A DNA stretch of 64,000 bases from Massilia sp. 9096. Its GTDB lineage: Bacteria; Pseudomonadota; Gammaproteobacteria; Burkholderiales; Burkholderiaceae_D. The stretch lies in assembly GCF_000745265.1 (NCBI RefSeq), contig NZ_JQNN01000001.1, positions 620,001 to 684,000 on the forward strand, written 5' to 3'. The notes under the pieces are model-generated. The model had not been told where the DNA came from, ran no database searches, and saw only the letters and a program-made list of their open reading frames with translations. Made by a program: the position numbers and the translations under genes. This document shows, piece after piece, positions 1 through 64,000 of the stretch; within the stretch, counting starts at the first letter, position 1; every line of letters begins with the position of its first letter.

Positions 1-1
1 G

Positions 2-850
2 GTCATGGGCAGCGGCCTGTATTTGGACGACGTGCAGGCCGCGCTCGACCAGGTCGACGACCAGCAGAACCGGAATATCGCCAGCACGATGTGGTGGATC
101 GCCGCCCTGGCGATCCTGTCGTCGCTGGGCATCGGCGCCTGCGGGCTGGCGCTGAACCTGTCCGAATCGCGCGTGGCCGACGCCAAGCTCAAGGCGCTGG
201 CCCAGCGCGTGGTCGATTCGCAGGAGCAGGAGCGGGCGCGCCTGTCGCGCGACCTGCACGACGGGATCAGCCAGTGGCTGGTGTCGATCAAGCTGCAGAT
301 CGAGGCCGGCATCATCCGCCTGCAGGGCGGCGACGCCCAGCGCGAACGCGCGCGCATCGCTTTCGAGCACACCGCCGGGGAGATCGGCGGCGTGCTGGGC
401 GAGGTGCGCCGGATCTCGCACGACCTGCGTCCGGCGCTGCTGGACGACCTTGGCCTGGCCGCCGCGCTCGACCACCTGGCGCACGAGTTCTCGCTGCACA
501 GCGGGATGCCGGTGGCGTTTTCCAGCGTCGGCGCGGTCGAGGCGCTGCCGGCCGCGGTGAGCACCACCCTGTTTCGCATCGCCCAGGAGGCGCTGACCAA
601 CATCGAGCGCCACGCCGGCGCGCACAGGATCGAGATCGCCCTGGCGTGCGCGCGCGCGCGCGACCGCGTCGTGCTGACCATCGTCGACGACGGCGCCGGC
701 TTCGACCCCGAGCACGTGGCCGGCCACCCGCAGCGCGGCATCGGCCTGCGCAACATGAGCGAGCGGCTGGACGCGATCGGCGGCCGGCTCGACATCGCCT
801 CGTCGAACGCCGGCACCACCGTGCGCGCTGCAGTCGACTTAAAGGATTGA
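2..850 (+). CDS. Sensor histidine kinase, NarX/DegS type (5' end outside window)
   Basis: Partial: the frame is open to the left edge, and the first visible residues (GSGLYLDDV) look like the end of a periplasmic Cache sensor domain, so the true start lies upstream. Counting from the first ATG in the window (position 5), a membrane segment spans about residues 28-50. A HisKA_3 dimerisation and phosphoacceptor motif (RDLHDG, His about 85) follows, then a HATPase_c domain with DDGAGFD and GIGLRNM nucleotide-binding motifs. Proteins of this family autophosphorylate on the His and pass the phosphate to a LuxR-type response regulator. The partner is the next gene, 2 nt downstream. The signal sensed cannot be read from the part visible. 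Confidence 0.9.
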   Translation, partial: VMGSGLYLDDVQAALDQVDDQQNRNIASTMWWIAALAILSSLGIGACGLALNLSESRVADAKLKALAQRVVDSQEQERARLSRDLHDGISQWLVSIKLQIEAGIIRLQGGDAQRERARIAFEHTAGEIGGVLGEVRRISHDLRPALLDDLGLAAALDHLAHEFSLHSGMPVAFSSVGAVEALPAAVSTTLFRIAQEALTNIERHAGAHRIEIALACARARDRVVLTIVDDGAGFDPEHVAGHPQRGIGLRNMSERLDAIGGRLDIASSNAGTTVRAAVDLKD

Positions 851-852
851 AT

Positions 853-1521
853 ATGGAAGACCTGATCGAAGAGCGCGGCCGGGACCCGATCCGCATCATG
901 CTGGTGGACGACCACCCGCTGGTGCGCGACGGCCTGCGCGCGCGCCTGGAAGCCGTGCCGCACCTGCGGGTCGTGGCCGAGGCCGATTCCGGCCCGGACG
1001 CGCTGGCGCTGGCGGGCAGCACCCACATCGACCTGGTGCTGATGGACATCACCATGCGCAGCGGGGGCGGGATCGACGCCACGGCGCAGCTGACCGAACG
1101 CCATCCCGGCATCGCGGTGCTGATCCTGTCGATGCACGACAAGATCGAATACGTGACCCAGGCCATGCAGGCCGGCGCGCGCGGCTACGTGCTCAAGGAT
1201 GCGCCCGGGCGCGACATCGTGCTGGCGATCGACACCGTGATGGCCGGCGGTATCTACTACAGCGCCGCGCTGGCGCGCCAGCTGGTGCGTCCGGGGGCGC
1301 CGCAGAGCGAGCCCTTGAGCACGCGCGAACAGCAGGTGCTGCGCCACATCGCCAACGGCGAGTCGAACAAGCGCATCGCGCTCGAGCTCGCGCTGTCGGT
1401 GCGCACGGTCGAGACGCACCGCCTGAACATCAAGCGCAAGCTGGGCATCGAAGGGCAGGCCGAGCTGATCAAGTACGCGGTCGAGCACGCCACGCTGGGC
1501 AGCGCTGCGCCCGGAGCCTGA
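853..1521 (+). CDS. Response regulator, NarL/FixJ family
   Basis: A 222-residue two-domain response regulator. The receiver domain carries the acidic pair at 19-20 and the phosphoacceptor Asp near residue 65 (LVLMD). A C-terminal LuxR-type helix-turn-helix (LSTREQQVLRHIANGESNKRI, recognition region SVRTVETH) occupies about residues 150-215. The ATG at 853 lies 2 nt after the kinase stop codon, so the two are almost certainly co-transcribed and form one signalling pair. The frame is open further upstream, but that stretch lies inside the kinase and is not coding. Target genes are not evident from the sequence. Confidence 0.93.
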   Translation: MEDLIEERGRDPIRIMLVDDHPLVRDGLRARLEAVPHLRVVAEADSGPDALALAGSTHIDLVLMDITMRSGGGIDATAQLTERHPGIAVLILSMHDKIEYVTQAMQAGARGYVLKDAPGRDIVLAIDTVMAGGIYYSAALARQLVRPGAPQSEPLSTREQQVLRHIANGESNKRIALELALSVRTVETHRLNIKRKLGIEGQAELIKYAVEHATLGSAAPGA

Positions 1522-1567
1522 CGAACGCATGGACTTGAATTATGTGTCCTTATGGCAACATAAAGGT

Positions 1568-1596
1568 TTGCTTTCCCGAAAGAAACGCTTTATATT
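1568..1596 (+). promoter_or_regulatory. Sigma-70-type promoter for the HDOD/GGDEF-EAL pair
   Basis: TTGCTT at 1568-1573 and TATATT at 1591-1596 are separated by exactly 17 bp, a good sigma-70 promoter, in an AT-rich gap otherwise unlike the surrounding DNA. Transcription would start near 1603, about 24 nt before the ATG at 1627. No clear Shine-Dalgarno sequence precedes that ATG. Confidence 0.65.
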
Positions 1597-1626
1597 AGTG
1601 AATACAACAAACATGCATATTCGCTA

Positions 1627-2787
1627 ATGGCTGCTGCCCCGTTTCCGTTGGTTGATCTCCGCACCGTCGCCAACGCGCAAAACGAGTGGGTCGCACTGTC
1701 ATTGCGCGCCGACAGCGGCGCCACGCTGCAGACGCTGTTCGGCACGACCGACCTGCTGGCCGCCATCGCGCCGCTCGACTGCATCGTCCAGTTCGACGAT
1801 CCCGCCATCCTGACTCAGAACCTGCTCGCCGTGCTGCCGCCGAACCGCGTGCTGCTGGCGGTGCCGGTGCAGGCGCTCGCACAGGACGACGCGGCGCGCC
1901 ACATGACCGAACTGCAGGCGGGCGGCTACCGCGTGCTGGTCGACGGCGTCGCGCCGCCCGGCGTGACGCTGCCGCCGGCCTTGCGCAGGCTGGCGCGCGA
2001 CTGCAGCGCGGACGCGCCGCCGCCCGGTTCGCTGGCAAGCCTGTTCGGCCCGCACCTGGCCTACGGCGTGGCCACGCACGCGCGCCTGCGCGCCTGCGAA
2101 GTGGCCGGCTTCGGCTGGTTCAGCGGCGACTGGGTCACCGAGCACCGGCCCGCCGATGCGCAGTTCGAGACCGACGACGGCACCTCGCGCCGGCGCTTGC
2201 TGGCCATGCTGGCGCTGCTGGCGCGCGACGCCGACTCGTGCGAGATCGAAGACCAGCTCAAGCAGGATCCGGGGCTGTGCTACCACCTGCTCAAGCTGGT
2301 CAATTCGGCCGCCTTCTCGTGCGGTACGCCGATCACCAGCTTCGGCCAGGCGATCACCCGCATCGGGCGGCGCCAGCTGCAGCGCTGGCTGCAGCTGCTG
2401 CTGTATGCGCACCAGGCGCCGGACGGCCAGCCGAACCTGCTGCTGCTGGTGGCGGCGCTGCGCGGCGCGCTGCTCGAGGCGCTGGCGCGGCGTGACGGGC
2501 TCGATCGCAATGCCCAGGACCTGGCCTTCATGTGCGGCGTGTTCTCGCTGCTCGACCGCCTGTTCCACATGCCGATGCCCGAGGTGGTGCGCGGCCTGGG
2601 CCTGGTTGCCCAGGTCGAGGACGCGCTGCTGCGCCGCAGCGGCCTGCTGGGCCGGCGCCTGCGCCTGGCCGAAGCCGGCAGCGTCGATGCGGCCCTGATG
2701 GACGAGGCAAGGGTCGATCCGGCCGGCTGGTGGCAGGACCAGCTGCATGCCCATCACTGGGCGATCCAGGTGGCGCGCAATGTCTAG
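1627..2787 (+). CDS. EAL-HDOD type signalling protein with degenerate EAL half
   Basis: A 386-residue protein. The C-terminal half (about 190-386) is an HDOD domain: [20 protein letters not shown], then [17 protein letters not shown] and [14 protein letters not shown] match the usual helices. The N-terminal half has the spacing of the EAL part of YuxH-like proteins, including a [10 protein letters not shown] segment where such proteins have a GFDxFQGYFF-type motif. However, it lacks the catalytic E-A-L motif and metal ligands, so it should not hydrolyse cyclic-di-GMP. HDOD proteins usually act as regulatory scaffolds in c-di-GMP or stress signalling. The stop overlaps the start of the next gene by 8 nt, implying translational coupling to a GGDEF-EAL protein. 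Confidence 0.8.
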
Positions 2788-4909
2788 GCTGGCGCTTTCC
2801 TCGACCCTGGACTTCGTCGGCAGCAGCGCCGCCGCGTGCGACGCCATCCTCAAGCTGCGCGGCCAGGCCCTGTACCTGGAACTCGGACGCATCGCCGGCG
2901 CCATGCTGGCTTGCCCGCAGGGCGTCTTCGTGGAGATCCATGCGCCGGCGCCCGCGCCCGCGCGCGCGACGCTGACGGTGGAGGTCGGCCTGGACGGCCA
3001 GTCGTTCGGACGCTTCGAGCTGGCTGGACGGCCGTTCACGCTCGAGGACCGGCGCCAGCTCGAGGCGCTGGCCGGTGTCACCGCGACGCTGCTGCAGGTG
3101 CACGGCCTGGCCCAGCGCACCACGCACGCCTACGCCCAGGTCGAGGCCCAGCTGGCGCAGCAGGCGCAGATCCTCGACCAGATCCACGAGTCGGTCATCA
3201 CGCTCGACCGCATGGGCTACATCACCAGCTGGAACCGCGGCGCCGAGCAGCTGTTCGGCTACACCCCGGTCGAAGCGGTGGGCCGCCACGTCCTGTTCCT
3301 GTACGCCGACGACGCCGACGACGACGCAATCCCGTGCAGCTACGCCGAACAGGGCGGCCGCATGATGGAAGTGCGGCGCAAGAAGAAGTCGGGCGAGGTG
3401 TTCTGGGCCAGCCTGTCGCTGTCGGCGCTGGTCGAGAACGAGGCCGCGCCAGGCGCGCGCCCGAGCGGCATGATCGCGTATCTCACCGACATCACCGAGC
3501 GCAAGCTGGCCGAAGAGCGCCTGCACCACCTGGCCTACTACCAGGAGCTGACCGGCCTGCCCAACCGCACGCTGTTCGGGCGCCTGGTCGACCAGGGCCT
3601 GCTGTCGGCCCAGCGCAACGAGTCGACCGCCTGCGTGCTGTACCTCGACCTGAACCGCTTCAAGCTGATCAACGGCACGCTCGGACGCCATGTCGGCGAC
3701 GAGCTGCTGCGCCAGGTCGCCCAGCGCTTGCGCGGTTGCCTGCGCGACGAGGACGTGGTGGCGCACCTGTCCGGCGACGAATTCGCGGTCGGCCTGTTCG
3801 ACATCCGCCAGCACTTCGAAGCCACCACGGTCGCACAGAAGCTGCAAGCCGCGCTCGAAGCGCCGTTCCTCATCGAGCGCCACGACCTGCGCGTCGGCGC
3901 CAGCGTCGGCATCGCCGTCTATCCGCAGGACGGCCAGGACGCCGAGACGCTGCTGCGCATGGCCGACATCGCCATGCAGCGCGCGAAGGAGGGCGCCGAG
4001 AACCCGGACCACAGCGTCGCCTTCTATCGCCTCGACATGAACCATGGCATGCAGCAGCGCATGCAGATCGAATCCGGCCTGCGCCACGCGCTCGGCAACG
4101 GCGAGCTGATGCTGCACTACCAGCCCAAGTTCGAGATCGGCTCGAACCGCGTGGTCGGCGCCGAGGCGCTGGTGCGCTGGCGCCATCCGCAGCGCGGCAT
4201 GGTGCCGCCTTCGGAATTCATTCCGCTGGCCGAGACCACCGGCCTGATCGTGCAGGTGGGCGAGTGGGTGCTCGAGCAAGCCTGCGCCCAGGCCGCGGTC
4301 TGGCAGCGCGTCGGCCTGCCGCCGCTGCGGCTGGCGGTGAACGTGTCGGCGCGCGAGTTCGCCGCCTCGCTGCCGGCGCGCGTCGACGCGACGCTCAAGC
4401 GCTACGGGCTCGGGCCCGAGTGGCTGGAACTGGAGATCACCGAAAGCACGCTGATGCACGACATCGACGCCGTGATCGGCATCATGGACCGCATCAACGC
4501 GCTCGGCGTCGCGCTGTCGCTGGACGACTTCGGCACCGGCTACTCGAGCCTGTCCTACCTGAAGCGCTTCCCGATCGACACGCTGAAGATCGACCGCTCC
4601 TTCACCACCGGCATCCCGCTCGACGCCAGCGACTGCGCCATCGCCAGCACCATCATCGGCATGGGCCGCAAGCTCGGCCACCGCGTGATCGCGGAAGGCG
4701 TCGAGACGCTGGACCAGCTGGCCTTCCTGCGCGATGCGGGCTGCGACGAAGTGCAGGGCTACCTGTACAGCAAGCCGCTGCCGGCCGAGGACTTCGAGCG
4801 CTGCCTGCGCGAGAACTGGCTGCTGCTGGCCGACGACCGCCTGGACGACTACGCCGACTATCGTGGCGACGACCTCAGCTCGTCCGCACGCCTGCCCGGC
4901 GGCCGATGA
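2780..4909 (+). CDS. PAS-GGDEF-EAL cyclic-di-GMP signalling protein
   Basis: A 709-residue soluble protein. The N-terminal ~120 residues are of unknown type, then come PAS (about 130-245), GGDEF (255-420) and EAL (435-695). The start at 2780 was chosen because it overlaps the previous stop by 8 nt (ATGTCTAG). The GGDEF site reads SGDEF and the substrate motif reads [10 protein letters not shown] instead of DLDxFKxIND, so two conserved acidic positions are lost and cyclase activity is doubtful. An RDED inhibitory-site motif is kept five residues before SGDEF. The EAL domain keeps AEALVRW, the DDFGTGYSS loop and LKIDRSF, so phosphodiesterase activity is likely. Predicted role: a c-di-GMP phosphodiesterase whose GGDEF half may be a regulatory GTP or c-di-GMP sensor. 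Confidence 0.9.
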
Positions 4910-4915
4910 TTTATG

Positions 4916-4921
4916 TATAAT
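4916..4921 (+). promoter_or_regulatory. -10 element of the tRNA-Ser promoter
   Basis: A perfect TATAAT hexamer lies 13 nt before the mature 5' end of the tRNA and just after the stop codon of the preceding gene. The -35 position falls inside the end of that gene and matches poorly. Expected start is near 4928. Confidence 0.55.
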
Positions 4922-4934
4922 GCCGGTTCCCCAA

Positions 4935-5024
4935 GGAAGCGTGGCCGAGTGGTTGAAGGCAGCAGTCTTGAAAACTGCCGACGGGGGAACCCGTTCGTGA
5001 GTTCGAATCTCACCGCTTCCGCCA
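4935..5024 (+). tRNA. tRNA-Ser (anticodon TGA)
   Basis: A 90-nt class II tRNA with encoded CCA. Acceptor arms GGAAGCG (4935-4941) and CGCTTCC (5014-5020) pair fully, followed by G and CCA. The anticodon stem CAGTC/ACTG carries the loop CTTGAAA with anticodon TGA, reading UCA and related Ser codons. A long variable arm and the TTCGAATC T-loop are present, as expected for serine tRNA. A strong terminator follows directly. Confidence 0.96.
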
Positions 5025-5037
5025 AGCATACTGAACT

Positions 5038-5064
5038 AAAGCCCCACGCGTTGGGGCTTTTTTT
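5038..5064 (+). terminator. Rho-independent terminator after tRNA-Ser
   Basis: AAAGCCCCA and TTGGGGCTTT form a stem with a short CGCG loop followed by seven T residues. It lies 14 nt after the tRNA. The A-run on the left flank would make it partly bidirectional, but no gene on the other strand needs it. Confidence 0.9.
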
Positions 5065-5155
5065 CGTCTCCTAGCGGGACGCGGCCTGCCGCTGTAACGA
5101 TCCTTGATAACCAGCGCGTGCGCTGCCGATCCATCGGTCGGGCTAGACTGGCCCC

Positions 5156-6304
5156 ATGAAGATCACCAAACTCACGACCTACCGCGTGCCCCCGCGCTGG
5201 ATGTTCCTGAAGATCGAGACCGACGAAGGCGTGGTCGGCTGGGGTGAACCCGTCATCGAGGGCCGCGCACGCACGGTGGAGGCGGCCGTGCACGAATTCG
5301 CGGACATGCTCGTCGGCCGGGACCCGGCGCGCATCAACGACCTGTGGACGATGATGTACCGCGGCGGTTTTTACCGCGGCGGCCCGATCCTGATGAGCGC
5401 CATCGCCGGCATCGACCAGGCGCTGTGGGACATCAAGGGCAAGGTGCTGGGCGTGCCGGTCCACGAATTGCTGGGCGGCCGGGTGCGCGACCGCATGAAG
5501 GCCTACAGCTGGGTGGGCGGCGACCGGCCGGCCGAGATCATCGCGGGCATGCGCACGCTGCGCGCGATCGGCTTCGATACCTTCAAGATGAACGGTACCG
5601 AGGAACTCGCGATGCTCGACACCTCGCTGCGGCTCGACAACGCCGTGCGGCGCGTGGCCGAGATCCGCGAGGCGTTCGGGTTCGACGTCGAATTCGGCAT
5701 CGACTTCCACGGCCGCGTGGCCAAGCCGATGGCCAAGACCCTGATCCGCGAACTCGAACCGTACCGTCCGCTCTTCATCGAGGAACCGGTGCTGGCCGAG
5801 CACGCCGACGATTACGCGAAATTGGCCGAGACGACCTCGATCCCGATCGCGGCAGGCGAGCGGATGTACTCGCGCTACGAATTCAAGCGCGTGTTCGAGC
5901 GGGGCGGCCTGTCGATCGTGCAGCCGGACCTGTCGCACGCGGGCGGCATCACCGAATGTTTCAAGATCGCGGGCATGGCCGAAGCCTATGACATCGCGCT
6001 GGCGCCGCATTGCCCGCTCGGTCCGGTGGCGCTGGCCGCCTGCCTGGCGCTGGACTTCGTGTCGTACAACGCGATGCTGCAGGAGCAGAGCATGGGCATC
6101 CACTACAACAAGGGCGCCGAGTTGCTCGACTATGTCGTCAACAAGGAGGATTTCAAGGTGACGGATGGCTTCTTCTCGCCCTTGACCCGGCCCGGCCTGG
6201 GTGTGGAAATCGACGAGGCGCGCCTGATCGAGGCCAGCCGCGGCGCCGTCGACTGGCGCAATCCGCTGTGGCGCCACGTCGACGGCAGCGTGGCGGAATG
6301 GTGA
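5156..6304 (+). CDS. dgoD: D-galactonate dehydratase
   Basis: A 382-residue enolase-superfamily enzyme, the same length as E. coli DgoD. It dehydrates D-galactonate to 2-dehydro-3-deoxy-D-galactonate. The expected residues fall at the family positions: Asp183 and His185 (DFH), Glu209 (FIEEP), Glu235 ([11 protein letters not shown]) and His285 (APHCPLGP). First gene of a three-gene operon; its stop overlaps the dgoK start. The start ATG at 5156 has no strong Shine-Dalgarno, but the N-terminus [20 protein letters not shown] matches the family. No dgoR-type regulator or dgoT transporter lies next to it, so control and uptake must be encoded elsewhere. Confidence 0.95.
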
Positions 6305-7299
6305 CGCCAAGCGTGGCCGGGGTGGATGGCGTGGCCGGGCGCGCACGGCTGCTGGCGCTGGATTGGGGCAGCACCCATCTGCGCGCCTACTTGCTCGGCG
6401 CCGACGGCGTCCGGCTGGACGAGCGCGATGCCGACGCCGGCGCCAGCACGATGAATGGCGACGCGCGCGCGTACGAGGCCGCGCTCGAGGACGTCGCAGG
6501 CCACTGGCTGGCGGCCCGGCCCGACTTGCCGATTGTCGCCTGCGGCATGGTCGGCAGCCAGCACGGCTGGCGCGAAGCGCCGTATGCGGCCTGTCCCGCC
6601 GGCGCCGCCGACCTCGCCGGCGCGCTGGCGCGGGTCGATGCCGGCGGGCGCACCGTCGCGATCGTGCCGGGCGTGTCGTGCCGGGGCGAGGACGGCGTGC
6701 CGGACGTGATCCGCGGCGAAGAGACGCAGATCGTGGGCGCGCTCGCGATGCAGCCCGACCTTGCGGCCGCGTCGACGCTGGTACTGCCCGGCACCCACTC
6801 GAAATGGGCGAGCGTCGAGGACGGACGCATCGTGCGCTTCTCGACCTACATGACGGGCGAACTGTTCGCGCTGCTGCGCGCGCATTCGGTGCTGGGCCGC
6901 CTGATGCAGGGCGAGGACGCGCCGCTGGAGCAAGGTTTCGATGCCGGTGTGCGCGCCGCCGCCGGGTCCGCGGGCCTCACGCACCAGCTGTTCGCGGTGC
7001 GCACACTCGGGCTGACGGGCGAGCTGGCGCCGGCGGCCTTGTCCGGCTATCTGTCCGGGCTGCTGATCGGCAGCGAGATCGACGCGGCCCTGCGTGCACG
7101 CGCACCCGACGGCGCGGCGGCGCCACGGCCCTTGTCGGTGGCGCTGGTCGGTGCGCCGGCGCTGACCGCGTTGTACGAACGCGCACTGGCCTTGCGCGGC
7201 GTGACGTCGGTGCGCCGGCTCGACAACACTGCGCCGGCCGGCCTATGGCGCCTGGCCGCCGCGGCCGGCCTGATCACGGATTTGGAGGGTTCCCCATGA
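6298..7299 (+). CDS. dgoK: 2-dehydro-3-deoxygalactonokinase
   Basis: A 333-residue sugar kinase of the DgoK family. It phosphorylates 2-dehydro-3-deoxy-D-galactonate at O6 with ATP, the second step of the De Ley-Doudoroff galactonate route. The N-terminal nucleotide-binding motif [15 protein letters not shown] and the [14 protein letters not shown] segment are typical. The ATG at 6298 overlaps the dgoD stop (ATGGTGA) and the end overlaps the dgoA start by 4 nt (ATGA), so translation of all three genes should be coupled. An open stretch upstream in the same frame lies inside dgoD and is not part of the protein. Confidence 0.93.
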
Positions 7300-7943
7300 C
7301 TGAAGCAAGCAAGCAGGACGCGACGGCGTTCGACACGGCTTTTTCCAGCTTGCCGCTGGTCGCCATCCTGCGCGGCGTGAAGCCCGACGAGGTCGAGCCG
7401 ATCGCGCGCATGCTGTACGACGAAGGTTTTCGGCTGATCGAGGTGCCGCTCAATTCCCCCGAACCGTTCGAGTCGATCACGCGTCTGGCGCATGCACTGC
7501 CGCGCGATGCGGTGATCGGCGCCGGCACCGTCATCGACCCGGCCGATGTGGCCCGGGTCAGGGACGCGGGTGGGCGCTTGATCGTCATGCCGCACGGCGA
7601 CGCGGCCGTGATTCGCGCGGCCAAGGCGGCTGGCATGTGGTGTCTGCCGGGCGTGAGCACGCCGACCGAGGCATTCGCGGCGATCGCCGCCGGCGCCGAC
7701 GCCATCAAGATTTTCCCGGCCGAAGTCATCACACCGGTCGTGCTGCGCGCCATGCGGGCCGTGCTGCCGCCTGGGCTGCGCACGCTCCCGGTGGGCGGCA
7801 TCAAGCCCGACAGCATGGATGCCTTCCTCGCGGCGGGCGCGAACGGCTTCGGGCTGGGCTCTGCCTTGTACGCGCCGGGAATGGCAGCGGCCACGGTCGG
7901 CGAGCGCGCGCGCGCCTTCGTCGCCGCCTGGCATGCCCGATAA
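7296..7943 (+). CDS. dgoA: 2-dehydro-3-deoxy-6-phosphogalactonate aldolase
   Basis: A 215-residue class I aldolase of the KDPG/KDPGal family, cleaving the DgoK product to pyruvate and glyceraldehyde 3-phosphate. Seen: LVAILRGVKPDE near the N-terminus with the conserved RG, the IEVPLNSP strand, GAGTV, and the Schiff-base lysine in DAIKIFPAE. LPVGGI and GFGLGSALY form the phosphate-binding end of the TIM barrel. Last gene of the dgo operon, with a 4-nt overlap to dgoK. No rho-independent terminator is visible behind it. Confidence 0.94.
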   Translation: MTEASKQDATAFDTAFSSLPLVAILRGVKPDEVEPIARMLYDEGFRLIEVPLNSPEPFESITRLAHALPRDAVIGAGTVIDPADVARVRDAGGRLIVMPHGDAAVIRAAKAAGMWCLPGVSTPTEAFAAIAAGADAIKIFPAEVITPVVLRAMRAVLPPGLRTLPVGGIKPDSMDAFLAAGANGFGLGSALYAPGMAAATVGERARAFVAAWHAR

Positions 7944-8400
7944 ATAGCTTGATGGTCAGGTCGGCCGCTCGGCACCTCCATTGCATCCGACAGAATCGGC
8001 AAGGTCCGCATCGCTCCAAAAAGCACTGCCGCCTTGCCGATCGCCTTGGCTCAGGAATGCATCGCTCCACCAGGCACTGATCGCCTCGCTCGCCCGTTCC
8101 AGCGTAATCGGGAAGGGATGACGTCGACTGTCGTTCATCGAGCGAATGGCGCTTGTCATCTGCAACTTTCCCAATTTAGTTTCTTTGGCGCTACAGTTGT
8201 TCATGATATTTCCACAAAACACCTTTTCCAAGATAAATATATCCATTTGTCTGATATATTAGAATCGTACTTCTGATATATCAAAATGGAATAAGCCCCA
8301 TTTGCTCCACGCTGCAGCCTGTCTCTGCCTTGCCCAAGCTCATCCGGGCCGCACCGAGACGAACCAACCTTCTGATAAAAACGAGAATCGAGGTAGATAC
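7944..8400. other. 457-bp gap with possible gene relic
   Basis: No convincing gene. A reverse frame (8246 to 7956, 96 residues) contains two similar segments (WWSDAF and FWSDADLAD). They correspond to an imperfect direct repeat on the DNA, GCATCGCTCCA at about 8009 and 8060, each followed within a few bases by a GCACTG. This looks like a decayed remnant, not a working gene. GC falls sharply from about 8160 to 8290, which fits the promoter region of the pectinesterase. Confidence 0.5.
8251..8283. promoter_or_regulatory. Repeated CTGATATAT element upstream of pectinesterase
   Basis: CTGATATAT occurs at 8251-8259 and again at 8273-8281, 22 bp apart (about two helical turns). The second copy lies within the perfect palindrome TGATATATCA (8274-8283). 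It is about 120 bp before the pectinesterase start and could be an operator. No regulator is known to me for this motif. Confidence 0.35.
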
Positions 8401-10125
8401 ATGAGTAAATTCCTTGCCACACTCGGCATGTCGACATCCGCCGTACTGCTGGCCGCTTGTGGCGGCAGCGACGACAATCCTGCCCCGCCCGTCGCCGCTA
8501 CACCGACTCCGGCCACGACCGCCGCCGCCTACATGCCGACCAAGGGCGAGTCGGCCGCGTACATCGACACCCGGCTGCAGATTACCTTCGACGCACCGCC
8601 GCAGCCGGGCCGTACCGGCACGATCAAGGTCTACAAGGCCGATGGCACCCTGGTCGACACCATCGACGTCAGCAATGCAGTCGTGAACGCCGGTGGCGAA
8701 ACCCAGACGGTGCTGCCGGCCACGAATACCGAGATCGACCAGATCGGCAAGGGCGCCGGCGCCAACCTGACTGCATGGCGTTATGTCTACTACCAGCCGG
8801 TGACGATCAAGGGCAATACGGCCACGATCAAGCTGCACGACGGTGTGCTGGCGTATGGCACCGACTATTACGTGACGATGGATCCGGGCGTGCTGGCCGG
8901 CAATGTCAACGGCCAGGGCTTCAATGCCATCACCGGCGCCAAGACCTGGGCCTTCCATACCAAGGCGGCCCCGAGCTCGAAGACGGCCGTGACGGTCGAC
9001 GACGATGGCGCGGCCGACTTCCGCAGCGTGCAGGGCGCGCTGAACTGGATCATGGCCAACGGCTGCCTTTCTTGCACCAACGCCGCGGACCAGAAGACGA
9101 TCACGATCAAGAACGGCGATTACAACGAGCTGCTGTTCCTGCGTAACGTCAACAACCTGACGATCACCGGCGAAAGCCGCACCGGCGTCGTCGTGCACGC
9201 CGAAAACTACGAGTCCTATAACCCGGGCACCGGCGGCAGCAAGACCTCGGTGCAGACGACGTTGACCGGCGAACCCAGCTCGAAATCGACCACGACCCGC
9301 CGTTCGCTGGGCGGCGGCCGTTCGGTGCTGCTGGTCGAAGGCACGGACATGCTCAAGCTGAGCAATTTCACGCTGAAGAACGATCACGTCAAGCAAACCA
9401 TCTACGCCAACCAGGCCGAGACGATGTATTTCAACAACGCGACGCTCAACGGCAGCCGCTTCGTCGCGACCCAGATGAATTTCATCAGCACCCAGGACAC
9501 GATCCAGACCAAGGGCTGGGCGTGGTATTACCAGTCGTATATCGCCGGTGACGTCGATTTCATCTGGGGTTCGCCATTTGCGGCCATGTTCGAGCAGAGC
9601 GAACTGCACACCGTGTTCGATCCGACCGGCGCCGCTGCAACCGGCACCTATTCGGGCGGTTATCTGTTCCAGGCGCGCGACGCATATGGTTATCCGGGCT
9701 TCGTGGTGCTGAACAGCTCCCTGACCGCGGATGCGAACGTGCCGGCGGGCAGTGCCTATCTCGCCCGTTCGGGTGGTCTGACCGTCGACGCCGGCTATTG
9801 CAATACGCTGTACACGACCGGCAGCTTCGGCAATCCGAATCTCGGCTGCGACAATATCGCCTATATCGGCAACAAGATCGGCCCGCATATCGCCAGCGTC
9901 GGCTGGTTCACGCAGCCGGCCGCGTCGCCGATTCCCGATCCTTCGGTGCCGACGGCAACCAGCGGCTGGCGCGAAAGCGGCAGCATGAATCCGGATGGCA
10001 GCCCGGCGGACGTGAGTGGCCGCACCGCTTACTCCGCCACCAATCTCGATTTGAGCGGCGCCAATACCCGTGCCAAAGTCTTCGCCAGCTGGAATAACGG
10101 CGCGGGCTGGGTGCCGCAGCCGTAA
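8401..10125 (+). CDS. Pectinesterase, lipoprotein
   Basis: A 574-residue pectin methylesterase (CE8), which removes methyl groups from homogalacturonan. The N-terminal signal ends in a lipobox LAAC with Cys20 followed by Gly, so the protein should be lipid-anchored, probably outward facing. Residues about 40-195 form an Ig-like or Big-type spacer. The right-handed beta-helix starts near 200 (DDDGAADFRSVQGALNWI). The two catalytic aspartates are in TQDT (about 366) and GDVDFIWG (about 386). The usual LGRPW arginine motif appears as LARSGG. The start at 8401 was chosen for the lipoprotein signal. Followed by a strong terminator, so it is a single-gene unit next to the dgo operon. Confidence 0.93.
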   Translation: MSKFLATLGMSTSAVLLAACGGSDDNPAPPVAATPTPATTAAAYMPTKGESAAYIDTRLQITFDAPPQPGRTGTIKVYKADGTLVDTIDVSNAVVNAGGETQTVLPATNTEIDQIGKGAGANLTAWRYVYYQPVTIKGNTATIKLHDGVLAYGTDYYVTMDPGVLAGNVNGQGFNAITGAKTWAFHTKAAPSSKTAVTVDDDGAADFRSVQGALNWIMANGCLSCTNAADQKTITIKNGDYNELLFLRNVNNLTITGESRTGVVVHAENYESYNPGTGGSKTSVQTTLTGEPSSKSTTTRRSLGGGRSVLLVEGTDMLKLSNFTLKNDHVKQTIYANQAETMYFNNATLNGSRFVATQMNFISTQDTIQTKGWAWYYQSYIAGDVDFIWGSPFAAMFEQSELHTVFDPTGAAATGTYSGGYLFQARDAYGYPGFVVLNSSLTADANVPAGSAYLARSGGLTVDAGYCNTLYTTGSFGNPNLGCDNIAYIGNKIGPHIASVGWFTQPAASPIPDPSVPTATSGWRESGSMNPDGSPADVSGRTAYSATNLDLSGANTRAKVFASWNNGAGWVPQP

Positions 10126-10157
10126 TCGAAAGCACCGATCCGCTACGATCCCGCAGA

Positions 10158-10187
10158 AACGCCTGGCTCGCCCAGGCGTTTTTTTTA
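10158..10187 (+). terminator. Rho-independent terminator after pectinesterase
   Basis: AACGCCTGG and CCAGGCGTT pair across a short loop and are followed by a run of T residues (to 10187), 33 nt after the stop codon. Confidence 0.9.
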
Positions 10188-10372
10188 TCATGAAGTCGGC
10201 AAGCGGATTCACCAGGCGCCAGGGCGCGCGCCGAGCGCAATCGCACATTTTTTATCGGAAAGTGGCCTATAGCCTGCCGAATTTGTGACAAGAACGTTCC
10301 TTGACCGGCGGAATAACATCGCCGACGATGGCTGCGCTGCTCATCCACATTAAAAATGATAACGGAGACTCG

Positions 10373-11914
10373 ATGAACCGATCTTTTCCTTCGCTGGCAA
10401 GCGCGGCCCTCGCAATGCTGGCCGTATCGGCCGGCGCATTCGCCCAGCCAGTCGGCCAATTCAGCGCCCACCAGGATATCGGCGCGGTCAAGCGCGCCGG
10501 CGCATTCGCTTACGACGACCAATCGCAGCAATACCGCATGAGCGCGTCCGGCAAGAATATCTGGTTCGCCGACGACCAGCTGCATTACGCCTATAACCAG
10601 ATGCAGGGCGATTTCATCGTGCGCGCGCAAGTGGCTTTCGAAGGCAAGGGCGCCGATCCGCACCGCAAGGTGGGCTGGGACGTGCGCTCGGGACTCGATA
10701 ACGGCGCCAGCCACGTATTTGCCGTCGTCCACGGTGATGGACTGACGTCGCTGCAATTCCGCGAAAAATCCGGTGCCGACATGGACGAATACCGGATGGG
10801 CATCACGGCGCCGGACGTGATCCAGCTGGAGCGCCGCGGCGACGTATTCATCATGAGCGCGGCGCGTTTCGGCGAGCCGTTCCAGGTCACCAGCGTGTCG
10901 CACGTGAAATTGGGCGACAAAGTCTATGTCGGCCTGGGCGTCAGTGCGCACAATGCCGATGCCTACGAGACCGTCAGGATTTCGAACGTGCGCGTGGTGG
11001 TGCCGGCGGCAAAGAATTTCGTGCCCTACAAGGATTACATCGGCAGCGATATCGAAATCATGGACATGGCCACGCACAACAGCCGCGTCGTGCTGCGCTC
11101 GCCGGAATCCTTGCAGGCGCCCAACTGGACCCGCGACGGCAAGGCGCTGATCTACAATTCGAATGGCTTGATGCACCGCTTCGATATCGCCAGCGGCAAG
11201 ACGGCGCCGATCAAGACCGGCATCGCCACCAACAACAATAACGACCACGTGCTGTCGTGGAACGGCAAGCTGCTCGGATTGAGCAGCCACGTCAAGCGCC
11301 CCGACGGCAGCAATTATTCGACCATCTACACGGTGCCGATCGGGGGCAGCGACAAGGCCACGCTCATCACCGATACCGACCAGGGCCATTCCTACCTGCA
11401 CGGCTTTTCGCCCGACGACCGCACGATGATCTTCACCGGCCAGCGTAACGCGGCGATGCGCGCCAACAGCCCGAAAGTGCTGAACCTGTACACGATCGAC
11501 GTGGCGAGCAAAAAGGAAACCCAGCTCACGACCACGCCGGCGCTGGACGACGGCGCCGAATACAGCCCCGATGGCAAGCAGATCTATTTCAATTCGAACC
11601 GGACCGGCTTGATGCAGTTGTGGCGCATGGCCCCGGACGGCAAGAGCCAGGTGCAGCTGACCTTCGACAAGTTCAACAACTGGTTCCCGCACGTGTCGCC
11701 GGACGGGAAAAAGATCGTCTTCATTTCCTTCATGGACGACGTCGATCCTTACGAGCATCCTTTCTATCGCCAGGTGTATCTGCGCGAAATGCCGATCGAA
11801 GGCGGAACCCCGAAGGTGATCGCTTACCTGTATGGCGGGCAGGGCAGTTTCAACGTGCCGAGCTGGTCGCCGGATGGGTCGCACATCGCGTTCGTGAGCA
11901 ATACGAAGCAGTAA
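10373..11914 (+). CDS. Secreted PD40/TolB-like beta-propeller protein
   Basis: A 513-residue exported protein. A signal peptide (about 1-24, ending AGAFAQ) is followed by a concanavalin-like or DUF1349-type module (about 30-200). A WD40-like PD40 propeller follows, with repeated xxSPDGKxIxFxSxR units: EYSPDGKQIYFNSNR, HVSPDGKKIVFISF and SWSPDGSHIAFVSN. Such proteins are often annotated TolB-like but have no Tol partner here. Function is unknown; its place next to pectinesterase suggests a link to polysaccharide degradation, which is inference. The ATG at 10373 has ACGGAG upstream. It converges on the acyltransferase gene with a 22-nt gap. Confidence 0.85.
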   Translation: MNRSFPSLASAALAMLAVSAGAFAQPVGQFSAHQDIGAVKRAGAFAYDDQSQQYRMSASGKNIWFADDQLHYAYNQMQGDFIVRAQVAFEGKGADPHRKVGWDVRSGLDNGASHVFAVVHGDGLTSLQFREKSGADMDEYRMGITAPDVIQLERRGDVFIMSAARFGEPFQVTSVSHVKLGDKVYVGLGVSAHNADAYETVRISNVRVVVPAAKNFVPYKDYIGSDIEIMDMATHNSRVVLRSPESLQAPNWTRDGKALIYNSNGLMHRFDIASGKTAPIKTGIATNNNNDHVLSWNGKLLGLSSHVKRPDGSNYSTIYTVPIGGSDKATLITDTDQGHSYLHGFSPDDRTMIFTGQRNAAMRANSPKVLNLYTIDVASKKETQLTTTPALDDGAEYSPDGKQIYFNSNRTGLMQLWRMAPDGKSQVQLTFDKFNNWFPHVSPDGKKIVFISFMDDVDPYEHPFYRQVYLREMPIEGGTPKVIAYLYGGQGSFNVPSWSPDGSHIAFVSNTKQ

Positions 11915-11936
11915 GCGAAACAGCAGGCCGGATGGT

Positions 11937-13001
11937 TCAGGCCGGGCCTTGCGATGCGAAGCCCGGTTTGGACAGCGTCGCTGGCTTGGCGGCGCCGCGC
12001 CGGATCAGCGGCAGCTCGAAATACACATACGAATAATGCGCGAGCACGATCGCCGCCACCACGAATCCCCAGGCCGGCACCGGCGACGCGAAACCGTAAT
12101 TCGACGTCGCCAGCTGCTGCCACAAATAAATGCCGTATGAAATCTGGCCGAGATGGGCCAGGTGCCGATTGCAAAACAGCGCGCCGATGCGCGGACGATG
12201 CGTCGGCGTGCCGAATACGGCGATGCAGATCAGGATCGGCAAGCCGAGGGGAAACACGATTTCGCTGACGATCGATGGCACAGCCATGGATGCGCTGGTC
12301 AACAGCAACAGCAAGGCGGCGCCCCAGATCGGCCAAGGGAGCTTGCAAAACAGCGGATGCAATCGCTCCCAATACAGCGCGCAGGCGCAGCCCGAAAGCA
12401 TGCACAGGACGTAGCTGAAGCAGTTGTTGATCATCCGGTTGCCGGTGAAGTGCGTGATCGCGCAGCCGATGGCGAGCGCCAGGCACAGCACGCCGATGCG
12501 GCGCCGATGGACGGCCAGGAGCGAGACCGAAAACAGAATGGGAAACACCAGGTAAAACTGTTCTTCGTACGCCAGGCTCCAGGTGTGGCCCAGGGGCCAG
12601 GTGCAGTTTCCGACCGAATCGACGTTGCACAGGAATGCGGCGGATTGGAAAAACGGCGCCAGCGGCAGGTCGAATACGCCGGCTGCATTGAGCACGGCGA
12701 CGACGCCGATATACAGCAACAGCGGCGGCAGGATGCGGAAAATGCGGCGGCGGTAGAAAGCGCGCATGTCCAGGCGCCCGCTGCTTTCCCATTCGCGCAC
12801 CATGCCGCGGCAAATGACAAACCCGCTGATGCAAAAGAAGATTTTGACGCCGACCAGCCCGAGTATTTCGAGCCGCCAGACGAGACCGTCCGCCACGGTG
12901 GCGTACCAGGGGTGGCTGTATGCAATCAGATGAGAACCGAGTACAAGGCCGATCGCGATGAATCGCCACACGTCGACCTGATGCAACCTTGCGGTGTTCA
13001 T
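11937..13001 (-). CDS. Acyltransferase 3 family membrane protein
   Basis: A 354-residue polytopic inner-membrane protein of the OatA/NodX/WecH superfamily. These proteins transfer acetyl or other acyl groups to surface sugars. Seen: an N-terminal VDVWRFIAIGLVLGSH motif with the conserved Arg and His, KIFFCISGFVICRG, an RRRIFRILPPLLLY segment, and roughly ten hydrophobic segments. The acceptor is unknown; no polysaccharide gene cluster adjoins it. GC is lower than in neighbouring housekeeping genes, as for the two genes to its left, which could reflect transfer. Confidence 0.88.
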   Translation of the reverse strand: MNTARLHQVDVWRFIAIGLVLGSHLIAYSHPWYATVADGLVWRLEILGLVGVKIFFCISGFVICRGMVREWESSGRLDMRAFYRRRIFRILPPLLLYIGVVAVLNAAGVFDLPLAPFFQSAAFLCNVDSVGNCTWPLGHTWSLAYEEQFYLVFPILFSVSLLAVHRRRIGVLCLALAIGCAITHFTGNRMINNCFSYVLCMLSGCACALYWERLHPLFCKLPWPIWGAALLLLLTSASMAVPSIVSEIVFPLGLPILICIAVFGTPTHRPRIGALFCNRHLAHLGQISYGIYLWQQLATSNYGFASPVPAWGFVVAAIVLAHYSYVYFELPLIRRGAAKPATLSKPGFASQGPA

Positions 13002-13143
13002 GTCTGGACATTTTTTCGGGACGAGAATCGCAGACTACCTCGTCAAAAAATATTTATCCAGGTATTTACAATTGAAACCACAGGTTTATTTGTTGTGCGG
13101 AGCAGCAGTTACCGTAAGTAAATGATGTTTGCGTGTCGGCGCA

Positions 13144-14646
13144 TCAGGCCGAGCCGCGCGCGAGCGCAGGCATCCTGTCGAACCATGGCTGCGCCGCCTC
13201 CAGCTGCGCCGCCAGCTGCAGCAGCCGGTCCTCGCTGCCGAACGGCCCGACGAACTGCACGCCCAGCGGCAGGCCGTCCGCGGTCCAGTGCAGCGGCACG
13301 CTCATCGATGGCGTGCCGGTCAGGTTCGACAGCTGGGTGAAGGGCACGTGGCGCAGGTTGTCCAGTGCTATGCGCTCGACCACCTTGTCGAGCAGGCCCA
13401 GGCGCGCCAGCCCGCCCAGCAGACCGCTCGCGTCCAGCAAGCCCATCAGCGCTTTTTCGGCCCGTGACGGATCGCCTTCGCCATGCCGGATCGGCGGCCC
13501 GGCCAGCGTCGGCGTCAGCAGCAGGTCGTACTGCGCGTGGAAGGCGCCGAGCGCGCGCGTGAACTCGTTCCAGCGGTTCAGCTGCGCGGTGAGCGTGGTG
13601 GCCGAGGTGGCGCCGCCGAGCGTGACCAGCACGCGGTTCATCAGTTCGATCTCGCTGCGCTTCGCACCCAGCGCCCGCGCGCGCGCGACCGAGGCCGGGA
13701 TCTGGCCGAAGTACATGTGCAGGTAGCTCTGCGCCAGCGCGGTACCGTCGATGCGCGGCGCGGCCGGTTCGACCTCGTGTCCCAGGCGCTCCAGCAGCTT
13801 GACGGTCCGTTCGACCGCCAGCACGGCTTCCGGATGGACCCCGGTGCCGATCGGCGAAGCGGTGCTGTAGCCGATGCGCAGGCGCCCCGGATCGCGCCGC
13901 ATCGCCTCGACGTAAGGCTCCAGAGGCGGCGCGATCGCGAACGGGTCGCCCGCTTCGAAGCCTTGCAGGATGTCCAGCCCGAGGGCCGAGTCGCGCACGC
14001 TGCGCGAGAGCACGCCCTCGCTGGAGGCGCCGAACCAGACCTCGCCGATGCCGGGCCCCGACGACACGCGCCCACGCGAGGGCCGCAGCGCGAACAGGCC
14101 GCAGCAGGCGGCCGGGATGCGCAGCGAACCGCCGCCATCGTTACCGGCCGCCATCGGCACGATGCCGGCGGCCACCGCCGCCGCCGCGCCGCCGCTCGAG
14201 CCGCCCGGCGTGCGCGCCAGGTCCCACGGGTTGTTGGCGCGGCCGAACAGTTCGGGATCGGTGACGGCGCGGGTCGCGAACTCGGGCAGGTTGGTCTTGC
14301 CGAACACGACCAGGCCGGCGTCGAGGTAGCGCCGCGTCACGTGCGCGTGCACCGGCGCCACCACGCGCGCCATCGAGCGGCTGCCGTAGCTGGTCGGCAC
14401 GCCGGCGTAATCCTGGACGCCATCCTTGAGCAGGAAAGGCACGCCGGCCAGCGGCCCGGTCAGCGGCTTGGCGAGCTGGGCGCGCGCCTGCGTCTCCATC
14501 AGCCGGACCACGGCGTTGATGCTGCCGTTCACGCGCGCGTGTTGGGCCAGGGCCAGGTCGAGCAGCTCGCCGGGGCCGACCGCGCCCTCGGCCACGTGCC
14601 CGGCGAGGGCAGTGGCGTCGCAGGCGAGGTAGTCGTCGATGTCCAT
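13144..14646 (-). CDS. Amidase signature family hydrolase
   Basis: A 500-residue amidase (AS family, Ser-cisSer-Lys triad). The catalytic Lys lies in FLLKDGV; the glycine/serine-rich signature TPGGSSGGAAAAVAAG supplies the cis-Ser and nucleophile region; NDGGGSLRIPAACCG follows. The closest style is that of 6-aminohexanoate-cyclic-dimer hydrolase or GatA-like secondary amidases. The substrate cannot be told, and it is not the GatCAB subunit because no gatB or gatC adjoins. The start was set at 14646 (MDIDDYLAC); the frame is open further but overlaps the divergent gene. It is divergent from the helix-turn-helix gene at 14741, a likely regulator. Confidence 0.9.
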   Translation of the reverse strand: MDIDDYLACDATALAGHVAEGAVGPGELLDLALAQHARVNGSINAVVRLMETQARAQLAKPLTGPLAGVPFLLKDGVQDYAGVPTSYGSRSMARVVAPVHAHVTRRYLDAGLVVFGKTNLPEFATRAVTDPELFGRANNPWDLARTPGGSSGGAAAAVAAGIVPMAAGNDGGGSLRIPAACCGLFALRPSRGRVSSGPGIGEVWFGASSEGVLSRSVRDSALGLDILQGFEAGDPFAIAPPLEPYVEAMRRDPGRLRIGYSTASPIGTGVHPEAVLAVERTVKLLERLGHEVEPAAPRIDGTALAQSYLHMYFGQIPASVARARALGAKRSEIELMNRVLVTLGGATSATTLTAQLNRWNEFTRALGAFHAQYDLLLTPTLAGPPIRHGEGDPSRAEKALMGLLDASGLLGGLARLGLLDKVVERIALDNLRHVPFTQLSNLTGTPSMSVPLHWTADGLPLGVQFVGPFGSEDRLLQLAAQLEAAQPWFDRMPALARGSA

Positions 14647-14740
14647 GGGTGGTTCACGCGTCGTGGTGTTGCAAAAGGGTAAAACCATCTTGTCATGGAA
14701 GCCCTGTTGCCGCAAGCTCGAGCATGCTAGCATCGTGACC

Positions 14741-15472
14741 ATGTCCGAAGTCGACCAATTGCTCACCACCGTCAAGCGCCAGCTGAAATTGCAGGGCAAG
14801 ACCTACCGCGACGTCGCCGCCGCGCTCGGCCTGTCGGAGGCCAGCGTCAAGCGCCTGCTGACCTCGAGCACGCTGGGCATCGACCGCATGGTCGAGATCG
14901 CGCGGCTGCTCGGCTTCACGCTGGCCGAGCTGGCCCAGGAAGCGGCGCTCGGCGCGGTCCGGCTGCGTACGCTGACGGTCGCCCAGGAGCGCGAGCTGGT
15001 GTCCGACACGCAGCTGCTGCTGGTCGCGGTGTGCGCGCTGAACCACTGGACCCTGGCCGACATGCTGGCCGTGTACCGCCTGAGCGAAGCCGAGTGCGTG
15101 CACAAGCTGTTGCTGCTGGACCGCCGGCAGCTGATCCATCTGCTGCCCGGCAACCGCATCCGCCTCAACGTCGCGCGCGACTTCGACTGGCTGCCGGACG
15201 GGCCGATCCGCGAATACTTCCGCACCGAAGGCCTCGACGATTTTCTCGGCAGCCGCTTCGAGGACGCCGGCCAGTCGCTGGCGTTCGCACACGGCATGCT
15301 GACCGAGAGCGCGCTGGCGACCTTGCAGGAAGAGCTGCGCCGCCTGCGCGCGCGCTTCGCCGAACTGCACGAGGAAAGCCTGGCCTCACCCTTGCCCAAG
15401 CGGCGCGGCAGCGGTCTGTTGCTGGCCTTGCGCGAGTGGGAACCGGCCGCATTCACGGCGCTGCGCCGCTGA
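14741..15472 (+). CDS. Helix-turn-helix transcriptional regulator
   Basis: A 243-residue protein with an N-terminal XRE-like helix-turn-helix (about 8-62: GKTYRDVAAALGLSEASVKRLL). A second region (about 75-145) has winged-helix character (LADMLAVYRLSEAECVHKLLLLDRRQLIHLLPGNRIRLN). The C-terminal ~90 residues are helical. Homologues known to me are annotated only as HTH regulators. The start ATG at 14741 (MSEVDQLL) was chosen over upstream frame extension because the extension runs through the divergent promoter gap. Divergent from the amidase gene, 94 bp apart, so control of that gene is plausible but unproven. Confidence 0.8.
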   Translation: MSEVDQLLTTVKRQLKLQGKTYRDVAAALGLSEASVKRLLTSSTLGIDRMVEIARLLGFTLAELAQEAALGAVRLRTLTVAQERELVSDTQLLLVAVCALNHWTLADMLAVYRLSEAECVHKLLLLDRRQLIHLLPGNRIRLNVARDFDWLPDGPIREYFRTEGLDDFLGSRFEDAGQSLAFAHGMLTESALATLQEELRRLRARFAELHEESLASPLPKRRGSGLLLALREWEPAAFTALRR

Positions 15473-15831
15473 GTGTTCCTGCCGGGTTTGCTGATTGACC
15501 GGGTGCAGACCTGTTGCATCGACGCCGCGCTTGTCTAAATGGCGCGTCGTCAAGCGCAAATACATACATGCAAAAACCCAGTGCGGATGTAGTCATACTA
15601 CGGCTTATTGACTCGCAACTTACCAGCGCTACGTAGCTTAGCTACAAATGGCCTGATTTCGATTATAAATTGAAAACATAAGCTCCCTTTCCGATTGCCT
15701 GCAAGCATGTTTACGCGACGTAAGAATCCGCCCACAAAATAACAGGATGAATTCACCCTTGGTTTGTGCGATATTGGACAGATCAGTCAGCGAAACTAGC
15801 GGATAACGTAAGGCGTAGAGAGGGTTACGCC
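15473..15831. other. 359-bp AT-richer gap before the porin gene
   Basis: No gene seen. The stretch is AT-rich compared with its surroundings and contains short palindromes such as GCTACGTAGC near 15630. Some AT-rich hexamers could be promoter parts, but none makes a convincing -35/-10 pair. An AGAGGG element shortly before 15832 can serve as ribosome binding site of the porin. Confidence 0.5.
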
Positions 15832-16893
15832 ATGAAAAAGGCAATCGTTGCGTGTGTCGTGCTGGGAAGCTGCTCGACATTCGCCTGTGCGCAAGAACAA
15901 AAAGTTTCCACCCGTGCCGGTATCGACAGCGTGTCGACGCCCGGCGCCGATGCGGCTGCGTCGGGCGCCGCCGCGAAGGTCGACACCCGTGCGCTCGTCG
16001 GCGACGAGCCGGCGGGCAGCCACGACATCGCGGTGTTCACTGGCCACCCGGTCTTCGGCGACGGCTTCGACGTGCGCCAGGCGCCGCGCCGGACCTATGG
16101 CCGCATGGACCCGATCGGCCCTGGCCCGGGTTCGGACGGCTTCACGCTCGGACGCCAGATGAATTTCGAGTACCTGACGCGCGCCGACGTCGGCGATCCG
16201 TTCCATGCCGGGACGGCCGGCCGCGCCAGCAACCTGGTGTATCCGAGCGGTAAGCGGATCGACAGCGGGATCGGGTACTTCAGCAGCGCCAACGAGCGCG
16301 TGTCGAGCAATTCGTCATTCACCTACGACACGCTGGGCGGCGATCCGGTCGGCGACCGCGCATGGGGCTTGACGGTCGGCTACGACTACGGCGCACTGTC
16401 GCTGCGCGCGGCGCACCAGAACCGGCACGTGGCCGAGGTCCACCTGTACGACCTGGCCGGCAACACGATGGCGGCCAAGAACTCGATCGTCGCGGCCAAC
16501 CTGCGCACGCGCTGGGGCACTGCCTATGCGGCGTACTCGGCCAACCGCGGCTGGGGCAGCTCGCCGCTGTACAACCCGGACAACCCCTATGCGGCCGGCG
16601 TGGCCAGCACGTCCTCGACCGACAGCCGCGATACGCTGGCCGGGGTGGCGGTCCCGATGAGCAGCGCCACGACCTTCCTGGCCTCCTTCATCCATCGCAA
16701 CGACCGCGACCTGGCCAACCGCGACGCCAACATGATCGCGTTCGGCGCGAGCTACGTCCTGTCGCGCAAGACCGACTTCTACGCGGCGTTTTCGCACACG
16801 GTCAACACCAACGGTTCGGGCATCCTGGTCGACGGCGCCGCGCGGCCGACCGGCAGCTCCGCCGTCAACATCGGCATGCGCCACGCCTTTTAA
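15832..16893 (+). CDS. Gram-negative porin, short variant
   Basis: A 353-residue outer-membrane protein of the betaproteobacterial trimeric porin family. It has a signal peptide (cleavage after FACA, about residue 20) and a C-terminal phenylalanine (GMRHAF) as needed for BAM insertion. Residues about 95-353 follow the family: DGFTLGRQMNFEY, GIGYFSSANERVSSNSSF, and alternating barrel strands. The first ~80 mature residues do not resemble the usual first barrel strands and are Ala/Gly/Asp-rich (VSTPGADAAASGAAAKVD). The part normally preceding TLGRQ seems replaced or shortened. The substrate is unknown. Confidence 0.85.
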   Translation: MKKAIVACVVLGSCSTFACAQEQKVSTRAGIDSVSTPGADAAASGAAAKVDTRALVGDEPAGSHDIAVFTGHPVFGDGFDVRQAPRRTYGRMDPIGPGPGSDGFTLGRQMNFEYLTRADVGDPFHAGTAGRASNLVYPSGKRIDSGIGYFSSANERVSSNSSFTYDTLGGDPVGDRAWGLTVGYDYGALSLRAAHQNRHVAEVHLYDLAGNTMAAKNSIVAANLRTRWGTAYAAYSANRGWGSSPLYNPDNPYAAGVASTSSTDSRDTLAGVAVPMSSATTFLASFIHRNDRDLANRDANMIAFGASYVLSRKTDFYAAFSHTVNTNGSGILVDGAARPTGSSAVNIGMRHAF

Positions 16894-16963
16894 GCTTGCG
16901 ACAGTGTTTTGGAAAATTAGGTAGTCTTAACACTATGTTCACAGAATTGGATTGGGAGGCAAT

Positions 16964-17401
16964 ATGACTGGAGCGAGCACACTTGATCCGGATAACTTTC
17001 CGGGAGCACCAGACCGCAGTCTGGGCAAAGGCCACGGTGTCGATTCGCTCGGCCCGAGCGACGTGACCGACAGCGGCAGCGACATGGTCGGCGGGCCGGG
17101 CTTTGCGGCCAACCTCGACGACGACCAGAAACTCGACCTGGACACGGGCACCAACGAAGACCCGGAGGCCAGCTACGCGCACGACAGCGCTGGCGCCGAC
17201 ATGGGCGACGCCGACATGGAAAGCGACAGCGATTTCGGCGGCACCGGCGAACGCGCCGCGGCCGGTCGCGACGTCGTCGGCAAGGATGGACAGGACATCG
17301 ATACCGACCACATCGAATCGATTCCGGACCTGCCCCTGACCGACGAAGACGTCGATTTCCTCGGCAGCGAACCGCCACGCGGACCGGCGCCGGGCAAGTA
17401 A
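16964..17401 (+). CDS. Small acidic protein of unknown function
   Basis: A 145-residue, very acidic protein, rich in Asp, Gly and Ser (LDTGTNEDPEAS, DMGDADMESDSDFGG) with no signal peptide or membrane segment. It is probably intrinsically disordered. The ATG at 16964 is preceded by GGGAGG (16954-16959, 4-nt spacer). A strong terminator lies 44 nt after the stop, so it is a stand-alone transcription unit or the end of one begun upstream. I do not recognise a function; the composition resembles small stress- or desiccation-associated acidic proteins, but that is only a resemblance. Confidence 0.7.
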   Translation: MTGASTLDPDNFPGAPDRSLGKGHGVDSLGPSDVTDSGSDMVGGPGFAANLDDDQKLDLDTGTNEDPEASYAHDSAGADMGDADMESDSDFGGTGERAAAGRDVVGKDGQDIDTDHIESIPDLPLTDEDVDFLGSEPPRGPAPGK

Positions 17402-17445
17402 GCGACATCGAGCGGGCTGCCTCGGGCAGCTCGGGCGCCCGCACG

Positions 17446-17480
17446 AAAAAGGCCGGACAGTTCCCTGTCCGGCCTTTTTT
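17446..17480 (+). terminator. Strong rho-independent terminator (works in both directions)
   Basis: AAGGCCGGACAG and CTGTCCGGCCTT pair perfectly around TTCC, with A-runs on the left and T-runs on the right. It can therefore end both the acidic-protein gene and the reverse-strand SDR operon (last stop at 17560). Confidence 0.92.
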
Positions 17481-17559
17481 AATGCGGCATCGTCACGGGC
17501 GCGCGCGCGCCCGCGTGCGCTTCGGCGCCTACGCGCACGCGGGCGTCACGTGCGGAGAC

Positions 17560-18597
17560 TTACGCCGGCCACACCTTGCGGCCCGGCTTGCGCGTAAAGG
17601 CCCAGGCCGCGGCCAGCAGGGCGCCGCCCAGCAGCACCGTCTTGGTCGCGCCGGAGTGAAATTGCAGCGAGGTGTACAGGTTGGTCTCGGCCGGATTGGG
17701 CGACAGGTTGCCGCGCTGGCGCAGTTCCTGTTCCGGCACCGGATCGTGCAGGGCGTCGCGCCGGTTCGGCGAGCTCGGCTTGTCGGACTGCTGCTGGCGG
17801 AACACGGTCGCGTTCATCAGCTTGTCCAGCACGCGCGGCATCAGCTGCGCACCCATCGACACCGCCTTGGCGCGTCCGCCCACGAACAAATCGCGCTCGG
17901 GGTTTTCGGCCGCGTACAGGATGGTCTTGGCCACCAGCTCCGGCGCGTAGACCGGCGGCGGCAGCGTCGGCTCCTGCTTCATGTAGTTCTTGGCGTGCTG
18001 CGCGAACGGCGTGTCGATGCCGGCCGGCTTGATCAGCGTGACGGAAATGGCCGCCTCGTCCTTCTCGACTTCCATGCGCAGCGATTCGGTGAAGGCCTTG
18101 ACGGCGTGCTTGGAAGCCGAATACGTACCCTGAAGGGGAATCGAGCGGTCCGAGGCCTCGCTGCCGATGTTGATCAGCGCGCCGCCGCCGTGCGCCTTGA
18201 GCAGGCGCACCGCTTCTAGCGAGCCATTGACCACGCCCCAGAGGTTGGTCTGCATCACGCGCTGCATGTCTTCCAGCGCGACTTCCTCGTTCTTGCCGAA
18301 CACGCTGACGCCGGCGTCGTTGATCCAGGTGTCGACCCGGCCGAACTTGTCGATCGCGGCCTTGCCGATGCGCGCAACGTCGGCCGGGTCGCCGACGTCG
18401 GCGGCCACGGTCGCGACGTCCGCGCCGCGCTGGCGCATTTCGTGGGCCAGGGTGTCGAGGGCGTCGCCGTCGCGCGCGGCCAGCACCAGCTTGGCGCCGG
18501 CTTCGGCGGCGGCGCGCGCGGTCGCCAGGCCGATGCCGCTGGTCGCGCCGGTCAGTACGATCACCTGTTCATTCAGTTTCTTGAGCTTGACGGACAT
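17560..18597 (-). CDS. SDR family oxidoreductase with C-terminal membrane tail (copy 1)
   Basis: A 345-residue short-chain dehydrogenase. Cofactor motif TGATSGIG (about 16-23), a WINDAGV motif where NNAG is usual, and the catalytic S-Y-K set in NIGSEASDRSIPLQGTYSASKHA. Beyond the ~250-residue core is a tail with SSPNRRDALHDP and a final hydrophobic helix (TVLLGGALLAAAWAF) followed by basic residues, predicting a C-terminal membrane anchor. The substrate is unknown. It is the second gene of a tandem pair with copy 2 (21-nt gap) and clearly paralogous to it along the whole length, including the tail. Confidence 0.88.
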   Translation of the reverse strand: MSVKLKKLNEQVIVLTGATSGIGLATARAAAEAGAKLVLAARDGDALDTLAHEMRQRGADVATVAADVGDPADVARIGKAAIDKFGRVDTWINDAGVSVFGKNEEVALEDMQRVMQTNLWGVVNGSLEAVRLLKAHGGGALINIGSEASDRSIPLQGTYSASKHAVKAFTESLRMEVEKDEAAISVTLIKPAGIDTPFAQHAKNYMKQEPTLPPPVYAPELVAKTILYAAENPERDLFVGGRAKAVSMGAQLMPRVLDKLMNATVFRQQQSDKPSSPNRRDALHDPVPEQELRQRGNLSPNPAETNLYTSLQFHSGATKTVLLGGALLAAAWAFTRKPGRKVWPA

Positions 18598-18618
18598 GAT
18601 GGTTCCTTTTTCGAATGT

Positions 18619-19653
18619 TCAGAAGGCGCTTTTCAGGCCGTTACGGCGCGAGAATTTCCAGGCGGCGAACAAGGCGCCGGCACCGAGCAGGGCGGGCACG
18701 ATCTTGTTGGCGCGCAGGGTGACGGCGGTGTAGGCGGATTGCTCGGCCACGTGATGCGGCATGCCTTGCCGCTCGCGCAGCTCGGTGCGCTCGTCGGGGC
18801 CGTGCAGGGCGTCGCGCCGGTTCGGCGAGCTCGGCTGGTCGCTCTGCTGCTGCTTGAACATCGATTTTTCCATGAAGCGGTCCAGCGCCCGAGGCATCCA
18901 CAGGTTCAGCGAGGACGCCGCCTTCGAGGCGCCGCCGACGAACACGTCGCGCTTGCGGTTCTGGGCGGCGTACAGGATCGACCGGGCCACGATGTCCGGC
19001 GCGTAGATCGGAGGCGGCAGCGCCGGTTCCTTGTCCATGTGGTTGCGCGCGTGAACGGCGAACATGGTGTCGATCGCCGCCGGGCGGATCAGCGTCACGG
19101 ACATCGGCGCCTTGTCTTTTTCCAGCTCCATGCGCAGCGAGTCGGTGAAGGCCTTGATGGCGTGCTTGGAGGCGGCGTAGATGCCTTGCAGCGGGGTCGA
19201 GCGGTCGGAGACTTCGCTGCCCAGGTTGATCAGGGCGCCGCCGCCGCGCGTCTTCATGCGCTTGACCGCTTCGAGCGAGCCGTGCACCACGCCCCAGTAG
19301 TTGGTCTGGAACAGGCGCTGCATGTCTTCCAGCGGCACTTCCTCGTTCTTGCCGAAGATGCCGACGCCGGCATTGTTGACCCAGGTGTCGATGCGGCCGA
19401 AGCGGTCCATCGCGGCCTGGCCGATGCGTTCCACGTCGGCCGGGTTGCCGACGTCGGCGGTGACGGTCGCCACCTGGGTGCCTTTGCGGCGCAGCTCGCT
19501 GGCCAGCCCATCGAGGGCGTCGCCGCTGCGCGCCGCCAGCACCAGTTTGGCGCCTTGTTCGGCCGCCATGCGCGCGGTGGTCAGGCCGATGCCGCTGGTG
19601 GCCCCGGTAATCACCATCACCTGTTCGTCGATCTTGCGTAATTGCACTGCCAT
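18619..19653 (-). CDS. SDR family oxidoreductase with C-terminal membrane tail (copy 2)
   Basis: A 344-residue paralogue of the downstream gene. It carries TGATSGIG, a canonical WVNNAGVGIFG, and NLGSEVSDRSTPLQGIYAASKHA with the Tyr-x-x-x-Lys pair. It has the same SSPNRRDALHGP tail motif and a final hydrophobic segment (ALLGAGALFAAWKF) with basic end. The start was set at 19653 (MAVQLRKIDEQ) by alignment with copy 1; an AAGGAG-like element lies just upstream. First gene of the two-gene operon. The conserved asparagine that copy 1 has lost is kept here, so this may be the catalytically better copy. Confidence 0.88.
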   Translation of the reverse strand: MAVQLRKIDEQVMVITGATSGIGLTTARMAAEQGAKLVLAARSGDALDGLASELRRKGTQVATVTADVGNPADVERIGQAAMDRFGRIDTWVNNAGVGIFGKNEEVPLEDMQRLFQTNYWGVVHGSLEAVKRMKTRGGGALINLGSEVSDRSTPLQGIYAASKHAIKAFTDSLRMELEKDKAPMSVTLIRPAAIDTMFAVHARNHMDKEPALPPPIYAPDIVARSILYAAQNRKRDVFVGGASKAASSLNLWMPRALDRFMEKSMFKQQQSDQPSSPNRRDALHGPDERTELRERQGMPHHVAEQSAYTAVTLRANKIVPALLGAGALFAAWKFSRRNGLKSAF

Positions 19654-19959
19654 GACTTTGCTCCTTCTCGTTCGTTGACAAACGACGAGCGCGAGGCGCA
19701 AGAAGCCACCTCGGGGCCGCCGACATGATCAATAGAAAATCGTGGCCACCTGCGGAATTTCAAGTCATTTTTTACAAGAAGTCGTCGAACCCGGGTTCAG
19801 CTACCAGGCAAGGCGGCTGGAAATACAAGAAAAGATGGAACGGCGGCGGCGTCTCGCACGGCGCATGCGCCAGTTGTGCGCGATAAACGCCGCGTTCGCT
19901 GATAGCATCGGGGCCATGGGTCAATGACAGCCTGACAACCACGAGCCCCGGGCGTCGCT
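19654..19959. other. 306-bp gap between SDR pair and small gene
   Basis: No gene supported. It holds the upstream region of the reverse-strand SDR operon. A 61-residue forward frame (19742-19927) is Arg-rich with no ribosome binding site and is not believed. No clear promoter or repeat was seen. Confidence 0.5.
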
Positions 19960-20172
19960 TCAGTGCGCCTTGGACAGGATCAGCAGCCAGCGGCGCAGCA
20001 GCAGGATTTCGACGTGGCCCGGCTCGATGCCCGTGTCGCATTCGAGGACCGGGTTGACCGGGTAGAAGCGCTTGCGGAAGTCGCGGGTGATGACGATCTC
20101 GCGGCGGCCGAAGCGGATGAGGAAAGGCTGCGGTGCGTATTTCTGGCCGAAGGAGCTGTTCAGAGTAGTCAT
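19960..20172 (-). CDS. Small conserved-looking protein, unknown, behind tandem LexA boxes
   Basis: A 70-residue soluble protein (MTTLNSSFGQKYAPQPFLIR...) with mixed basic and hydrophobic residues and no signal peptide. It ends in a helix EILLLRRWLLILSKAH. The ATG at 20172 has AAGGGA 7 nt upstream, a good ribosome binding site. The promoter gap to the right contains two LexA-type operators (20229-20263), about 57 bp from the start codon, so SOS induction of this gene is plausible. I do not recognise a family; the size, basic character and context would fit a small SOS-induced effector, which is inference. Confidence 0.6.
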   Translation of the reverse strand: MTTLNSSFGQKYAPQPFLIRFGRREIVITRDFRKRFYPVNPVLECDTGIEPGHVEILLLRRWLLILSKAH

Positions 20173-20228
20173 GACGATCCCTTTTTGTCGAGTAGTGTTG
20201 GTCAAGTGGCTACAGAATACCATAACCA

Positions 20229-20263
20229 CTGTATAAATCTACAGGTACTGTATAAAAACCCAG
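20229..20263. promoter_or_regulatory. Tandem LexA (SOS) operators
   Basis: Box 1 (20229-20244) is CTGT-N8-ACAG with interior ATAAATCT, an exact match to the proteobacterial LexA core. Box 2 (20248-20263) is CTGT-N8-CCAG with interior ATAAAAAC, one mismatch in the core. The boxes begin 19 bp apart. They sit between the small reverse gene starting at 20172 and the PAP2 phosphatase gene to the right, so either or both could be controlled. Tandem boxes are typical of tightly repressed SOS genes. Confidence 0.7.
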
Positions 20264-20340
20264 TCCGCATGGAAAATGTTGTATTTTCGCAAAACACGCT
20301 CCCGGCGCTTTCCCGGCCGGCGCCATTGAGGCTTGCTCCG

Positions 20341-21090
20341 ATGCCAGTTCCCCTCGTTCCGCCGTCTTCCCAGGCCAGGCGCCCGGTGCAGACCTTCCTG
20401 GCCGCGCGCTTTTCGCCCGAAGGCGCGTTCGGGCTGCAGCTGACGCTCGGCGTCGCGCTGATCGTGCTGGCCGCCCTGGCGTTCGGCGTGGTGGCGGACG
20501 ACGTGGTGCGCGGCGCCGCCATTACCCGCCTGGACGTCCAGCTGGCCGCGTGGTTCCATGCGCGCGCGACGCCCGGGTTCACGCGCGCGATGCTGCTGGT
20601 GACCCACTGGAACGGCCTGGCCGGTTCGAGCGCGATGGCGCTGCTGTTGGCGTTCTGGTTCGCGCGCCGCCGGCTGCATGCCTGGCTGTTGCTGACCGTG
20701 CTGGCGGTGCCGGGCGGGATGCTGCTCAACGCCGCGCTCAAGCACGTGTTCCGGCGTGCCCGGCCCAGCCTCGATCATCCGCTGCTCACGCTCGAGACCT
20801 ACAGCTTCCCGAGCGGGCACACGGCCGCGGCGACGGTGTTCTACGGCTTGCTGGCCTGCTGGCTGTTCAAGCGCGTGCACGGCGCCCCGGCGCGCGCGCT
20901 GGTGCTGCTGGCGGCGGCCTTCATGATCGGCCTGGTGGCGCTGTCGCGCATGTATCTGGGCGTGCATTATTTGTCGGACGTGATCGCCGCCACGCTGGAA
21001 AGCCTGGCCTGGCTGACGCTGTGCGTGACGGCGGTGTCGGCGTACGAACGCCGGCGCGCGCTGGCGCACCGGGCAGGGGAGGCGCCATGA
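20341..21090 (+). CDS. PAP2-family membrane phosphatase
   Basis: A 249-residue polytopic membrane phosphatase (PgpB/BcrC superfamily), acting on phosphatidate, undecaprenyl pyrophosphate or similar lipid phosphates. The three catalytic motifs are present: KHVFRRARPS, FPSGHT and SRMYLGVHYLSD, with about six membrane segments. The start was set at 20341 because TTGAGG lies 9 nt upstream; an ATG at 20269 in the same frame has no ribosome binding site and sits just after the LexA boxes, but cannot be excluded. The stop overlaps the next start (ATGA), so it is translationally coupled to the lipid kinase. Confidence 0.88.
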   Translation: MPVPLVPPSSQARRPVQTFLAARFSPEGAFGLQLTLGVALIVLAALAFGVVADDVVRGAAITRLDVQLAAWFHARATPGFTRAMLLVTHWNGLAGSSAMALLLAFWFARRRLHAWLLLTVLAVPGGMLLNAALKHVFRRARPSLDHPLLTLETYSFPSGHTAAATVFYGLLACWLFKRVHGAPARALVLLAAAFMIGLVALSRMYLGVHYLSDVIAATLESLAWLTLCVTAVSAYERRRALAHRAGEAP

Positions 21091-22001
21091 ACGCACGGAC
21101 CAAACCGGTCGTGGTGATCATCAACGCCGGCGCCGGCGCGGGCCACGACGACAAGGCCGCCGACAAGCTGCGCGGCCTGCTGCGCGACGCCGGGCTGGAT
21201 GCCGAACTGGTGCTGGCCGACAGCGGCGAAGCGATGATCGACGCCGCGCAGCGCGCGCTCGACAACGGCGCGCGCCTGGTCGCGGCCGGCGGCGGCGACG
21301 GCACCATCAACGCGGTGGCGTCGAAAATGGTCGATACGAACGTCGACTTCGGCGTGCTGCCGATGGGGACGCTGAACCACTTCGCCAAGGACCTCGGCAT
21401 CCCGCTCGAGCTGGAAGCGGCGGTGCGCAACCTGGCCGAGGGCAAGCCGCGCGCGGTCGACGTCGGCGAGGTCAATGGCCGCATCTTCCTGAACAACTCC
21501 GGCCTGGGCCTGTACCCGGACCTGGTGCGCGACCGCGAGAAGCAGCAGAATCGCCTGGGGCGCGGCAAGTGGCTGGCGGCGTTGTGGGCCGGCCTGGCCG
21601 CGCTGCGCCGCTTTCCCTTCCTGTCGATGCGCGTGACGGCCGACGGCCAGCGGCTTGCGCGGCGCACCCCTTTTGTTTTCATCGGCAATAACGCCTACAC
21701 CATGCAGGGCCTGGCGATCGGCGAACGCGAGCGCCTCGACGGCGGTGTCCTGAGCCTGTACGTGGCCCAAAAGCCGACCCGCCTGGGCTTGCTGCGCTTC
21801 GCCTTCGATGCCTTGCGCGGCAAGCTCGGCGACGAGCGCGACTTCGACATCCTGCACACCGCCGCGATGGAGATCGACACGCGCCGGCGCATGCTGCGCG
21901 TCTCCACCGACGGCGAAGTCACGCTGATGCGCCCGCCGCTGCGCTACCGCGTCCGGCCCGGCGCCCTGCACGTCATCACGCCGCAAGGCGACCGACCCTA
22001 G
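21087..22001 (+). CDS. Diacylglycerol/sphingosine kinase-type lipid kinase
   Basis: A 304-residue soluble kinase of the DAGK_cat (YegS-like) family. It has VVIINAGAGAG at the N-terminus, the GGGDGTINAVAS nucleotide loop, GVLPMGTLNHFAKDLGIP and the C-terminal beta-sandwich with STDGE. The family phosphorylates a lipid hydroxyl such as diacylglycerol. It starts with a 4-nt overlap to the PAP2 phosphatase, giving a kinase and phosphatase of possibly the same lipid pool in one operon. The metallophosphoesterase gene follows 14 nt later. Confidence 0.9.
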   Translation: MNARTKPVVVIINAGAGAGHDDKAADKLRGLLRDAGLDAELVLADSGEAMIDAAQRALDNGARLVAAGGGDGTINAVASKMVDTNVDFGVLPMGTLNHFAKDLGIPLELEAAVRNLAEGKPRAVDVGEVNGRIFLNNSGLGLYPDLVRDREKQQNRLGRGKWLAALWAGLAALRRFPFLSMRVTADGQRLARRTPFVFIGNNAYTMQGLAIGERERLDGGVLSLYVAQKPTRLGLLRFAFDALRGKLGDERDFDILHTAAMEIDTRRRMLRVSTDGEVTLMRPPLRYRVRPGALHVITPQGDRP

Positions 22002-22015
22002 AAGGAATCCACACC

Positions 22016-22855
22016 ATGCGTACACTCGTCCATCTCTCCGACCTGCATTTCGGCCGCGTCGACCCGGCCTTGCTCGATCCGCTGCGCGCGCAGATCGAAC
22101 GCCTCGATCCAGCCGTGGTCGTGGTCTCGGGCGACCTGACCCAGCGCGCCAAAAGCGACGAATTCGAGCAGGCCAAGGCTTATCTCGACACGCTGCCCGG
22201 CCCGCAGATCGTCGTGCCGGGCAACCACGACATCTCGCTGTACAACGTGTTCCGCCGCTTCCTGGCGCCGCTGGACCGCTACAAGCGCTACATCACCGAG
22301 GACCTGACCCCGAGCTACGTCGACGACGAGATCGCCGTGCTGGGCGTGAACTCCGCGCGCTCGCTGACCTTCAAGGACGGACGCGTCAACCAGGAGCAGA
22401 TCGAGCGCATCCGCGCCACCCTGGACGCGCTCGACCCCAACATCACCAAGGTGGTGGTGACCCATCACCCGTTCGATCTGCCGGATGGCGGCAAGGAAGA
22501 GGACCTGCTGGGCCGCGCGCAAATGGCGATGGATGCGTTTGCCGAATGCGGCGTCGACCTCCTGATGGCCGGCCACCTGCACCAGAGCCACGCCGGCAAC
22601 ACCCAGGCGCGCTACAAGATCGCCGGCTTCGCGGCGCTGGTGGTGCAGGCCGGCACCGCGACCTCCACGCGCGAGCGCGGCGAAGTCAATTCCTTCAACG
22701 CGATCCGGATCGACGCGTCGCGCATCGAGGTCGAGCGCTGGGGCTGGGATGCGGTGCACGGCCAGTTCCAGCTGATCGGCACCGAGAAATTCATCCGCGG
22801 CGGGAACGTCTGGACCGAGCACAACGACGGCCTGATGGCCGCCGGCAGCTTATGA
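22016..22855 (+). CDS. Calcineurin-like metallophosphoesterase (Icc/CpdA type)
   Basis: A 279-residue metallophosphoesterase with all metal-binding motifs: LSDLHFG, SGDLT, GNHD, THHPFD and AGHLHQ. The family includes CpdA (cAMP phosphodiesterase) and UDP-diacylglucosamine or phospholipid phosphoesterases; the exact substrate cannot be told. Third gene of the PAP2 - lipid kinase operon. The ATG at 22016 has an AAGGAAT-type ribosome binding site. The end of the gene lies inside a 3 x 17-nt tandem repeat. Confidence 0.9.
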   Translation: MRTLVHLSDLHFGRVDPALLDPLRAQIERLDPAVVVVSGDLTQRAKSDEFEQAKAYLDTLPGPQIVVPGNHDISLYNVFRRFLAPLDRYKRYITEDLTPSYVDDEIAVLGVNSARSLTFKDGRVNQEQIERIRATLDALDPNITKVVVTHHPFDLPDGGKEEDLLGRAQMAMDAFAECGVDLLMAGHLHQSHAGNTQARYKIAGFAALVVQAGTATSTRERGEVNSFNAIRIDASRIEVERWGWDAVHGQFQLIGTEKFIRGGNVWTEHNDGLMAAGSL

Positions 22856-22907
22856 AGCCGGTGGGCTCATGAAGCCGGGGGGCTTATGAAGCCGGTGGCT
22901 TCATGAG
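22848..22907. repeat. Three 17-nt tandem repeats ending in a hairpin
   Basis: GCTYATGAAGCCGGKGG occurs three times head to tail (22848-22864, 22865-22881, 22882-22898). It is followed by a partial inverted copy, giving the perfect hairpin ATGAAGCC-GGT-GGCTTCAT at 22886-22904. The first copy covers the stop codon of the metallophosphoesterase. There is no T-tract, so it is not a standard terminator, though it lies between convergent genes. Confidence 0.85.
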
Positions 22908-22935
22908 CGAACATGCATCGCCTGTTGGCGGCTGC

Positions 22936-24333
22936 TCAAATCCAATACTCGCCCAGCCGCGACATCCACTCCTTGACCCGGTCCGACAGCGGCCGGTGCT
23001 GCCAGCGGTCCAGCGTCACTTCCTTCGAATCGCGCAGGTCTTCGTTGAAGGCGCTCTCCATCGCGGCGCCGAACTGCGGGTCGAGCACGACTACGTTCAG
23101 TTCGTAGTTGTGCAGGAAGCTGCGGCGGTCGATGTTGGCCGAGCCGATGGTCGACCAGGCGCTGTCGATCACCGCGGTCTTGGCGTGCAGCACCGCGACC
23201 TGCAGCTCGAACACGTGCACGCCGCCCTTGAGCAGCTGGTCGTAGAAGGCCTGGCCGGCGAAGCGGATCAAGCCATGGTCGGACACGCCCGGCAGCACCA
23301 GGCGCACGTCGACGCCACGCCTGGCGGCCGCCACCAGCGCGTCGACGATCTGCTGGTCCGGCACGAAATAGGCCGAGGTGATGTGGACCGACTTCCTGGA
23401 CTCGCTGATCGCGGTGACCATCGCCTTGTAGATGTCGGAATCGCCGTCCGGGCTGGCGGCCAGCACGCGGATCATCTTGTCGCCGGCCGGAGCCAGCGCC
23501 GGGAAGTACTGGGCCTTGGGCAGTTCGCCGCCTTCCTGCTTGACCCACAGGTCGAGGAAGGAATACTGCAGCTGGGCCACGGCCGGGCCTTCGATCTGGA
23601 CGTGGGTGTCGCGCCAGCCGACTTTCTTTTCCTCGACGGCCGCGGCCTTCTGGCGGCGGCGGAACAGCGAACTGTTGGCGTAGGTGTTGCTGATGTTGAT
23701 GCCGCCGGTGAAGGCGATACGGCCGTCGACCACCATCAGCTTGCGGTGGTTGCGGTTGTTCAGGTCCCAGTTGCCGCGCGCCTTGGCCGGGTTGACCGGG
23801 TTGAAGGCGAGCACGTGGATGCCGGCCGCGCGCATGCGGTCGAAAAACGCCGCCGGCGTCGCCAGCGCGCCGACCGCGTCGTACATCACGTTGACCTGCA
23901 CGCCCTGTTTCTGCTTGTCGATCAGCACGTCGGCGAACTCGAGGCCGATCGGGTCCTGGTCGAAGATGTAGGTTTCCAGGTTGATCGAGCTGGTAGCCGC
24001 TTTCGCCGCGTTGATCATCGCGCGCATCGTGGCCGGGCCGTCGAACAGCAGCACCACCTTGTTGCCGGCGATGAGCGGCTCGCCCGTCGCCTGCTCCTCC
24101 ATCACCGCCAGCGATTTCAGGTCGGCGCTGGCATTGGCCCAGCGCTTGTTTACCAGCGCCGAGGCCTGGCGCGGCGCCAGCTCGCCCTTGGCGGTCGACA
24201 CCGTCGGCGTCGACTTGACCGGCGGCCCCGGGTCGACGTTCGGCAGCGACTTGCACGAGGCCAGGGCCAGGCCGAGGCCCAGGGCCAGCAGGAAGCGCGG
24301 TAGGGCGGCATGCGCGAAGCGGGCGATCGTCAT
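22936..24333 (-). CDS. Phospholipase D-type cardiolipin synthase, lipoprotein
   Basis: A 465-residue protein with two HKD motifs: NHRKLMVVDG and LHAKTAVID. These are the paired active-site elements of cardiolipin synthases and phosphatidyltransferases. The signal sequence ends in lipobox LASC (Cys27, followed by Lys), so it is probably an exported lipoprotein. This differs from classical ClsA, which has two membrane helices, and is nearer to ClsC/YmdC-like enzymes. The start ATG overlaps the stop of the upstream gene (24330-26423), so the two are translationally coupled. Predicted reaction: transfer of phosphatidyl groups to form cardiolipin or related lipid. Confidence 0.88.
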   Translation of the reverse strand: MTIARFAHAALPRFLLALGLGLALASCKSLPNVDPGPPVKSTPTVSTAKGELAPRQASALVNKRWANASADLKSLAVMEEQATGEPLIAGNKVVLLFDGPATMRAMINAAKAATSSINLETYIFDQDPIGLEFADVLIDKQKQGVQVNVMYDAVGALATPAAFFDRMRAAGIHVLAFNPVNPAKARGNWDLNNRNHRKLMVVDGRIAFTGGINISNTYANSSLFRRRQKAAAVEEKKVGWRDTHVQIEGPAVAQLQYSFLDLWVKQEGGELPKAQYFPALAPAGDKMIRVLAASPDGDSDIYKAMVTAISESRKSVHITSAYFVPDQQIVDALVAAARRGVDVRLVLPGVSDHGLIRFAGQAFYDQLLKGGVHVFELQVAVLHAKTAVIDSAWSTIGSANIDRRSFLHNYELNVVVLDPQFGAAMESAFNEDLRDSKEVTLDRWQHRPLSDRVKEWMSRLGEYWI

Positions 24334-26423
24334 TTGAAACCTCGGTGGGTGGCGGGTTCGGGCGAAACGTCCGCTTCGCGCGGCCCGATGAAGAAGTCGA
24401 GCGGCGCCACGCGCAGGCGCCGGCCGAGGGCGCGCAGCAGGCGGATGCCGTGGTAGAAACGGGTCTTGCGGGCGCGCAGCGCCACCCACAGCGCCAGGCC
24501 GAAGCTGACCAGCAGGTTGACCAGGCCGATCAGCGCGATGCCCAGCGCCGTGATGCCGACCGTGCCGAGGTCGATCTGGTTGTCCAGGCCGGCCAGGCCG
24601 ATCGCGAAGTTGGCCGACGAGAAGGTCACGTGGCGGATGTCGAGCGGCAGGCCGAGCAGGAAGCCGACCGTGGCGGTGCAGCCCATCAGCACGCCGAACA
24701 CCAGGTTGCCCATGAGGCCGCCCAGGTTGTGCTCGACGTAGTTGGCAAAGCGCGGCAGGCGCTCGGCGCCGATCAGGCGGCGCAGCCAGCGCAGCTGCCC
24801 GACGCGCAGCGCCATGCGGGTGTACAGCGCCTTGTTGTCGTAGTAGCCCGACACCAGGCCCGACACGAACAGCCAGACCCCGGCGATGGCCGCGTGCAGC
24901 AGCGCCAGCGAATGCCAGGGATGGCTGTCCTCGATCAGGTGGTGCGCCTTGACCGGGTTGACCAGCGGATGGCCGAAGATGTAGGGCCAGGCGAACGCCA
25001 GCGCCCAGGCGATCGGGGTCACCGTGATCAGGTTGCCGAGCACCGCCACCACCTGGGTGCGGAACACCTTGTTGACCAGCGCCGCCATGTTGTCGACGTC
25101 GACCTGCTTGCGGTTGCTGCTGTGCAGGCCGGCGGCGATGCGCGCGGCGGTCATGGCCGGCTGCTTGGTGGCGATGGTGAAGTGCAGCACGTGCACCAGC
25201 ATGAAGCCGAAGGCGTAGTTGACGCTGTAGAGCAGGGCTTCGATCAGCGGCGGGCTCTTCAGGTAGGACAGCAGGATCTTGATCACCGCCATGCAGGCGA
25301 TGATGATGCCGGCGCCGGCCGAGGAGCGGAACATCGCGCCCATCTGGCTGCGCTCCTCGGCGATGTAGTGTTCGCCGGTGCGGCTGGCGTTCTCGGTGAC
25401 GTTGCGCGCCAGCAGGTTGATGTTGTCGCGCACCAGGCCGCGCACCTGGTACTTGGTGTTGTGCGCTTCGATCAGCTCCTGGGCCAGGTCGAGCGCGGCC
25501 GCGCGGCGCAGCGAGGTCGGCGGCTCGGACGGGGCGGTGGCTTCCATCGCCAGCGCCTCGACGTCGACCGTGGGCGCGGACGGCAGCTCGCCGCTGGTGT
25601 CGACCAGGAACAGCAGCTTCCTCAGGCGGTCGATGCTCTGGCCGAGCGCGACCAGCAGGTAGGTCAGCGCCACGCTGGTGCCGGAATTGAGGGCGCCGCG
25701 GCGGATCTTCAGGACCACGTCCTCGCACTGGTCGAGCATCACCAGCAGGTGCTTGGCATCTTCGACCCGTTCCACCTCGCCTACCAGCAGGCGGCCGTAT
25801 TCGTCGAGGTATTTGTTGGCCTCGATGTTCTGCATCAGGAAGGGCGAGTCGACTTCCTCGATCTCCATGTGGGCGTGGATCAGGCGCGGCTCCAGGCCGA
25901 GCGCGCAGACGCGGCAGGACAGCGTGCGGATCGCGTCGAGCAGGCCGCCGAGGGTGACTTCGCGCGCGCGGTCCGGGGCGGCATCGTCGGGCGGCGGGGC
26001 GTCGGCGACGGTGTCGAACAGCTCGAGCCAGTCGGCGTTGGGCACGCCGCGGATCCACTGGTAGTCGGCTTCGCGGCACAGCACGCGGTCGAGCGTGTCG
26101 GACAGGTACAGCTCGTCCAGCGCCGGCGGCAGGATGCGGTAGGCGATGCGGCGCTTGAGTTCGGTGAAAAAGCCGTCGTTGGACAGGATGCCGACGTCGG
26201 AATACAGGCTGGTGTGGCGGCGCGTCTCGAGCAGGCGCACCAGGTAGTGGCGCAGCGCCCAGGCCTGCGCCGGGTTCCCGCGCAGCAGCTGCGTGAGCGT
26301 GCGCACCTGCGCGCGCGCGTAGGCGTGGTCGCGCACGCGGCGCGGGCGGATCTTGTCGACCAGGTCGGCCAGAAGGTCGATACGGTCGCTGTCGGGGTCG
26401 AGGCGTTCAAGAATGTCGAGCAT
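24330..26423 (-). CDS. Membrane protein of the so-called site-specific recombinase (Gcr/COG4389) family
   Basis: A 697-residue protein. The first ~330 residues are soluble and helical (LLRGNPAQAWALRHYLVRLLETRRH). The rest has several membrane segments (AGAGIIIACMAVIKILLSYL, NYAFGFMLVHVLHFTIATKQPAMTAA, LGITALGIALIGLVNLLVSF). Databases call this family site-specific recombinase after a Neisseria entry, but it has no recombinase catalytic motif and is better read as a membrane protein of unknown role. It is coupled to the cardiolipin synthase by a 4-nt overlap, suggesting a lipid or envelope function. The start at 26423 leaves only a very short leader if the box at 26462 sets the promoter. Confidence 0.82.
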   Translation of the reverse strand: MLDILERLDPDSDRIDLLADLVDKIRPRRVRDHAYARAQVRTLTQLLRGNPAQAWALRHYLVRLLETRRHTSLYSDVGILSNDGFFTELKRRIAYRILPPALDELYLSDTLDRVLCREADYQWIRGVPNADWLELFDTVADAPPPDDAAPDRAREVTLGGLLDAIRTLSCRVCALGLEPRLIHAHMEIEEVDSPFLMQNIEANKYLDEYGRLLVGEVERVEDAKHLLVMLDQCEDVVLKIRRGALNSGTSVALTYLLVALGQSIDRLRKLLFLVDTSGELPSAPTVDVEALAMEATAPSEPPTSLRRAAALDLAQELIEAHNTKYQVRGLVRDNINLLARNVTENASRTGEHYIAEERSQMGAMFRSSAGAGIIIACMAVIKILLSYLKSPPLIEALLYSVNYAFGFMLVHVLHFTIATKQPAMTAARIAAGLHSSNRKQVDVDNMAALVNKVFRTQVVAVLGNLITVTPIAWALAFAWPYIFGHPLVNPVKAHHLIEDSHPWHSLALLHAAIAGVWLFVSGLVSGYYDNKALYTRMALRVGQLRWLRRLIGAERLPRFANYVEHNLGGLMGNLVFGVLMGCTATVGFLLGLPLDIRHVTFSSANFAIGLAGLDNQIDLGTVGITALGIALIGLVNLLVSFGLALWVALRARKTRFYHGIRLLRALGRRLRVAPLDFFIGPREADVSPEPATHRGFK

Positions 26424-26461
26424 AATGAAAGCCAGTGTACCCGGGCCGGGCCGTACGCATT

Positions 26462-26475
26462 GTTCGGTGCCGAAC
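26462..26475 (-). promoter_or_regulatory. GTNCG-N4-CGNAC box (site 1)
   Basis: GTTCG-GTGC-CGAAC with both half-sites perfectly inverted. It lies 38 bp upstream of the reverse gene starting at 26423. A -10-like TACACT (26439-26434) begins 29.5 bp from the box centre. The resulting leader would be only about 5 nt, so this member is less certain than the others. Confidence 0.45.
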
Positions 26476-26578
26476 TGAGCGGCGCGTGCGGTAACCCGGC
26501 GGGCCCGAATATCGGTCGAGCCGTGCGAACTGTAGCTGGCCTCCACCTCCACCTCAGCCGCCCGTGCGGCCGAGCGGC

Positions 26579-27157
26579 TTACTTCTTGCGCTTGGCGGCC
26601 GCAACCTCGCCGGCGGCCGTCGCCGGACGCACGCTGCCGCAATCGGCGCCGAGCCAGCGGCCGGCCACGTCCATGTTCACGACCTGGTTCGGCTGGTCCT
26701 GGTTATGGATGCGCATCTGCGCGCGGTAGGTGGTCGGGCTGTCGACCGTCATCTCGCCTTCGCCGCTGGCGTGCGGGCGCGTACAGGTGAAGCTGACCTG
26801 CAGCCGGTTGTCGCCGGCCGGCGTCATCTGCGTGCGGCAGTCGCCTTCCTGGATCGGCAGCTGCTTGCGCTCGATCATTTCGCGCGTGATGCACAGCTTG
26901 CTGCTCATGGCGCCGTTGGCCAGGTCCATCTGCACGCCGTTCTGCTGCATCATCTGCTGCACGTGCTGGCGCTGCTCGGGCGACAGGTTGGCGATCATTT
27001 TCTGGATGTCGCTCATGTTGGCCTGCACCTTGCCGTCCGAATAGGTGGCGTTGTTGGTCTGCTCCCACAGGCCCGGTTTCATGTCCTGGGCGAAGGCCGG
27101 CAGGGCGAGGGCGGTGCTCGAGGCCAGCAGGGCAATGAGGGTCGTGCGGATGTTCAT
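26579..27157 (-). CDS. DUF3617 family periplasmic protein
   Basis: A 192-residue protein with a signal peptide (cleavage after AFAQ, about residue 24). DUF3617 features follow: DMKPGLWEQTNN at the mature start, MSSKLCITREMIE and CRTQMTPAG with conserved cysteines, and TCTRPHASGEGEMTVDSPTTYRAQM. The family is exported and of unknown function. The C-terminus is Ala/Lys-rich (TAAGEVAAAKRKK). An AGGAG-type site precedes the ATG at 27157. It lies between the NUDIX gene and the large membrane protein, all on the same strand. Confidence 0.85.
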   Translation of the reverse strand: MNIRTTLIALLASSTALALPAFAQDMKPGLWEQTNNATYSDGKVQANMSDIQKMIANLSPEQRQHVQQMMQQNGVQMDLANGAMSSKLCITREMIERKQLPIQEGDCRTQMTPAGDNRLQVSFTCTRPHASGEGEMTVDSPTTYRAQMRIHNQDQPNQVVNMDVAGRWLGADCGSVRPATAAGEVAAAKRKK

Positions 27158-27200
27158 GCGTAGTACTCCTGTGTTCTTCGTGTGTTTTATCGGTGTCGGG

Positions 27201-27800
27201 TCAGGACGCTTCGCCGTGCCGTCCGAGCACGGTGCGTTCCAGGTGGCGCAGCAGCAGCACGGTCTTGATGTCGAGGATGGCGCCGGTGTCGATCATCGCC
27301 AGCGCGTCGTCGAAGTCGAGCTCGACGACCTCGATCGATTCGCCTTCTTCATGCAGGCCGCCGCCGGCGCCGCTGCGCCGTGCGCGGTCGTATTCGGCGA
27401 CGAACAGGTGCAGGCGTTCGGTCGTCACGCCCGGGCTGACCAGCAGTTCGAGCACCGGCTCGATATGCTCGACGTCGTAGCCGGTTTCCTCATGGGCCTC
27501 GATGCGGGCGCGCTCGGCGGGCGCGGCATCGTCGTCGAGCACGCCGGCCGCCGCTTCGAGCAGGAAGCCGTCGTGGCCGGCCAGGCGCGCGCCGATGCGG
27601 AACTGGCGCGTCAGCACGACCGAGCGGTGCTGGCGATTGTACAGCAGCACCGCGGCGCCGCCGGCGTTGGCATAGACTTCGCGGGTCAGGGTCTGCGCCT
27701 TGCCGTCGGGGCCGGTCTGTTCGTACGTGACTTTCTTGAGGGGGTAATAATTTTCCGAGATGATGTCTTCGCGGATGATGCGTACGGTGTCGTCAGCCAT
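27201..27800 (-). CDS. NUDIX hydrolase, GDP-mannose pyrophosphatase NudK-like
   Basis: A 199-residue NUDIX protein with NudK-like layout: N-terminal VRIIREDIISENYYPLKKVTYE, VVLTRQFRIGARLAGHDGFLLEAAAGVLD, a NUDIX box and PVLELLVSPGVTTERLHLFVAEY. The box reads GVLDDDAAPAERARIEAHEETGYD: the EE pair that binds the metal is kept. The first box glutamate is Ala and the RE arginine is Ile, where NudK has Glu and Lys. NudK cleaves GDP-mannose to GMP and mannose 1-phosphate; activity on that or another nucleoside diphosphate sugar is plausible but the altered box makes it uncertain. Confidence 0.85.
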   Translation of the reverse strand: MADDTVRIIREDIISENYYPLKKVTYEQTGPDGKAQTLTREVYANAGGAAVLLYNRQHRSVVLTRQFRIGARLAGHDGFLLEAAAGVLDDDAAPAERARIEAHEETGYDVEHIEPVLELLVSPGVTTERLHLFVAEYDRARRSGAGGGLHEEGESIEVVELDFDDALAMIDTGAILDIKTVLLLRHLERTVLGRHGEAS

Positions 27801-27854
27801 CGGTGATCCTGTGGAGCGTCATTGGATGCGGCACCCCAGCATACACCGGCGCGC

Positions 27855-28532
27855 TCAGCCCTGGCGCGCGGGCTCGCCGACGAAGATCTCGACCCGGCGG
27901 TTGCGCGCACGCCCGTCCGGCGTGTCGTTCGACGCCACCGGCTCGCGCGCCGCGCGTCCCTCGACCGCGATGCGCCCGGGCGCCACGCCGCGCGCGGTCA
28001 GGTAGTCGCGCGTGTGCGCGGCGCGGTCCAGCGAGAGCGGCCCGTTGATGGCGTTGCCGCCGGTGCTGTCGGTGTGGCCGATGATGGTCACGCTGGTGAC
28101 CGGATTGTCCTGCAGCGTGGCGGCGAAGCGGTCCAGGATCTGGCGAAAGCCCGGCTGGATGTCGGCGCTGCCGGTGTTGAACGAGATGTCGCTCGGGATG
28201 TCGAGCTTGAGGCGGTTGTCGGCCGTCTGCGAGACCTGCACGCCGGTGCCGCGCGTGGTCTGTTCCATCTGCTGGCGCTGCTGTTCCATGTGGCGCGACC
28301 AGACGTTGCCGGCCACGGCGCCGGCTGCCGCGCCGATCAGCGCGCCGCCGGCCGCGCGGCCGCCGCCGCCATTGCCGGTGGTGGCGCCGAGCAGCGCGCC
28401 CAGGCCGGCGCCGACCCCGGCGCCGGTGGCGGTGCCACGCTGTGTCTGGTTCATGTCGGCGCATCCCTCCAGGGCCGCGGCCAGGGAGACGGCGGCCAGG
28501 ATGGCGCGGATCGGGATCGGTGTTCTGGTCAT
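27855..28532 (-). CDS. OmpA-domain lipoprotein with glycine zipper
   Basis: A 225-residue protein. The signal ends in a lipobox-like LEGC; a glycine-zipper segment follows (GAGVGAGLGALLGATTGNGGGGRAAGGALIGAAAGAVAG, given here only as about residues 35-75 of the mature region). A C-terminal OmpA/peptidoglycan-binding domain has IGHTDSTGG and SLDRAAHTRDYL, and ends NRRVEIFVG. It should be an outer-membrane lipoprotein clamped to peptidoglycan. The start at 28532 (MTRTPIPIRAIL) has GAGGAGG upstream. One of five glycine-zipper proteins in the window. No box of the regulon type is seen in its own upstream region. Confidence 0.88.
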   Translation of the reverse strand: MTRTPIPIRAILAAVSLAAALEGCADMNQTQRGTATGAGVGAGLGALLGATTGNGGGGRAAGGALIGAAAGAVAGNVWSRHMEQQRQQMEQTTRGTGVQVSQTADNRLKLDIPSDISFNTGSADIQPGFRQILDRFAATLQDNPVTSVTIIGHTDSTGGNAINGPLSLDRAAHTRDYLTARGVAPGRIAVEGRAAREPVASNDTPDGRARNRRVEIFVGEPARQG

Positions 28533-28590
28533 GGCGGTTTCCTCCTCGTCAGGTGGCGCGAAGCCTCTCTTCTTGGACGGAGGAACGAGC

Positions 28591-28644
28591 AAAAAAAATC
28601 CGTTTCGGCGTCACGCCCTCGATTGGGCGCGACCACGAAACGGA
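28591..28644 (-). terminator. Rho-independent terminator for the 28726-28872 gene
   Basis: TCCGTTTCG (28599-28607) pairs with CGAAACGGA (28636-28644), with a further inner stem. On the reverse strand it is followed by eight T residues. It separates the small membrane-protein gene from the downstream OmpA-lipoprotein gene. Confidence 0.8.
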
Positions 28645-28725
28645 CCGCTCAGGGTATTGCAGTGATCGACTTGACGTTCAGTTTGACGTCGAGCTTTTAA
28701 TGCGCAGCTGCTTATGATTCGAATT

Positions 28726-28872
28726 CTAGATGCCGCGGCCACTGATCAGGCGCACCAGGATCATGATGATCGCAACGACCAGCAGGACGTGGATGAAGCC
28801 GCCGATGGTGTAGGAAGTGACCAGGCCGAGCAGCCACAGGATGATGAGAATGACAGCGATAGTGTAGAGCAT
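28726..28872 (-). CDS. 48-residue Lmo0937-family membrane protein
   Basis: A very small gene: MLYTIAVILIILWLLGLVTS, then a turn with YTIGGFIH, then LLVVAIIMILVRLISGRGI. Two hydrophobic segments predict a hairpin in the inner membrane. It matches the Lmo0937 family of tiny stress-associated membrane proteins by length and pattern. A GAGGACA element precedes the ATG. A regulon-type box (28950-28963) lies 78 bp upstream and a terminator follows, so this is a single-gene unit. Molecular role is unknown. Confidence 0.85.
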   Translation of the reverse strand: MLYTIAVILIILWLLGLVTSYTIGGFIHVLLVVAIIMILVRLISGRGI

Positions 28873-28949
28873 GATAATGTCCTCGTTTTGTTAGTGACGG
28901 CGTTTTGTTTGCCGTGAATCCAGTATCTACGTATTGATGGCTGCGCTCC

Positions 28950-28963
28950 GTTCGATGCCGTAC
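28950..28963 (-). promoter_or_regulatory. GTNCG-N4-CGNAC box (site 2)
   Basis: GTTCG-ATGC-CGTAC, 78 bp upstream of the small membrane-protein gene starting at 28872. A -10-like GATACT begins 29.5 bp from the box centre on the reverse strand, giving a leader of about 43 nt. Confidence 0.55.
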
Positions 28964-28964
28964 A

Positions 28965-29186
28965 TTACGCTAAGGATTTTTGTTCTTTTCGCAATCCCGG
29001 GACCCAACCCATGAAGCCCATCAGCCCGGTGCAGCCGATCAGGCAGGTGAGTAGGCCGCCGCTGATCAGGAAGATGACGTCCTGGGCCGCGACGTCGGTG
29101 CCGGGCTGCGGCGCAGCGTTCGCCAGACCGAAGCCGGTCACCACGAGTCCCCAGAGGATGATGCCGATCCATGCAAGGCTGTTCAT
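28965..29186 (-). CDS. Small two-helix membrane protein, unknown
   Basis: A 73-residue protein with hydrophobic segments at about 5-25 (WIGIILWGLVVTGFGLA) and 38-62 (VIFLISGGLLTCLIGCTGLMGFMGW), then a basic tail RKEQKSLA. Probably an inner-membrane protein. The start at 29186 (MNSLAWIG) has AAAGGAG 7 nt upstream. A regulon-type box with perfectly inverted half-sites lies 57 bp before the start. I do not recognise a family. Confidence 0.75.
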   Translation of the reverse strand: MNSLAWIGIILWGLVVTGFGLANAAPQPGTDVAAQDVIFLISGGLLTCLIGCTGLMGFMGWVPGLRKEQKSLA

Positions 29187-29242
29187 GTGTGCTCCTTTCT
29201 GTTGAGTTCGGACGATTCTTGCCTGCATGCGACAGTATGTCC

Positions 29243-29256
29243 GTGCGCTAACGCAC
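29243..29256 (-). promoter_or_regulatory. GTNCG-N4-CGNAC box (site 3)
   Basis: GTGCG-CTAA-CGCAC, perfectly inverted half-sites, 57 bp upstream of the gene starting at 29186. On the reverse strand a -10-like AAGAAT begins exactly 29.5 bp from the centre, the geometry of an activator site centred at -41.5. Confidence 0.65.
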
Positions 29257-29273
29257 GTTGCGATTTAGAAATT

Positions 29274-29298
29274 AAAAACCGGGGTCAAAGCCCCGGTT
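29274..29298 (-). terminator. Rho-independent terminator for the 29329-30222 gene
   Basis: AACCGGGG (29277-29284) and CCCCGGTT (29291-29298) pair around a 6-nt loop, and the reverse strand continues into a T-run. It ends the glycine-zipper gene whose stop is at 29329. Confidence 0.88.
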
Positions 29299-29328
29299 CA
29301 TCTAGTCTGCATCGAATCGCCGATGCAC

Positions 29329-30222
29329 TCAGGCGGTGCGCAGCGTCCCCTTGACCACGCGCACGCGGTCACCCGCGCGCCATTGCGGCACGCTGTGCTG
29401 GTGGAAGGTACGCAGGGTGCCGTCGTCGAGGCGCACCCGGATTTCATAGCTGTGATTGGCGTGCATATTGCCCTCGACCTGGTTGCCTACCACCGCGCCG
29501 CCGACGGCGCCGGCCACCGTGGCCAGCGAACGGCCGTTGCCGCTGCCAATCTGGTTGCCGAGCAGGCCGCCCAGGATGGCGCCGGCGCCCGCGCCGACGC
29601 CGCTGCCGCGCGCGCGCGTCACGATCTCGCGGATCGATTCGACGTTGCCGCAGCTCGCACACCAGCGGCTGCCGTTGTCGGTATCGGCCAGGCGGGCCGG
29701 TTTTTGCGTGGACGGCGGGTTGGTGTCGCGTTCGGCCTGGGGCGATGCGTAGGCGGTGGACGGCGCGTTGTCATAGGCGACGCCGGAGCCGGTCGAGCCC
29801 TGGTTGCCGCTGTAGCCATACGCACTGCCGGCCGGCGCGGCCGCCGCAGCAGCGGCAGGGACGCCGGCAGGCGCGACCACCGGAGGCGTGTAGCCGTTGG
29901 CCGGCGCCAGGCTGGCGCCGTTCGCGGCGGCGGCGCCGTTGGCGGCATAGGCCGGGGCGGGCTGGCCCGGCAGGTCGGCGTTCGAGACCGGCTGGCCGGG
30001 CAGGGCGGCGGCAGCCTGCGGGGCGTTCGCCGGCTGCATGCCGGCCGCCAGCGTCGCGCGGTCGGCGTCGCTCAGGCCGTTGCGGTTGCTGCCGTGCGAA
30101 GACGGCAGCCAGCCCATGACGGCGGCGATGCCAACCGCGCAAAACAGGATCACGGCCAGCGCGGCGATCAGCAGCAGCGGATGCTGGCGCGGCCGGGCGT
30201 TCATCGGGGTCGGTGTGTTCAT
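29329..30222 (-). CDS. Membrane-anchored glycine zipper 2TM protein with SH3-like end
   Basis: A 297-residue protein. One N-terminal membrane helix (about 15-38) is not followed by a cleavage site, so it is likely an anchor. A long Ala/Pro/Gly-rich linker follows (about 45-175), including a WCASCGNVESI motif with two Cys. The glycine-zipper 2TM domain is about 205-250 (GAILGGLLGNQIGSGNGRSLATV). The C-terminal ~45 residues (YEIRVRLDDGTLRTF...GDRVRVVKGTLRTA) resemble the same domain in the lipoprotein at 37760-38221. It spans the inner membrane with most of the protein in the periplasm. A regulon box lies 99 bp upstream and a terminator behind it. Confidence 0.85.
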   Translation of the reverse strand: MNTPTPMNARPRQHPLLLIAALAVILFCAVGIAAVMGWLPSSHGSNRNGLSDADRATLAAGMQPANAPQAAAALPGQPVSNADLPGQPAPAYAANGAAAANGASLAPANGYTPPVVAPAGVPAAAAAAAPAGSAYGYSGNQGSTGSGVAYDNAPSTAYASPQAERDTNPPSTQKPARLADTDNGSRWCASCGNVESIREIVTRARGSGVGAGAGAILGGLLGNQIGSGNGRSLATVAGAVGGAVVGNQVEGNMHANHSYEIRVRLDDGTLRTFHQHSVPQWRAGDRVRVVKGTLRTA

Positions 30223-30320
30223 GGCGAATCCTTTCTTCTTGCTTGTTGGATGAGTGGGGCGCCTTTTATTTCCCCATAAGTTCGGTACTGGCATTGTCCT
30301 TGTCAACAACATCATGTTCC

Positions 30321-30334
30321 GTGCGTCACCGTAC
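30321..30334. promoter_or_regulatory. GTNCG-N4-CGNAC box (site 4), between the glycine-zipper gene and the Crp/Fnr gene
   Basis: GTGCG-TCAC-CGTAC in the 237-bp divergent gap. On the reverse strand a -10-like GACAAT begins 29.5 bp from the centre (toward the gene starting at 30222). On the forward strand TACGCT occupies the same distance (toward the regulator gene at 30460). The box is placed for control of the glycine-zipper gene and perhaps for autoregulation. Confidence 0.6.
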
Positions 30335-30459
30335 ATACTTCCTCGTACACAGCAGCTACGCTGACCAAAAGTTGTCAGTAAAAGTCTCTGGGTGATGTAA
30401 ATACCTGATTTTTAACGTGAATCTATAGTCAGTAACGAGAAGTCAAGCGCGAGGGCCAG

Positions 30460-31191
30460 ATGAATTATCCTGCTGCACCGATGGTCGCCGAGCACAACGC
30501 CAACCTGCTGCTGGCCGCGCTCCCCCCTGGCGAGCTGGCGAGCATGTTGCCGGCGCTCGACCAGGTCCAGGTGGAGGCCGGCGCGGTGCTGTGCGAACCT
30601 GGCGACACGATCCGCCATATCTATTTTCCGCACGACTGCCTGATCTCGCTGATGGCCGTTGCCGAAGGCCGCATGACGCTCGAGGTCGGCCAGGTCGGAC
30701 GCGAGGGCATGCTCGGCGCCACGGTCGCGCTCGGGCACGAGACGACGCAGGTGCGCGCCGTCGTGCAGCGCGCCGGCAGCGCCAGCCGCATCGACGCCGA
30801 GCGGCTGCGCGCCGAATTCGCGCGCAATCCCTCGCTGCAGCGCGTGCTGTACCGCTACACCGACGCACTGCTGGCCCAGGCCATCCAGATCGCCGTGTGC
30901 AGCCGCTACCACGTGCTCGAGGCGCGCCTGGCGCGTTCGCTGCTCGTCACGCGCGATCGCCTGCAGTCCGACAAGTTTCACCTCACCCACGAATTCCTGG
31001 CGCACGCATTGGGCGTACGCCGCGTCGGCGTGACCAAGGCGGCCAGCGCGCTGCAACAGCACGGGCTGATCAACTACAGCCGAGGCAACATCGAGATCCT
31101 CGACCCGGTCGGCCTGGCCGCCACCGCCTGCACCTGCTACCAGATCGTGCGCGAAGCCGGGGCCAGCTTCGCGGCGCCGGCGTTTGCCTGA
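30460..31191 (+). CDS. Crp/Fnr-family transcriptional regulator
   Basis: A 243-residue regulator. Residues about 20-140 form a cyclic-nucleotide-type beta-roll (GAVLCEPGDTIRHIYFPHDCLISLM, VGREGMLGATVALG). The dimer helix is about 140-165. The C-terminal winged helix has HEFLAHALGVRRVGVTKAASALQQHGLINYSRGNIEILD; the recognition segment GVRRVGVTKAA belongs to the widespread GVRRxxVT subgroup, not CRP or FNR proper. The FNR iron-sulfur cysteine set is absent from the N-terminus. GAGGG precedes the ATG. It sits in the middle of the envelope-stress island, with a shared inverted-repeat box 126 bp upstream, making it the leading candidate to bind those boxes. The ligand is unknown. Confidence 0.9.
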   Translation: MNYPAAPMVAEHNANLLLAALPPGELASMLPALDQVQVEAGAVLCEPGDTIRHIYFPHDCLISLMAVAEGRMTLEVGQVGREGMLGATVALGHETTQVRAVVQRAGSASRIDAERLRAEFARNPSLQRVLYRYTDALLAQAIQIAVCSRYHVLEARLARSLLVTRDRLQSDKFHLTHEFLAHALGVRRVGVTKAASALQQHGLINYSRGNIEILDPVGLAATACTCYQIVREAGASFAAPAFA

Positions 31192-31284
31192 ATCGTTCTC
31201 CCTCGCGCGCGCATGATGCGCGTGCATGCGTGCATGCGGGCGGGCGCGCGACTCGACGACAGCCAATAAAAAGACGACAGCAAT

Positions 31285-31317
31285 AAAAAAGCGCCGCCGG
31301 CGAAAGCCGGACGGCGC
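31285..31317 (-). terminator. Rho-independent terminator for reverse-strand genes
   Basis: GCGCCG-CCGGC and GCCGG-A-CGGCGC pair around GAAA (31291-31317). On the reverse strand the stem runs into six T residues. It ends transcripts from the glycine-zipper and BON genes (31444-32030). Confidence 0.85.
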
Positions 31318-31356
31318 CTGGTGCCGTTCGCGCGACCATACCGGCGCCCGTTTCTA

Positions 31357-31399
31357 AACTGAACCCCAAAAGTTGGTCTCCAACGTTTGGGGTTCAGTT
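31357..31399. repeat. 43-bp near-perfect inverted repeat resembling two abutted IS ends
   Basis: AACTGAACCCCAAA (31357-31370) is perfectly inverted as TTTGGGGTTCAGTT (31386-31399). Between them GTTGG and CCAAC extend the symmetry around TCT, leaving one mismatched pair. The arm resembles the TGAACxxCCCCAAAAGTTGG-type ends of IS3-family (IS150-group) elements, here head to head with almost no interior. It lies between convergent genes and has no T-tract. Confidence 0.75.
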
Positions 31400-31443
31400 C
31401 GTTGCGGACGGCGCGTCGCGGACGGCGAGCCGCTCGATCGCGA

Positions 31444-31665
31444 TCAGTGGGTGCTCTTGACCTGGTTGCCGATCACGCCGCCCACGGCTGCGCCGCCGAC
31501 TGCACCGACTGCGCTGCCGCCGGTCAGCACGCTGCCGGCCACGGCGCCCACGCCTGCGCCCACGGCGGTGTTACGGTCCTGGGTCGACATGCCGGCGCAG
31601 CCGGTCAGGCCCAGGGCGGCGGTGGCGATCGATGCGGTCACGATGATGGATTTGATGGTTTTCAT
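31444..31665 (-). CDS. Small glycine-zipper lipoprotein (OsmB-like)
   Basis: A 73-residue protein: signal with lipobox LTGC (about residue 23) followed by AGMSTQDRNTAVGAG and a glycine-zipper GAVAGSVLTGGSAVGAVGGAAVGGVIGNQV. Length and pattern match OsmB-type osmotically inducible lipoproteins. The ATG at 31665 has AAGGAGA upstream. It follows the BON gene (31710-32030) by 44 nt on the same strand and likely shares its promoter and box. Confidence 0.85.
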   Translation of the reverse strand: MKTIKSIIVTASIATAALGLTGCAGMSTQDRNTAVGAGVGAVAGSVLTGGSAVGAVGGAAVGGVIGNQVKSTH

Positions 31666-31709
31666 GATGATCTCCTTACGGTGGGTTTTATAGCTTGCTG
31701 CTTGATGAC

Positions 31710-32030
31710 TCATTTGAGGCGCAGGTCATTCCTGACCGATTTCACGCCCGTTACTGTACGCGCAACCGCAGCGGCGGTTGCCACGTCGTCCGCCGAGCTG
31801 ACATAGCCGCTCAGCTGGACGACACCGTTGACGGTGTCGACCTGGATCTCGCTGCCTTTCAGCACCGCTTCGCCGGCGATCGCGCTGCGAACCCCGGTGC
31901 TGACGGCGGCATCGGCAACCGGCCGTTCGGCCGCCGGGTTGGCGGCGCTCCTGGCGCTGCTCGCGCATCCTGTTGCCGTGCTCAGCATCAGGGCCGCCAG
32001 TAGCGCCGCCGTGCTTGCGCTGGTGTTCAT
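31710..32030 (-). CDS. BON-domain lipoprotein
   Basis: A 106-residue protein. The signal ends ATGC (lipobox, about residue 22). One BON domain (about 42-106) has AVSTGVRSAIAGEAVLKGSEIQVDTVNGVVQLSGYVSS and a KSVRNDLRLK ending, as in OsmY and its relatives. It is probably periplasmic, anchored to a membrane and lipid binding. First gene of a two-gene unit with the OsmB-like gene. A near-consensus box lies 62 bp upstream. A second BON protein is encoded at 39025. Confidence 0.9.
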   Translation of the reverse strand: MNTSASTAALLAALMLSTATGCASSARSAANPAAERPVADAAVSTGVRSAIAGEAVLKGSEIQVDTVNGVVQLSGYVSSADDVATAAAVARTVTGVKSVRNDLRLK

Positions 32031-32091
32031 TTCCGGTTCCTGTCGGTGCTTCAGACTGGCTCCAGATTACGTGCGCACGATTTGGCGGTCT

Positions 32092-32105
32092 GTGCGACGA
32101 CTCAC
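32092..32105 (-). promoter_or_regulatory. GTNCG-N4-CGNAC box (site 5, one mismatch)
   Basis: GTGCG-ACGA-CTCAC, one mismatch in the right half, 62 bp upstream of the BON gene start at 32030. TAATCT on the reverse strand begins 29.5 bp from the centre. It lies in the gap between the BON gene and the stop of the AsmA gene. Confidence 0.5.
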
Positions 32106-32136
32106 ACTGCTGCACTCATCCATTCGAGCGCGCGGA

Positions 32137-34209
32137 TCAGTGCTTCGCGCTCTTGCCCGGCGGCGGGGCGGTCGGCTTGACGTGCGCGTCGGCCAGCAGT
32201 TTCGCGCACGGGCTCTGCTCGCCCGGACCGGTGTTGATCAGCGGGAGCAGAGCGGCCACCGGCGCCGCGACCACGGCCAGCGCCGCCGCCGCGCCACCCT
32301 TGATCGCCAGCACCTTCTTGTCGAGCGCCAGGTCGGGCTTCTTGAAGGTGCCCTTGACGTAGAACGGCGTACGCAGCGTGAACAGGCGCAGGCCCTTGGT
32401 CTCCGGCTTGACGCGCAGGTTCATTTGCTCGGACGCCAGGTTCACCGAGCCATTGACGTCGACGATCGCTTCCTCGGTGTCGAGCACGAAGTAGCGCGTC
32501 TGCGCAGTGCCGTTGGTCACTTGCAGGTCCGAGGCCAGGCAGTTCAGCCTGACTTCCTTGTCGCCGAACAGCTTGGTGACGACGATGTTGGCGACGTTCA
32601 GGCCGGCCTCCTCGAGCAGCAGCTTGCTGACCACGCCCTGGCTGACCAGGCCCTTCACCTCCCCGTTGGCGCCGGCCAGCATGCCGGCGACCGAATCGCC
32701 GGTCGAGGTCAGCTTGACGTCGGCGTTGAGCTCGCCGACCGTGGCCTGCTGGATCTTCTGGATCTTCGGGAACAGCTGCTTGATCTGCACGTGACGCGCG
32801 GTGGCGTCGAGGGTGGCCTTGATGGCGTCCTTGCCGGTGCCGTTGCCACTGCCGTCGAGCTTGATGTTGGAATTGACCTGGCCGCCGGCCAGCACGAAGT
32901 TCAGTGGCTGCAGCGACAGCACGCCGTCGTTCATCACCAGGTGGGTCTGCAGCTTGGACAGCGGCAGGCCGGCATCCTTGACGATGCGGTCGGCCGAGAA
33001 GCGCACGTCGGCGTCCAGCTTCTTCCATTTCTCGGTGTGGAACTTCTCGACCGGCAGCGCCTTGTCTTCCGGCTGCACGGTGTCGACGCCTCTTGCGCGC
33101 TTTTCGGCGTTGGAGTCGGCGCCGACCAGCGGGCCGAGGTCGGCAAAGCGCAGCTGGTGCGAGACGATCTTGCCGGTCAGCTTGTCGCGCGGTTTGCCGG
33201 TGGTGAATTCCATGCCGCCCGCGATGTCGGATTCACCGACCTTGCCGGTGAAGTTCTCGTACTTCCACTGGCTCTTGTTCTCGCCCAGGCTGCCGGTCAG
33301 GTGACCCGCGGTCGAGTAGGCCGGGGTCTCGGGCAGCACCACGCCGGTGAAGGCGTACAGGCGCGCCATCGACGGGCCGGCCAGCTTGAGCTGCAGGTCG
33401 ATGCCGGCCAGGTGGGCCGGGTTGGTGACGGTGCCCTCGACCGCGATGCGGCTGTTGGCCGAGTGCACGTCGGCCTGGACCGGGAACCGGATGTCCGATT
33501 CGGTCAGCGACAGCACGGTGCCGGTCTTGCCGCCGCCGCCGACCGGGCTGCCGTTGTAGCTGCCGCTCAGGGTCCAGGCCAGGCCGTAGGTCGGATCGTT
33601 CTGCAGCGTGTTGATGTTGGCGGTGACGTCGGCCTTGGTGACCGCGTCCTTGACGTGCACCACGCCCTGCGTCAGCACCAGGCGCTCGAGGTCGAGCTTC
33701 CACTTCGATTTTTTATCGTCGTGCTTGAAGGCCCAGTTGTAATGCTCGGCATCCAGGCGCAGCAGCTCGGCCTGCGGGCCGTCGAAGCGCAGCACCGGCA
33801 CGTGGATGCGGTGGCCGAGCAGGGCGAACGGATCGAGCGAGAACGAGAACTGGCGCACGCTGGCCATGTCGCGCTGGGGCAGGTCGGCCGGATTGCCGAC
33901 ATGGACGTCGTCGGCGTACAGGTGCGGCCACGGAATATAGTCGCGCCAGCTGCGTTCGCCCTTCGGGATGCTCTTGGCCGGCACTTCCCAGTGCACGGCG
34001 AGGTTCCCGCGGATCGCGAACGGGCGGTCGATGGCGTCGCTGACCTTGGCGTTGAGCCAGGGCTTGGCGCGGTTCCAGTCGAACGTGAGCAGGATGACGA
34101 TGGCGATGACGGGAATCGCCACCAGGATACCGACGATCCAGAGGGTAATCTTAAGCGGGCGCTTCATGTGCGTCGCCGCGTGCGGCTGAGGTTTTAGAGT
34201 CGTAGTCAT
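32137..34209 (-). CDS. AsmA family protein
   Basis: A 690-residue AsmA-type protein. A short cytoplasmic N-terminus precedes one membrane helix (about 18-42, ITLWIVGILVAIPVIAIVILL). A long periplasmic beta-rich body follows with the AsmA start FDWNRAKPWLNAKVSDAIDRPFAIRGNL and an AsmA C-terminal part (GALNADVKLTST-like repeats, VNGSVNLASEQMNLRVKPE). Proteins of this family bridge the periplasm and affect phospholipid transport and outer-membrane balance. AGAAGGAC precedes the ATG at 34209; a second possible start is at 34167. A box (34271-34284) lies 62 bp upstream and is shared with the divergent DUF4398 operon. Confidence 0.9.
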   Translation of the reverse strand: MTTTLKPQPHAATHMKRPLKITLWIVGILVAIPVIAIVILLTFDWNRAKPWLNAKVSDAIDRPFAIRGNLAVHWEVPAKSIPKGERSWRDYIPWPHLYADDVHVGNPADLPQRDMASVRQFSFSLDPFALLGHRIHVPVLRFDGPQAELLRLDAEHYNWAFKHDDKKSKWKLDLERLVLTQGVVHVKDAVTKADVTANINTLQNDPTYGLAWTLSGSYNGSPVGGGGKTGTVLSLTESDIRFPVQADVHSANSRIAVEGTVTNPAHLAGIDLQLKLAGPSMARLYAFTGVVLPETPAYSTAGHLTGSLGENKSQWKYENFTGKVGESDIAGGMEFTTGKPRDKLTGKIVSHQLRFADLGPLVGADSNAEKRARGVDTVQPEDKALPVEKFHTEKWKKLDADVRFSADRIVKDAGLPLSKLQTHLVMNDGVLSLQPLNFVLAGGQVNSNIKLDGSGNGTGKDAIKATLDATARHVQIKQLFPKIQKIQQATVGELNADVKLTSTGDSVAGMLAGANGEVKGLVSQGVVSKLLLEEAGLNVANIVVTKLFGDKEVRLNCLASDLQVTNGTAQTRYFVLDTEEAIVDVNGSVNLASEQMNLRVKPETKGLRLFTLRTPFYVKGTFKKPDLALDKKVLAIKGGAAAALAVVAAPVAALLPLINTGPGEQSPCAKLLADAHVKPTAPPPGKSAKH

Positions 34210-34270
34210 GGCCGTCCTTCTGGCAGGAGATGGGTTGACAGCAGGTTAACGTAAAGTCCCCTCGACCAAT

Positions 34271-34284
34271 GTGCGGTGTCGCAC
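34271..34284. promoter_or_regulatory. GTNCG-N4-CGNAC box (site 6), AsmA / DUF4398 divergent promoter
   Basis: GTGCG-GTGT-CGCAC, perfectly inverted half-sites, 62 bp before the AsmA start (34209) and 109 bp before the lipoprotein start (34393). TAACCT on the reverse strand begins 29.5 bp from the centre. The forward position is less convincing. Confidence 0.6.
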
Positions 34285-34392
34285 CGTGCGCCCCCTTACT
34301 GCTGGGTGTCGGCCTCTCAATGTGCGCCACCGAACTGATCTCGCCGGCCTGGAGGGTTATAACGTTACCAACACCGCACTTGACCGGAGAAC

Positions 34393-34788
34393 ATGATGGA
34401 CACGAAATCGATTAATTGGTTGGCGCGCCTCGGCGCTGCCGCCGCAGTGCTGGCCCTGAGCGCCTGCGCCAGCCCGGAAAAGACCCCGGCCACGGCGGCC
34501 GTCGCGGTCTCGCACAATGCCGTCGATAACGCGGTCTCGTCCGGGGCGCCGGAGCTGGCGCCGGTCGAACTGACGTCGGCGCGCGACAAGATGATGCGCG
34601 CCAACCAGGCGCTGGCCGCCAAGGATTACAAGACCGCGCGCCAATTGGCGATGGAGGCCCAGGCCGACGCCAAGCTGGCCCAGAGCAAGGCCGATTCGGC
34701 CAAGTCGACCGCTGCCGCCAACCAGGTGGACGCCGACCTGCGCGCGCTGCGTCAGCAGGTCGACCGCGCCAACTCGGACCAGCAATAA
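34393..34788 (+). CDS. DUF4398 lipoprotein
   Basis: A 131-residue protein. The signal ends in lipobox LSAC. The DUF4398 body starts ELAPVELTSARDKMMRANQALAAKDYKTARQLAMEAQADAKLAQSKA: a helical repeat resembling TPR or coiled-coil, probably in the periplasm. GGAG precedes two adjacent ATG codons (34393, 34396); either may start translation. First gene of a run (34393-37475) of six same-strand genes with short gaps that ends before a large hairpin region. It pairs with the next gene, which has the same kind of helical region plus an OmpA domain. Confidence 0.85.
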   Translation: MMDTKSINWLARLGAAAAVLALSACASPEKTPATAAVAVSHNAVDNAVSSGAPELAPVELTSARDKMMRANQALAAKDYKTARQLAMEAQADAKLAQSKADSAKSTAAANQVDADLRALRQQVDRANSDQQ

Positions 34789-34798
34789 AGGAGACGTG

Positions 34799-35728
34799 AT
34801 GCAAACCAAGGCCATGAAACCAAGCTTCCTTGCGTCCCTCGTGCTCGCTTCCAGCCTGGTGCTGAGCGCCTGCAGCACGATGCCGACCACCACGCCGACG
34901 CTGGACGAGGCGCGCGCCGACTTCGTCGCCGCCAACAACAACCCGCAGGTGTCGAGCTACGCCGCGCTCGAGTTCAAGCAGGCCAGCGACGCGCTCGACG
35001 CCGCCAACCAGGCCGCGGCCAAGCGCGACAGTCTCGACAACATCGATCGCCTGGCCTACATCGCCAAGCAGCGCATCGCCAGCGCGCAGGAAGTGGCCAA
35101 GGCCAAGGCCGCGCAGGCCGAGATCGCCAACGCCGGCCGCGAACGCGACCGCGTGCAGGCCGAGGTGCGCGTGGCCGAGGCGGACCGCGCCAAACGCGAC
35201 GCCCAGGCCCAGGCAGCCCAGGCCCAGGCCCAGGCCGCCGACGCCCAGATGCAGGCCCAGGCCGCGCAGCAGACCGCCGCCGCGCTGGCCGAGCGCTCGG
35301 CGCGGCTGGAAGCGCTGCTGGTCGAGCTGCACGCGCAGAAAACCGAGCGCGGCATGGTCGTCACGATCGGCGACGTCCTGTTCGCCACCGACCGCGCCGA
35401 CCTGACCCCGGCCGGCATGCAGAGCGTGCGCAAGCTGGCCGACGTCATGATGCAGAACCCGGACCGCACGGTCTCGGTCGAAGGATTTACGGACAGTACT
35501 GGTAGCGCCGCACACAACCAGGACCTGTCCCAGCGCCGCGCCGCCGCGGTGGCCCAGGCCCTCGCCGGCATGGGCGTACCGGCCGCACGCGTGGCGACGC
35601 GCGGCTACGGCGAGGCCTATCCGGTCGCGTCGAACGACAGCGCCGCCAACCGCCAGCTGAACCGCCGCGTCGAGATCGTCCTGTCGAACGACAACGCACC
35701 GATCCCGCCGCGCGCAGCCCAGCGCTGA
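34799..35728 (+). CDS. OmpA-domain lipoprotein with DUF4398-like coiled coil
   Basis: A 309-residue protein. Lipobox LSAC near residue 25; a DUF4398-like segment (TLDEARADFVAANNNPQVSSYAALEFKQASDALDAANQAAAKRD); a long Ala/Gln-rich coiled coil (about 105-175); then a C-terminal OmpA domain with GDVLFATDRADLTPAGMQSV, VEGFTDSTGSAAHNQDLSQRRAAAV and NRQLNRRVEI. It is a rod-like outer-membrane lipoprotein bound to peptidoglycan. The start ATG at 34799 was chosen over the GTG at 34796 because AAGGAG is well spaced. It lies 10 nt after the previous stop. Confidence 0.9.
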   Translation: MQTKAMKPSFLASLVLASSLVLSACSTMPTTTPTLDEARADFVAANNNPQVSSYAALEFKQASDALDAANQAAAKRDSLDNIDRLAYIAKQRIASAQEVAKAKAAQAEIANAGRERDRVQAEVRVAEADRAKRDAQAQAAQAQAQAADAQMQAQAAQQTAAALAERSARLEALLVELHAQKTERGMVVTIGDVLFATDRADLTPAGMQSVRKLADVMMQNPDRTVSVEGFTDSTGSAAHNQDLSQRRAAAVAQALAGMGVPAARVATRGYGEAYPVASNDSAANRQLNRRVEIVLSNDNAPIPPRAAQR

Positions 35729-35765
35729 GCGGCATCTTCATACTTAAAACAAGGACACATTTAAC

Positions 35766-36302
35766 ATGGAACAACCGACCCGCAACCTGGCCCACGGCTT
35801 CGACGTCGAGGCGATCCGCCGCGCCGCCGCCAATCTCGAGGACGGCGCCGTCACCGAGGGCTACAAGGCCGACCGTGAATCGGTCATCGCCATGCTCAAC
35901 GACGCACTGGCCACCGAACTGCTGTGCGTGCTGCGCTACAAGCGCCACTACTACACCGTCAGCGGCCCGGACACCGCCGCCGTCAAGGCCGAGTTCCTCG
36001 AGCACGCCCAGCAGGAGCAGGACCACGCCGACCGCATCGCCGAGCGCATCGTCCAGCTGAACGGCTCGCCGAACTTCAACCCGGCCACGCTGGCCGCGCG
36101 CAGCCACGCCGAGTACGACGATTCGGAAGACGTGCAGGCGATGATCCGCGCCGACCTGATCGCCGAGCGCGTGGCGATCGAATCGTATCGCCAGATGATC
36201 GAAGCGATCGGCGACAAGGACCCGACCACCAAGCAGATGCTGATCGAAATCATGGCCGTCGAAGAAGAGCACGCCGACGACATGCACGACTTCCTGGCTT
36301 GA
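35766..36302 (+). CDS. Ferritin-like (bacterioferritin/Dps-type) diiron protein
   Basis: A 178-residue four-helix protein. Candidate metal ligands are in place on the helices: ATELLCVLRYKRHY, EFLEHAQQEQDHADR (ExxH-type), ERVAIESYRQMIE and MAVEEEHADDMHDFL (ExxH). It is soluble and cytoplasmic with no signal. It probably binds or oxidises iron and protects against peroxide; it is shorter and less like bacterioferritin proper (no haem Met seen). It lies in the operon between the OmpA lipoprotein and the YqjD-like gene, linking iron or oxidative stress to the envelope set. Confidence 0.88.
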   Translation: MEQPTRNLAHGFDVEAIRRAAANLEDGAVTEGYKADRESVIAMLNDALATELLCVLRYKRHYYTVSGPDTAAVKAEFLEHAQQEQDHADRIAERIVQLNGSPNFNPATLAARSHAEYDDSEDVQAMIRADLIAERVAIESYRQMIEAIGDKDPTTKQMLIEIMAVEEEHADDMHDFLA

Positions 36303-36352
36303 AACCAGCTCGACAAATTACCCCACCACCCACCAATAACAAGGAGCACGAC

Positions 36353-36691
36353 ATGCTAGAAAACCTCAGCCGCAACGCCAGCGCCTCTTCGATCAACGAC
36401 CGCGTCGACGACGCTTCCAGCGAAGTCAAGAACCTGGTCAAGGACGCGCAGGCGCTGCTGAACGCCGCCGCCGCCCTGACCGGCAAGAAAGCCGACGAAC
36501 TGCGCGAGCGCGGCATGCAGCTGCTCGACGTGGCGCAAGGCAAGGCTGGCAAGTACCAGGATCAAGCCATGGTCAAGGGCAAGGAACTGGCGCAATCAGC
36601 CGATGTCTACGTTAAAGACAACCCGTGGCGCACCGTGGCCGTTGCAGCCGGCGTCGGCCTGCTGTTGGGCGTCGTGCTCGGTCGAAAATAA
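36353..36691 (+). CDS. DUF883 (YqjD/ElaB-like) membrane protein
   Basis: A 112-residue protein with an amphipathic helical N-terminal part (SSEVKNLVKDAQALLNAAAALTGKKADELRERG) and the C-terminal signature DNPWRTVAVAAGVGLLLGVVLGRK, one membrane anchor. E. coli YqjD and ElaB are RpoS-controlled inner-membrane proteins reported to bind ribosomes. AAGGAG precedes the ATG. Followed by a YqjE-like gene, so the order resembles the E. coli yqjD-yqjE-yqjK cluster. Confidence 0.9.
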   Translation: MLENLSRNASASSINDRVDDASSEVKNLVKDAQALLNAAAALTGKKADELRERGMQLLDVAQGKAGKYQDQAMVKGKELAQSADVYVKDNPWRTVAVAAGVGLLLGVVLGRK

Positions 36692-36708
36692 CAAGGAGCG
36701 GGGCAGTC

Positions 36709-37095
36709 ATGGATACCAAAGAAACCGTCGTGCACAGCCCCGGCCTCATGGGGGGAATCACGGGTCTGGCCAAGAACCTGTTCGGCCTGATCGTCTCGCG
36801 CGCGGAACTCGCCGCGCTCGAACTGACCGAAGTGCGCAACCATGCGATCGAGCTGATCGTCATCTTCGCGATGGCGGCGCTGGCCACCTGGTTCGCACTG
36901 GCCTACGGCACCGCGACCATCGTGATGCTGGCATGGGACGATCTGGGCTGGAAGATCCTGCTCATCATGTTCATCGTGTTCCTCCTCATCACCGCTGCGC
37001 TGGTCGCCAAGGGCTTGTCGATGCTGAAGCAGGGCAAGCTGGCCTTTCCGGAAACGATGAAGGAACTGCGCAACGACCGCGACATGCTGTTGTAA
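36709..37095 (+). CDS. YqjE-like (DUF1469, phage holin 3_6 superfamily) membrane protein
   Basis: A 128-residue protein with two membrane helices (about 48-70 and 80-103: LIVIFAMAALATWFALAYG, ILLIMFIVFLLITAALVA). The amphipathic start LAKNLFGLIVSRAELAALELTE is also typical. The holin name comes from similarity only; there are no phage genes around and the layout is that of chromosomal yqjE. It lies 17 nt after the YqjD-like gene with AAGGAG upstream. Confidence 0.88.
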   Translation: MDTKETVVHSPGLMGGITGLAKNLFGLIVSRAELAALELTEVRNHAIELIVIFAMAALATWFALAYGTATIVMLAWDDLGWKILLIMFIVFLLITAALVAKGLSMLKQGKLAFPETMKELRNDRDMLL

Positions 37096-37121
37096 TCCAA
37101 CCAGATCGAAGGGGAGAAGCT

Positions 37122-37475
37122 ATGAAGGACGCACACGTTGGATCGCATGAACAGCGCAAGCGCGCGCTGTTGCGCGATGCCGAGTTCTACCGCGCAGGCG
37201 TTGTCCATGCGCGCGCACAGATCAAGCACGATGCACAGCCGCAAGTGATCTTCCACTCGGTGGTCGATCACGCGACCTGGGTCTTGCGCGCGCGCGCGGA
37301 CGCCCTGCTCAAGCCGACCGGCACCAGCATCTCGGTGCTGGCGCCGTACGCCATGACCGCGCTGGGCTTCATCCGCAAGCGCCGTCTCGGCAAGCAGGCG
37401 ATCGGCGCGGCCGCGCTGCTCGGCGCACTCGGTTGGTATGTGCAGCGCAAACGCGCGCAACAAGTGGCATACTAA
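37122..37475 (+). CDS. Small basic membrane-associated protein at the YqjK position
   Basis: A 117-residue basic protein, helical N-terminal part (HEQRKRALLRDAEFYRAGVVHARAQIKHD) and a weakly hydrophobic C-terminal stretch ending GAAALLGALGWYVQRKRAQQVAY. It is not clearly homologous to YqjK, but it has the same place in the operon, and the same mix of basic residues and a late hydrophobic segment. GGGGAGAAG precedes the ATG. Last gene of the 34393-37475 run; hairpins follow. Confidence 0.75.
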   Translation: MKDAHVGSHEQRKRALLRDAEFYRAGVVHARAQIKHDAQPQVIFHSVVDHATWVLRARADALLKPTGTSISVLAPYAMTALGFIRKRRLGKQAIGAAALLGALGWYVQRKRAQQVAY

Positions 37476-37543
37476 AGCCAAGCGGTTGAACACCGCGGCC
37501 CGAAACATTGCTTTATGCCCGGCAAGGGCGGATTGTACGGTAT

Positions 37544-37567
37544 GACCGCGGACCCGAGTCCGCGGTC
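37544..37567. other. Perfect 10-bp inverted repeat
   Basis: GACCGCGGAC (37544-37553) and GTCCGCGGTC (37558-37567) pair around CCGA, 69 nt after the stop of the last operon gene. No T-tract follows, so termination would need another factor; it may protect the 3' end. Confidence 0.5.
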
Positions 37568-37661
37568 CACCGGACGAATATGGTGGGGCTTGAGCGGCGT
37601 CGCAATCTCTGATTGGACGCCGTCTTTTTATGTGCGGAGAGAAAACCCGACTTCGCGCTTG

Positions 37662-37733
37662 CATACGACAAAGTCGGCCATACGACAAAGCCGGCCATAC
37701 GACAAAGCCAGCCCGAGGGCTGGCTTTGTCGTA
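37662..37733. repeat. Three 17-nt tandem repeats plus an inverted fourth copy
   Basis: CATACGACAAAGYCGGC occurs at 37662-37678, 37679-37695 and (with one change) 37696-37712. An inverted copy follows, so 37698-37714 and 37717-37733 form a perfect 17-bp stem with a GA loop. The stop codon of the reverse-strand gene is at 37760. The layout of three direct and one inverted unit of 17 nt is the same as at 22848-22907, though the sequence differs. Confidence 0.9.
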
Positions 37734-37759
37734 GGCGGACACGCATCACTGCATGCGCA

Positions 37760-38221
37760 TCAGTAGCGATACACGCGGCCGTCGACGATGCGCACACGGT
37801 TGCCGGAACGCAGGTCATACACGCTGTCCTGCACCACCGTGCGGTACTCGCCATTGTCCAGTCGCACGTTAATCGAGTACATCTGCTGGCCTTCGGTATC
37901 GCGGTTCTGCTCGACGCGGTTGCCGATCAGGGCGCCGCCGACGCCGCCGGCCACGGTCGCGGCCGTGCGTCCGCCGCCGCTGCCGACCTGGTTGCCTGCC
38001 AGCGCGCCGACAAGGCCGCCGACGATCGCGCCGGCGCCGCTGGTGCGGGCTTGGCCCGAGGTCGGCTGGATCGATTCGATCGTGCCGTAGCCGGCCGACG
38101 CCGTGTTGTTGTAGTTGCTTCGGTAGCCGTCATCCGCATACGAGCTCGGGTTGTTGCTGGCGCAGCCGCCGAGGATTGCGCTTGCCGCCAGCAGGGCGGC
38201 GAGGGTGCGTGTGGCTTTCAT
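37760..38221 (-). CDS. Glycine zipper 2TM lipoprotein
   Basis: A 153-residue protein. Lipobox LGGC (about residue 20); a linker with TIESIQPTSGQARTSGAGA; the glycine zipper GLVGALAGNQVGSGGGRTAATV; and a C-terminal YSINVRLDNGEYRTVVQDSVYDLRSGNRVRIVDGRVYRY that matches the end of the protein at 29329-30222. Members resemble SlyB-like outer-membrane lipoproteins. The start at 38221 has AAGGAGAA upstream. A box lies 59 bp before the start. Confidence 0.9.
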   Translation of the reverse strand: MKATRTLAALLAASAILGGCASNNPSSYADDGYRSNYNNTASAGYGTIESIQPTSGQARTSGAGAIVGGLVGALAGNQVGSGGGRTAATVAGGVGGALIGNRVEQNRDTEGQQMYSINVRLDNGEYRTVVQDSVYDLRSGNRVRIVDGRVYRY

Positions 38222-38279
38222 GGCGTGTTCTCCTTGCAAAGGTGTAAATCCAGGTTAAGCAGTCAGCCATTGGGGGTCT

Positions 38280-38293
38280 GTACGATGGCGCAC
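38280..38293 (-). promoter_or_regulatory. GTNCG-N4-CGNAC box (site 7)
   Basis: GTACG-ATGG-CGCAC, 59 bp upstream of the lipoprotein gene starting at 38221. TAACCT on the reverse strand begins 29.5 bp from the centre, identical in sequence and spacing to the AsmA promoter. Confidence 0.6.
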
Positions 38294-38340
38294 GCTCCCC
38301 GTTGCGCCTGGACCATAGTTCTTCCTTCCTGATTTCTTGT

Positions 38341-38354
38341 GTTCGGCACCGTAC
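38341..38354 (+). promoter_or_regulatory. GTNCG-N4-CGNAC box (site 8)
   Basis: GTTCG-GCAC-CGTAC, 67 bp upstream of the gene at 38421. TAAAAC at 38377-38382 begins 29.5 bp from the centre. The same 199-bp divergent gap thus holds two boxes, one for each gene. Confidence 0.6.
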
Positions 38355-38420
38355 AGAAAAGCCTCTTACAGCAGAGTAAAACGTAACCTGTAGCAAATAG
38401 AAAAACAAAAGGAAAAATAA

Positions 38421-38969
38421 ATGCGATCACCTCATTCGATTCTGCTGATCGGTGCGGCGCTGCTGTGGGCCGCGAGCCATGTGCATGCCGCGACGCCGCA
38501 AGCCAAGCTGGCTTATCAGCAGGCGCGCGATGCGGCCGGCGCAAATTACAAGAGTGCGCGTGCGCAGTGCAATAGCGTGACCGGCAATCCGCGTGACCTG
38601 TGCATCGCCGAAGCCGAGGCCGCGCGCGTGCGCACCGAGGAAGAAGCGCGCGCCAAATACGAAGATACGCTCGACGCCTACACCCGGGCGCGCATGCGCA
38701 TCGCCGACGCCAACTACGACCGCGACAAGACGCGCTGCGCGGCGCTGACCGGCAACGACAAGGATGTCTGCAAGGAGCAGGCCAAGGCCACGCTGATCGC
38801 GGCCCAGGCCGACGCCAAGGCCGACCAGAAGACCATCGAGGCGCGCAACGAAGCGCGCCAGGACAAGCTCGCCGCGGCCTACAAGGTCGCGATCGAAAAG
38901 TGCGACGCCTTCGCCGGCGCCGCCAAGGATCAATGCGTCTCGGCCGCCAAGACCGAGTTCGCACGATAG
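38421..38969 (+). CDS. Exported helical protein with three CX10C repeats
   Basis: A 182-residue protein with a signal peptide (cleavage near VHAATPQ, about residue 23) and a highly helical, charged mature part. Three segments share a pattern: Cys-NSVTGNPRDL-Cys, Cys-AALTGNDKDV-Cys and Cys-DAFAGAAKDQ-Cys, each CX10C, spaced about 50 residues apart with helices rich in Ala, Lys and Glu between. In the periplasm these could form three disulfides. I do not recognise a named family. GGAAAAATAA before the ATG is a modest ribosome binding site. A regulon box lies upstream and a BON gene follows 55 nt after. Confidence 0.8.
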   Translation: MRSPHSILLIGAALLWAASHVHAATPQAKLAYQQARDAAGANYKSARAQCNSVTGNPRDLCIAEAEAARVRTEEEARAKYEDTLDAYTRARMRIADANYDRDKTRCAALTGNDKDVCKEQAKATLIAAQADAKADQKTIEARNEARQDKLAAAYKVAIEKCDAFAGAAKDQCVSAAKTEFAR

Positions 38970-39024
38970 CTCACCTGAGCTCAACCAGCACCACCACCAT
39001 TAACATCCACAACAGGAGTCCATC

Positions 39025-39339
39025 ATGAACATGACCAAACGTATCGCTACCGCCATCCTGACCGCCAGCGTCGCCTTCACCGTCGTCGGCTGCGCGTCGA
39101 ACGGCCAGCACGAAAGCACCGGCCAGTACGTCGACGACGCCGCCATCACCACCAAGGTGAAGGCTGCCATCTTCGCCGACCCGGGCGTGAAGTCGACCGA
39201 AGTCAACGTCGAGACCTACCAGGGCACCGTGCAGCTGTCGGGCTTCGTCTCGGATCCGGTCGCCGCCCAGAAAGCCGGCGAAGCCGCGCGCAGCGTCAAG
39301 GGCGTGACCTCGGTGAAAAACGATATCCGCGTAAAATAA
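39025..39339 (+). CDS. BON-domain lipoprotein (second copy)
   Basis: A 104-residue protein. The signal ends VVGC (lipobox); the BON domain is about 40-104 (YVDDAAITTKVKAAIFADPGVKSTEVNVETYQGTVQLSGFVSDPV, end VTSVKNDIRVK). It is paralogous to the gene at 31710. A GGAGTC element precedes the ATG. It follows the CX10C-repeat gene on the same strand and probably shares its promoter. Confidence 0.9.
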   Translation: MNMTKRIATAILTASVAFTVVGCASNGQHESTGQYVDDAAITTKVKAAIFADPGVKSTEVNVETYQGTVQLSGFVSDPVAAQKAGEAARSVKGVTSVKNDIRVK

Positions 39340-39463
39340 GACCAGCCAGGACGGCGGCGGGCCCGGTCTCGCCCAGCGGGACATGGCTGCGCCGCCGGCT
39401 GGTTTGCACGGCGGCTCGGCGCGCGGGCGCCGCCTATCGATTGGCCTTCATCAGGAAGCTGTC

Positions 39464-40744
39464 ATGCAACTCGCTCCATCCGGCCCGGCCAGCGCCGAGG
39501 CGTCCGATCCCGCCGTCGCCCCGGACACGGCCCCTGTCGAGCCTGCCGCACGGGCAGCCGGCCTGGTCGACCCCGCCGGCGCACCGACCGGCGAGGAGCT
39601 CGGCGCCCAGCATGGCACGCTGCGCCTGCCGATGCACGTCAATGCGCGCGGCATATCGCTCGGCATCATCGCCACCGTCGCTTTCGTATTCGCCCTGCAA
39701 TGGGCCAAGAATTTCCTGGTGCCGCTTCTGCTCGGCATCTTCATCGCCTACACCCTCAGCCCGGTAGTCCGCTGGCTCGAGCGCTGGCACGTCAAGCGCG
39801 CCATCGGCGCTACCCTGGTCACCGGCCTGATCCTGGCCGGCATGGCATTCACGGTGCAGCGCGTGCAGGGCGAAATCTTCAACATCGTCGACGAACTGCC
39901 CACGCTCACGCACAAGGTCAGCAAGCTGATGGCCGAGGCCTCGGACGGCCAGCCCTCGACCATCCAGCAGGTGCAGGCCGCCGCCGCCGAGCTCGAGCAG
40001 GCCGCCGCCAATGCCGGCGCCGATGGGCGCCGCGCCGCCGCCCAGCATCGCCCGTTGCCGACCGCACCCGCCGTCACGTCCGCCGCGGGCGCCAGCAACT
40101 TCCGCGTGATGGACTGGCTGCTGGCCGGCTCGGTCGGCCTGGCCAGCTTCATCTCGCAGGCGACGATGGTGGTGTTCCTGGTGTTTTTCCTGCTGCTCGC
40201 GGGCGACACCTTCAAGCGCAAGCTGGTCAAGCTGACCCCGTCGCTGACCAAGAAAAAAGTCACGGTGCACATCCTCGAGGACATCAACACCTCGATCCAG
40301 AATTACATGTTCATGCTGCTGGTGACCAACGTCGTGCTGGCGGCGCTGATGTGGGTGGCGCTGCGCATGATCGGGCTGGAAAATCCGGGCGCATGGGCGA
40401 TCTTCGCCGGCGTCGCGCACATCATGCCTTACTTCGGCCCGCTCCTGATCACCGCGGCGACCGGGCTGGTGGCCTTCATGCAGTTCGAGTCGCTGCGCAT
40501 GGTGATCCTGGTCGGCGGCGCCTCGTTGGCGATCGCCACCCTGGTCGGCATGGTCGTCACCACCTGGATGACCGGCAAGATCGCCAAGATGAACCCGGCA
40601 GCCGTGTTCGTCAGCCTGCTGTTCTGGGGCTGGCTGTGGGGCATGTGGGGCTTGCTGCTCGGCGTGCCGGTGGTGGTCGTGATCAAGGTCGTGGCCGAGC
40701 GCGTCGAAGACATGGAGTTCGTGGCCGAGCTGCTGGGAGAATGA
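39464..40744 (+). CDS. AI-2E family membrane transporter
   Basis: A 426-residue polytopic protein of the AI-2E exporter-like superfamily (YhhT/PerM/TqsA). The ~60-residue N-terminal extension is Ala/Pro-rich; then about eight membrane helices follow, with VPLLLGIFIAYTLSPVVRWLERW, IQNYMFMLLVTNVVLAALMWVALRMIGLENPGAWAIFAGVAHIMPYFGPLL and PAAVFVSLLFWGWLWGMWGLLLGVPVVVVIK. The PYFGP motif is typical. Members move different small molecules or ions, so autoinducer transport should not be assumed. Start at 39464 (AGGAAG upstream). A terminator follows. Confidence 0.88.
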   Translation: MQLAPSGPASAEASDPAVAPDTAPVEPAARAAGLVDPAGAPTGEELGAQHGTLRLPMHVNARGISLGIIATVAFVFALQWAKNFLVPLLLGIFIAYTLSPVVRWLERWHVKRAIGATLVTGLILAGMAFTVQRVQGEIFNIVDELPTLTHKVSKLMAEASDGQPSTIQQVQAAAAELEQAAANAGADGRRAAAQHRPLPTAPAVTSAAGASNFRVMDWLLAGSVGLASFISQATMVVFLVFFLLLAGDTFKRKLVKLTPSLTKKKVTVHILEDINTSIQNYMFMLLVTNVVLAALMWVALRMIGLENPGAWAIFAGVAHIMPYFGPLLITAATGLVAFMQFESLRMVILVGGASLAIATLVGMVVTTWMTGKIAKMNPAAVFVSLLFWGWLWGMWGLLLGVPVVVVIKVVAERVEDMEFVAELLGE

Positions 40745-40776
40745 CGGCCGCGAACGCCGCCTGACCCGGACCCTGC

Positions 40777-40811
40777 AGGACTTCCCGGCCACCGGCCCGG
40801 AAGTCCTTTTT
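40777..40811 (+). terminator. Rho-independent terminator after the AI-2E family gene
   Basis: AGGACTTCC and GGAAGTCCT pair around a GC-rich inner region and are followed by T residues. It ends 11 nt before the stop of the convergent BrkB-like gene. Confidence 0.85.
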
Positions 40812-40821
40812 CATTGCGCGA

Positions 40822-41835
40822 TCAAGCCGTATGCTGGCCCGCCGCGCTGCTCCTGCGCTCCGGCGAACCGGCGCCGCCGCGGTTGGTCCATCCGGCGCTG
40901 CGGCGTTCGCGCACGCGGCGCTCCTGCGCGCCGCCCCAGCCCTGGGCACCGCCGGTGGGCGCCGGTTTATGTTTCAGGCTGCCCAGCTGGATCGCATACT
41001 GGCGCGCGAATTCCGCGCCCAGGAAAAAGATCTGCGCCGAGTAGTACACCCACAGCAGAAGCGCAATCAGCGAACCGGCCGCGCCGAAGCTGTTGGCGGT
41101 GCCGCTGCTGCCGATGTACAGGCCGATGCCGAATTTGCCCAGCGTGAACAGCAAGGCGGTGCCGAGTGCGCCGATGGTCACGTCGTGCCAGGACAGCTTG
41201 ATGCGCGGCAGCAGCTTGAAGATGGCCGCGAACATGGTCGCGATCACCAGGAAGCCGAAACCCGACGCCACCCAGCCGAGGATGACGGTGGCCGACTGCC
41301 ACATCCCGCCGATGAATTTTTCGGCGATGGTCAGCGCGGCCGACACCACCAGCGAGGTCATCAAGAGCAGGCCGAGGGTCAGGATCACGCCGAACGACAG
41401 CAAACGCGTGCGGATCGTGTCCCACCAGCTGGCGTCGGCCGGCGCCGGCACGTCCCAGATCTCGTCCAGGCTGTCCTTCAGTTCCGAAAAGGCACTGGTC
41501 GCGCCGACGATCAGCAGCACCGTGGCCACGATGGTGGCGATCACGCCGCTGTCCTTGTTGCGCGCGCCGACCAGGATGGCCTGGATGGTTTGCGCGCCGG
41601 ATTCGCCGACCAGGCGGCGCAATTCGTTCAGCATCTGACCCTGGGCCGCTTCCTGGCCATAGAACATGCCGGCGATGGCGATCACCAGCACCAGGATCGG
41701 CGCCAGCGAGAACAGCGAGTAAAAGGCGAGGGCGGCGCCCTTGCTGGCCGCGCGGTGGGCCAGCCATTCGGTCACGGCGCAGCGCATCACCTTGAAGATG
41801 TCGCGCAACGAGGGTAGTCGTTTCAAGATTTCCAT
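40822..41835 (-). CDS. YihY/BrkB family membrane protein
   Basis: A 337-residue inner-membrane protein with six membrane segments and family motifs: AAALAFYSLFSLAPILVLVIAIAGMFYG (with the usual AAxxAFYxxxSLxP), SGVIATIVATVLLIVGATSAFSELKDSLDEIW, and LSWHDVTIGALGTALLFTLGKFGIGLYIG. The ~45-residue C-terminal tail is hydrophilic and Arg-rich (QERRVRERRSAGW). The function of the family is unclear; the ribonuclease BN name is obsolete. The start at 41835 has GGAGG upstream. It may be a late gene of the ompA transcript if read-through passes the hairpins. Confidence 0.88.
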   Translation of the reverse strand: MEILKRLPSLRDIFKVMRCAVTEWLAHRAASKGAALAFYSLFSLAPILVLVIAIAGMFYGQEAAQGQMLNELRRLVGESGAQTIQAILVGARNKDSGVIATIVATVLLIVGATSAFSELKDSLDEIWDVPAPADASWWDTIRTRLLSFGVILTLGLLLMTSLVVSAALTIAEKFIGGMWQSATVILGWVASGFGFLVIATMFAAIFKLLPRIKLSWHDVTIGALGTALLFTLGKFGIGLYIGSSGTANSFGAAGSLIALLLWVYYSAQIFFLGAEFARQYAIQLGSLKHKPAPTGGAQGWGGAQERRVRERRSAGWTNRGGAGSPERRSSAAGQHTA

Positions 41836-41850
41836 GAGGGCTTCCTCCAA

Positions 41851-41875
41851 AGAAAAACGCGCCCGAAGGCGCGTT
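41851..41875 (-). terminator. Rho-independent terminator for the ompA-like gene
   Basis: AACGCGCC and GGCGCGTT pair around CGAA (41856-41875), and the reverse strand continues into TTTTTCTTT. Ends transcripts coming from 41953-42987. Confidence 0.8.
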
Positions 41876-41891
41876 CACGGGCCTACGCCCT

Positions 41892-41942
41892 GGAGCGTCG
41901 GTGACGCTCCGATTTTCGCGTCGTGGGACCGGATGGTCCCAC
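41892..41942. other. Two further perfect hairpins behind the ompA-like gene
   Basis: GGAGCGTC/GACGCTCC around GGT (41892-41910) and GTGGGACC/GGTCCCAC around GGAT (41923-41942). With the terminator this makes three stacked hairpins in about 90 nt, starting 10 nt after the stop codon. They may stabilise an abundant outer-membrane protein mRNA. Confidence 0.7.
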
Positions 41943-41952
41943 ATCGGCAGGA

Positions 41953-42987
41953 TTACTGCACGCGGCGTTCGATGGTGATCTGCTCGACTTCCACGCGGCG
42001 GTTCGGCGCCAGGCAGGCGATCAGGTCTGCACGCTTCTTCTGGTGGCAGTCGGTCACGACCGGGTTCTCTTCGCCCTTGCCGTGGGTCTGCAGGCGGCTG
42101 GCGTCGACACCCTTGCCAACCAGGTAGGCCTTGACGGCGTCGGCGCGGCGCTGCGACAGCTTGTGGTTGTACTTGCTCGAACCCAGGCGGTCGGTGTAGC
42201 CGGTGATGTCCACGTCGGTGATCGAGGTGTCGGCCTGCATTGCGGCGGCGATGTCGTCCAGCTTCGGCTGCGGCATCGACAGGGTGGCGCTATCGAAGCC
42301 GAACAGGTCGGTCGACGACAGGGTCACCTTCTCGAAGCGTGCCGGCGGCGGCGGCGGCGGAGCGACTGGTTCCGGAGCCGGCGGCGGGGTTTCAGCAACC
42401 GGCGGTGCCGGCGGTGCCGGCGGGATCGGGCGCGGCGGCGGGCTGAACGCGTAGTTCAGGCCCACGGTGACGTAGCGGGTGTTGGCTTTGGAGAAGCCGA
42501 ACTTGTCGTCGTCGCGCAGGTTGCTGCGCACTTCGCGCACGTCGGCCTGCAGCGACCACTGGTCGGTCAGGCTCGCCTGGAAGCCGACGCCGGCGGTGTA
42601 GTAGGGAGACCAGCCGTTAGCGTGGCGAATCGGATTGCGCTCGTGGTCGTACTCGCCGCCCACGCCGACCAGCAGGTACGGACGGAAGGCTTTGCGCGAC
42701 AGCATCAGCAGCGCGTCGACGCCGACCAGGCCCTGGCCGTACTTGTAGTCGCCGTTGTTGGCTTCAGCATAGGTGGCGCCAGCCTGGATGTCCCACAGCG
42801 GGTGCACGGCCTTGCCGAACTTGATGCCGCCACCGGCTTGCTTCTTGTCGATCACGAAATCGTGGTCGGGCTTGATGCCGACGACGGTCGGAGCAACGTA
42901 CCACGACGGGTTCACGATATCCGTATCCTGGGCCATTGCCGAACCGGCAGAGCACAAGAAGGCGGCAGCCAGAGCGATCTTCTTCAT
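41953..42987 (-). CDS. OmpA family outer-membrane protein
   Basis: A 344-residue OmpA/OprF-type protein. A signal peptide (cleavage after AMAQ, about residue 20), an N-terminal eight-stranded barrel (about 21-195, SWYVAPTVVGIKPDHDF, GVGFQASLTDQWSLQADVREVRSNL), a proline-rich hinge (PPPRPIPPAPPAPP and further) and a C-terminal OmpA domain. That domain has LFGFDSATLSMPQPKLDDIA, ITGYTDRLGSSKYNHKLSQRRADAV and APNRRVEVE. A CX10-12C pair (TDCHQKKRADLIAC) occurs in the OmpA domain. It is a major structural porin-like anchor to peptidoglycan. A palindromic box lies 102 bp upstream. Confidence 0.93.
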   Translation of the reverse strand: MKKIALAAAFLCSAGSAMAQDTDIVNPSWYVAPTVVGIKPDHDFVIDKKQAGGGIKFGKAVHPLWDIQAGATYAEANNGDYKYGQGLVGVDALLMLSRKAFRPYLLVGVGGEYDHERNPIRHANGWSPYYTAGVGFQASLTDQWSLQADVREVRSNLRDDDKFGFSKANTRYVTVGLNYAFSPPPRPIPPAPPAPPVAETPPPAPEPVAPPPPPPARFEKVTLSSTDLFGFDSATLSMPQPKLDDIAAAMQADTSITDVDITGYTDRLGSSKYNHKLSQRRADAVKAYLVGKGVDASRLQTHGKGEENPVVTDCHQKKRADLIACLAPNRRVEVEQITIERRVQ

Positions 42988-43619
42988 ATTATTCACAGGT
43001 AACTCCCATAAGTTGTAAAGGTACTGACATCGCATGTCTGAACAGAGATGTTGATGCCAAGCTTACAAGTCAGCAGTTCCGTAGGTCAGTGCGGTACCGC
43101 ACCTACGAACCGTCTGCCGTGGTAATTCTACAACGTGTGCAGAAATACCACAGTCCGCGCATGTTTCCGATTGTTACCAATATCGCTCGGGATTGTTGTA
43201 TTAGCCCCATTTGCAGCGTACTTGCGCTAACCAAGAGATATGGAAATTGCGCAAACACGGAGAGAATTGTCATAATTGCACCGTCTCATGTCATTGAAAC
43301 GCCACACGGCACGACACGCGAAATGTTGCCCGCATTTGTATCATTTCTGCGTATTTACGTAAAAAGAGTCCGCGTTTCATATTCAACAGTGTTTCTAGCT
43401 CATCAATCGATTTCGATGTGCTTGCCTCTGAGCGGGCTGATGGTTTAATAACTTTCAGAAATTTTTAGCAATGTGGTCTGGCGCACAGACCAGGGGGTGG
43501 TGCGACAGGCAATCTTGTAACCAGTTAAGCGGAACCGAAGTGTTGTCCAACGGTCATACGAAGCACACGACGGTCCGGGCCATACCAGAACACAGTCTTT
43601 ATTTACGGAGCAAACCAAT
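42988..43619. other. 632-bp AT-rich intergenic region between divergent genes
   Basis: No gene supported. The left end holds the ompA promoter with a regulon-type box (43089-43102). The rest (about 43130-43480) is markedly AT-rich and full of short ATTG/TTCATA tracts, unlike the GC-rich surroundings. It may contain the promoter of the wHTH gene at 43620, an unannotated small RNA, or foreign DNA. I saw no tRNA, rRNA or clear terminator in it. Confidence 0.5.
43089..43102 (-). promoter_or_regulatory. GTNCG-N4-CGNAC box (site 9)
   Basis: GTGCG-GTAC-CGCAC, a fully palindromic 14-mer, 102 bp upstream of the ompA-like start (42987). A -10-like TGTAAG on the reverse strand begins 28.5 bp from the centre, 1 bp off the spacing seen at the other sites. 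Confidence 0.6.
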
Positions 43620-44225
43620 ATGCATGCAGCGACTCACCACAATGCGGTGCAAGGCGACCTCAACGCAGTGCACACTTCCAGCAACTCTGCATTGATCGAA
43701 CGTGTCCCGCCGCAGCCGACCGAACGCGCCCCCATTTCACTGGCGCCGATCGAACGCGTGCGGTCGACGTCGGCGACCCAGCGCCGCATCGAGAACATGC
43801 AGAAGCTGATTGGCGAGCTGCAAACCCACGAGATGCTGGCCGACGAGATCGCCTGGTTCCTCAAGTTTTCGCCGTCGGGCGCCCGCAAGTACATCCGTGA
43901 CCTGCGCGAAGCCGGCGTGATCGAACTGGCGCGCTACATCGAAGGCACCGCAACCTACCTCGGCAAGGCCGTGTACCGCATTTCGCCGGATCCCGATCGC
44001 GTCAAGGCCTTCCTGGGCGCGATCTGCCAGCCGAAGCGCGAAGGCGCCGCCCCGCGCAAGGAGCGTCCGGGCCTGCGCGAGCAGAGCATGGCCGGCACCG
44101 GCCGCCACTTCCACATCCTGGCCGATGACACCCACTATGCGATCCGCGTGAACCGCAGCCCGGTCGCCCGCGATCCGCTGGTCGCCGCGCTGTTCGGCCC
44201 CGCTCCGGGCCAGACCGCCAAGTAA
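43620..44225 (+). CDS. Winged helix-turn-helix protein
   Basis: A 201-residue soluble protein. The first ~55 residues are low complexity. A winged-helix fold spans about 58-115 (QKLIGELQTHEMLADEIAWFLKFSPSGARKYIRDLREAGVIELARYIEG). The C-terminal half contains HILADDTHYAIRVNRSPVARDPLVAALFG. This looks like an ArsR/MarR-type DNA-binding protein common in Oxalobacteraceae, without known targets. GGAG lies upstream of the ATG at 43620. It is preceded by the long AT-rich gap and followed by a strong terminator, so it is transcribed alone. Confidence 0.75.
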   Translation: MHAATHHNAVQGDLNAVHTSSNSALIERVPPQPTERAPISLAPIERVRSTSATQRRIENMQKLIGELQTHEMLADEIAWFLKFSPSGARKYIRDLREAGVIELARYIEGTATYLGKAVYRISPDPDRVKAFLGAICQPKREGAAPRKERPGLREQSMAGTGRHFHILADDTHYAIRVNRSPVARDPLVAALFGPAPGQTAK

Positions 44226-44261
44226 TTCGCGCCACCCAAATCCGCGCCCAGCCGGGCGCCG

Positions 44262-44296
44262 ACGCCACCCCGCCAACCGGCCGGGTGGCGTTTTTT
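44262..44296 (+). terminator. Rho-independent terminator after the wHTH gene
   Basis: ACGCCACCC (44262-44270) pairs with GGGTGGCGT (44283-44291) and is followed by a six-T run, 37 nt after the stop. Confidence 0.9.
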
Positions 44297-44367
44297 CTTG
44301 AAAAAGCAGTCATCTTGAAAAACCGATAAGCGAGCCAATATGGCAAGCAAATCAACAAGGAGAGAGC

Positions 44368-45117
44368 ATGTTACCGAGCGCCGCATCGCTGGAAGGAAAA
44401 CCCGTTCCCCGCGCCGTGTTCAAGGTGCGCACCGACAACGCATGGCGCGACGTCACGACCGACGAGCTGTTCAACGGCAAGACCGTGGTCGTGTTCGCGC
44501 TGCCCGGCGCTTATACGCCGACCTGCTCGTCGTCGCACCTTCCGCGCTATAACGAATTGGCCGGCGTGCTGCGCGAGAACGGCGTCGACGAGATCGTCTG
44601 CATCGCCGTCAACGACGCCTTCGTGATGAATGCCTGGAAGGGCGGCCAGGAAGCCGACCATATCACCATGATCCCGGATGGCAACGCCGACTTCACCGAG
44701 GGCATGGGCATGCTGGTCGACAAGCGCGAACTCGGCTTCGGCAAGCGCTCCTGGCGTTATTCGATGCTGGTGCGCGACGGCGTCATCGAAAAAATCTTCA
44801 TCGAGCCCGACAAGGAAGGCGATCCGTTCGAGGTGTCGGACGCCGACACCATGCTCAAGCACGTCAACCCGGACGCCGTGCCGCCCGAGCCGGTCGTGAT
44901 GTTTTCCAAACCGGGCTGTCCGTTCTGTGCGCGCGCAAAAGCATTGCTCAAGGCGCGCGGCATCGCGTTTACCGATATTCCGCAAGACCACAAGATCAAT
45001 ACCAGCGTATTGCGGGCGGTCTCGGGCGGGACTACCTGGCCCCAGGTGTTCATGGGTGGCCGGCTGATCGGCGGCCTGGATGCCGTGGAAGCGCATTTCG
45101 CACCCACCAGCTTCTGA
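44368..45117 (+). CDS. Peroxiredoxin-5/glutaredoxin fusion protein
   Basis: A 249-residue hybrid (hyPrx5 type). The N-terminal Prx5 domain (about 1-165) has the peroxidatic Cys at about 53 in PGAYTPTCSSSHLP. The C-terminal glutaredoxin domain (about 172-249) has CPFC in VVMFSKPGCPFCARAK and the GSH-binding TTWPQVF and GGLD segments. Such fusions reduce hydroperoxides with glutathione without a separate thioredoxin. GGAGAG precedes the ATG. The stop overlaps the next start by 1 nt (TGATG), so it is coupled to the MtfA-like peptidase. Confidence 0.94.
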   Translation: MLPSAASLEGKPVPRAVFKVRTDNAWRDVTTDELFNGKTVVVFALPGAYTPTCSSSHLPRYNELAGVLRENGVDEIVCIAVNDAFVMNAWKGGQEADHITMIPDGNADFTEGMGMLVDKRELGFGKRSWRYSMLVRDGVIEKIFIEPDKEGDPFEVSDADTMLKHVNPDAVPPEPVVMFSKPGCPFCARAKALLKARGIAFTDIPQDHKINTSVLRAVSGGTTWPQVFMGGRLIGGLDAVEAHFAPTSF

Positions 45118-45992
45118 TGGAAGCCGCTTTGGCCTATGTCGTGCTGGCCGGCGCCTTGCTGCTGGCCTGGTGGCTGCCACGCCGCCGCCTGAACGCGGCC
45201 CTGGCGCGGCCGCTGGACCCGAGCGAACTGGCCATCATCGAGCGCAACGTCGCGCAATACCTCGGCATGCCCGAGGCCCTGCGTGGGCAGCTGCAGCGTC
45301 TGGTCAAGCAGTTCCTGCACCAGAAGCGTTTCGTCGGCTGCGCCGGGCTGGAGCTTACGCAGGAAATGCGCGTGACGATCGCCGCCCAGGCTTGCCTGCT
45401 GCTGGTCGGACGCACAGGCCGGGACGCGCGGGTCTATCCCGAACTGCGCACGATCCTGGTCTATCCGGGCGCCTTCCTGGTGCCGCGCCGCCAGCAGGAC
45501 GAGGCCGGCGTGGTGAGCGAAACGCGCCACGATCTGCTGGGCGAGTCGTGGAGCGATGGCCGCGTGATCCTGTCCTGGGAGCACGTGCGCCGCGCCGGCT
45601 TGCCGCCCGAGGGCACGCACAACGTGGTGCTGCACGAATTCGCGCACCAGCTCGACAGCGAGTCGGGCAGCAACAATGGCGCGCCGTATCTCGGCAGCGC
45701 GGAACGCTACCGCAGCTGGTCCCAGACGCTGTCGCGCGATTTCGAGCTGCTGCGCCGCGATACCTATTTCGGCTACCGCGACGTGCTCGATCCCTACGGC
45801 GCCACCAGCCCCGCGGAATTCTTCGCGGTCGCTACCGAAACCTTTTTCGAGCAGCCGCACGCGCTGGCCGAGCGCCACCCCGAGCTGTACCACGAATTCC
45901 AGAAATACTACCGGGTCGACCCGCGCGCGTGGATGATGGCGCCGCGCCAGGAACCCGCGTATGCCGGCGTGGTCTATGGACAGTGGCAGTAA
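45117..45992 (+). CDS. mtfA: Zinc-dependent peptidase, MtfA (M90) family
   Basis: A 291-residue protein with one N-terminal membrane segment (about 3-22) and a metallopeptidase domain. The HEFAH zinc motif is at about 173-177 (VVLHEFAHQLDSESG) and the distal glutamate region in FFAVATETFFEQP. E. coli MtfA acts as an aminopeptidase modulated by the glucose regulator Mlc; this organism need not have Mlc. An N-terminal helix is unusual beside E. coli MtfA and suggests membrane attachment. It starts inside the stop of the peroxiredoxin gene. Confidence 0.88.
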   Translation: MEAALAYVVLAGALLLAWWLPRRRLNAALARPLDPSELAIIERNVAQYLGMPEALRGQLQRLVKQFLHQKRFVGCAGLELTQEMRVTIAAQACLLLVGRTGRDARVYPELRTILVYPGAFLVPRRQQDEAGVVSETRHDLLGESWSDGRVILSWEHVRRAGLPPEGTHNVVLHEFAHQLDSESGSNNGAPYLGSAERYRSWSQTLSRDFELLRRDTYFGYRDVLDPYGATSPAEFFAVATETFFEQPHALAERHPELYHEFQKYYRVDPRAWMMAPRQEPAYAGVVYGQWQ

Positions 45993-46021
45993 GGACCTTG
46001 CCGGTGGCATGGCTGAGCTGC

Positions 46022-46035
46022 GTGCGTTTGCGAAC
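46022..46035 (+). promoter_or_regulatory. GTNCG-N4-CGNAC box (site 10)
   Basis: GTGCG-TTTG-CGAAC in the 102-bp gap upstream of the glycine-zipper gene at 46095 (59 bp before its ATG). A weak -10-like CATGCT begins 29.5 bp from the centre. It separates this gene from the peptidase gene upstream. Confidence 0.5.
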
Positions 46036-46094
46036 AGAGTCAATGTCGATCCGGGCGCATGCTGCGGATACTTTCGATGCAGGAGGAGTTCAAC

Positions 46095-46649
46095 ATGTCC
46101 ACGATCATCGCAGGGCACTTCCAGCTTCAGGATGAAGTCGACCAGGCGCGCCGTGCGCTGGTGGACGCCGGTTTTTCGAGCGACCGCATCAGCGGTTTCT
46201 ACCTGAGCCAACCCGGCCAGCACGACCTGACCCCGATCGGCGGCGACCATATCGAATCGCCCGGCGCCAAGGAAACCGGCGCCGGCGTGGCCCAGGGTGC
46301 GACCGGCGGCGCCGCGATCGGCGTGGCGGCCGGCGCGGCTACTTCACCCATCACCGGCCCGCTCGGGCCCATCGTCGGCGGCCTGGTCGGCGCCCACGTC
46401 GGTTCGCTGTTCAGCTTCAGCAAGATGAAGGAAGCCGGCGAATCCGAGCAGGGCGGCCACGCGCCGGTGGAAAACCGCATGGCCGGCATGCTGGTGGCGG
46501 TCGCCTTCGACGACGCCGGCCAGGAAGGGCAGGCGGTCGAAGTGCTGCGCCGCCTCGGCGCCCAGCAGATCGAACGCGCCACGGGCAATATCGTCGACGG
46601 CGACTGGGCCGATTTCGATCCGTCCAGCGCCCCTGACATCATCCATTGA
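46095..46649 (+). CDS. Glycine-zipper protein without signal peptide
   Basis: A 184-residue protein. The N-terminal ~50 residues (STIIAGHFQLQDEVDQARRALVDAGFSSDRISGFYL) and the C-terminal ~60 (MAGMLVAVAFDDAGQEGQAVEVLRRLGAQQIERATGNIVDGDWADFDP) look like two ferredoxin-like halves of one domain. They are split by a glycine-rich hydrophobic hairpin (about 68-115, GVAQGATGGAAIGVAAGAATSPI). No signal peptide is seen, so membrane insertion would be by the hairpin itself. Proteins of this layout are called general-stress or glycine-zipper proteins. Start at 46095, GGAGGAG upstream. Confidence 0.8.
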   Translation: MSTIIAGHFQLQDEVDQARRALVDAGFSSDRISGFYLSQPGQHDLTPIGGDHIESPGAKETGAGVAQGATGGAAIGVAAGAATSPITGPLGPIVGGLVGAHVGSLFSFSKMKEAGESEQGGHAPVENRMAGMLVAVAFDDAGQEGQAVEVLRRLGAQQIERATGNIVDGDWADFDPSSAPDIIH

Positions 46650-46742
46650 GTTTTCGCCCGATCGCGCGCCGCCGCAGACGCGGACCGGGCGACGGTGGCG
46701 TTGTTGCGCCATCGGCACGCGTTCCCCGAGCTCGCTGGAGGT

Positions 46743-46756
46743 TTGAGTTAGCTCAA
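46743..46756 (+). promoter_or_regulatory. FNR-like box upstream of phaB
   Basis: TTGAG-TTAG-CTCAA, a perfect inverted repeat fitting the FNR/Anr core TTGA-N6-TCAA, 78 bp before the phaB start. A -10-like TAGACT (46778-46783) begins 28.5 bp from the centre, close to class II activator geometry. Suggests oxygen- or redox-controlled polyhydroxybutyrate precursor synthesis. Confidence 0.5.
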
Positions 46757-46834
46757 AAGTTCCCCTTGTCGCCGTCCTAGACTCAGTGCTTCATGTCGCG
46801 CATCCCGCGCGGCTTCGATCACAGGACGACGACC

Positions 46835-47581
46835 ATGCACGACAAACGAGTGGCCTTGGTAACCGGCGGAATGGGCGGACTGGGGACGGCAATCTGCAGG
46901 CGCCTGCATGACGCGGGCTTCAAGGTGGCGGCAAGCTTCTCGCCCGACAATGCCGCGCCCGAGGCGTGGCTGGCGGCCCAGCGCGACGAAGGCTACCGCT
47001 TCGCCGCCTACAAGGTCGACGTCACCGACTATGGCGACTGCGAATGGATGATGCAGAAGCTGCTTGCCGAGCAGGGCCGTCTCGACGTGCTGGTCAACAA
47101 CGCCGGCATCACGCGCGATCGCAGCCTGCGCAAGATGGAAGCCGCCGACTGGCACGCGGTGCTGCGCGCCGATCTCGACAGCGTCTTCAACATGAGCAAG
47201 CAGGCGGTCGAGCCGATGATGGCACAGCACTGGGGCCGCATCGTCAACGTGTCGTCGGTCAACGCCCAGCAGGGCGCCTTCGGCCAGGTCAATTACGCCG
47301 CCGCCAAGGCGGGCATGCACGGCTTCACCAAGTCGCTGGCGCTCGAAATGGCGCGTCACGGCGTGACCGTCAACACGGTGTCGCCGGGCTATCTGCGCAC
47401 CCGGATGGTCGAGGCGATGTCGCCCCAGGTCTTGAAGGACAGGATCCTGCCGCAAATTCCGGTCGGACGCCTGGGCGAGCCGGACGAAGTCGCGGCGCTG
47501 GTCGCCTTCCTGGTGTCCGCGGACGCGGGTTTCATGACCGGGGCCAACATCGCCATCAATGGCGGCCAGCACATGTATTGA
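46835..47581 (+). CDS. phaB: Acetoacetyl-CoA reductase
   Basis: A 248-residue SDR enzyme, the usual length for PhaB. It reduces acetoacetyl-CoA to (R)-3-hydroxybutyryl-CoA with NADPH for polyhydroxybutyrate. Seen: VALVTGGMGGLGTAI, VNNAGITRD, and the catalytic set in NVSSVNAQQGAFGQVNYAAAKAGMHGFTKSL. TVNTVSPGYLRTRMV is followed by GFMTGANIAINGGQHMY at the end, the PhaB-type C-terminus. Start at 46835 (MHDKRVALVTGG). No phaA or phaC adjoins. It converges on the DksA-type gene with a 3-nt gap. Confidence 0.92.
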   Translation: MHDKRVALVTGGMGGLGTAICRRLHDAGFKVAASFSPDNAAPEAWLAAQRDEGYRFAAYKVDVTDYGDCEWMMQKLLAEQGRLDVLVNNAGITRDRSLRKMEAADWHAVLRADLDSVFNMSKQAVEPMMAQHWGRIVNVSSVNAQQGAFGQVNYAAAKAGMHGFTKSLALEMARHGVTVNTVSPGYLRTRMVEAMSPQVLKDRILPQIPVGRLGEPDEVAALVAFLVSADAGFMTGANIAINGGQHMY

Positions 47582-47584
47582 GCC

Positions 47585-48004
47585 TCAGCGTCGCTCGGCG
47601 CGCATCTGGCAGGCGATGCACAGGCGCGCTTCGGGCCGGGCCAGCAGGCGCGAGGCGCCGATCGGCTGACCGCATTCCTCGCACTCGCCGTAGCAGCCGT
47701 CCTCGATCCGCGCCAAGGCCTGGCGCAGCACCTGCGCTTCTTTCGCACGCTGGGCGGCCGCTTCGCGCGTCAAGTCATTCAATAAACGCACCGTCGCGCG
47801 GTCGAGCGGCGAGGTCTCGACCTCGGACACCGGCAGTTCGCCGGCAGGCGTCGACGCCACCGGCGGCCCGGCGTGCGCGAGCGCATCCAGGCGTTGTTCC
47901 AGCATCGATTTGAGCAGGCCAAGCTGCTCGGGACTCAGCGTTTCCACGGCGGCTCCATCAACCGCGCGCGCATGGACACACGCTGCCGCAATGGGCGTGT
48001 GCAA
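47585..48004 (-). CDS. DksA/TraR family zinc-finger protein
   Basis: A 139-residue protein. The N-terminal part forms coiled coil (LSPEQLGLLKSMLEQRLDALAH, then RATVRLLNDLTREAAAQRAKEAQVLRQALARI). A C4 zinc finger has YGECEECGQPIG and RLCIACQ. It is likely to bind RNA polymerase through the secondary channel like DksA. However, the coiled-coil tip lacks the DxxDxA motif of canonical DksA (the tip here reads ETSPLDRATV), so activity may differ. In this genome it may be one of several paralogues. Confidence 0.85.
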   Translation of the reverse strand: MHTPIAAACVHARAVDGAAVETLSPEQLGLLKSMLEQRLDALAHAGPPVASTPAGELPVSEVETSPLDRATVRLLNDLTREAAAQRAKEAQVLRQALARIEDGCYGECEECGQPIGASRLLARPEARLCIACQMRAERR

Positions 48005-48116
48005 TGGGCATCATGGGACTCTCCCTGGGACGTTCCGGCCTGGCCGGATGTCCGTCCCGGGGCCAGTGTAGCGCGGAACCCGGGGCTTGGGTATCGCCAG
48101 CCGAAGCGCACGCGGC

Positions 48117-48665
48117 TCAGGCGCCGGCATCCGGCGCCGGGACGGGAGCAGGGGGCGAATTGTGCAGCTTGATCACGTCCAGCTGGCCCTTGAGCGCGGC
48201 GAGCGCGGTCAGGATCGGCGCGACCTGGCCGGTTGCGGCGGCGGCGGCCAGGCCGAGCAGGCGTGCGACCAGGCCGATGCCATCGCCGATGCGGGTGATG
48301 CCCTGGATCTTGGCGGCGGCATCGGCGGTGAGCTGGATCACGTGCTGCTGCGGCTGGCCCAGCGAACTGACGATGCGGGCCGCGGCGTCCGCATACAGCC
48401 GGTTGGCGCGCTGGCGCAGTTCCTGCTCGGCCTCGAGCAGGGTGCGGGCGACGGTTTGTTCAGCGTCCGGCACGTCGCCCGGATAACGCCGGATGTCGCG
48501 CATCACGCGGTCGTGGAGGCTGTCGGCGCAGGCGGACAGGCGGTCGGCCAGTTCCTCGACCTGGCGCGCGCTCGACAGCGCTTCGGCCGGGGTGGCCGGC
48601 GCCGGCTTGGCGGCCACCCCGGCCGGCTCGGTGATGGTGCTGGTTTTGCTGACAGGGTCTGCCAT
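48117..48665 (-). CDS. Helical Ala-rich protein, unknown
   Basis: A 182-residue protein without a signal peptide. Mostly helical with heptad-like patterns (ARQVEELADRLSACADSLHDRVMRDI, ARTLLEAEQELRQRANRLYADAAARI) and a hydrophobic stretch GIGLVARLLGLAAAAATGQVAPILTALAALKG. The termini are Pro/Ala-rich. I do not recognise a family. It lies 15 nt after the stop of the lipoprotein gene at 48681-49544 and is probably co-transcribed with it; AAGGAG precedes the ATG at 48665. Confidence 0.7.
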   Translation of the reverse strand: MADPVSKTSTITEPAGVAAKPAPATPAEALSSARQVEELADRLSACADSLHDRVMRDIRRYPGDVPDAEQTVARTLLEAEQELRQRANRLYADAAARIVSSLGQPQQHVIQLTADAAAKIQGITRIGDGIGLVARLLGLAAAAATGQVAPILTALAALKGQLDVIKLHNSPPAPVPAPDAGA

Positions 48666-48680
48666 GGCGGCTCCTTCGGC

Positions 48681-49544
48681 TCAGTCGGACAGCGCTTCGC
48701 GGATCGACAGCAGGTCGCGGCCGTAGCCGGCCAGCATCCTGCGCACGTCTTCACTCGACAGCCGGTTGAGGTTTTCGCGCAGTTTCTGGTGGCCGGCGGC
48801 GACTTTCTTCAAGCCGTCCAGCGCCAGGTCGTAGCGCTTGTCGATCAGCTTGTATTCGGTCGCCTTGTTCAGGTAATGCACCTTGGCCAGCGTGACCAGC
48901 ATGCGGTCCGAGTTCCTGGTCGAAAACGGGATCTCGACGTCGAACACCCCGAGCACTGTCTTCTTCTCATTCTCGTTGGTCTTGGCGTACATCCTGGTGA
49001 GCACGATCATGGCCTCGAGCAGGACCTGGATGTCGGCGTCGCCGTCGCGGACCATGGTTTCGACGCTGCGGTTCTGGTAATTCGAGGCGATCACGCGCGT
49101 GAGCAGGCGCGTGACGCTGGTGTAGGCGGCGACGTGGCGCTGCTCGACGCCGGCATCGACGTTGGCCTGCAAGCCCGCGCCGAGGTCGTCGACCTGGGCC
49201 GACAGATCGTAGCGGGTGGCGCCGGCCAGCACGCCCAGCGTCTGCATGTACAGCACCACGGCTTTCTGGATGCTGACGAAATCGGCGTACACGGCCTTGC
49301 GGCGGGCATCGTTCTCCTTGGCGATCTTGTCGACCGCAGGCGACAGGTAGGGCTGTTCGCGCGCGTAGGTGTCGCGGTAGCGTTTCGACAGTTCGCCATA
49401 GCCGCCGAGCTTGGCGGACGCATCGGCGAACTGGCGCACTTCCGACAGGCTGACGGTCTCGGGGCTGGCGCAGCCGGCCAGCGCCAGGCCGAGCGACAGG
49501 CTCAGCGCGAAGATGAACGGTGTGAAGAAGCGGCGAAGTTCCAT
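48681..49544 (-). CDS. Helical lipoprotein, unknown
   Basis: A 287-residue protein. The signal ends in lipobox LAGC (about residue 25) followed by ASPETVSLSEV. The remainder is helical and charged (GELSKRYRDTYAREQPYLSPAVDKIAKENDARRKAVYADFVSIQKAV, RMLVTLAKVHYLNKATEYKLIDKRYDLALDGLKKVAAGHQKLREN). No recognised domain. It is probably a periplasm-facing membrane lipoprotein. AAAGGA precedes the start. It heads a two-gene unit with the 182-residue helical protein. Confidence 0.75.
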   Translation of the reverse strand: MELRRFFTPFIFALSLSLGLALAGCASPETVSLSEVRQFADASAKLGGYGELSKRYRDTYAREQPYLSPAVDKIAKENDARRKAVYADFVSIQKAVVLYMQTLGVLAGATRYDLSAQVDDLGAGLQANVDAGVEQRHVAAYTSVTRLLTRVIASNYQNRSVETMVRDGDADIQVLLEAMIVLTRMYAKTNENEKKTVLGVFDVEIPFSTRNSDRMLVTLAKVHYLNKATEYKLIDKRYDLALDGLKKVAAGHQKLRENLNRLSSEDVRRMLAGYGRDLLSIREALSD

Positions 49545-49629
49545 GGGTCCTTTCTCGACGGCGCCAGGCCGTGGCGGAAAAGTCCCATTTTTTCAAAAAT
49601 GCTGCCGAGCTATATTGCTAATAGTCAAG

Positions 49630-50448
49630 TTAGCCGACGTCGGCGATGGCGCCGATAGGCGTGGCCGGGCGCGCGGTCTCGACTCCGCGCCAGCCCAGGC
49701 CGGCCACGGTGTCGCCGCCGGGAATGTATTCGCAGCCGACCCAGCCTTCATAGCCGAGCTCGTCGAGCAGGCGCAACAGGAAGGGGTAGTTGATTTCGCC
49801 GCTGCCCGGCTCATGGCGGCCCGGCACGTCGGCGATCTGGATGTGGCGGATGATCGGCATCCGTTCGCGCAGTGTATTGGCGAGGTCGCCTTCCATGCGC
49901 TGCATGTGATAGACGTCGTACTGCAGGAACAGGTTGTCGACCGCGCACTCGGCGATGATGGCGGCGGCCTGGGCGCTCCGGGTCAGGAAGTAGCCGGGCA
50001 TGTCGCGATTGTTGATGGGCTCGATCAGCAGGCGGATGCCGTGCGGCGCCAGCTGGCCGGCGGCAAAGCGCAGGTTGTCGACGAAGGTCGCGTGGGCGCG
50101 CGCCTGCGAGACCTTGGGCGGGGTGCGGCCTGCCATGCAGTGCAATTGCTTGACGCCCAGGTCGAGCGCGTATTCCAACGCCAGGCCGACGCTGTCCTGG
50201 AATTCGCCGATGCGGCGCGGATCGCAGGCCATGCCGCGGTCGCCCGCACCCCAGTCTCCCGGCGGCATGTTGTGCAGCACGAGCTCGAGGTCGTAACGGT
50301 GCAGGCGGGCTTCGATCTGTTCCGGCTCGAAAGCGTAAGGAAACAGGAATTCGACCGCGTCGAAGCCGGCCGAGCGTGCCGCGGCGAAGCGGTCGAGGAA
50401 AGGCAGCTCGTTGAACAGCAGGCTCAGGTTGGCGGCAAACTTCGGCAT
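49630..50448 (-). CDS. hyi: Hydroxypyruvate isomerase family (TIM barrel)
   Basis: A 272-residue sugar-phosphate isomerase/epimerase-type TIM barrel. Matches to Hyi: MPKFAANLSLLFNELPFLDRFAAARSAGFDAVEFLFPY, LHNMPPGDWGAGDRGMACDP, LLIEPINNRDMPGYFL (catalytic Glu), YDVYHMQRMEGDL, HIQIADVPGRHEPGSGEINY and GWVGCEYIPGGDTVAGLGW. The family interconverts hydroxypyruvate and tartronate semialdehyde, or acts on 2-oxotetronates (OtnI), which are hard to tell apart by sequence alone. No gcl or glxR adjoins, so the pathway is not set by context. Start at 50448. Confidence 0.88.
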   Translation of the reverse strand: MPKFAANLSLLFNELPFLDRFAAARSAGFDAVEFLFPYAFEPEQIEARLHRYDLELVLHNMPPGDWGAGDRGMACDPRRIGEFQDSVGLALEYALDLGVKQLHCMAGRTPPKVSQARAHATFVDNLRFAAGQLAPHGIRLLIEPINNRDMPGYFLTRSAQAAAIIAECAVDNLFLQYDVYHMQRMEGDLANTLRERMPIIRHIQIADVPGRHEPGSGEINYPFLLRLLDELGYEGWVGCEYIPGGDTVAGLGWRGVETARPATPIGAIADVG

Positions 50449-50545
50449 GCGGACGGTCTCCAATCGTAATAAGACCGCCATGCTAAACCATCGCGGCCCC
50501 CAGCGTGGCCGCGCACGCTTGGCCGCGCTGTCGGACTGGAGCTCG

Positions 50546-51834
50546 TCAGTTTGTCGGCGCGGCCGGCAGCGGTTGGTCGCTCAGGCGCCGCATCGGCGTG
50601 AACAGCCAGGCCAGCAGCGCGGCGCCGCTCAGGAACAGCCCGGCGCCGACGAACAGGGCCCCGAGCGCGACCCGTCCGGCGATCCAGCCGCCCGCCGCCG
50701 CGGCCAGCGGCGCCAGGCCCATGACCACGAACATGAAGATGCTCATCGTGCGTCCGAGCATGGCCTTCGGCACGCGCTGCTGGACCCAGCTGAACACCGT
50801 CACGTTGACGAAGCCGCCCAGCGCCCCGATCGCCATCAGGAGCAGCATGCCTTGCCACAGCGCCGTGATCGCGCCCATCAGCGGCACCATCAGCCCGATG
50901 CTCCCGTCGAGCAGCAGCAGCGTGATGCCGAGGTTGCCGATCCGGCGCTTGCCGACGAGGCCCGCCAGCGCCATGCCGGCCAGCGCACCGGCGCCTTGCG
51001 CTCCGGCCAGCAGGCCCAGCGCCGACGCACCCTGTAGACGCGTGCTGGCCAGCAGCGGCAGCGCCACCTGCAGGACGCCGCCCACCACGCACGAGCACAG
51101 GCCCCAGTACAGGAACGCCGTGCGCAGGGTGGCGTCGCGCCAGACCGCGGCGATGCCGGCGCCGACCTCCTGCAGCAACAGGCCTGGCCGCGCCGGCGTG
51201 GCCGGGGCCGCCATCGCCATCGGCAGCGGACGCACCTTGGCCAGCGTCCACGCCGACAGCGCGAAACTGAAGGCGTCGAAGCCGAACGCCAGCGCCAGTC
51301 CGCGCGCATCGCGCATGCCGGCGCTGCCGTAGCCGGCCAGTGCGAACAGCAGGCCGGCCAGCAGCGGCCCGGCCAGCATCGTCACCTGGCGGATCGCCAT
51401 CAACATGCCGTTGGCCGCCTGCAGGCCGGCGCCACCACGTGGGGCAGCATCGAGGTGCCGGCCGGGATGCTGAAGGCCGAGGCCAGGCTCAGGCCCAGCG
51501 CCAGCGCGATCGCCAGCGTCAGGGTGACGCCGCCGCTGTACACCAGGATCGCCAGCACGGCCAGCAGCACCGTGTTGACGTACTTGGTCAGCATTAATAT
51601 CGCCTTGGGCGAATGGCGGTCGACCACGGCGCCGCCGAACAGGATCAGCACGGCGCGCGGCGCCCCCATCAACGCCAGCACCAGGCCGAGCGTGGCGGGG
51701 TCGTGCGAAAGTTTGAGCACCAGCCATGGCAGGGCGATCAAGGTGAACTGGTCGCCGAGGGCGGAAATCACGCCGCCGCCCGTCAGCCAGGCAAAGTTAC
51801 GGTCACGCAGCACGTTACGTGGGGACGCCGACAT
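50546..51834 (-). pseudogene. MFS transporter, frameshifted
   Basis: Two frames together make a normal MFS transporter. The N-terminal part (51834 down to about 51430) has MSASPRNVLRDRNFAWLTGGGVISALGDQF and five membrane helices, and ends SIPAGTSMLPHVVAPA. The C-terminal part continues LQAANGMLMAIRQVTMLAGPLLAG in another frame down to 50546. The expected run VVAPAxLQAANG is broken at about 51421-51435, where a net +1 or -2 change shifts the frame. It belongs to the DHA1/MFS_3 drug-efflux type. Everything else looks intact, so this is either a recent mutation or a sequencing error. It follows a MarR gene by 99 nt. Confidence 0.85.
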
Positions 51835-51933
51835 CGCTTTCTCCTTCTTCTTGGTGGGTCGATCGGACACCGCCGGCGCGCGCGCGTACGCCTGCGCGCG
51901 AGCCGGATCATTCATTCACCGCTCATTTGCCGC

Positions 51934-52365
51934 TCATTTGCCGATCAGCTGGGCCAGCAGCCCCGAGCTCGCCTCGATCTGGTCGCGCGCCGGCCCACCC
52001 AGCGCCATACGGCTGACGTTGTCGACGACGACGGTGGCGTTGGTTACCAGTTCGTCGCCGGCCGGCGTGATCAGCGCGTAACCGACACGGGCGTCGCGCG
52101 GATCGCTCTGGCGCGTGACCAGGCCGATCTTTTCCAGCGGCAGCAGGGAGCGCGTGACGCCGGACGCGGTCAGGCCGAGCTGCTCGGCCAGGTCGACGCG
52201 GCGCAGGCGGCCGCCCGGGGCGCGCTGCAATTGCAGCAGCAGCTGGTAGTCGGAAAAGCTGATGCCGTGATGGCTGCCGAGGGCGCTGTCCAGGCGGCGC
52301 GACAGCGTCGCCCAGGCGCGCGACAGGCGCAGGCAGAATTCGGTGGTGAGGGTGTCGGTCGACAT
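51934..52365 (-). CDS. MarR family transcriptional regulator
   Basis: A 143-residue MarR protein. The winged-helix core is LDSALGSHHGISFSDYQLLLQLQRAPGGRLRRVDLAEQLGLTASGVTRSLLPLEKIGLVTRQSDPRDARVGYALITPAGDEL, with the DxR wing motif (DPRDAR). It is the first gene of a unit with the MFS transporter, the classic MarR efflux layout: repressor plus pump. The start at 52365 has AAGGAG upstream. Palindromic operators (52400-52459) lie 35-95 bp before it. Confidence 0.92.
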   Translation of the reverse strand: MSTDTLTTEFCLRLSRAWATLSRRLDSALGSHHGISFSDYQLLLQLQRAPGGRLRRVDLAEQLGLTASGVTRSLLPLEKIGLVTRQSDPRDARVGYALITPAGDELVTNATVVVDNVSRMALGGPARDQIEASSGLLAQLIGK

Positions 52366-52399
52366 GAAAGCTCCTTGGTTGGCGGGATACCGGAGAGAT

Positions 52400-52459
52400 A
52401 CTTGATTACGCAAATATATGTGTCTTTATGTAGGTTGACAACTACTTGAGTAATCAAGT
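52400..52459. promoter_or_regulatory. MarR-type operator pair
   Basis: ACTTGA-GTAA-TCAAGT (52444-52459) is a perfect inverted repeat. A second, half-kept copy ACTTGA-TTAC-GCAAAT lies at 52400-52415. CTTGATTAC (52401-52409) is also inverted as GTAATCAAG (52450-52458). The positions overlap the AT-rich promoter of the MarR gene, fitting autorepression. Confidence 0.6.
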
Positions 52460-52473
52460 GTTGTTGAAAGGCG

Positions 52474-52516
52474 AAAAAAATCCGGGCTGGGTGACTTTGG
52501 CAGTCATCAGCCCGGA
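52474..52516 (-). terminator. Rho-independent terminator after rhlE
   Basis: TCCGGGCTG (52481-52489) pairs with CAGCCCGGA (52508-52516), with an inner GACT/AGTC stem. On the reverse strand the stem is followed by seven T residues, 42 nt after the rhlE stop. Confidence 0.88.
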
Positions 52517-52557
52517 TCGGGTCGATTCAGGCGGCGCGGGGGAGCGCCGCCCTGGCA

Positions 52558-54045
52558 TCAGCGGTCGCCGCCCGAGCGCGCGCTCGAGGCCGGGCGCGGA
52601 CCGCGGTTCTGCGAACGGCCGCCGTTGCCGCCGCCGTTACCACCACCGTTGCCGCCGCCGCTGCCACCGCCATTGCCGCGGTTGCCCGGCTGGCCGCCGC
52701 GGTTGCCGTTCGGCTGGCCACTGCGGCCGCCGTTGCCGTTGCCCGAGGCGCTGCGCGGTGCGCCAGCAGGCTGGCCTGCGCTGCGCGCCTGGCCGCCGCG
52801 GTTGCCATTGCCGTTGCCGCCCGGACGGCCGCCACGGCCCGAATGGCCCGGGGCGCCGCTGCGCAGCTGGATCGGCTGCGCCTTGGCGGTCGGGTCCGGC
52901 TCGAAGCCCGGGATCACGTCGCGCGGCAGGGTCTGCTTGATCAGCTTTTCGATGTCTTTCAGCATCTGGTGCTCGTCGACACAGACCAGCGACACGGCTT
53001 CGCCGGTGGCGCCGGCACGGCCGGTGCGGCCGATGCGGTGCACGTAATCTTCCGGCACGTTCGGCAGGTCGTAGTTCACGACGTGCGGCAGCTGGTCGAT
53101 GTCGATGCCGCGCGCGGCGATGTCGGTCGCGATCAGTGCGGTCAGGCTGCCGTCCTTGAACTCGGCCAGCGCCTTGGTGCGCGCCGACTGGCTCTTGTTG
53201 CCGTGGATCGCCATCGCGCCGATGCCATCCTTGCCCAGCTGCTCGACCAGTTTATTGGCGCCGTGCTTGGTGCGGGTGAATACCAGCACCTGCTTCCAGT
53301 TGTTGGTCTTGATCAGGTGCGCCAGCATCGGGTGCTTCTTGTCGCGGTCGACCGGGTGGATCTTTTGCGAGATCACTTCCACGGTCGAGTTGCGGCGCGC
53401 GACTTCGATCATCCCCGGGTTGTTCAGCAGCTTGTCGGCCAGCGCCTTGATCTCGTCCGAGAAGGTGGCCGAGAACAGCAGGTTCTGGCGCTTCGGCGGC
53501 AGCACCGCCAGTACTTTCTTGATGTCGTGGATGAAGCCCATGTCGAGCATGCGGTCGGCTTCGTCCAGGATCAGGATTTCGATCTTGTCGAGCTTGATCG
53601 TGCCCTGGCCGACGTGGTCGAGCAGGCGGCCAGGAGTGGCGACCAGGATGTCGACGCCGTTGGCCAGCAGCTTGATCTGCGGGTTGATGCCGACGCCGCC
53701 GAAGATCACGGCCGAGTTCAAATTGGTGTACTTGGCATAGGTGCGCACGTTTTCCTCGACCTGGGCGGCCAGTTCGCGGGTCGGGGTCAGCACCAGCGCA
53801 CGGATCGGGCGCTTCGAGGTTTTATTGGTCAGCGCCAGGCCGGCCTTGTCGGTCGACAGGCGGTGCAGCACCGGCAGGGTAAAGCCGGCGGTCTTGCCGG
53901 TGCCGGTCTGCGCGCCCGCGAGCAGGTCGCCGCCGCCAAGCACGGCGGGGATCGCCTGGGCCTGGATCGGGGTCGGAGCGGTGTAGCCTGCTTCAGTAAC
54001 GGCGCGCACGATGGCGTCGGTCAAACCGAGAGTAGAAAATGACAT
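52558..54045 (-). CDS. rhlE: DEAD-box RNA helicase RhlE
   Basis: A 495-residue helicase. Q motif ([27 protein letters not shown]), [38 protein letters not shown], and C-terminal ARGIDID and [10 protein letters not shown] are all present. Residues after about 385 are low complexity: Gly/Asn/Arg/Gln-rich ([24 protein letters not shown]), an RNA-binding tail of unusual asparagine content. It likely works in RNA degradation, ribosome assembly and cold adaptation. A consensus promoter gives a leader of about 129 nt. Confidence 0.95.
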
Positions 54046-54353
54046 AGTTATTCAGTAGTGATCGGCCCGCCGCACGTCTTTCGACGCCGCGCCAGTCCAG
54101 CCGACCGAGACAAAGAAATCCAGGGCGGCCGGGACTGGACGCCGGCTCGCCGAGATGTGGCCATACATTAGCCACATGGCATTATAGTGAAAAAAGTTTC
54201 GCTAGGGAAATTTAGCGCAGCCCGGAGGCTGGTGGAAGCAGGGGAGGTGCGGCGCCAGGGGCTGAACCAGGAAGGCGCCGGATGCAACTTACACAGGGCG
54301 TATTTTACGCCAAAGCCCGGATCCTCGCAGGAGCCGGGCGTGAACTGCAGAAA
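54046..54353. other. 308-bp gap: rhlE leader region
   Basis: No gene. It holds the rhlE promoter (54181-54209) and a structured leader. TGTGGC/GCCACA (54156-54176) forms a hairpin near the transcript start; CCAGTCC (54092-54098) pairs with GGACTGG (54132-54138). To the right, GCCCGG/CCGGGC with an inner stem (54315-54339) may be a weak terminator for suhB, with only three T residues. Confidence 0.5.
54181..54209 (-). promoter_or_regulatory. rhlE promoter
   Basis: On the reverse strand TATAAT (54186-54181) is a perfect -10, with TTCCCT (54209-54204) 17 bp upstream as a weak -35. The start is expected near 54174, about 129 nt before the ATG. Confidence 0.6.
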
Positions 54354-55145
54354 TCAGTTATGAAAGGGGTTCAACAAAGCGACCATGCCGGCGAAGACTT
54401 TCGGACCGGCCGCGATCACGTCACCCTTGTTCAGGTACTGCGATTCGCCGTTGAATTCGCCGACGATGCCGCCGGCTTCGGTCACCAGCAGCGAGCCGGC
54501 CGCGATGTCCCAGATCTTCAGGCCTTTTTCGAAAAAGCCGTCGACGCGGCCGGCGGCCACGTTGGCCAGCTCCATCGCCGCCGAGCCGCTCGAACGCACG
54601 CCGTGGCAGCGCGCGGCCACGACTTCGTACATGCGCAGGTATTCGGCCAGCGCGCGCGGATCGGCGCCGTGGCCGGAACCGACCAGGGCCTTGTTGATGC
54701 GGTCCGGGTTGCGCACGCGGATGCGCTTGTCGTTCATGTAGGCGCCGGCGCCCTTGGTGGCGGTGAACAGGTCGTTGCGGACCGGGTCGTAGACCACGGC
54801 CTGGGTGATCACGCCGCGCTGCTGCAGCGCGATCGAGATGCAGTAGTTCGGGTAGCCGTGCAGGAAGTTGGTGGTGCCGTCGATCGGATCGATGATCCAG
54901 ACGTACTCGCTCTCGTCGTTCATGTTGCTCGATGCGCCCGATTCTTCGGCCAGGATCGCGTGGTCGGGATAGGCTTTCAGCAGCGTCTCGACGATCGCCT
55001 GTTCCGATGCCTGGTCGACGTCCGTGACGAAGTTGTTATGGCTCTTTTCGCTGACGGTGATGCGATCGAGATCAAAGGATGCGCGATTGATGACGGTCGC
55101 GGCGCGACGGGCGGCCTTGATGGCCGTGTTGAGCATGGGGTGCAT
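54354..55145 (-). CDS. suhB: Inositol monophosphatase family protein SuhB
   Basis: A 263-residue FIG-superfamily phosphatase. Metal-binding motifs: EESG, WIIDPIDGTTNF and the C-terminal GLKIWDIAAGSLLVTEAGG. In proteobacteria SuhB is also part of the ribosomal-RNA antitermination complex with NusA, NusB, NusE and NusG. The start at 55145 (MHPMLNTAIKAARR) matches SuhB of relatives. It is divergent from trmJ with a 168-bp gap; the suhB-trmJ neighbourhood is common in proteobacteria. Confidence 0.95.
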   Translation of the reverse strand: MHPMLNTAIKAARRAATVINRASFDLDRITVSEKSHNNFVTDVDQASEQAIVETLLKAYPDHAILAEESGASSNMNDESEYVWIIDPIDGTTNFLHGYPNYCISIALQQRGVITQAVVYDPVRNDLFTATKGAGAYMNDKRIRVRNPDRINKALVGSGHGADPRALAEYLRMYEVVAARCHGVRSSGSAAMELANVAAGRVDGFFEKGLKIWDIAAGSLLVTEAGGIVGEFNGESQYLNKGDVIAAGPKVFAGMVALLNPFHN

Positions 55146-55313
55146 AAAGCTTCCGTGAAAAAGGCTGACGCCACCGCGCGGGAGCGCCGTGAACGAACAT
55201 GAACGATGAGAATTAAAGAGCAAAGCGGTGGCGAAATCGTTAAAATCCCGGCCGGGCAACAAGCCAGGGCCAAGATTCTTGTTCTACGTCACCGCGAGAT
55301 ACCGCTATTCTAA

Positions 55314-56069
55314 ATGAACCCGACCGAAACTGACATACCTCTTTTCAAACGGCTACGCTTTGTGTTAGTGGAAACCAGCCGTGCAGGCAACGTCGGCTCG
55401 GTTGCGCGCGCCATGAAGACGATGGGCTTTAGCGACCTGGTGCTGGTCGCGCCGCGCTGCGACGACCTCTTGCACGACGCGGAAGCGGTGGCGTTTGCCA
55501 GCGGCGCCATCGACGTGCTGCAGGGGGCGCGCATCGTGCCGACCATCGGCGAGGCGCTCGAAGGTTGCAATTTCGCCGCCGCGGTGTCGGCGCGGCTGCG
55601 CGAGTTCTCGCCGCCGGTGTGGTCGCCGCGCGAGTTGTCGAACCACGTCGCGGGCGACGCCAGCCTGTATCCGGCCCTGATCCTCGGCAACGAGCGCGTC
55701 GGCTTGCCGAATGCGATCGTCGAGTCGAGCAACGTGCTGATCAACATCCCGGCCAATCCCGACTATTCGTCGCTGAACCTGTCGCAGGCGGCCCAGGTGC
55801 TGGCCTACGAATGCCGGCTGGCGGCGCAAGGCGAGAATCGGACGCAGGAGGGCGTCGGCTTCCACGGCGAAGCGGCCAGCCTGGCCCAGATCGAGGGCAT
55901 GTACGCGCACCTGGAAGACGCGCTGGTGGCGATCGGCTTTCTCAACGCCGACAACCCGAAAAAGCTGATGCCGCGCCTGAAACGCCTGTTCGCGCGCACG
56001 CAGCTGGAAACCGAGGAAGTCAACATCCTGCGCGGCATCGCGCGCCAGATGATGCGCGGACGCGAGTAG
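55314..56069 (+). CDS. trmJ: tRNA (Cm32/Um32) 2'-O-methyltransferase TrmJ
   Basis: A 251-residue SPOUT methyltransferase. The knot motifs RFVLVETSRAGNVGSVARAMKTMGF, LILGNERVGLPNAIVE and INIPANPDYSSLNLSQAAQVLAYE are clear. The C-terminal helical tail (IEGMYAHLEDALVAIGFLNADNPKKLMPRLKRLFARTQL) is typical of TrmJ. It methylates position 32 in the tRNA anticodon loop. Divergent from suhB, convergent with the YdcF-type gene (11-nt gap). Confidence 0.94.
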   Translation: MNPTETDIPLFKRLRFVLVETSRAGNVGSVARAMKTMGFSDLVLVAPRCDDLLHDAEAVAFASGAIDVLQGARIVPTIGEALEGCNFAAAVSARLREFSPPVWSPRELSNHVAGDASLYPALILGNERVGLPNAIVESSNVLINIPANPDYSSLNLSQAAQVLAYECRLAAQGENRTQEGVGFHGEAASLAQIEGMYAHLEDALVAIGFLNADNPKKLMPRLKRLFARTQLETEEVNILRGIARQMMRGRE

Positions 56070-56080
56070 GCCCGGCCGGT

Positions 56081-56878
56081 TCAGCCGGCGTGCGCGCGCA
56101 GCTCGTACCAGGCGTTGCCGATCAATTCGTAGATCGCATACCAGGAGCGGCGCATGCCCTCGGGGCTCGGCACCCAGGCTTGCAGCGGCACTTTCTGGTT
56201 GCTGAAGAAGACGGTCGGGGCGTCGACCACCTCCAGGCCGGCGCGCTGGAACACGGCGCGCGCGCGCACCATGTGCATCGCATCGGTCACCAGCAGGATG
56301 CGCTTGACGCCGTCCTTGCGCAGCAGCGCGGCGCTGTAGCCGGCGTTTTCCGCGGTGTTGTTCGAGCGCCCTTCGATCCACCTGACCGGCACGCCGAAGT
56401 CCTCGCGCAGCGCGTCCGCCATCGCCTGCGCATAGGTGTAGCCGGGTTCGCCGTGATCCGAGTTGCTGCTGCTGCCGCCGCCGCTGACCAGCACCGGCAG
56501 TCTGGTGATGCGCTGCAGGTGCGCCGCATAGCGCACGCGCGCCAGGGCGACGTAATCGGGGACGTCGCGCCCGCCGTACTCCGGCGCCCGCTGCAGCCGT
56601 CCCGCCGCCAGCACGACGATCGCCTGGGCGCCGGCGCGCTCGGGTGCGCGCAGCGGGGTGGTCTCACGTTCGAGCGGCGCGATGAACAGGTGCGCGCCGC
56701 CATTGGTCGACAGGAAGGTCAGCGCCGCCAGCCCGGTCCCGGCGACGATGCGCCCGGCGCGCGGCCAGCGCCGCCAGATCGCCAGGCCGATGAAGATCAC
56801 CAGGAACAGGTTGGCGGGCGGCAGGATGAGGTCGCGGGAAATACCGTTGATCAGGTCGAGGAGCGGCGTGAAGGTCAT
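56081..56878 (-). CDS. YdcF/ElyC/SanA family protein
   Basis: A 265-residue protein. Two N-terminal membrane helices (about 18-35 and 43-60), then a DUF218 domain: AQAIVVLAAGRLQRAPEY, LVSGGGSSS, EGRSNNTAENAGYSAALLRKDGVKRILLVTDAMHMVRARAVFQRAG. The ElyC group is linked to envelope integrity and undecaprenyl-phosphate lipid use. The DUF218 domain should face the periplasm. Start at 56878. Confidence 0.9.
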   Translation of the reverse strand: MTFTPLLDLINGISRDLILPPANLFLVIFIGLAIWRRWPRAGRIVAGTGLAALTFLSTNGGAHLFIAPLERETTPLRAPERAGAQAIVVLAAGRLQRAPEYGGRDVPDYVALARVRYAAHLQRITRLPVLVSGGGSSSNSDHGEPGYTYAQAMADALREDFGVPVRWIEGRSNNTAENAGYSAALLRKDGVKRILLVTDAMHMVRARAVFQRAGLEVVDAPTVFFSNQKVPLQAWVPSPEGMRRSWYAIYELIGNAWYELRAHAG

Positions 56879-56991
56879 GTGGCGCAGTAATGGATGAGTG
56901 CGCGAGAGTAGACCTCAGCCGCGGCCGCGCCGTCAAGTTCGCATCGAGCGCGCCACGGCCGGCCGGACGCGCTGCGCGCCATGCCGGCGGC

Positions 56992-57495
56992 TCAGGGATG
57001 GTCGCGCACGAATTGCTCTTCCTCGTAAGCGGACATCGCCTGCCGGTCGGTGACGATGTGGTTGGTGCGCAGGATCTTGCCGTCTTTGGCGTACACGAGG
57101 TAGGCCTCGCCAACCCCGTTTTCCTTCGGCAGCTGCCAGTACGCCGGACGGCAGCCGAGCGGGAGGTAGACGCGGTTGTGGAGGGTCAGTTCCAGCGCCT
57201 GCCCGCGCGGATATTGGCCTTTGATCTCGTCGGTGGCCACGAACTGCGCCAGATACACCCGGCCCGGCGATTTTTCGTCGGTGTCGCGCTGGTAGTCGAG
57301 CTTGGTGATGTGGCCGACGAAGATCAGGTCGGCATCGGCCATCAGTTTGCTGGTCGCCTCCTTGAATTCGTCGACGATCTTGCGGCTGCGTTCGAGGTCT
57401 TTGTCCTGCGGCAGGATGGCGCAGGCCATGGCGGCCGCGGGCAGCACGCAGGACAGCAGGACGAGCGAGCGGAATAGATGCCGGGAAGGAGCCAT
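56992..57495 (-). CDS. Exported protein, possibly TIMP/NTR-like fold
   Basis: A 167-residue protein with a signal peptide (cleavage after AMAC region, about residue 24). The body has DADLIFVGHITKLDYQR, YLAQFVATDEIKGQYPRGQALELTLHN and GEAYLVYAKDGKILRTN. The order ADxxFVGxVT...F.V...KG...YLVYA resembles small exported NTR/TIMP-like proteins, with Cys at the mature start and a second Cys at about 113 (PLGCRPAYW). No function is assigned. The start at 57495 has AAGGAG upstream. It is alone on its strand. Confidence 0.7.
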   Translation of the reverse strand: MAPSRHLFRSLVLLSCVLPAAAMACAILPQDKDLERSRKIVDEFKEATSKLMADADLIFVGHITKLDYQRDTDEKSPGRVYLAQFVATDEIKGQYPRGQALELTLHNRVYLPLGCRPAYWQLPKENGVGEAYLVYAKDGKILRTNHIVTDRQAMSAYEEEQFVRDHP

Positions 57496-57752
57496 GGAGC
57501 CGCCTGGAAAATGGATGAGTGTGCGCTCAGTATAGGCCGCGATTCTTGTCATATGCTCACCGAATGTCACTGGTGTGGCCTGGACGAATCGCTCCAGCAC
57601 GGCCTGCTGCGGCATCCGGCGTTTCGCGTACACTACGACAAACACAAGAGCGAGCGCATGGAGACCAACCGCAGATCCTTCCCCGAGACCGGCCCGCTCG
57701 GCGCGGCGCTGCTGGCCGGCGCCGGTGCGAGCCGCGTAAGGCGTACCAGGCG

Positions 57753-58682
57753 ATGAGCGCACGCCGCCTGCTTCGACTCGTGCTGCTGGTGCAGTGCGCG
57801 GCCGCGCTGCTGGTCGCCTGGGCGCTGCTCGGGCACGGAACGCCGGGGTGGCTGGCGCTCCCGGCCGGCGTTGGCGCGGTGGCCCTGGTGCGCCTGCTGA
57901 TCAACATGAACAACTTCGTGCTCTCGGCCTTGTTTGCCAGCCCGACGCCGTCCGCCCATCGCCTGGGCCTGGGCGCGCGCGTGCGCATGCTGGCGCTTGA
58001 ATACCGCGCCAGCATGGTGATGACCAGCTGGCTGATGGCGCGCGCCAGCGCCGCCACCCGCATCTATCCGGACAGCGCGCAGGTGCCGGTGCTGCTGCTG
58101 CACGGCTACGGCGCCAACAGCGGTTACTGGGCGCACCTCACGCCGCTGCTCGACGCGGCGCGCACCAGCCACGCGACGGTCGACCTGGAGCCGGTGGCGG
58201 CCGGCATCGACGACTACGCGCCGCTGGTCGAGCGCCACGTCCAGGCCCTGTGCGCCGCGACCGGGGCGAGCCGGGTGGCGATCGTCGCGCACAGCATGGG
58301 CGGCCTGGTCGCGCGCGCGTGGCTGCGCGCGTACGGGCGCGCCGCGATTGCACGCGTGGCGCGGGTCGTCACGCTCGGCACGCCGCACCACGGCACCGCG
58401 ATGGCGCGCTTTGGCCTGGGCCTGAACGCCGCGCAGATGCGCCCCGGCGGCGAGTGGCTGCGCGCCCTGGCCGCCGGCGAGGACGCCGCCACGCGCGCGC
58501 TGATCATCTCGATCTACAGCCACCACGACAACATCGTCGCGCCGCAGACCTCGAGCATGCTGCCGGGCGCGCGCAACGTCGAACTGGGCGGCGTCGGCCA
58601 CGTGGCGCTGGGGCGCGACCCGCGCGTGCTGGCCGCGATCATGCGCGAATTGTCGCTTCTATCCGTCGCGGCCGGTCGGTGA
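57753..58682 (+). CDS. Membrane-anchored alpha/beta hydrolase (lipase type)
   Basis: A 309-residue protein. One or two N-terminal hydrophobic segments (about 6-27 and 32-62), then an alpha/beta hydrolase: VLLLHGYGANSGYW (oxyanion region), VAIVAHSMGGLVARAWL with the nucleophile Ser in AHSMG, VVTLGTPHHGTAMA, and a late Asp/His pair in SHHDNIVAPQ and VGHVAL. It looks like a triacylglycerol lipase or esterase of LipA/EstA type. The start at 57753 was chosen because it begins the hydrophobic N-terminus; no strong ribosome binding site is seen. The TetR gene follows 35 nt later. Confidence 0.85.
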   Translation: MSARRLLRLVLLVQCAAALLVAWALLGHGTPGWLALPAGVGAVALVRLLINMNNFVLSALFASPTPSAHRLGLGARVRMLALEYRASMVMTSWLMARASAATRIYPDSAQVPVLLLHGYGANSGYWAHLTPLLDAARTSHATVDLEPVAAGIDDYAPLVERHVQALCAATGASRVAIVAHSMGGLVARAWLRAYGRAAIARVARVVTLGTPHHGTAMARFGLGLNAAQMRPGGEWLRALAAGEDAATRALIISIYSHHDNIVAPQTSSMLPGARNVELGGVGHVALGRDPRVLAAIMRELSLLSVAAGR

Positions 58683-58717
58683 TATGCTGTCGGGTGAGTG
58701 CAACTACGCTGTCATCC

Positions 58718-59413
58718 ATGCAACAAAAAGCCCCGCGCCGGACCCGCGAACGCATCCTCGAGCTCTCGCTCAGGCTGTTCAACGAGTTCGGCGAGCCGAA
58801 CATCACGACGACCGTCATCGCGGAAGAGATGAACATCTCGCCCGGGAACCTGTATTACCATTTCCGCAACAAGGATGACATCGTCAACTCGATCTTCGCC
58901 CAGTTCGAGGCGGAGATCGAGCGCATCCTGACGGTGCCGGCGGGACGGCGTTCGAACATGCAGGACGTCTGGCTGTACCTGCACCACATGTTCGAGCTGA
59001 TCTGGCGCTTCCGCTTTTTCTACCGCGACCTGAACGACCTGCTCTCGCGCAACCGCAAGCTGGAACTGCACTTCAAGGCCATCCTCGCGCACAAGATCAA
59101 GGTCGCGCGCCAGCTGTGCGAAGACCTGCGCAGCGAAGGCTCGCTCGAAGCCGGCGACGCCCAGATCGGCGCGATGGCGACCAACATGGTGGTGGTGGCG
59201 ACCTACTGGCTCTCGTACGAGTACGTGCGCAACCCGCGCAAGTACAGCGAGCAGCAGGCCATCGCCGATGCGCTCGCGCGCGGCTGCTACCAGGTGCTGT
59301 CGATGGTCGGCCCTTACCTGCGCGGCGACACCCACGCGCTGTTCCAGCGGCTGTCCGACGACTACCTGGCCAAGCTGCCGCCCGAGGCGCAAGCCGCGTC
59401 GGAAATGAAATAA
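58718..59413 (+). CDS. TetR family transcriptional regulator
   Basis: A 231-residue TetR protein. The N-terminal helix-turn-helix is RTRERILELSLRLFNEFGEPNITTTVIAEEMNISPGNLYYHFRNKDDIV. The C-terminal ligand domain (about 75-215) is helical with WRFRFFYRDLNDLLSRNRKLELHFKAIL, a pattern of the TetR_C-type found in lipid-related regulators of Proteobacteria. It lies between the lipase and the LOG gene on the same strand, so it may regulate the lipase; no operator was identified. Confidence 0.88.
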   Translation: MQQKAPRRTRERILELSLRLFNEFGEPNITTTVIAEEMNISPGNLYYHFRNKDDIVNSIFAQFEAEIERILTVPAGRRSNMQDVWLYLHHMFELIWRFRFFYRDLNDLLSRNRKLELHFKAILAHKIKVARQLCEDLRSEGSLEAGDAQIGAMATNMVVVATYWLSYEYVRNPRKYSEQQAIADALARGCYQVLSMVGPYLRGDTHALFQRLSDDYLAKLPPEAQAASEMK

Positions 59414-59427
59414 ACCGAAGGGATTCA

Positions 59428-59966
59428 ATGAAAGCCATCGCAGTCTATTGCGGCGCCAACAGCGGCGCCGATCCCGCGTTTGCCATTGCCGCGCGCGGCC
59501 TGGCGCGCGTGCTGGTCGAGCACAACATCGGACTGGTCTATGGCGGCGGCAAGGTCGGCCTGATGGGCGTGATCGCCGACGAGGTGCTGCGCCTCGGCGG
59601 CGAAGCCACCGGCGTGATCCCCAAGGCGCTGATGGAGCGCGAAGTCGGCCACGCCGGCCTGACGCGCCTGTTCGTCGTGAAGGACATGCACGAGCGCAAA
59701 GCGATGATGTCGGAGCTCGCGTCCGGGTTCATCCCATGCCGGGCGGGATGGGCACGCTGGAAGAGCTGTTCGAGATGGTGACCTGGGCCCAGCTCGGGAT
59801 CCACGCCAAGCCGATCGGCCTGCTCAACGTGAACGGCTTCTGGGATACCTTGTCGGCCTTCGTCGGCCACATGGTGGCGCAGGGCTTCGTGCGGCCGGCG
59901 CATGCCGATCTGCTGATGGTCGAGTCGGACCCGCAGGCGCTGGTGCGGCGGCTGCAGGCCGCCTGA
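59428..59966 (+). pseudogene. LOG family protein (cytokinin riboside 5'-monophosphate phosphoribohydrolase type), frameshifted
   Basis: Two overlapping frames give one normal LOG protein of about 179 residues. The first has MKAIAVYCGANSGADPAF, GLVYGGGKVGLMG and SELASGFI, then leaves frame. The second continues MPGGMGTLEELFEMVTWAQLG (the PGGxGTxxE motif) to the end at 59966. The shift is near 59733-59737, where ATCCCATG stands in place of an expected ATCGCCATG; one missing base restores the frame. It is either a recent null mutation or a sequencing error. GAAGGGA precedes the ATG. Confidence 0.88.
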
Positions 59967-59969
59967 GAA

Positions 59970-61064
59970 TCAGGCCTGCACCACCCGGTCGCGTCCGCCC
60001 GACTTGGCCTGGTACAGCGCCTTGTCGGCGCGGTTGACGGTCGCCGACAGCGGCTCGCCGCCGGCACGCGCGGTCAGGCCGCCGGAAAAGCTCAGCGCGC
60101 GTTCGAACGCGACCTCGGGCAGCGTCAGGCGCGCCACGCGCGCGCGCAGGCGCGCCAGCACCGCCAGCGCGTCGCCTGGCGCGGTATCCGGCAGCATCAG
60201 CAGGAATTCCTCGCCGCCCCAGCGCGCCAGCACGTCGCGCGCGCGCAGTTCGGCGCGCGCGGCGGCGGCGAACTGGCGCAGCACCTCGTCGCCGGCGGCG
60301 TGGCCGTGGCGGTCGTTGATTTGCTTGAAGAAGTCGATGTCGAGCAGGGCGATGCAGGTCGGCAGCCCGGGCGCGCTCGCGCGCCGCTCCTCGTCCGCCA
60401 GCACCGCGTGCATGTGGCGCCGGTTGGCCAGCGCGGTCAGTTCGTCGACGGTGGCCAGCACGCGGATCGTCTCGAGCGCGGCCGTCAGTTCCGCGCGCTG
60501 CGCCTTGAGCCGCATGCGCATCGTGCTCATCACGCCGGTGAGGAAGGCCACCGCCACCGTCGACAGCGCCATCAGCAGGAAGGTCACGCCCTCGACCGTG
60601 GCCGGGTAGTGGACCGGGTCGCGCACATGCTGCCAGACCATCGTGCCGCCCATGCCGACCAGGCCGGTGAAAGTGAGAATCAGGTTCTGGCGCGGCCGCA
60701 TCGCGAAGGTGCAGAACACCACCACCACCATCAGCCCCATCAGCGTGGCGCCGCGCATCGGACCGGCGATCGAATAGATCCACATGTTGCAGCTGATGCC
60801 GAACAGCGCCTGCAGCGCCGCCAGCGTGGTCGGCTTCAAGCCCAGGCGCGGACTGAAACGCACCAGCGCGAAGAACAGCACGATCCCGAGTTCGGCATAG
60901 CGTTCGAGCGCGCGCATCGAACCCGCGTCGATCAGGCCGAGCGCGGCGCAGTGCCCGAGCAGGCTCAAAAACAGGAAGTAGAGCAGCGCGGTCGCGCTCC
61001 AGTACTGCGTCATGCGGCGCAGGCGCGGTTCGGCGCCGAACAGGATGCCCATGCTCCCGCCCAT
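59970..61064 (-). CDS. Membrane diguanylate cyclase (GGDEF)
   Basis: A 364-residue protein. Six membrane segments (about 20-190: ALLYFLFLSLLGHCAALGLI, ELGIVLFFALVRF, ATLMGLMVVVVFCTFAM, GVTFLLMALSTVAVAFLTGVM) form a MASE-like sensor. A canonical GGDEF domain (about 215-364) has IALLDIDFFKQINDRHGHAAGD and ARWGGEEF, and an RARD product-inhibition site five residues before GGEEF, so it should be active and feedback controlled. The ATG at 61064 lies 2 nt after the stop of the upstream GGDEF-EAL gene; a second ATG at 61052 has GGGAG upstream and is also possible. Confidence 0.9.
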   Translation of the reverse strand: MGGSMGILFGAEPRLRRMTQYWSATALLYFLFLSLLGHCAALGLIDAGSMRALERYAELGIVLFFALVRFSPRLGLKPTTLAALQALFGISCNMWIYSIAGPMRGATLMGLMVVVVFCTFAMRPRQNLILTFTGLVGMGGTMVWQHVRDPVHYPATVEGVTFLLMALSTVAVAFLTGVMSTMRMRLKAQRAELTAALETIRVLATVDELTALANRRHMHAVLADEERRASAPGLPTCIALLDIDFFKQINDRHGHAAGDEVLRQFAAAARAELRARDVLARWGGEEFLLMLPDTAPGDALAVLARLRARVARLTLPEVAFERALSFSGGLTARAGGEPLSATVNRADKALYQAKSGGRDRVVQA

Positions 61065-61066
61065 GC

Positions 61067-63811
61067 TCAACCCACCAGCTTGAGGCGGCCGCGCTTGCGC
61101 GCCTGGTCCTGCAGCAGCGCGCCGATGTGCTCGGGCGGCACCGGTGGGCTGAACAGGTAGCCCTGCATTTCGTCGCACTCGTTCTGGCGCAGGAATTCGC
61201 GCTGCTCCTCGGTCTCGACGCCTTCCGCGATGACACGCAGGTGCAGGCGGTGGCCGAGCGAGATCACCGCCAGCGCGATCGCCTGGTCGTCCGAGCTGGA
61301 GGCCAGGTCGCGCACGAACGACTTGTCGATCTTCAGGGTGCTGATCGGGAACGACTTCAGCGCCGACAGGCTCGAGTAGCCGGTGCCGAAGTCGTCGATC
61401 GACAGCGACACGCCCATCGCCTTGAGCTCGCCCATGCGTTCCACGGCCTGGTTCAGGTCGCGCATCAGGAGGCTCTCGGTCACTTCCAGTTCCAGCGACG
61501 ACGGCGGCAGCCCGCTATCGGCCAGCGCCGCGGCGACGCGTTCGACCAGGCGCCGTTCCTCGAACTGGCGCGCCGAGACGTTCACCGACACCGTCAGCGC
61601 ATCCAGTCCGGCAGCGCGCCAGGCCTGGGCCTGGCGGCAGGCGCTGCGCACCACCCATTCGCCGAGCGCGACGATCATGCCGGATTCCTCGGCCAGGCCG
61701 ATGAAGCGCGGCGGCGCGACCAGGCCGTGCTCCGGATGGCGCCAGCGGATCAGCGCCTCGACGCCGAAGATCTGGCCGGTGTGCAGGTCGACCTTGGGCT
61801 GGTACAGCAGGTGGAAGCGGCCTGCAGGCGCCTCGATGCCGGCATGGCCCTCGTCCGCCGCCATGGTCGCGTCGAGCGCCTTGCGCAGGCCTTCGAGCAG
61901 CATCAGCTTTTCCTCGACGCTGGCGTTCATCTCGCGCGTGTAGAACTGGAAGTTGTTGCTGCCCAGTTCCTTGGCGCGGTACATCGCGGCGTCGGCGTTC
62001 ATCATCAGCGTCTTCGGATCGGCGCCGTCGCGCGGGTAGGTGACCACGCCCATGCTGCAGCTGACCTGCACCGCCTGGTCGCCGATCAGCACCGGTTCCG
62101 TCACCGCCTGGCGGATCTTTTCCAGCACCGGCGTCACCGCCAGCGGATTGTCGATCACGTCCGGCAGCAGGATCACGAATTCGTCGCCGCCCAGGCGGCC
62201 CAGGGTGTCGGTGCGGCGCAGGCAGTCCTGCATGCGCTTGCCGACCACCTTCAGCAGCTCGTCGCCGGCACTGTGGCCGAGGCCGTCGTTGACCAGCTTG
62301 AAGCCATCGAGGTCGACGAAGGCCAGCGCCAGGTTGCCGCCGTTGCGCTGGGCGTTGTGCACGGCCTGCTCGAGGCGGTCGCGGATCAGGCTGCGGTTGG
62401 GCAGGCCGGTCAGCTCGTCGTGGTGCGCCATGTGGCGGATGCGCTCCTCGGCCACCTTGCGTTCGGTGATGTCGCGCACCGTGGCCACGGCGCCGCCCTC
62501 GACCGGCACGATCTGGCGCTGCAGCCAGCGTCCGGCGGTGGGCCAGGTCGCGGCTTGCCATTCGGTCTCGATGGCCACGCCTTCGCTGACCACCTTGAGC
62601 AATTCGTCGTACATGCCGTTTACGCGGTAGAACGGCAGCAGCTCGCCCAGCGTGTGGCCGCGCATCTCGTCCTGCGCGATGCCGGTGAGCTGGGCGGCGC
62701 GCGAATTGGTTTCCTCGAGCACGAAGTCGGCCACCGCGCCCTTGGCGTCGTAGACGCAGCGCATCACGAAGAAGGCGTCCAGGCTGGCCTCGGAGGCGGC
62801 GGCGTAGGTGGCCTGGGCGTGCCGCTCGCGCCGGCGCGCCTTGGCCAGCTGCCACGACCAGGCGCTGATCATCGCCACCAGCACGACCAGCAGCGCGCTG
62901 GCGAGCCAGGCGCCGGCCAGGTAGTTGGTGCGGTGCTGTTCGAACTGGGCCATCTGCTCGCGGTCGGCCAGGCCGATCACGGCCGCCAGCGGGAAGCCGT
63001 GCAGGCGGCGCACGCTGGTGTAGCGTTCGACGCCGTCGGCGGCCAGCGCCAGCGGGATCACGGTGTCGGCGCCCAGGCCGTCGAGCGCGATGCGCTGGCC
63101 CCAGCTGACCTTGTCGCCCACGCGCAGCGCGCGCGCGACGCCATCCTCGCCGATCAGGCCGAGCAGGCCGAGGTCGCCCTCGCGCGAGCGCTCGTAGGCG
63201 CTGGTGAAGTAGGCCGGATCGACTTCGACGATGGCGATGCCGGCGAAGCCGCCGGCCGGATCGTTGATGCGGCGCGTGAAGTGCAGATGCGGATCGGCCT
63301 TGAAGTGGTCGCCGATGGTCTGGCTGACGAAGGGCGCGTTGCCGGCGCCGTCGCGCGGCACCGTGAAGAAAGGCTGGTCGGCCACGTTCAGGTGCGGCAT
63401 CGGCGTGCTGCTGGCGACGATGTCGCCGCCGCGGTCGGCGACGCTGACCACGAACACCAGGCTCGGCGGCAGCAGGCCCTGGCGGCGCAGCGCCGGCAGC
63501 GCGCCGCGTGTGCCGTTGGTCTCGACCGCGTACTTGAGCACTTTCAGGGTCTGGTCGATGGCGGTCAGGTTGCGCACCATCTGCGCTTCGTAGGTGTCGA
63601 CCTGTTCGCGTGCGGCGTCGCGCGCGGCGGCGGTCGCGCTCTTGCGCTCGACGTCGATGAAGTGGAAGGTCGCGATCCAGATCGCCGCCAGCGGCAGCAG
63701 GGCGAACAGCGGCAGCGCGACGTGGGTCTCGAGCACGCGAGCGAGCCAGCCCTTGACGCCGCGGGTGAGGCGGGAGCGCCGGCCGCGCGTGCCATTCACG
63801 CGCGCGGTCAT
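61067..63811 (-). CDS. Cache-PAS-GGDEF-EAL cyclic-di-GMP protein
   Basis: A 914-residue protein. A membrane helix (about 30-52), a periplasmic dCache-like sensor domain (about 55-290, LVFVVSVADRGGDIVASSTPMPHLNVADQPFF), a second helix (about 300-322), PAS (about 335-455), GGDEF (about 465-630) and EAL (about 650-905). GGDEF is canonical (FVDLDGFKLVNDGLGHSAGD, RLGGDEF) with an RRTD inhibitory site. EAL keeps [18 protein letters not shown] and LKIDKSF. Both catalytic activities are possible, and the balance is likely set by the periplasmic ligand. The start (63811) overlaps the stop of the substrate-binding-protein gene by 4 nt. Confidence 0.93.
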   Translation of the reverse strand: MTARVNGTRGRRSRLTRGVKGWLARVLETHVALPLFALLPLAAIWIATFHFIDVERKSATAAARDAAREQVDTYEAQMVRNLTAIDQTLKVLKYAVETNGTRGALPALRRQGLLPPSLVFVVSVADRGGDIVASSTPMPHLNVADQPFFTVPRDGAGNAPFVSQTIGDHFKADPHLHFTRRINDPAGGFAGIAIVEVDPAYFTSAYERSREGDLGLLGLIGEDGVARALRVGDKVSWGQRIALDGLGADTVIPLALAADGVERYTSVRRLHGFPLAAVIGLADREQMAQFEQHRTNYLAGAWLASALLVVLVAMISAWSWQLAKARRRERHAQATYAAASEASLDAFFVMRCVYDAKGAVADFVLEETNSRAAQLTGIAQDEMRGHTLGELLPFYRVNGMYDELLKVVSEGVAIETEWQAATWPTAGRWLQRQIVPVEGGAVATVRDITERKVAEERIRHMAHHDELTGLPNRSLIRDRLEQAVHNAQRNGGNLALAFVDLDGFKLVNDGLGHSAGDELLKVVGKRMQDCLRRTDTLGRLGGDEFVILLPDVIDNPLAVTPVLEKIRQAVTEPVLIGDQAVQVSCSMGVVTYPRDGADPKTLMMNADAAMYRAKELGSNNFQFYTREMNASVEEKLMLLEGLRKALDATMAADEGHAGIEAPAGRFHLLYQPKVDLHTGQIFGVEALIRWRHPEHGLVAPPRFIGLAEESGMIVALGEWVVRSACRQAQAWRAAGLDALTVSVNVSARQFEERRLVERVAAALADSGLPPSSLELEVTESLLMRDLNQAVERMGELKAMGVSLSIDDFGTGYSSLSALKSFPISTLKIDKSFVRDLASSSDDQAIALAVISLGHRLHLRVIAEGVETEEQREFLRQNECDEMQGYLFSPPVPPEHIGALLQDQARKRGRLKLVG

Positions 63812-64000
63812 TGCAGCACCAGTACCGGACGCACGCTGGCGTCGAGTGCGCTGCGGTCGATGTAGCCGATCAGCTCCGGGTCCTCGGCCACGCGGCGGCG
63901 CACGGCGGCGCTGTCGGCGACTTCGGCGGGCGGCTGGCCGCGGCCGGTGAACACCATCTTCGACCAATAGGCCTTGAGCAGCGCCGGCGTCTTGCCCGCT
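63808..64000 (-). CDS. PstS-like substrate-binding protein, C-terminal part (5' end outside window)
   Basis: Partial: only the last 63 residues are visible, up to the stop at 63808. YWSKMVFTGRGQPPAEVADSAAVR and DPELIGYIDRSALDASVRPVLVL match the end of periplasmic phosphate-type (PstS-like) binding proteins of the short family. Its TGA overlaps the ATG of the Cache-PAS-GGDEF-EAL gene (ATGA), so it is translated just before it. The N-terminus and signal peptide must lie to the right of the window. The likely role is to present a ligand to the Cache sensor, not to feed a transporter, since no permease gene is seen; this is inference. Confidence 0.75.
   Translation of the reverse strand, partial: AGKTPALLKAYWSKMVFTGRGQPPAEVADSAAVRRRVAEDPELIGYIDRSALDASVRPVLVLQ

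Follow-up and report, generated by a model that had tools for sequence, protein, structure and literature searches.

About a dozen genes of Massilia sp. 9096 are preceded by a mirrored sequence, very probably a binding site for a little-studied activator family

CRP recognizes the box TGTGA-N6-TCACA, and at its class II promoters it uses a 14-bp GTNNN-N4-NNNAC register that is centred at -41.5 and replaces the -35 element. Its base contacts are made by positions 180, 181 and 185 (PMC12531629). In one source, wTGTGAnnnnnnTCACAw is called similar to the CRP consensus; NnrR of alphaproteobacteria, a Crp/Fnr member, is given the box ctTTGcgnnnncgCAAag with an inner CG-N4-CG, and HcpR2 the box GTAACnnnnGTTAC with outer GT...AC and a 4-bp spacer (PMC1274295). 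RedB of Rhodobacter capsulatus belongs to a formerly uncharacterised Crp/Fnr subgroup and has a 12-bp, non-palindromic, AT-rich motif and a regulon that limits energy production (PMC9603854).

We compared these systems with an inverted repeat, GTNCG-N4-CGNAC, that marks promoter regions of a gene island of this soil bacterium, in a 64,000-nt window, the whole stretch of DNA analysed here. The island boxes read TGTNCG-N4-CGNACA rather than TGTGA-N6-TCACA. They have the 14-bp register of Escherichia coli CRP class II promoters in common, as well as, in our proposal, the centre at -41.5 and the replaced -35, but they differ from the box of CRP, a member of the same protein family as our candidate regulator, by the inner CG. 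NnrR shares this inner CG-N4-CG but has outer TT in place of GT, and its targets are denitrification genes, whereas the island targets are envelope- or stress-type genes. The boxes do not conform to TTGCG-N4-CGCAA, and no nir or nor genes are found among the annotated targets. HcpR2 likewise shares the outer GT...AC and the 4-bp spacer but has an inner AC in place of CG and regulates hcp, and the motif and regulon described for RedB are unlike those of the island. Plain-text searches of open-access literature, which are blind to sequence logos, turned up no paper with a visible description of this box or regulon. A survey from 2013 that deals with Crp/Fnr proteins and the motifs they target could contain the group.

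The boxes are real. We found 15 exact matches in the window, compared with a mean of 3.52 (s.d. 1.77, largest 8) in 100 dinucleotide shuffles of it; the original prediction had expected about one chance match per 65 kb in even-composition DNA and somewhat more in GC-rich DNA, and the chance rate in this window is about 3.5. Nine of its ten sites are exact matches and the tenth, at 32092, carries one mismatch. It had placed the boxes in gaps between genes, which is the case for 10 of the 11 exact island matches. The match at 26771 lies in coding sequence. Among 2,304 palindromic patterns, GTNCG with a spacer of 4 comes fourth within the island (11 vs 0.9), behind three CGNCG patterns with codon-periodic spacers 3 apart, and in the rest of the window it falls outside the top eight. 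In the first 2.99 Mb of the main contig, 23 of 81 GTDCG-N4-CGHAC sites outside the island are intergenic vs 11.5 predicted (binomial p 0.0007) at a coding fraction of 0.858, as estimated from fetched stretches. This excess suggests a regulon that extends beyond the island.

For eight boxes, -10 hexamers had been named that begin 29.5 bp from the repeat centre, and all eight are in place. On the minus strand, the box GTTCGGTGCCGAAC (26462-26475) is followed by TACACT (26434-26439) and the gene 24330-26423 (PF10136), and the box 28950-28963 by GATACT (28922-28927) and a DUF5670 gene (28726-28872). The box 29243-29256, also on the minus strand and with GTGCG/CGCAC halves, lies before a weak hexamer, AAGAAT (29215-29220), and a gene for a small protein with no Pfam match (28965-29186). 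AAGAAT is a poor -10 sequence. The one-mismatch box (32092-32105) precedes TAATCT (32064-32069) and a BON gene (31710-32030), and the box 34271-34284 precedes TAACCT (34243-34248) and an AsmA gene (32137-34209), both again on the minus strand. The box 30321-30334 is two-way, with GACAAT (30293-30298) on the minus strand toward a glycine-zipper gene (29329-30222) and TACGCT (30357-30362) on the plus strand toward a gene for a Crp/Fnr regulator. The gap 38222-38420 was correctly described as holding one box per divergent gene: 38280-38293 on the minus strand, with TAACCT (38252-38257) and a glycine-zipper gene (37760-38221), and 38341-38354 on the plus strand, with TAAAAC (38377-38382) and the targets 38421-38969 (no Pfam match) and 39025-39339 (BON). 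An exact intergenic box absent from the earlier list (34322-34335, plus strand) has TATAAC (34358-34363) at +29.5 and precedes a gene run (34393-37475) that comprises DUF4398, DUF4398-OmpA, ferritin-like, DUF883 and holin-X-like genes and 37122-37475. The two remaining sites fit less closely. The GTGCG/CGCAC box 43089-43102 (minus strand), upstream of an OmpA beta-barrel gene (41953-42987), has TAAGCT (43060-43065) at +30.5, and the box 46022-46035 (plus strand), upstream of a gene with a sub-threshold glycine-zipper match (46095-46649), has only a weak fit, CATGCT (46058-46063), at +29.5. Box 46022 is weakly supported.

Both within the genus and beyond it, the -10 peak lies 29.5 bp from the centre of the box; 44 non-genus loci have 52 instances of TA...T at +29.5, and no other listed offset has more than 6. 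With starts placed from these hexamers, the geometry would be that of class II promoters, with the box centred at -41.5. At ten box promoters, the BON promoter excepted, an exact box is retained in 18/21 to 35/35 of the mapped orthologues, counts in which the 30222 gene and the regulator share a single box, either box of the shared gap can count for the AsmA/DUF4398 and 38221/38421 pairs, and the 46022 target is covered in 0 genomes. The BON promoter has an exact box in 3/34 mapped orthologues, and seven control genes, some of them inside operons, have one in 1/158. The genomes and promoters are related, and counts over them are not independent. Together with the intergenic excess, the fixed -10 distance and the orthologue conservation support two parts of the original prediction, an activator-type box centred at -41.5 and an undescribed regulon.

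In 35 genus neighbourhoods we counted 284 boxes vs 1-84 matches for 15 control patterns, and in the 44 non-genus loci 129 boxes vs 6-38 for 16 control patterns. At least one box is present in 41 of these 44 loci, where GTNCG with a spacer of 4 ranks first among the 2,304 patterns. The 40 order-level loci used were taken from the top of the order-wide hit list. Short regulator loci from outside the order have boxes in 10/19 cases, and those from another class in 4/5. No box was found in 13 of all 28 short regulator loci, 9 of which come from genomes of the same order and are not new evidence.

The gene in the middle of the island, 30460-31191 (plus strand), encodes a Crp/Fnr-family regulator (cNMP_binding + HTH_Crp_2); the earlier account had left the likely factor unnamed. 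Its product has an N-terminal cNMP_binding domain (PF00027, 29 bits, cut-off 27.5) and a C-terminal HTH_Crp domain (PF13545, 52 bits, cut-off 27) and scores below cut-off for the named NCBIfam Crp/Fnr equivalogs (best 25.3 bits vs 274). Relatives at E <= 1e-30 number 4,415 among 7,999 candidates scored. Among the best 80 named loci, all 79 usable ones have a box at most 400 bp upstream of the regulator gene, with TA...T at +29.5 toward the regulator in 67 and, facing the divergent gene, [TG]A...T in 61. By an alignment to the CRP sequence, on which the numbering of positions 180-181 rests, we take the position of CRP Glu181 to be Val in the local protein, which has Arg-Val at 180-181 where many relatives have the Arg-Glu of CRP proper. 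Loss of this Glu as the explanation for the free third base of the box was considered and rejected, since relatives with Glu adjoin the same box and its third base is variable.

In a set of 399 genomes from the order, the abundance of the motif tracks this protein family, within taxonomic families too. The ratio of motif to reversed control is 1.46 in 122 genomes with the protein and 0.71 in 275 without it, after G049 (without the protein) and G337 (with it) were dropped as outliers whose excess lay on one strand; scoring covered the six best candidates of each genome, and some absences of the protein may be misses. The association is positive in 26 of 31 families, 5 run the opposite way, and none of 5000 within-family permutations reaches the observed mean. 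The ratio is 2.54 where the homologue is closest to the local protein, a group of 31 genomes, and 1.21 for weaker hits. The group of 31 omits G086, which meets the same cut; with G086 (19/16) the total is 874/352, or 2.48. The genome-wide excess is modest (144 motif matches vs 87 reversed), reaches about 100 sites in some of the host genus's large genomes (219 vs 113 in G029), and is absent in 10 of 62 genus genomes, where the motif count is not above the reversed control.

We propose, with a probability of about 0.83, that a Crp/Fnr subclade uses the boxes as its operators, activating envelope- or stress-type genes as well as itself, and that the boxes define an undescribed regulon. The box register and the co-occurrence with the protein family would fit a factor that binds an inverted repeat of Crp spacing. 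A dimer, with a recognition helix typically of the form LGVRR[V/E/S/A]x[V/I][T/S], would bind TnTGTNCG-N-YR-N-CGNACAnA, with its centre 41.5 bp (sometimes 42.5) upstream of the start, and would take the place of the -35 to activate, by the class II route, promoters whose -10 is weak. In the island, the 30460-31191 protein is the best candidate for this factor and may activate its own gene from the shared two-way box. The regulon would include glycine-zipper, BON, AsmA, OmpA, ferritin-like and other envelope or stress-type genes, and the envelope-stress label is a suggestion from this gene content. BON, glycine-zipper, DUF4398, DUF5670, DUF3606 and PPOX-like genes are common and poorly understood, and to our knowledge they have rarely been tied to a regulator. 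With a defined box and a candidate activator, the control of these genes can be tested directly, and a function is suggested for a Crp/Fnr subclade that is large and unnamed. The Crp/Fnr family, a model for the co-evolution of proteins and DNA, also gains a further recognition specificity. More tentatively, a family of Crp/Fnr activators across Pseudomonadota, often with several side-by-side paralogues, might run a general programme of stress and envelope functions with one shared box, two-way self-activating promoters and a non-cAMP signal.

Other readings of the boxes appear less probable. It is unlikely that an unrelated dimeric factor, such as a response regulator, owns the box and that Crp/Fnr genes merely correlate with it; the five families with no positive association would agree with this, but the CRP-type 14-bp register, the class II position, and the boxes that precede the regulators' own genes, seen in several families and in another class, argue against it. 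Repressor sites usually scatter, and the one fixed -10 distance fits contact with RNA polymerase, which makes repressor operators very unlikely. The modest genome-wide excess could point to chance or to codon usage in GC-rich DNA, and the CGNCG patterns illustrate that codon periodicity can make palindromes; intergenic location, promoter conservation, the control genes and the within-family test render an artefact of this kind hardly credible.

It is possible, if rather doubtful, that a conserved paralogue is the main factor, or that both proteins share the boxes, with the local gene as an accessory copy. In the host, this paralogue (C1:2035380-2036033) has the helix LGVRRESIT. The genome G028 has no local regulator gene, yet its island retains 8 exact boxes, three of which have a good and correctly placed -10 hexamer, and it encodes the 40% paralogue, which may thus bind them. 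Some non-genus loci (L077, L079, L163, L188 and L196 among them) also have boxes and no RRVG-type member within the fetched stretch. Against the paralogue, the strongest motif excess is seen where the homologues are closest to the local protein, and the box adjoins the local gene: no exact box was found within 40 kb of the paralogue in the host or in 20 kb around it in G028. We favour the local Crp/Fnr protein as the island factor. G028 has 84 motif matches genome-wide vs 88 for the reversed control. A reading of the genus counts as a clean natural-knockout test was rejected, since 9 genomes with the gene or a split copy are also not above control, and the boxes retained in the G028 island further undercut it. 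For TGTNCGNNNNCGNACA, G028 has 15 vs 3, like its relatives.

The 64-kb window contains 15 copies of the inverted repeat GTNCG-N4-CGNAC, compared with a mean of 3.52 and a maximum of 8 in 100 dinucleotide shuffles. Nine of the ten sites in the original prediction are exact matches and the tenth, at 32092, carries one mismatch, as had been stated. An additional site at 34322 lies 57 bp upstream of the DUF4398 gene, with a TATAAC hexamer exactly at the expected position. A look-elsewhere control covered every abNde-spacer(0-8)-inverse pattern, 2,304 in all. In the island (window ~26000-47000), the top three are codon-periodic CGNCG patterns (spacer lengths 1, 7, and 4), followed by GTNCG with spacer 4 (11 versus 0.9 expected), which is outside the top eight in the rest of the window. 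This pattern ranks first in 44 non-genus loci (142 versus 25) and second, below a CANAC pattern, in 28 short homologue loci (22 versus 2.7). Two other palindromes are enriched, CTNGA-N5-TCNAG in order-level loci (L157-L196, L077-L080; 53 versus 7.0 expected) and CTNGA-N8-TCNAG in the window outside 26000-47000 (8 versus 0.3).

We next consider conservation, counting exact boxes within 260 bp upstream of those orthologues, in a set of 35 genomes, whose start could be mapped. The box is found upstream of the PF10136 gene 24330 (18/21), the DUF5670 gene (33/35), the small-protein gene 29186 (33/35), the glycine-zipper genes 30222 (23/23) and 38221 (35/35), a Crp/Fnr regulator gene at 30460-31191 on the forward strand (34/34), the AsmA (26/26), DUF4398 (30/30), and OmpA (26/26) genes, and gene 38421, which is without a Pfam match (31/31); counts for divergent pairs overlap, because the gap is common to both genes. 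Seven control genes from the same island have a single exact box in total (0/11, 0/18, 1/31, 0/34, 0/21, 0/8, and 0/35). The BON site at 32092 fares differently: the exact box is rarely kept (3/34), and the form with at most one mismatch is found in 26/34, which is weak evidence because control genes reach up to 21/21 at one mismatch. Of 9 BON promoters listed, 7 have one GTGTG half, mostly with the -10 in place. The divergent gaps 34243-34363 and 38252-38382 each contain two boxes, 51 and 61 bp apart, and this spacing is similar in most genus loci.

The proposed activator-type geometry, with a -10 hexamer 29.5 bp from the repeat center, is recovered as a peak both within and outside the genus. 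In 35 genus neighborhoods, where orthologous promoters make the counts non-independent, TA...[TC] is found 150 times at +29.5; among offsets up to 60, this is followed by 30.5 (50), 40.5 (41), and 31.5 (38). For the 44 non-genus loci, the count of TA...T is 52 at +29.5, and no other listed offset exceeds 6. The spacing between box and -10 is that of class II geometry; in the OmpA promoter the -10 is at +30.5. Sites with a TA...Y hexamer in place yield the pooled consensus TnTGTNCG-N-YR-N-CGNACAnA. The pooled -10 hexamers prefer TAnnCT, with C as the fifth base, which we take to be reminiscent of sigma-S promoters. Together, the boxes form a real, conserved operator-promoter module.

The half-site and spacing match the CRP register, with an outer GT and an overall span of 14 bp, but the inner CG sets the box apart from that of CRP. 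In PMC1274295, which also gives CRP-like boxes, the HcpR2 box (GTAAC-N4-GTTAC) has the same outer GT and the NnrR box (TTGCG-N4-CGCAA) the same inner CG, two features that come together in the box described here. Base contacts are assigned to positions 180, 181, and 185 in PMC12531629. No visible description of the box or regulon was found in the open-access literature searched.

Among the island proteins scanned, only the regulator, containing cNMP_binding and HTH_Crp_2 domains, gives a DNA-binding regulator match over the Pfam cut-off. It fits no NCBIfam equivalog; NtcA and further Crp/Fnr members are the closest in sequence among proteins of solved structure. The host genome (5.71 Mb, two contigs) contains ten PF13545 matches, six of them over the cut-off, and matches to the regulator itself (E <= 0.001) in two places, the local gene and a 39% paralogue at C1:2035380. 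Named genome records yielded 140 relatives, of which we analyzed the best 80; these come from Massilia, Telluria, Rugamonas, Janthinobacterium, Duganella, and others, the closest being mostly Massilia. In this sample, a box lies within 400 bp of the regulator in all 79 loci with upstream sequence, with TA...T at +29.5 toward the regulator in 67/79 and [TG]A...T toward the divergent gene in 61/79. A single box upstream of the regulator therefore appears to serve two promoters, one of them that of the regulator itself, which points to self-regulation. Many loci (L159, L161, L172, L173, L187, and others) contain two to four adjacent paralogues of the regulator's subclade; such order-level clusters often combine an RRVG-type member with at least one of the RREG-type, as classed by recognition-helix residues.

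A homologue (E <= 1e-40, six best candidates scored per genome) is present in 123 of 399 genomes of the order. Leaving out two outliers (G049 and G337), GTDCGNTRNCGHAC and its reversed control occur 2585 and 1767 times in 122 genomes with a homologue, versus 2010 and 2826 times in 275 without. The difference is positive in 26 of 31 families holding both kinds, and none of 5000 within-family label permutations reached the observed mean. Outside the order, the box is found in 10/19 short homologue loci, including, as counted from the listed loci, 4/5 from another class. The module most likely belongs to this Crp/Fnr subclade, and the candidate regulator would bind the boxes, activate the promoters, and may act in a stress response. 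The two outliers have a strong one-strand excess of GTDCGNTRNCGHAC (78 versus 9 and 39 versus 2), suggesting a repeated element that contains it.

Evidence against a simple model, in which only the local regulator reads the boxes, comes from G028, the sole genome among 62 of the genus where a search for the local regulator gives no match at E <= 1e-50. The rearranged island of G028 nevertheless retains 8 exact boxes; most of them lie upstream of related genes, and at three a good -10 hexamer stands at +29.5. The paralogue is present as well. It may recognize the same box; alternatively, the regulator gene may have been lost recently, or be absent from the assembly. Boxes are also found at loci elsewhere with RREG-type members, an observation in favor of a shared specificity. 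In the one-contig genome G036, the regulator gene (C1:2726078-2726802, locus L075) is split into two reading frames, which reflects either recent disruption of the gene or misassembly, and the island keeps 8 boxes. Genome-wide counts exceed the reversed control in 52/62 genus genomes and are no clean separator within the genus.

The host genome contains 144 sites in total. The suggested comparison of intergenic with coding density reveals an intergenic excess outside the island, suggesting a regulon that extends beyond it: of the 81 non-island sites within the first 2.99 Mb of the main contig, 23 are intergenic versus ~11.5 expected, so that chance would account for about half of these 23. Intergenic examples from this region with a hexamer in place precede genes for an L,D-transpeptidase (TACGCT), a PPOX-like protein (TAAAGT), and a DUF6600 protein (TATTGT), and the gene at 959949 (GATAGT); others lie upstream of genes for a second PPOX-like protein and for DUF3606, PRC-barrel, UvrA-like, and topoisomerase IB proteins. 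Paired TGTCCG/CGGACA-type sites 23-24 bp apart (G013:C7:31647 and 31671; G061:C43:115816 and 115839) are probably operators of another factor.
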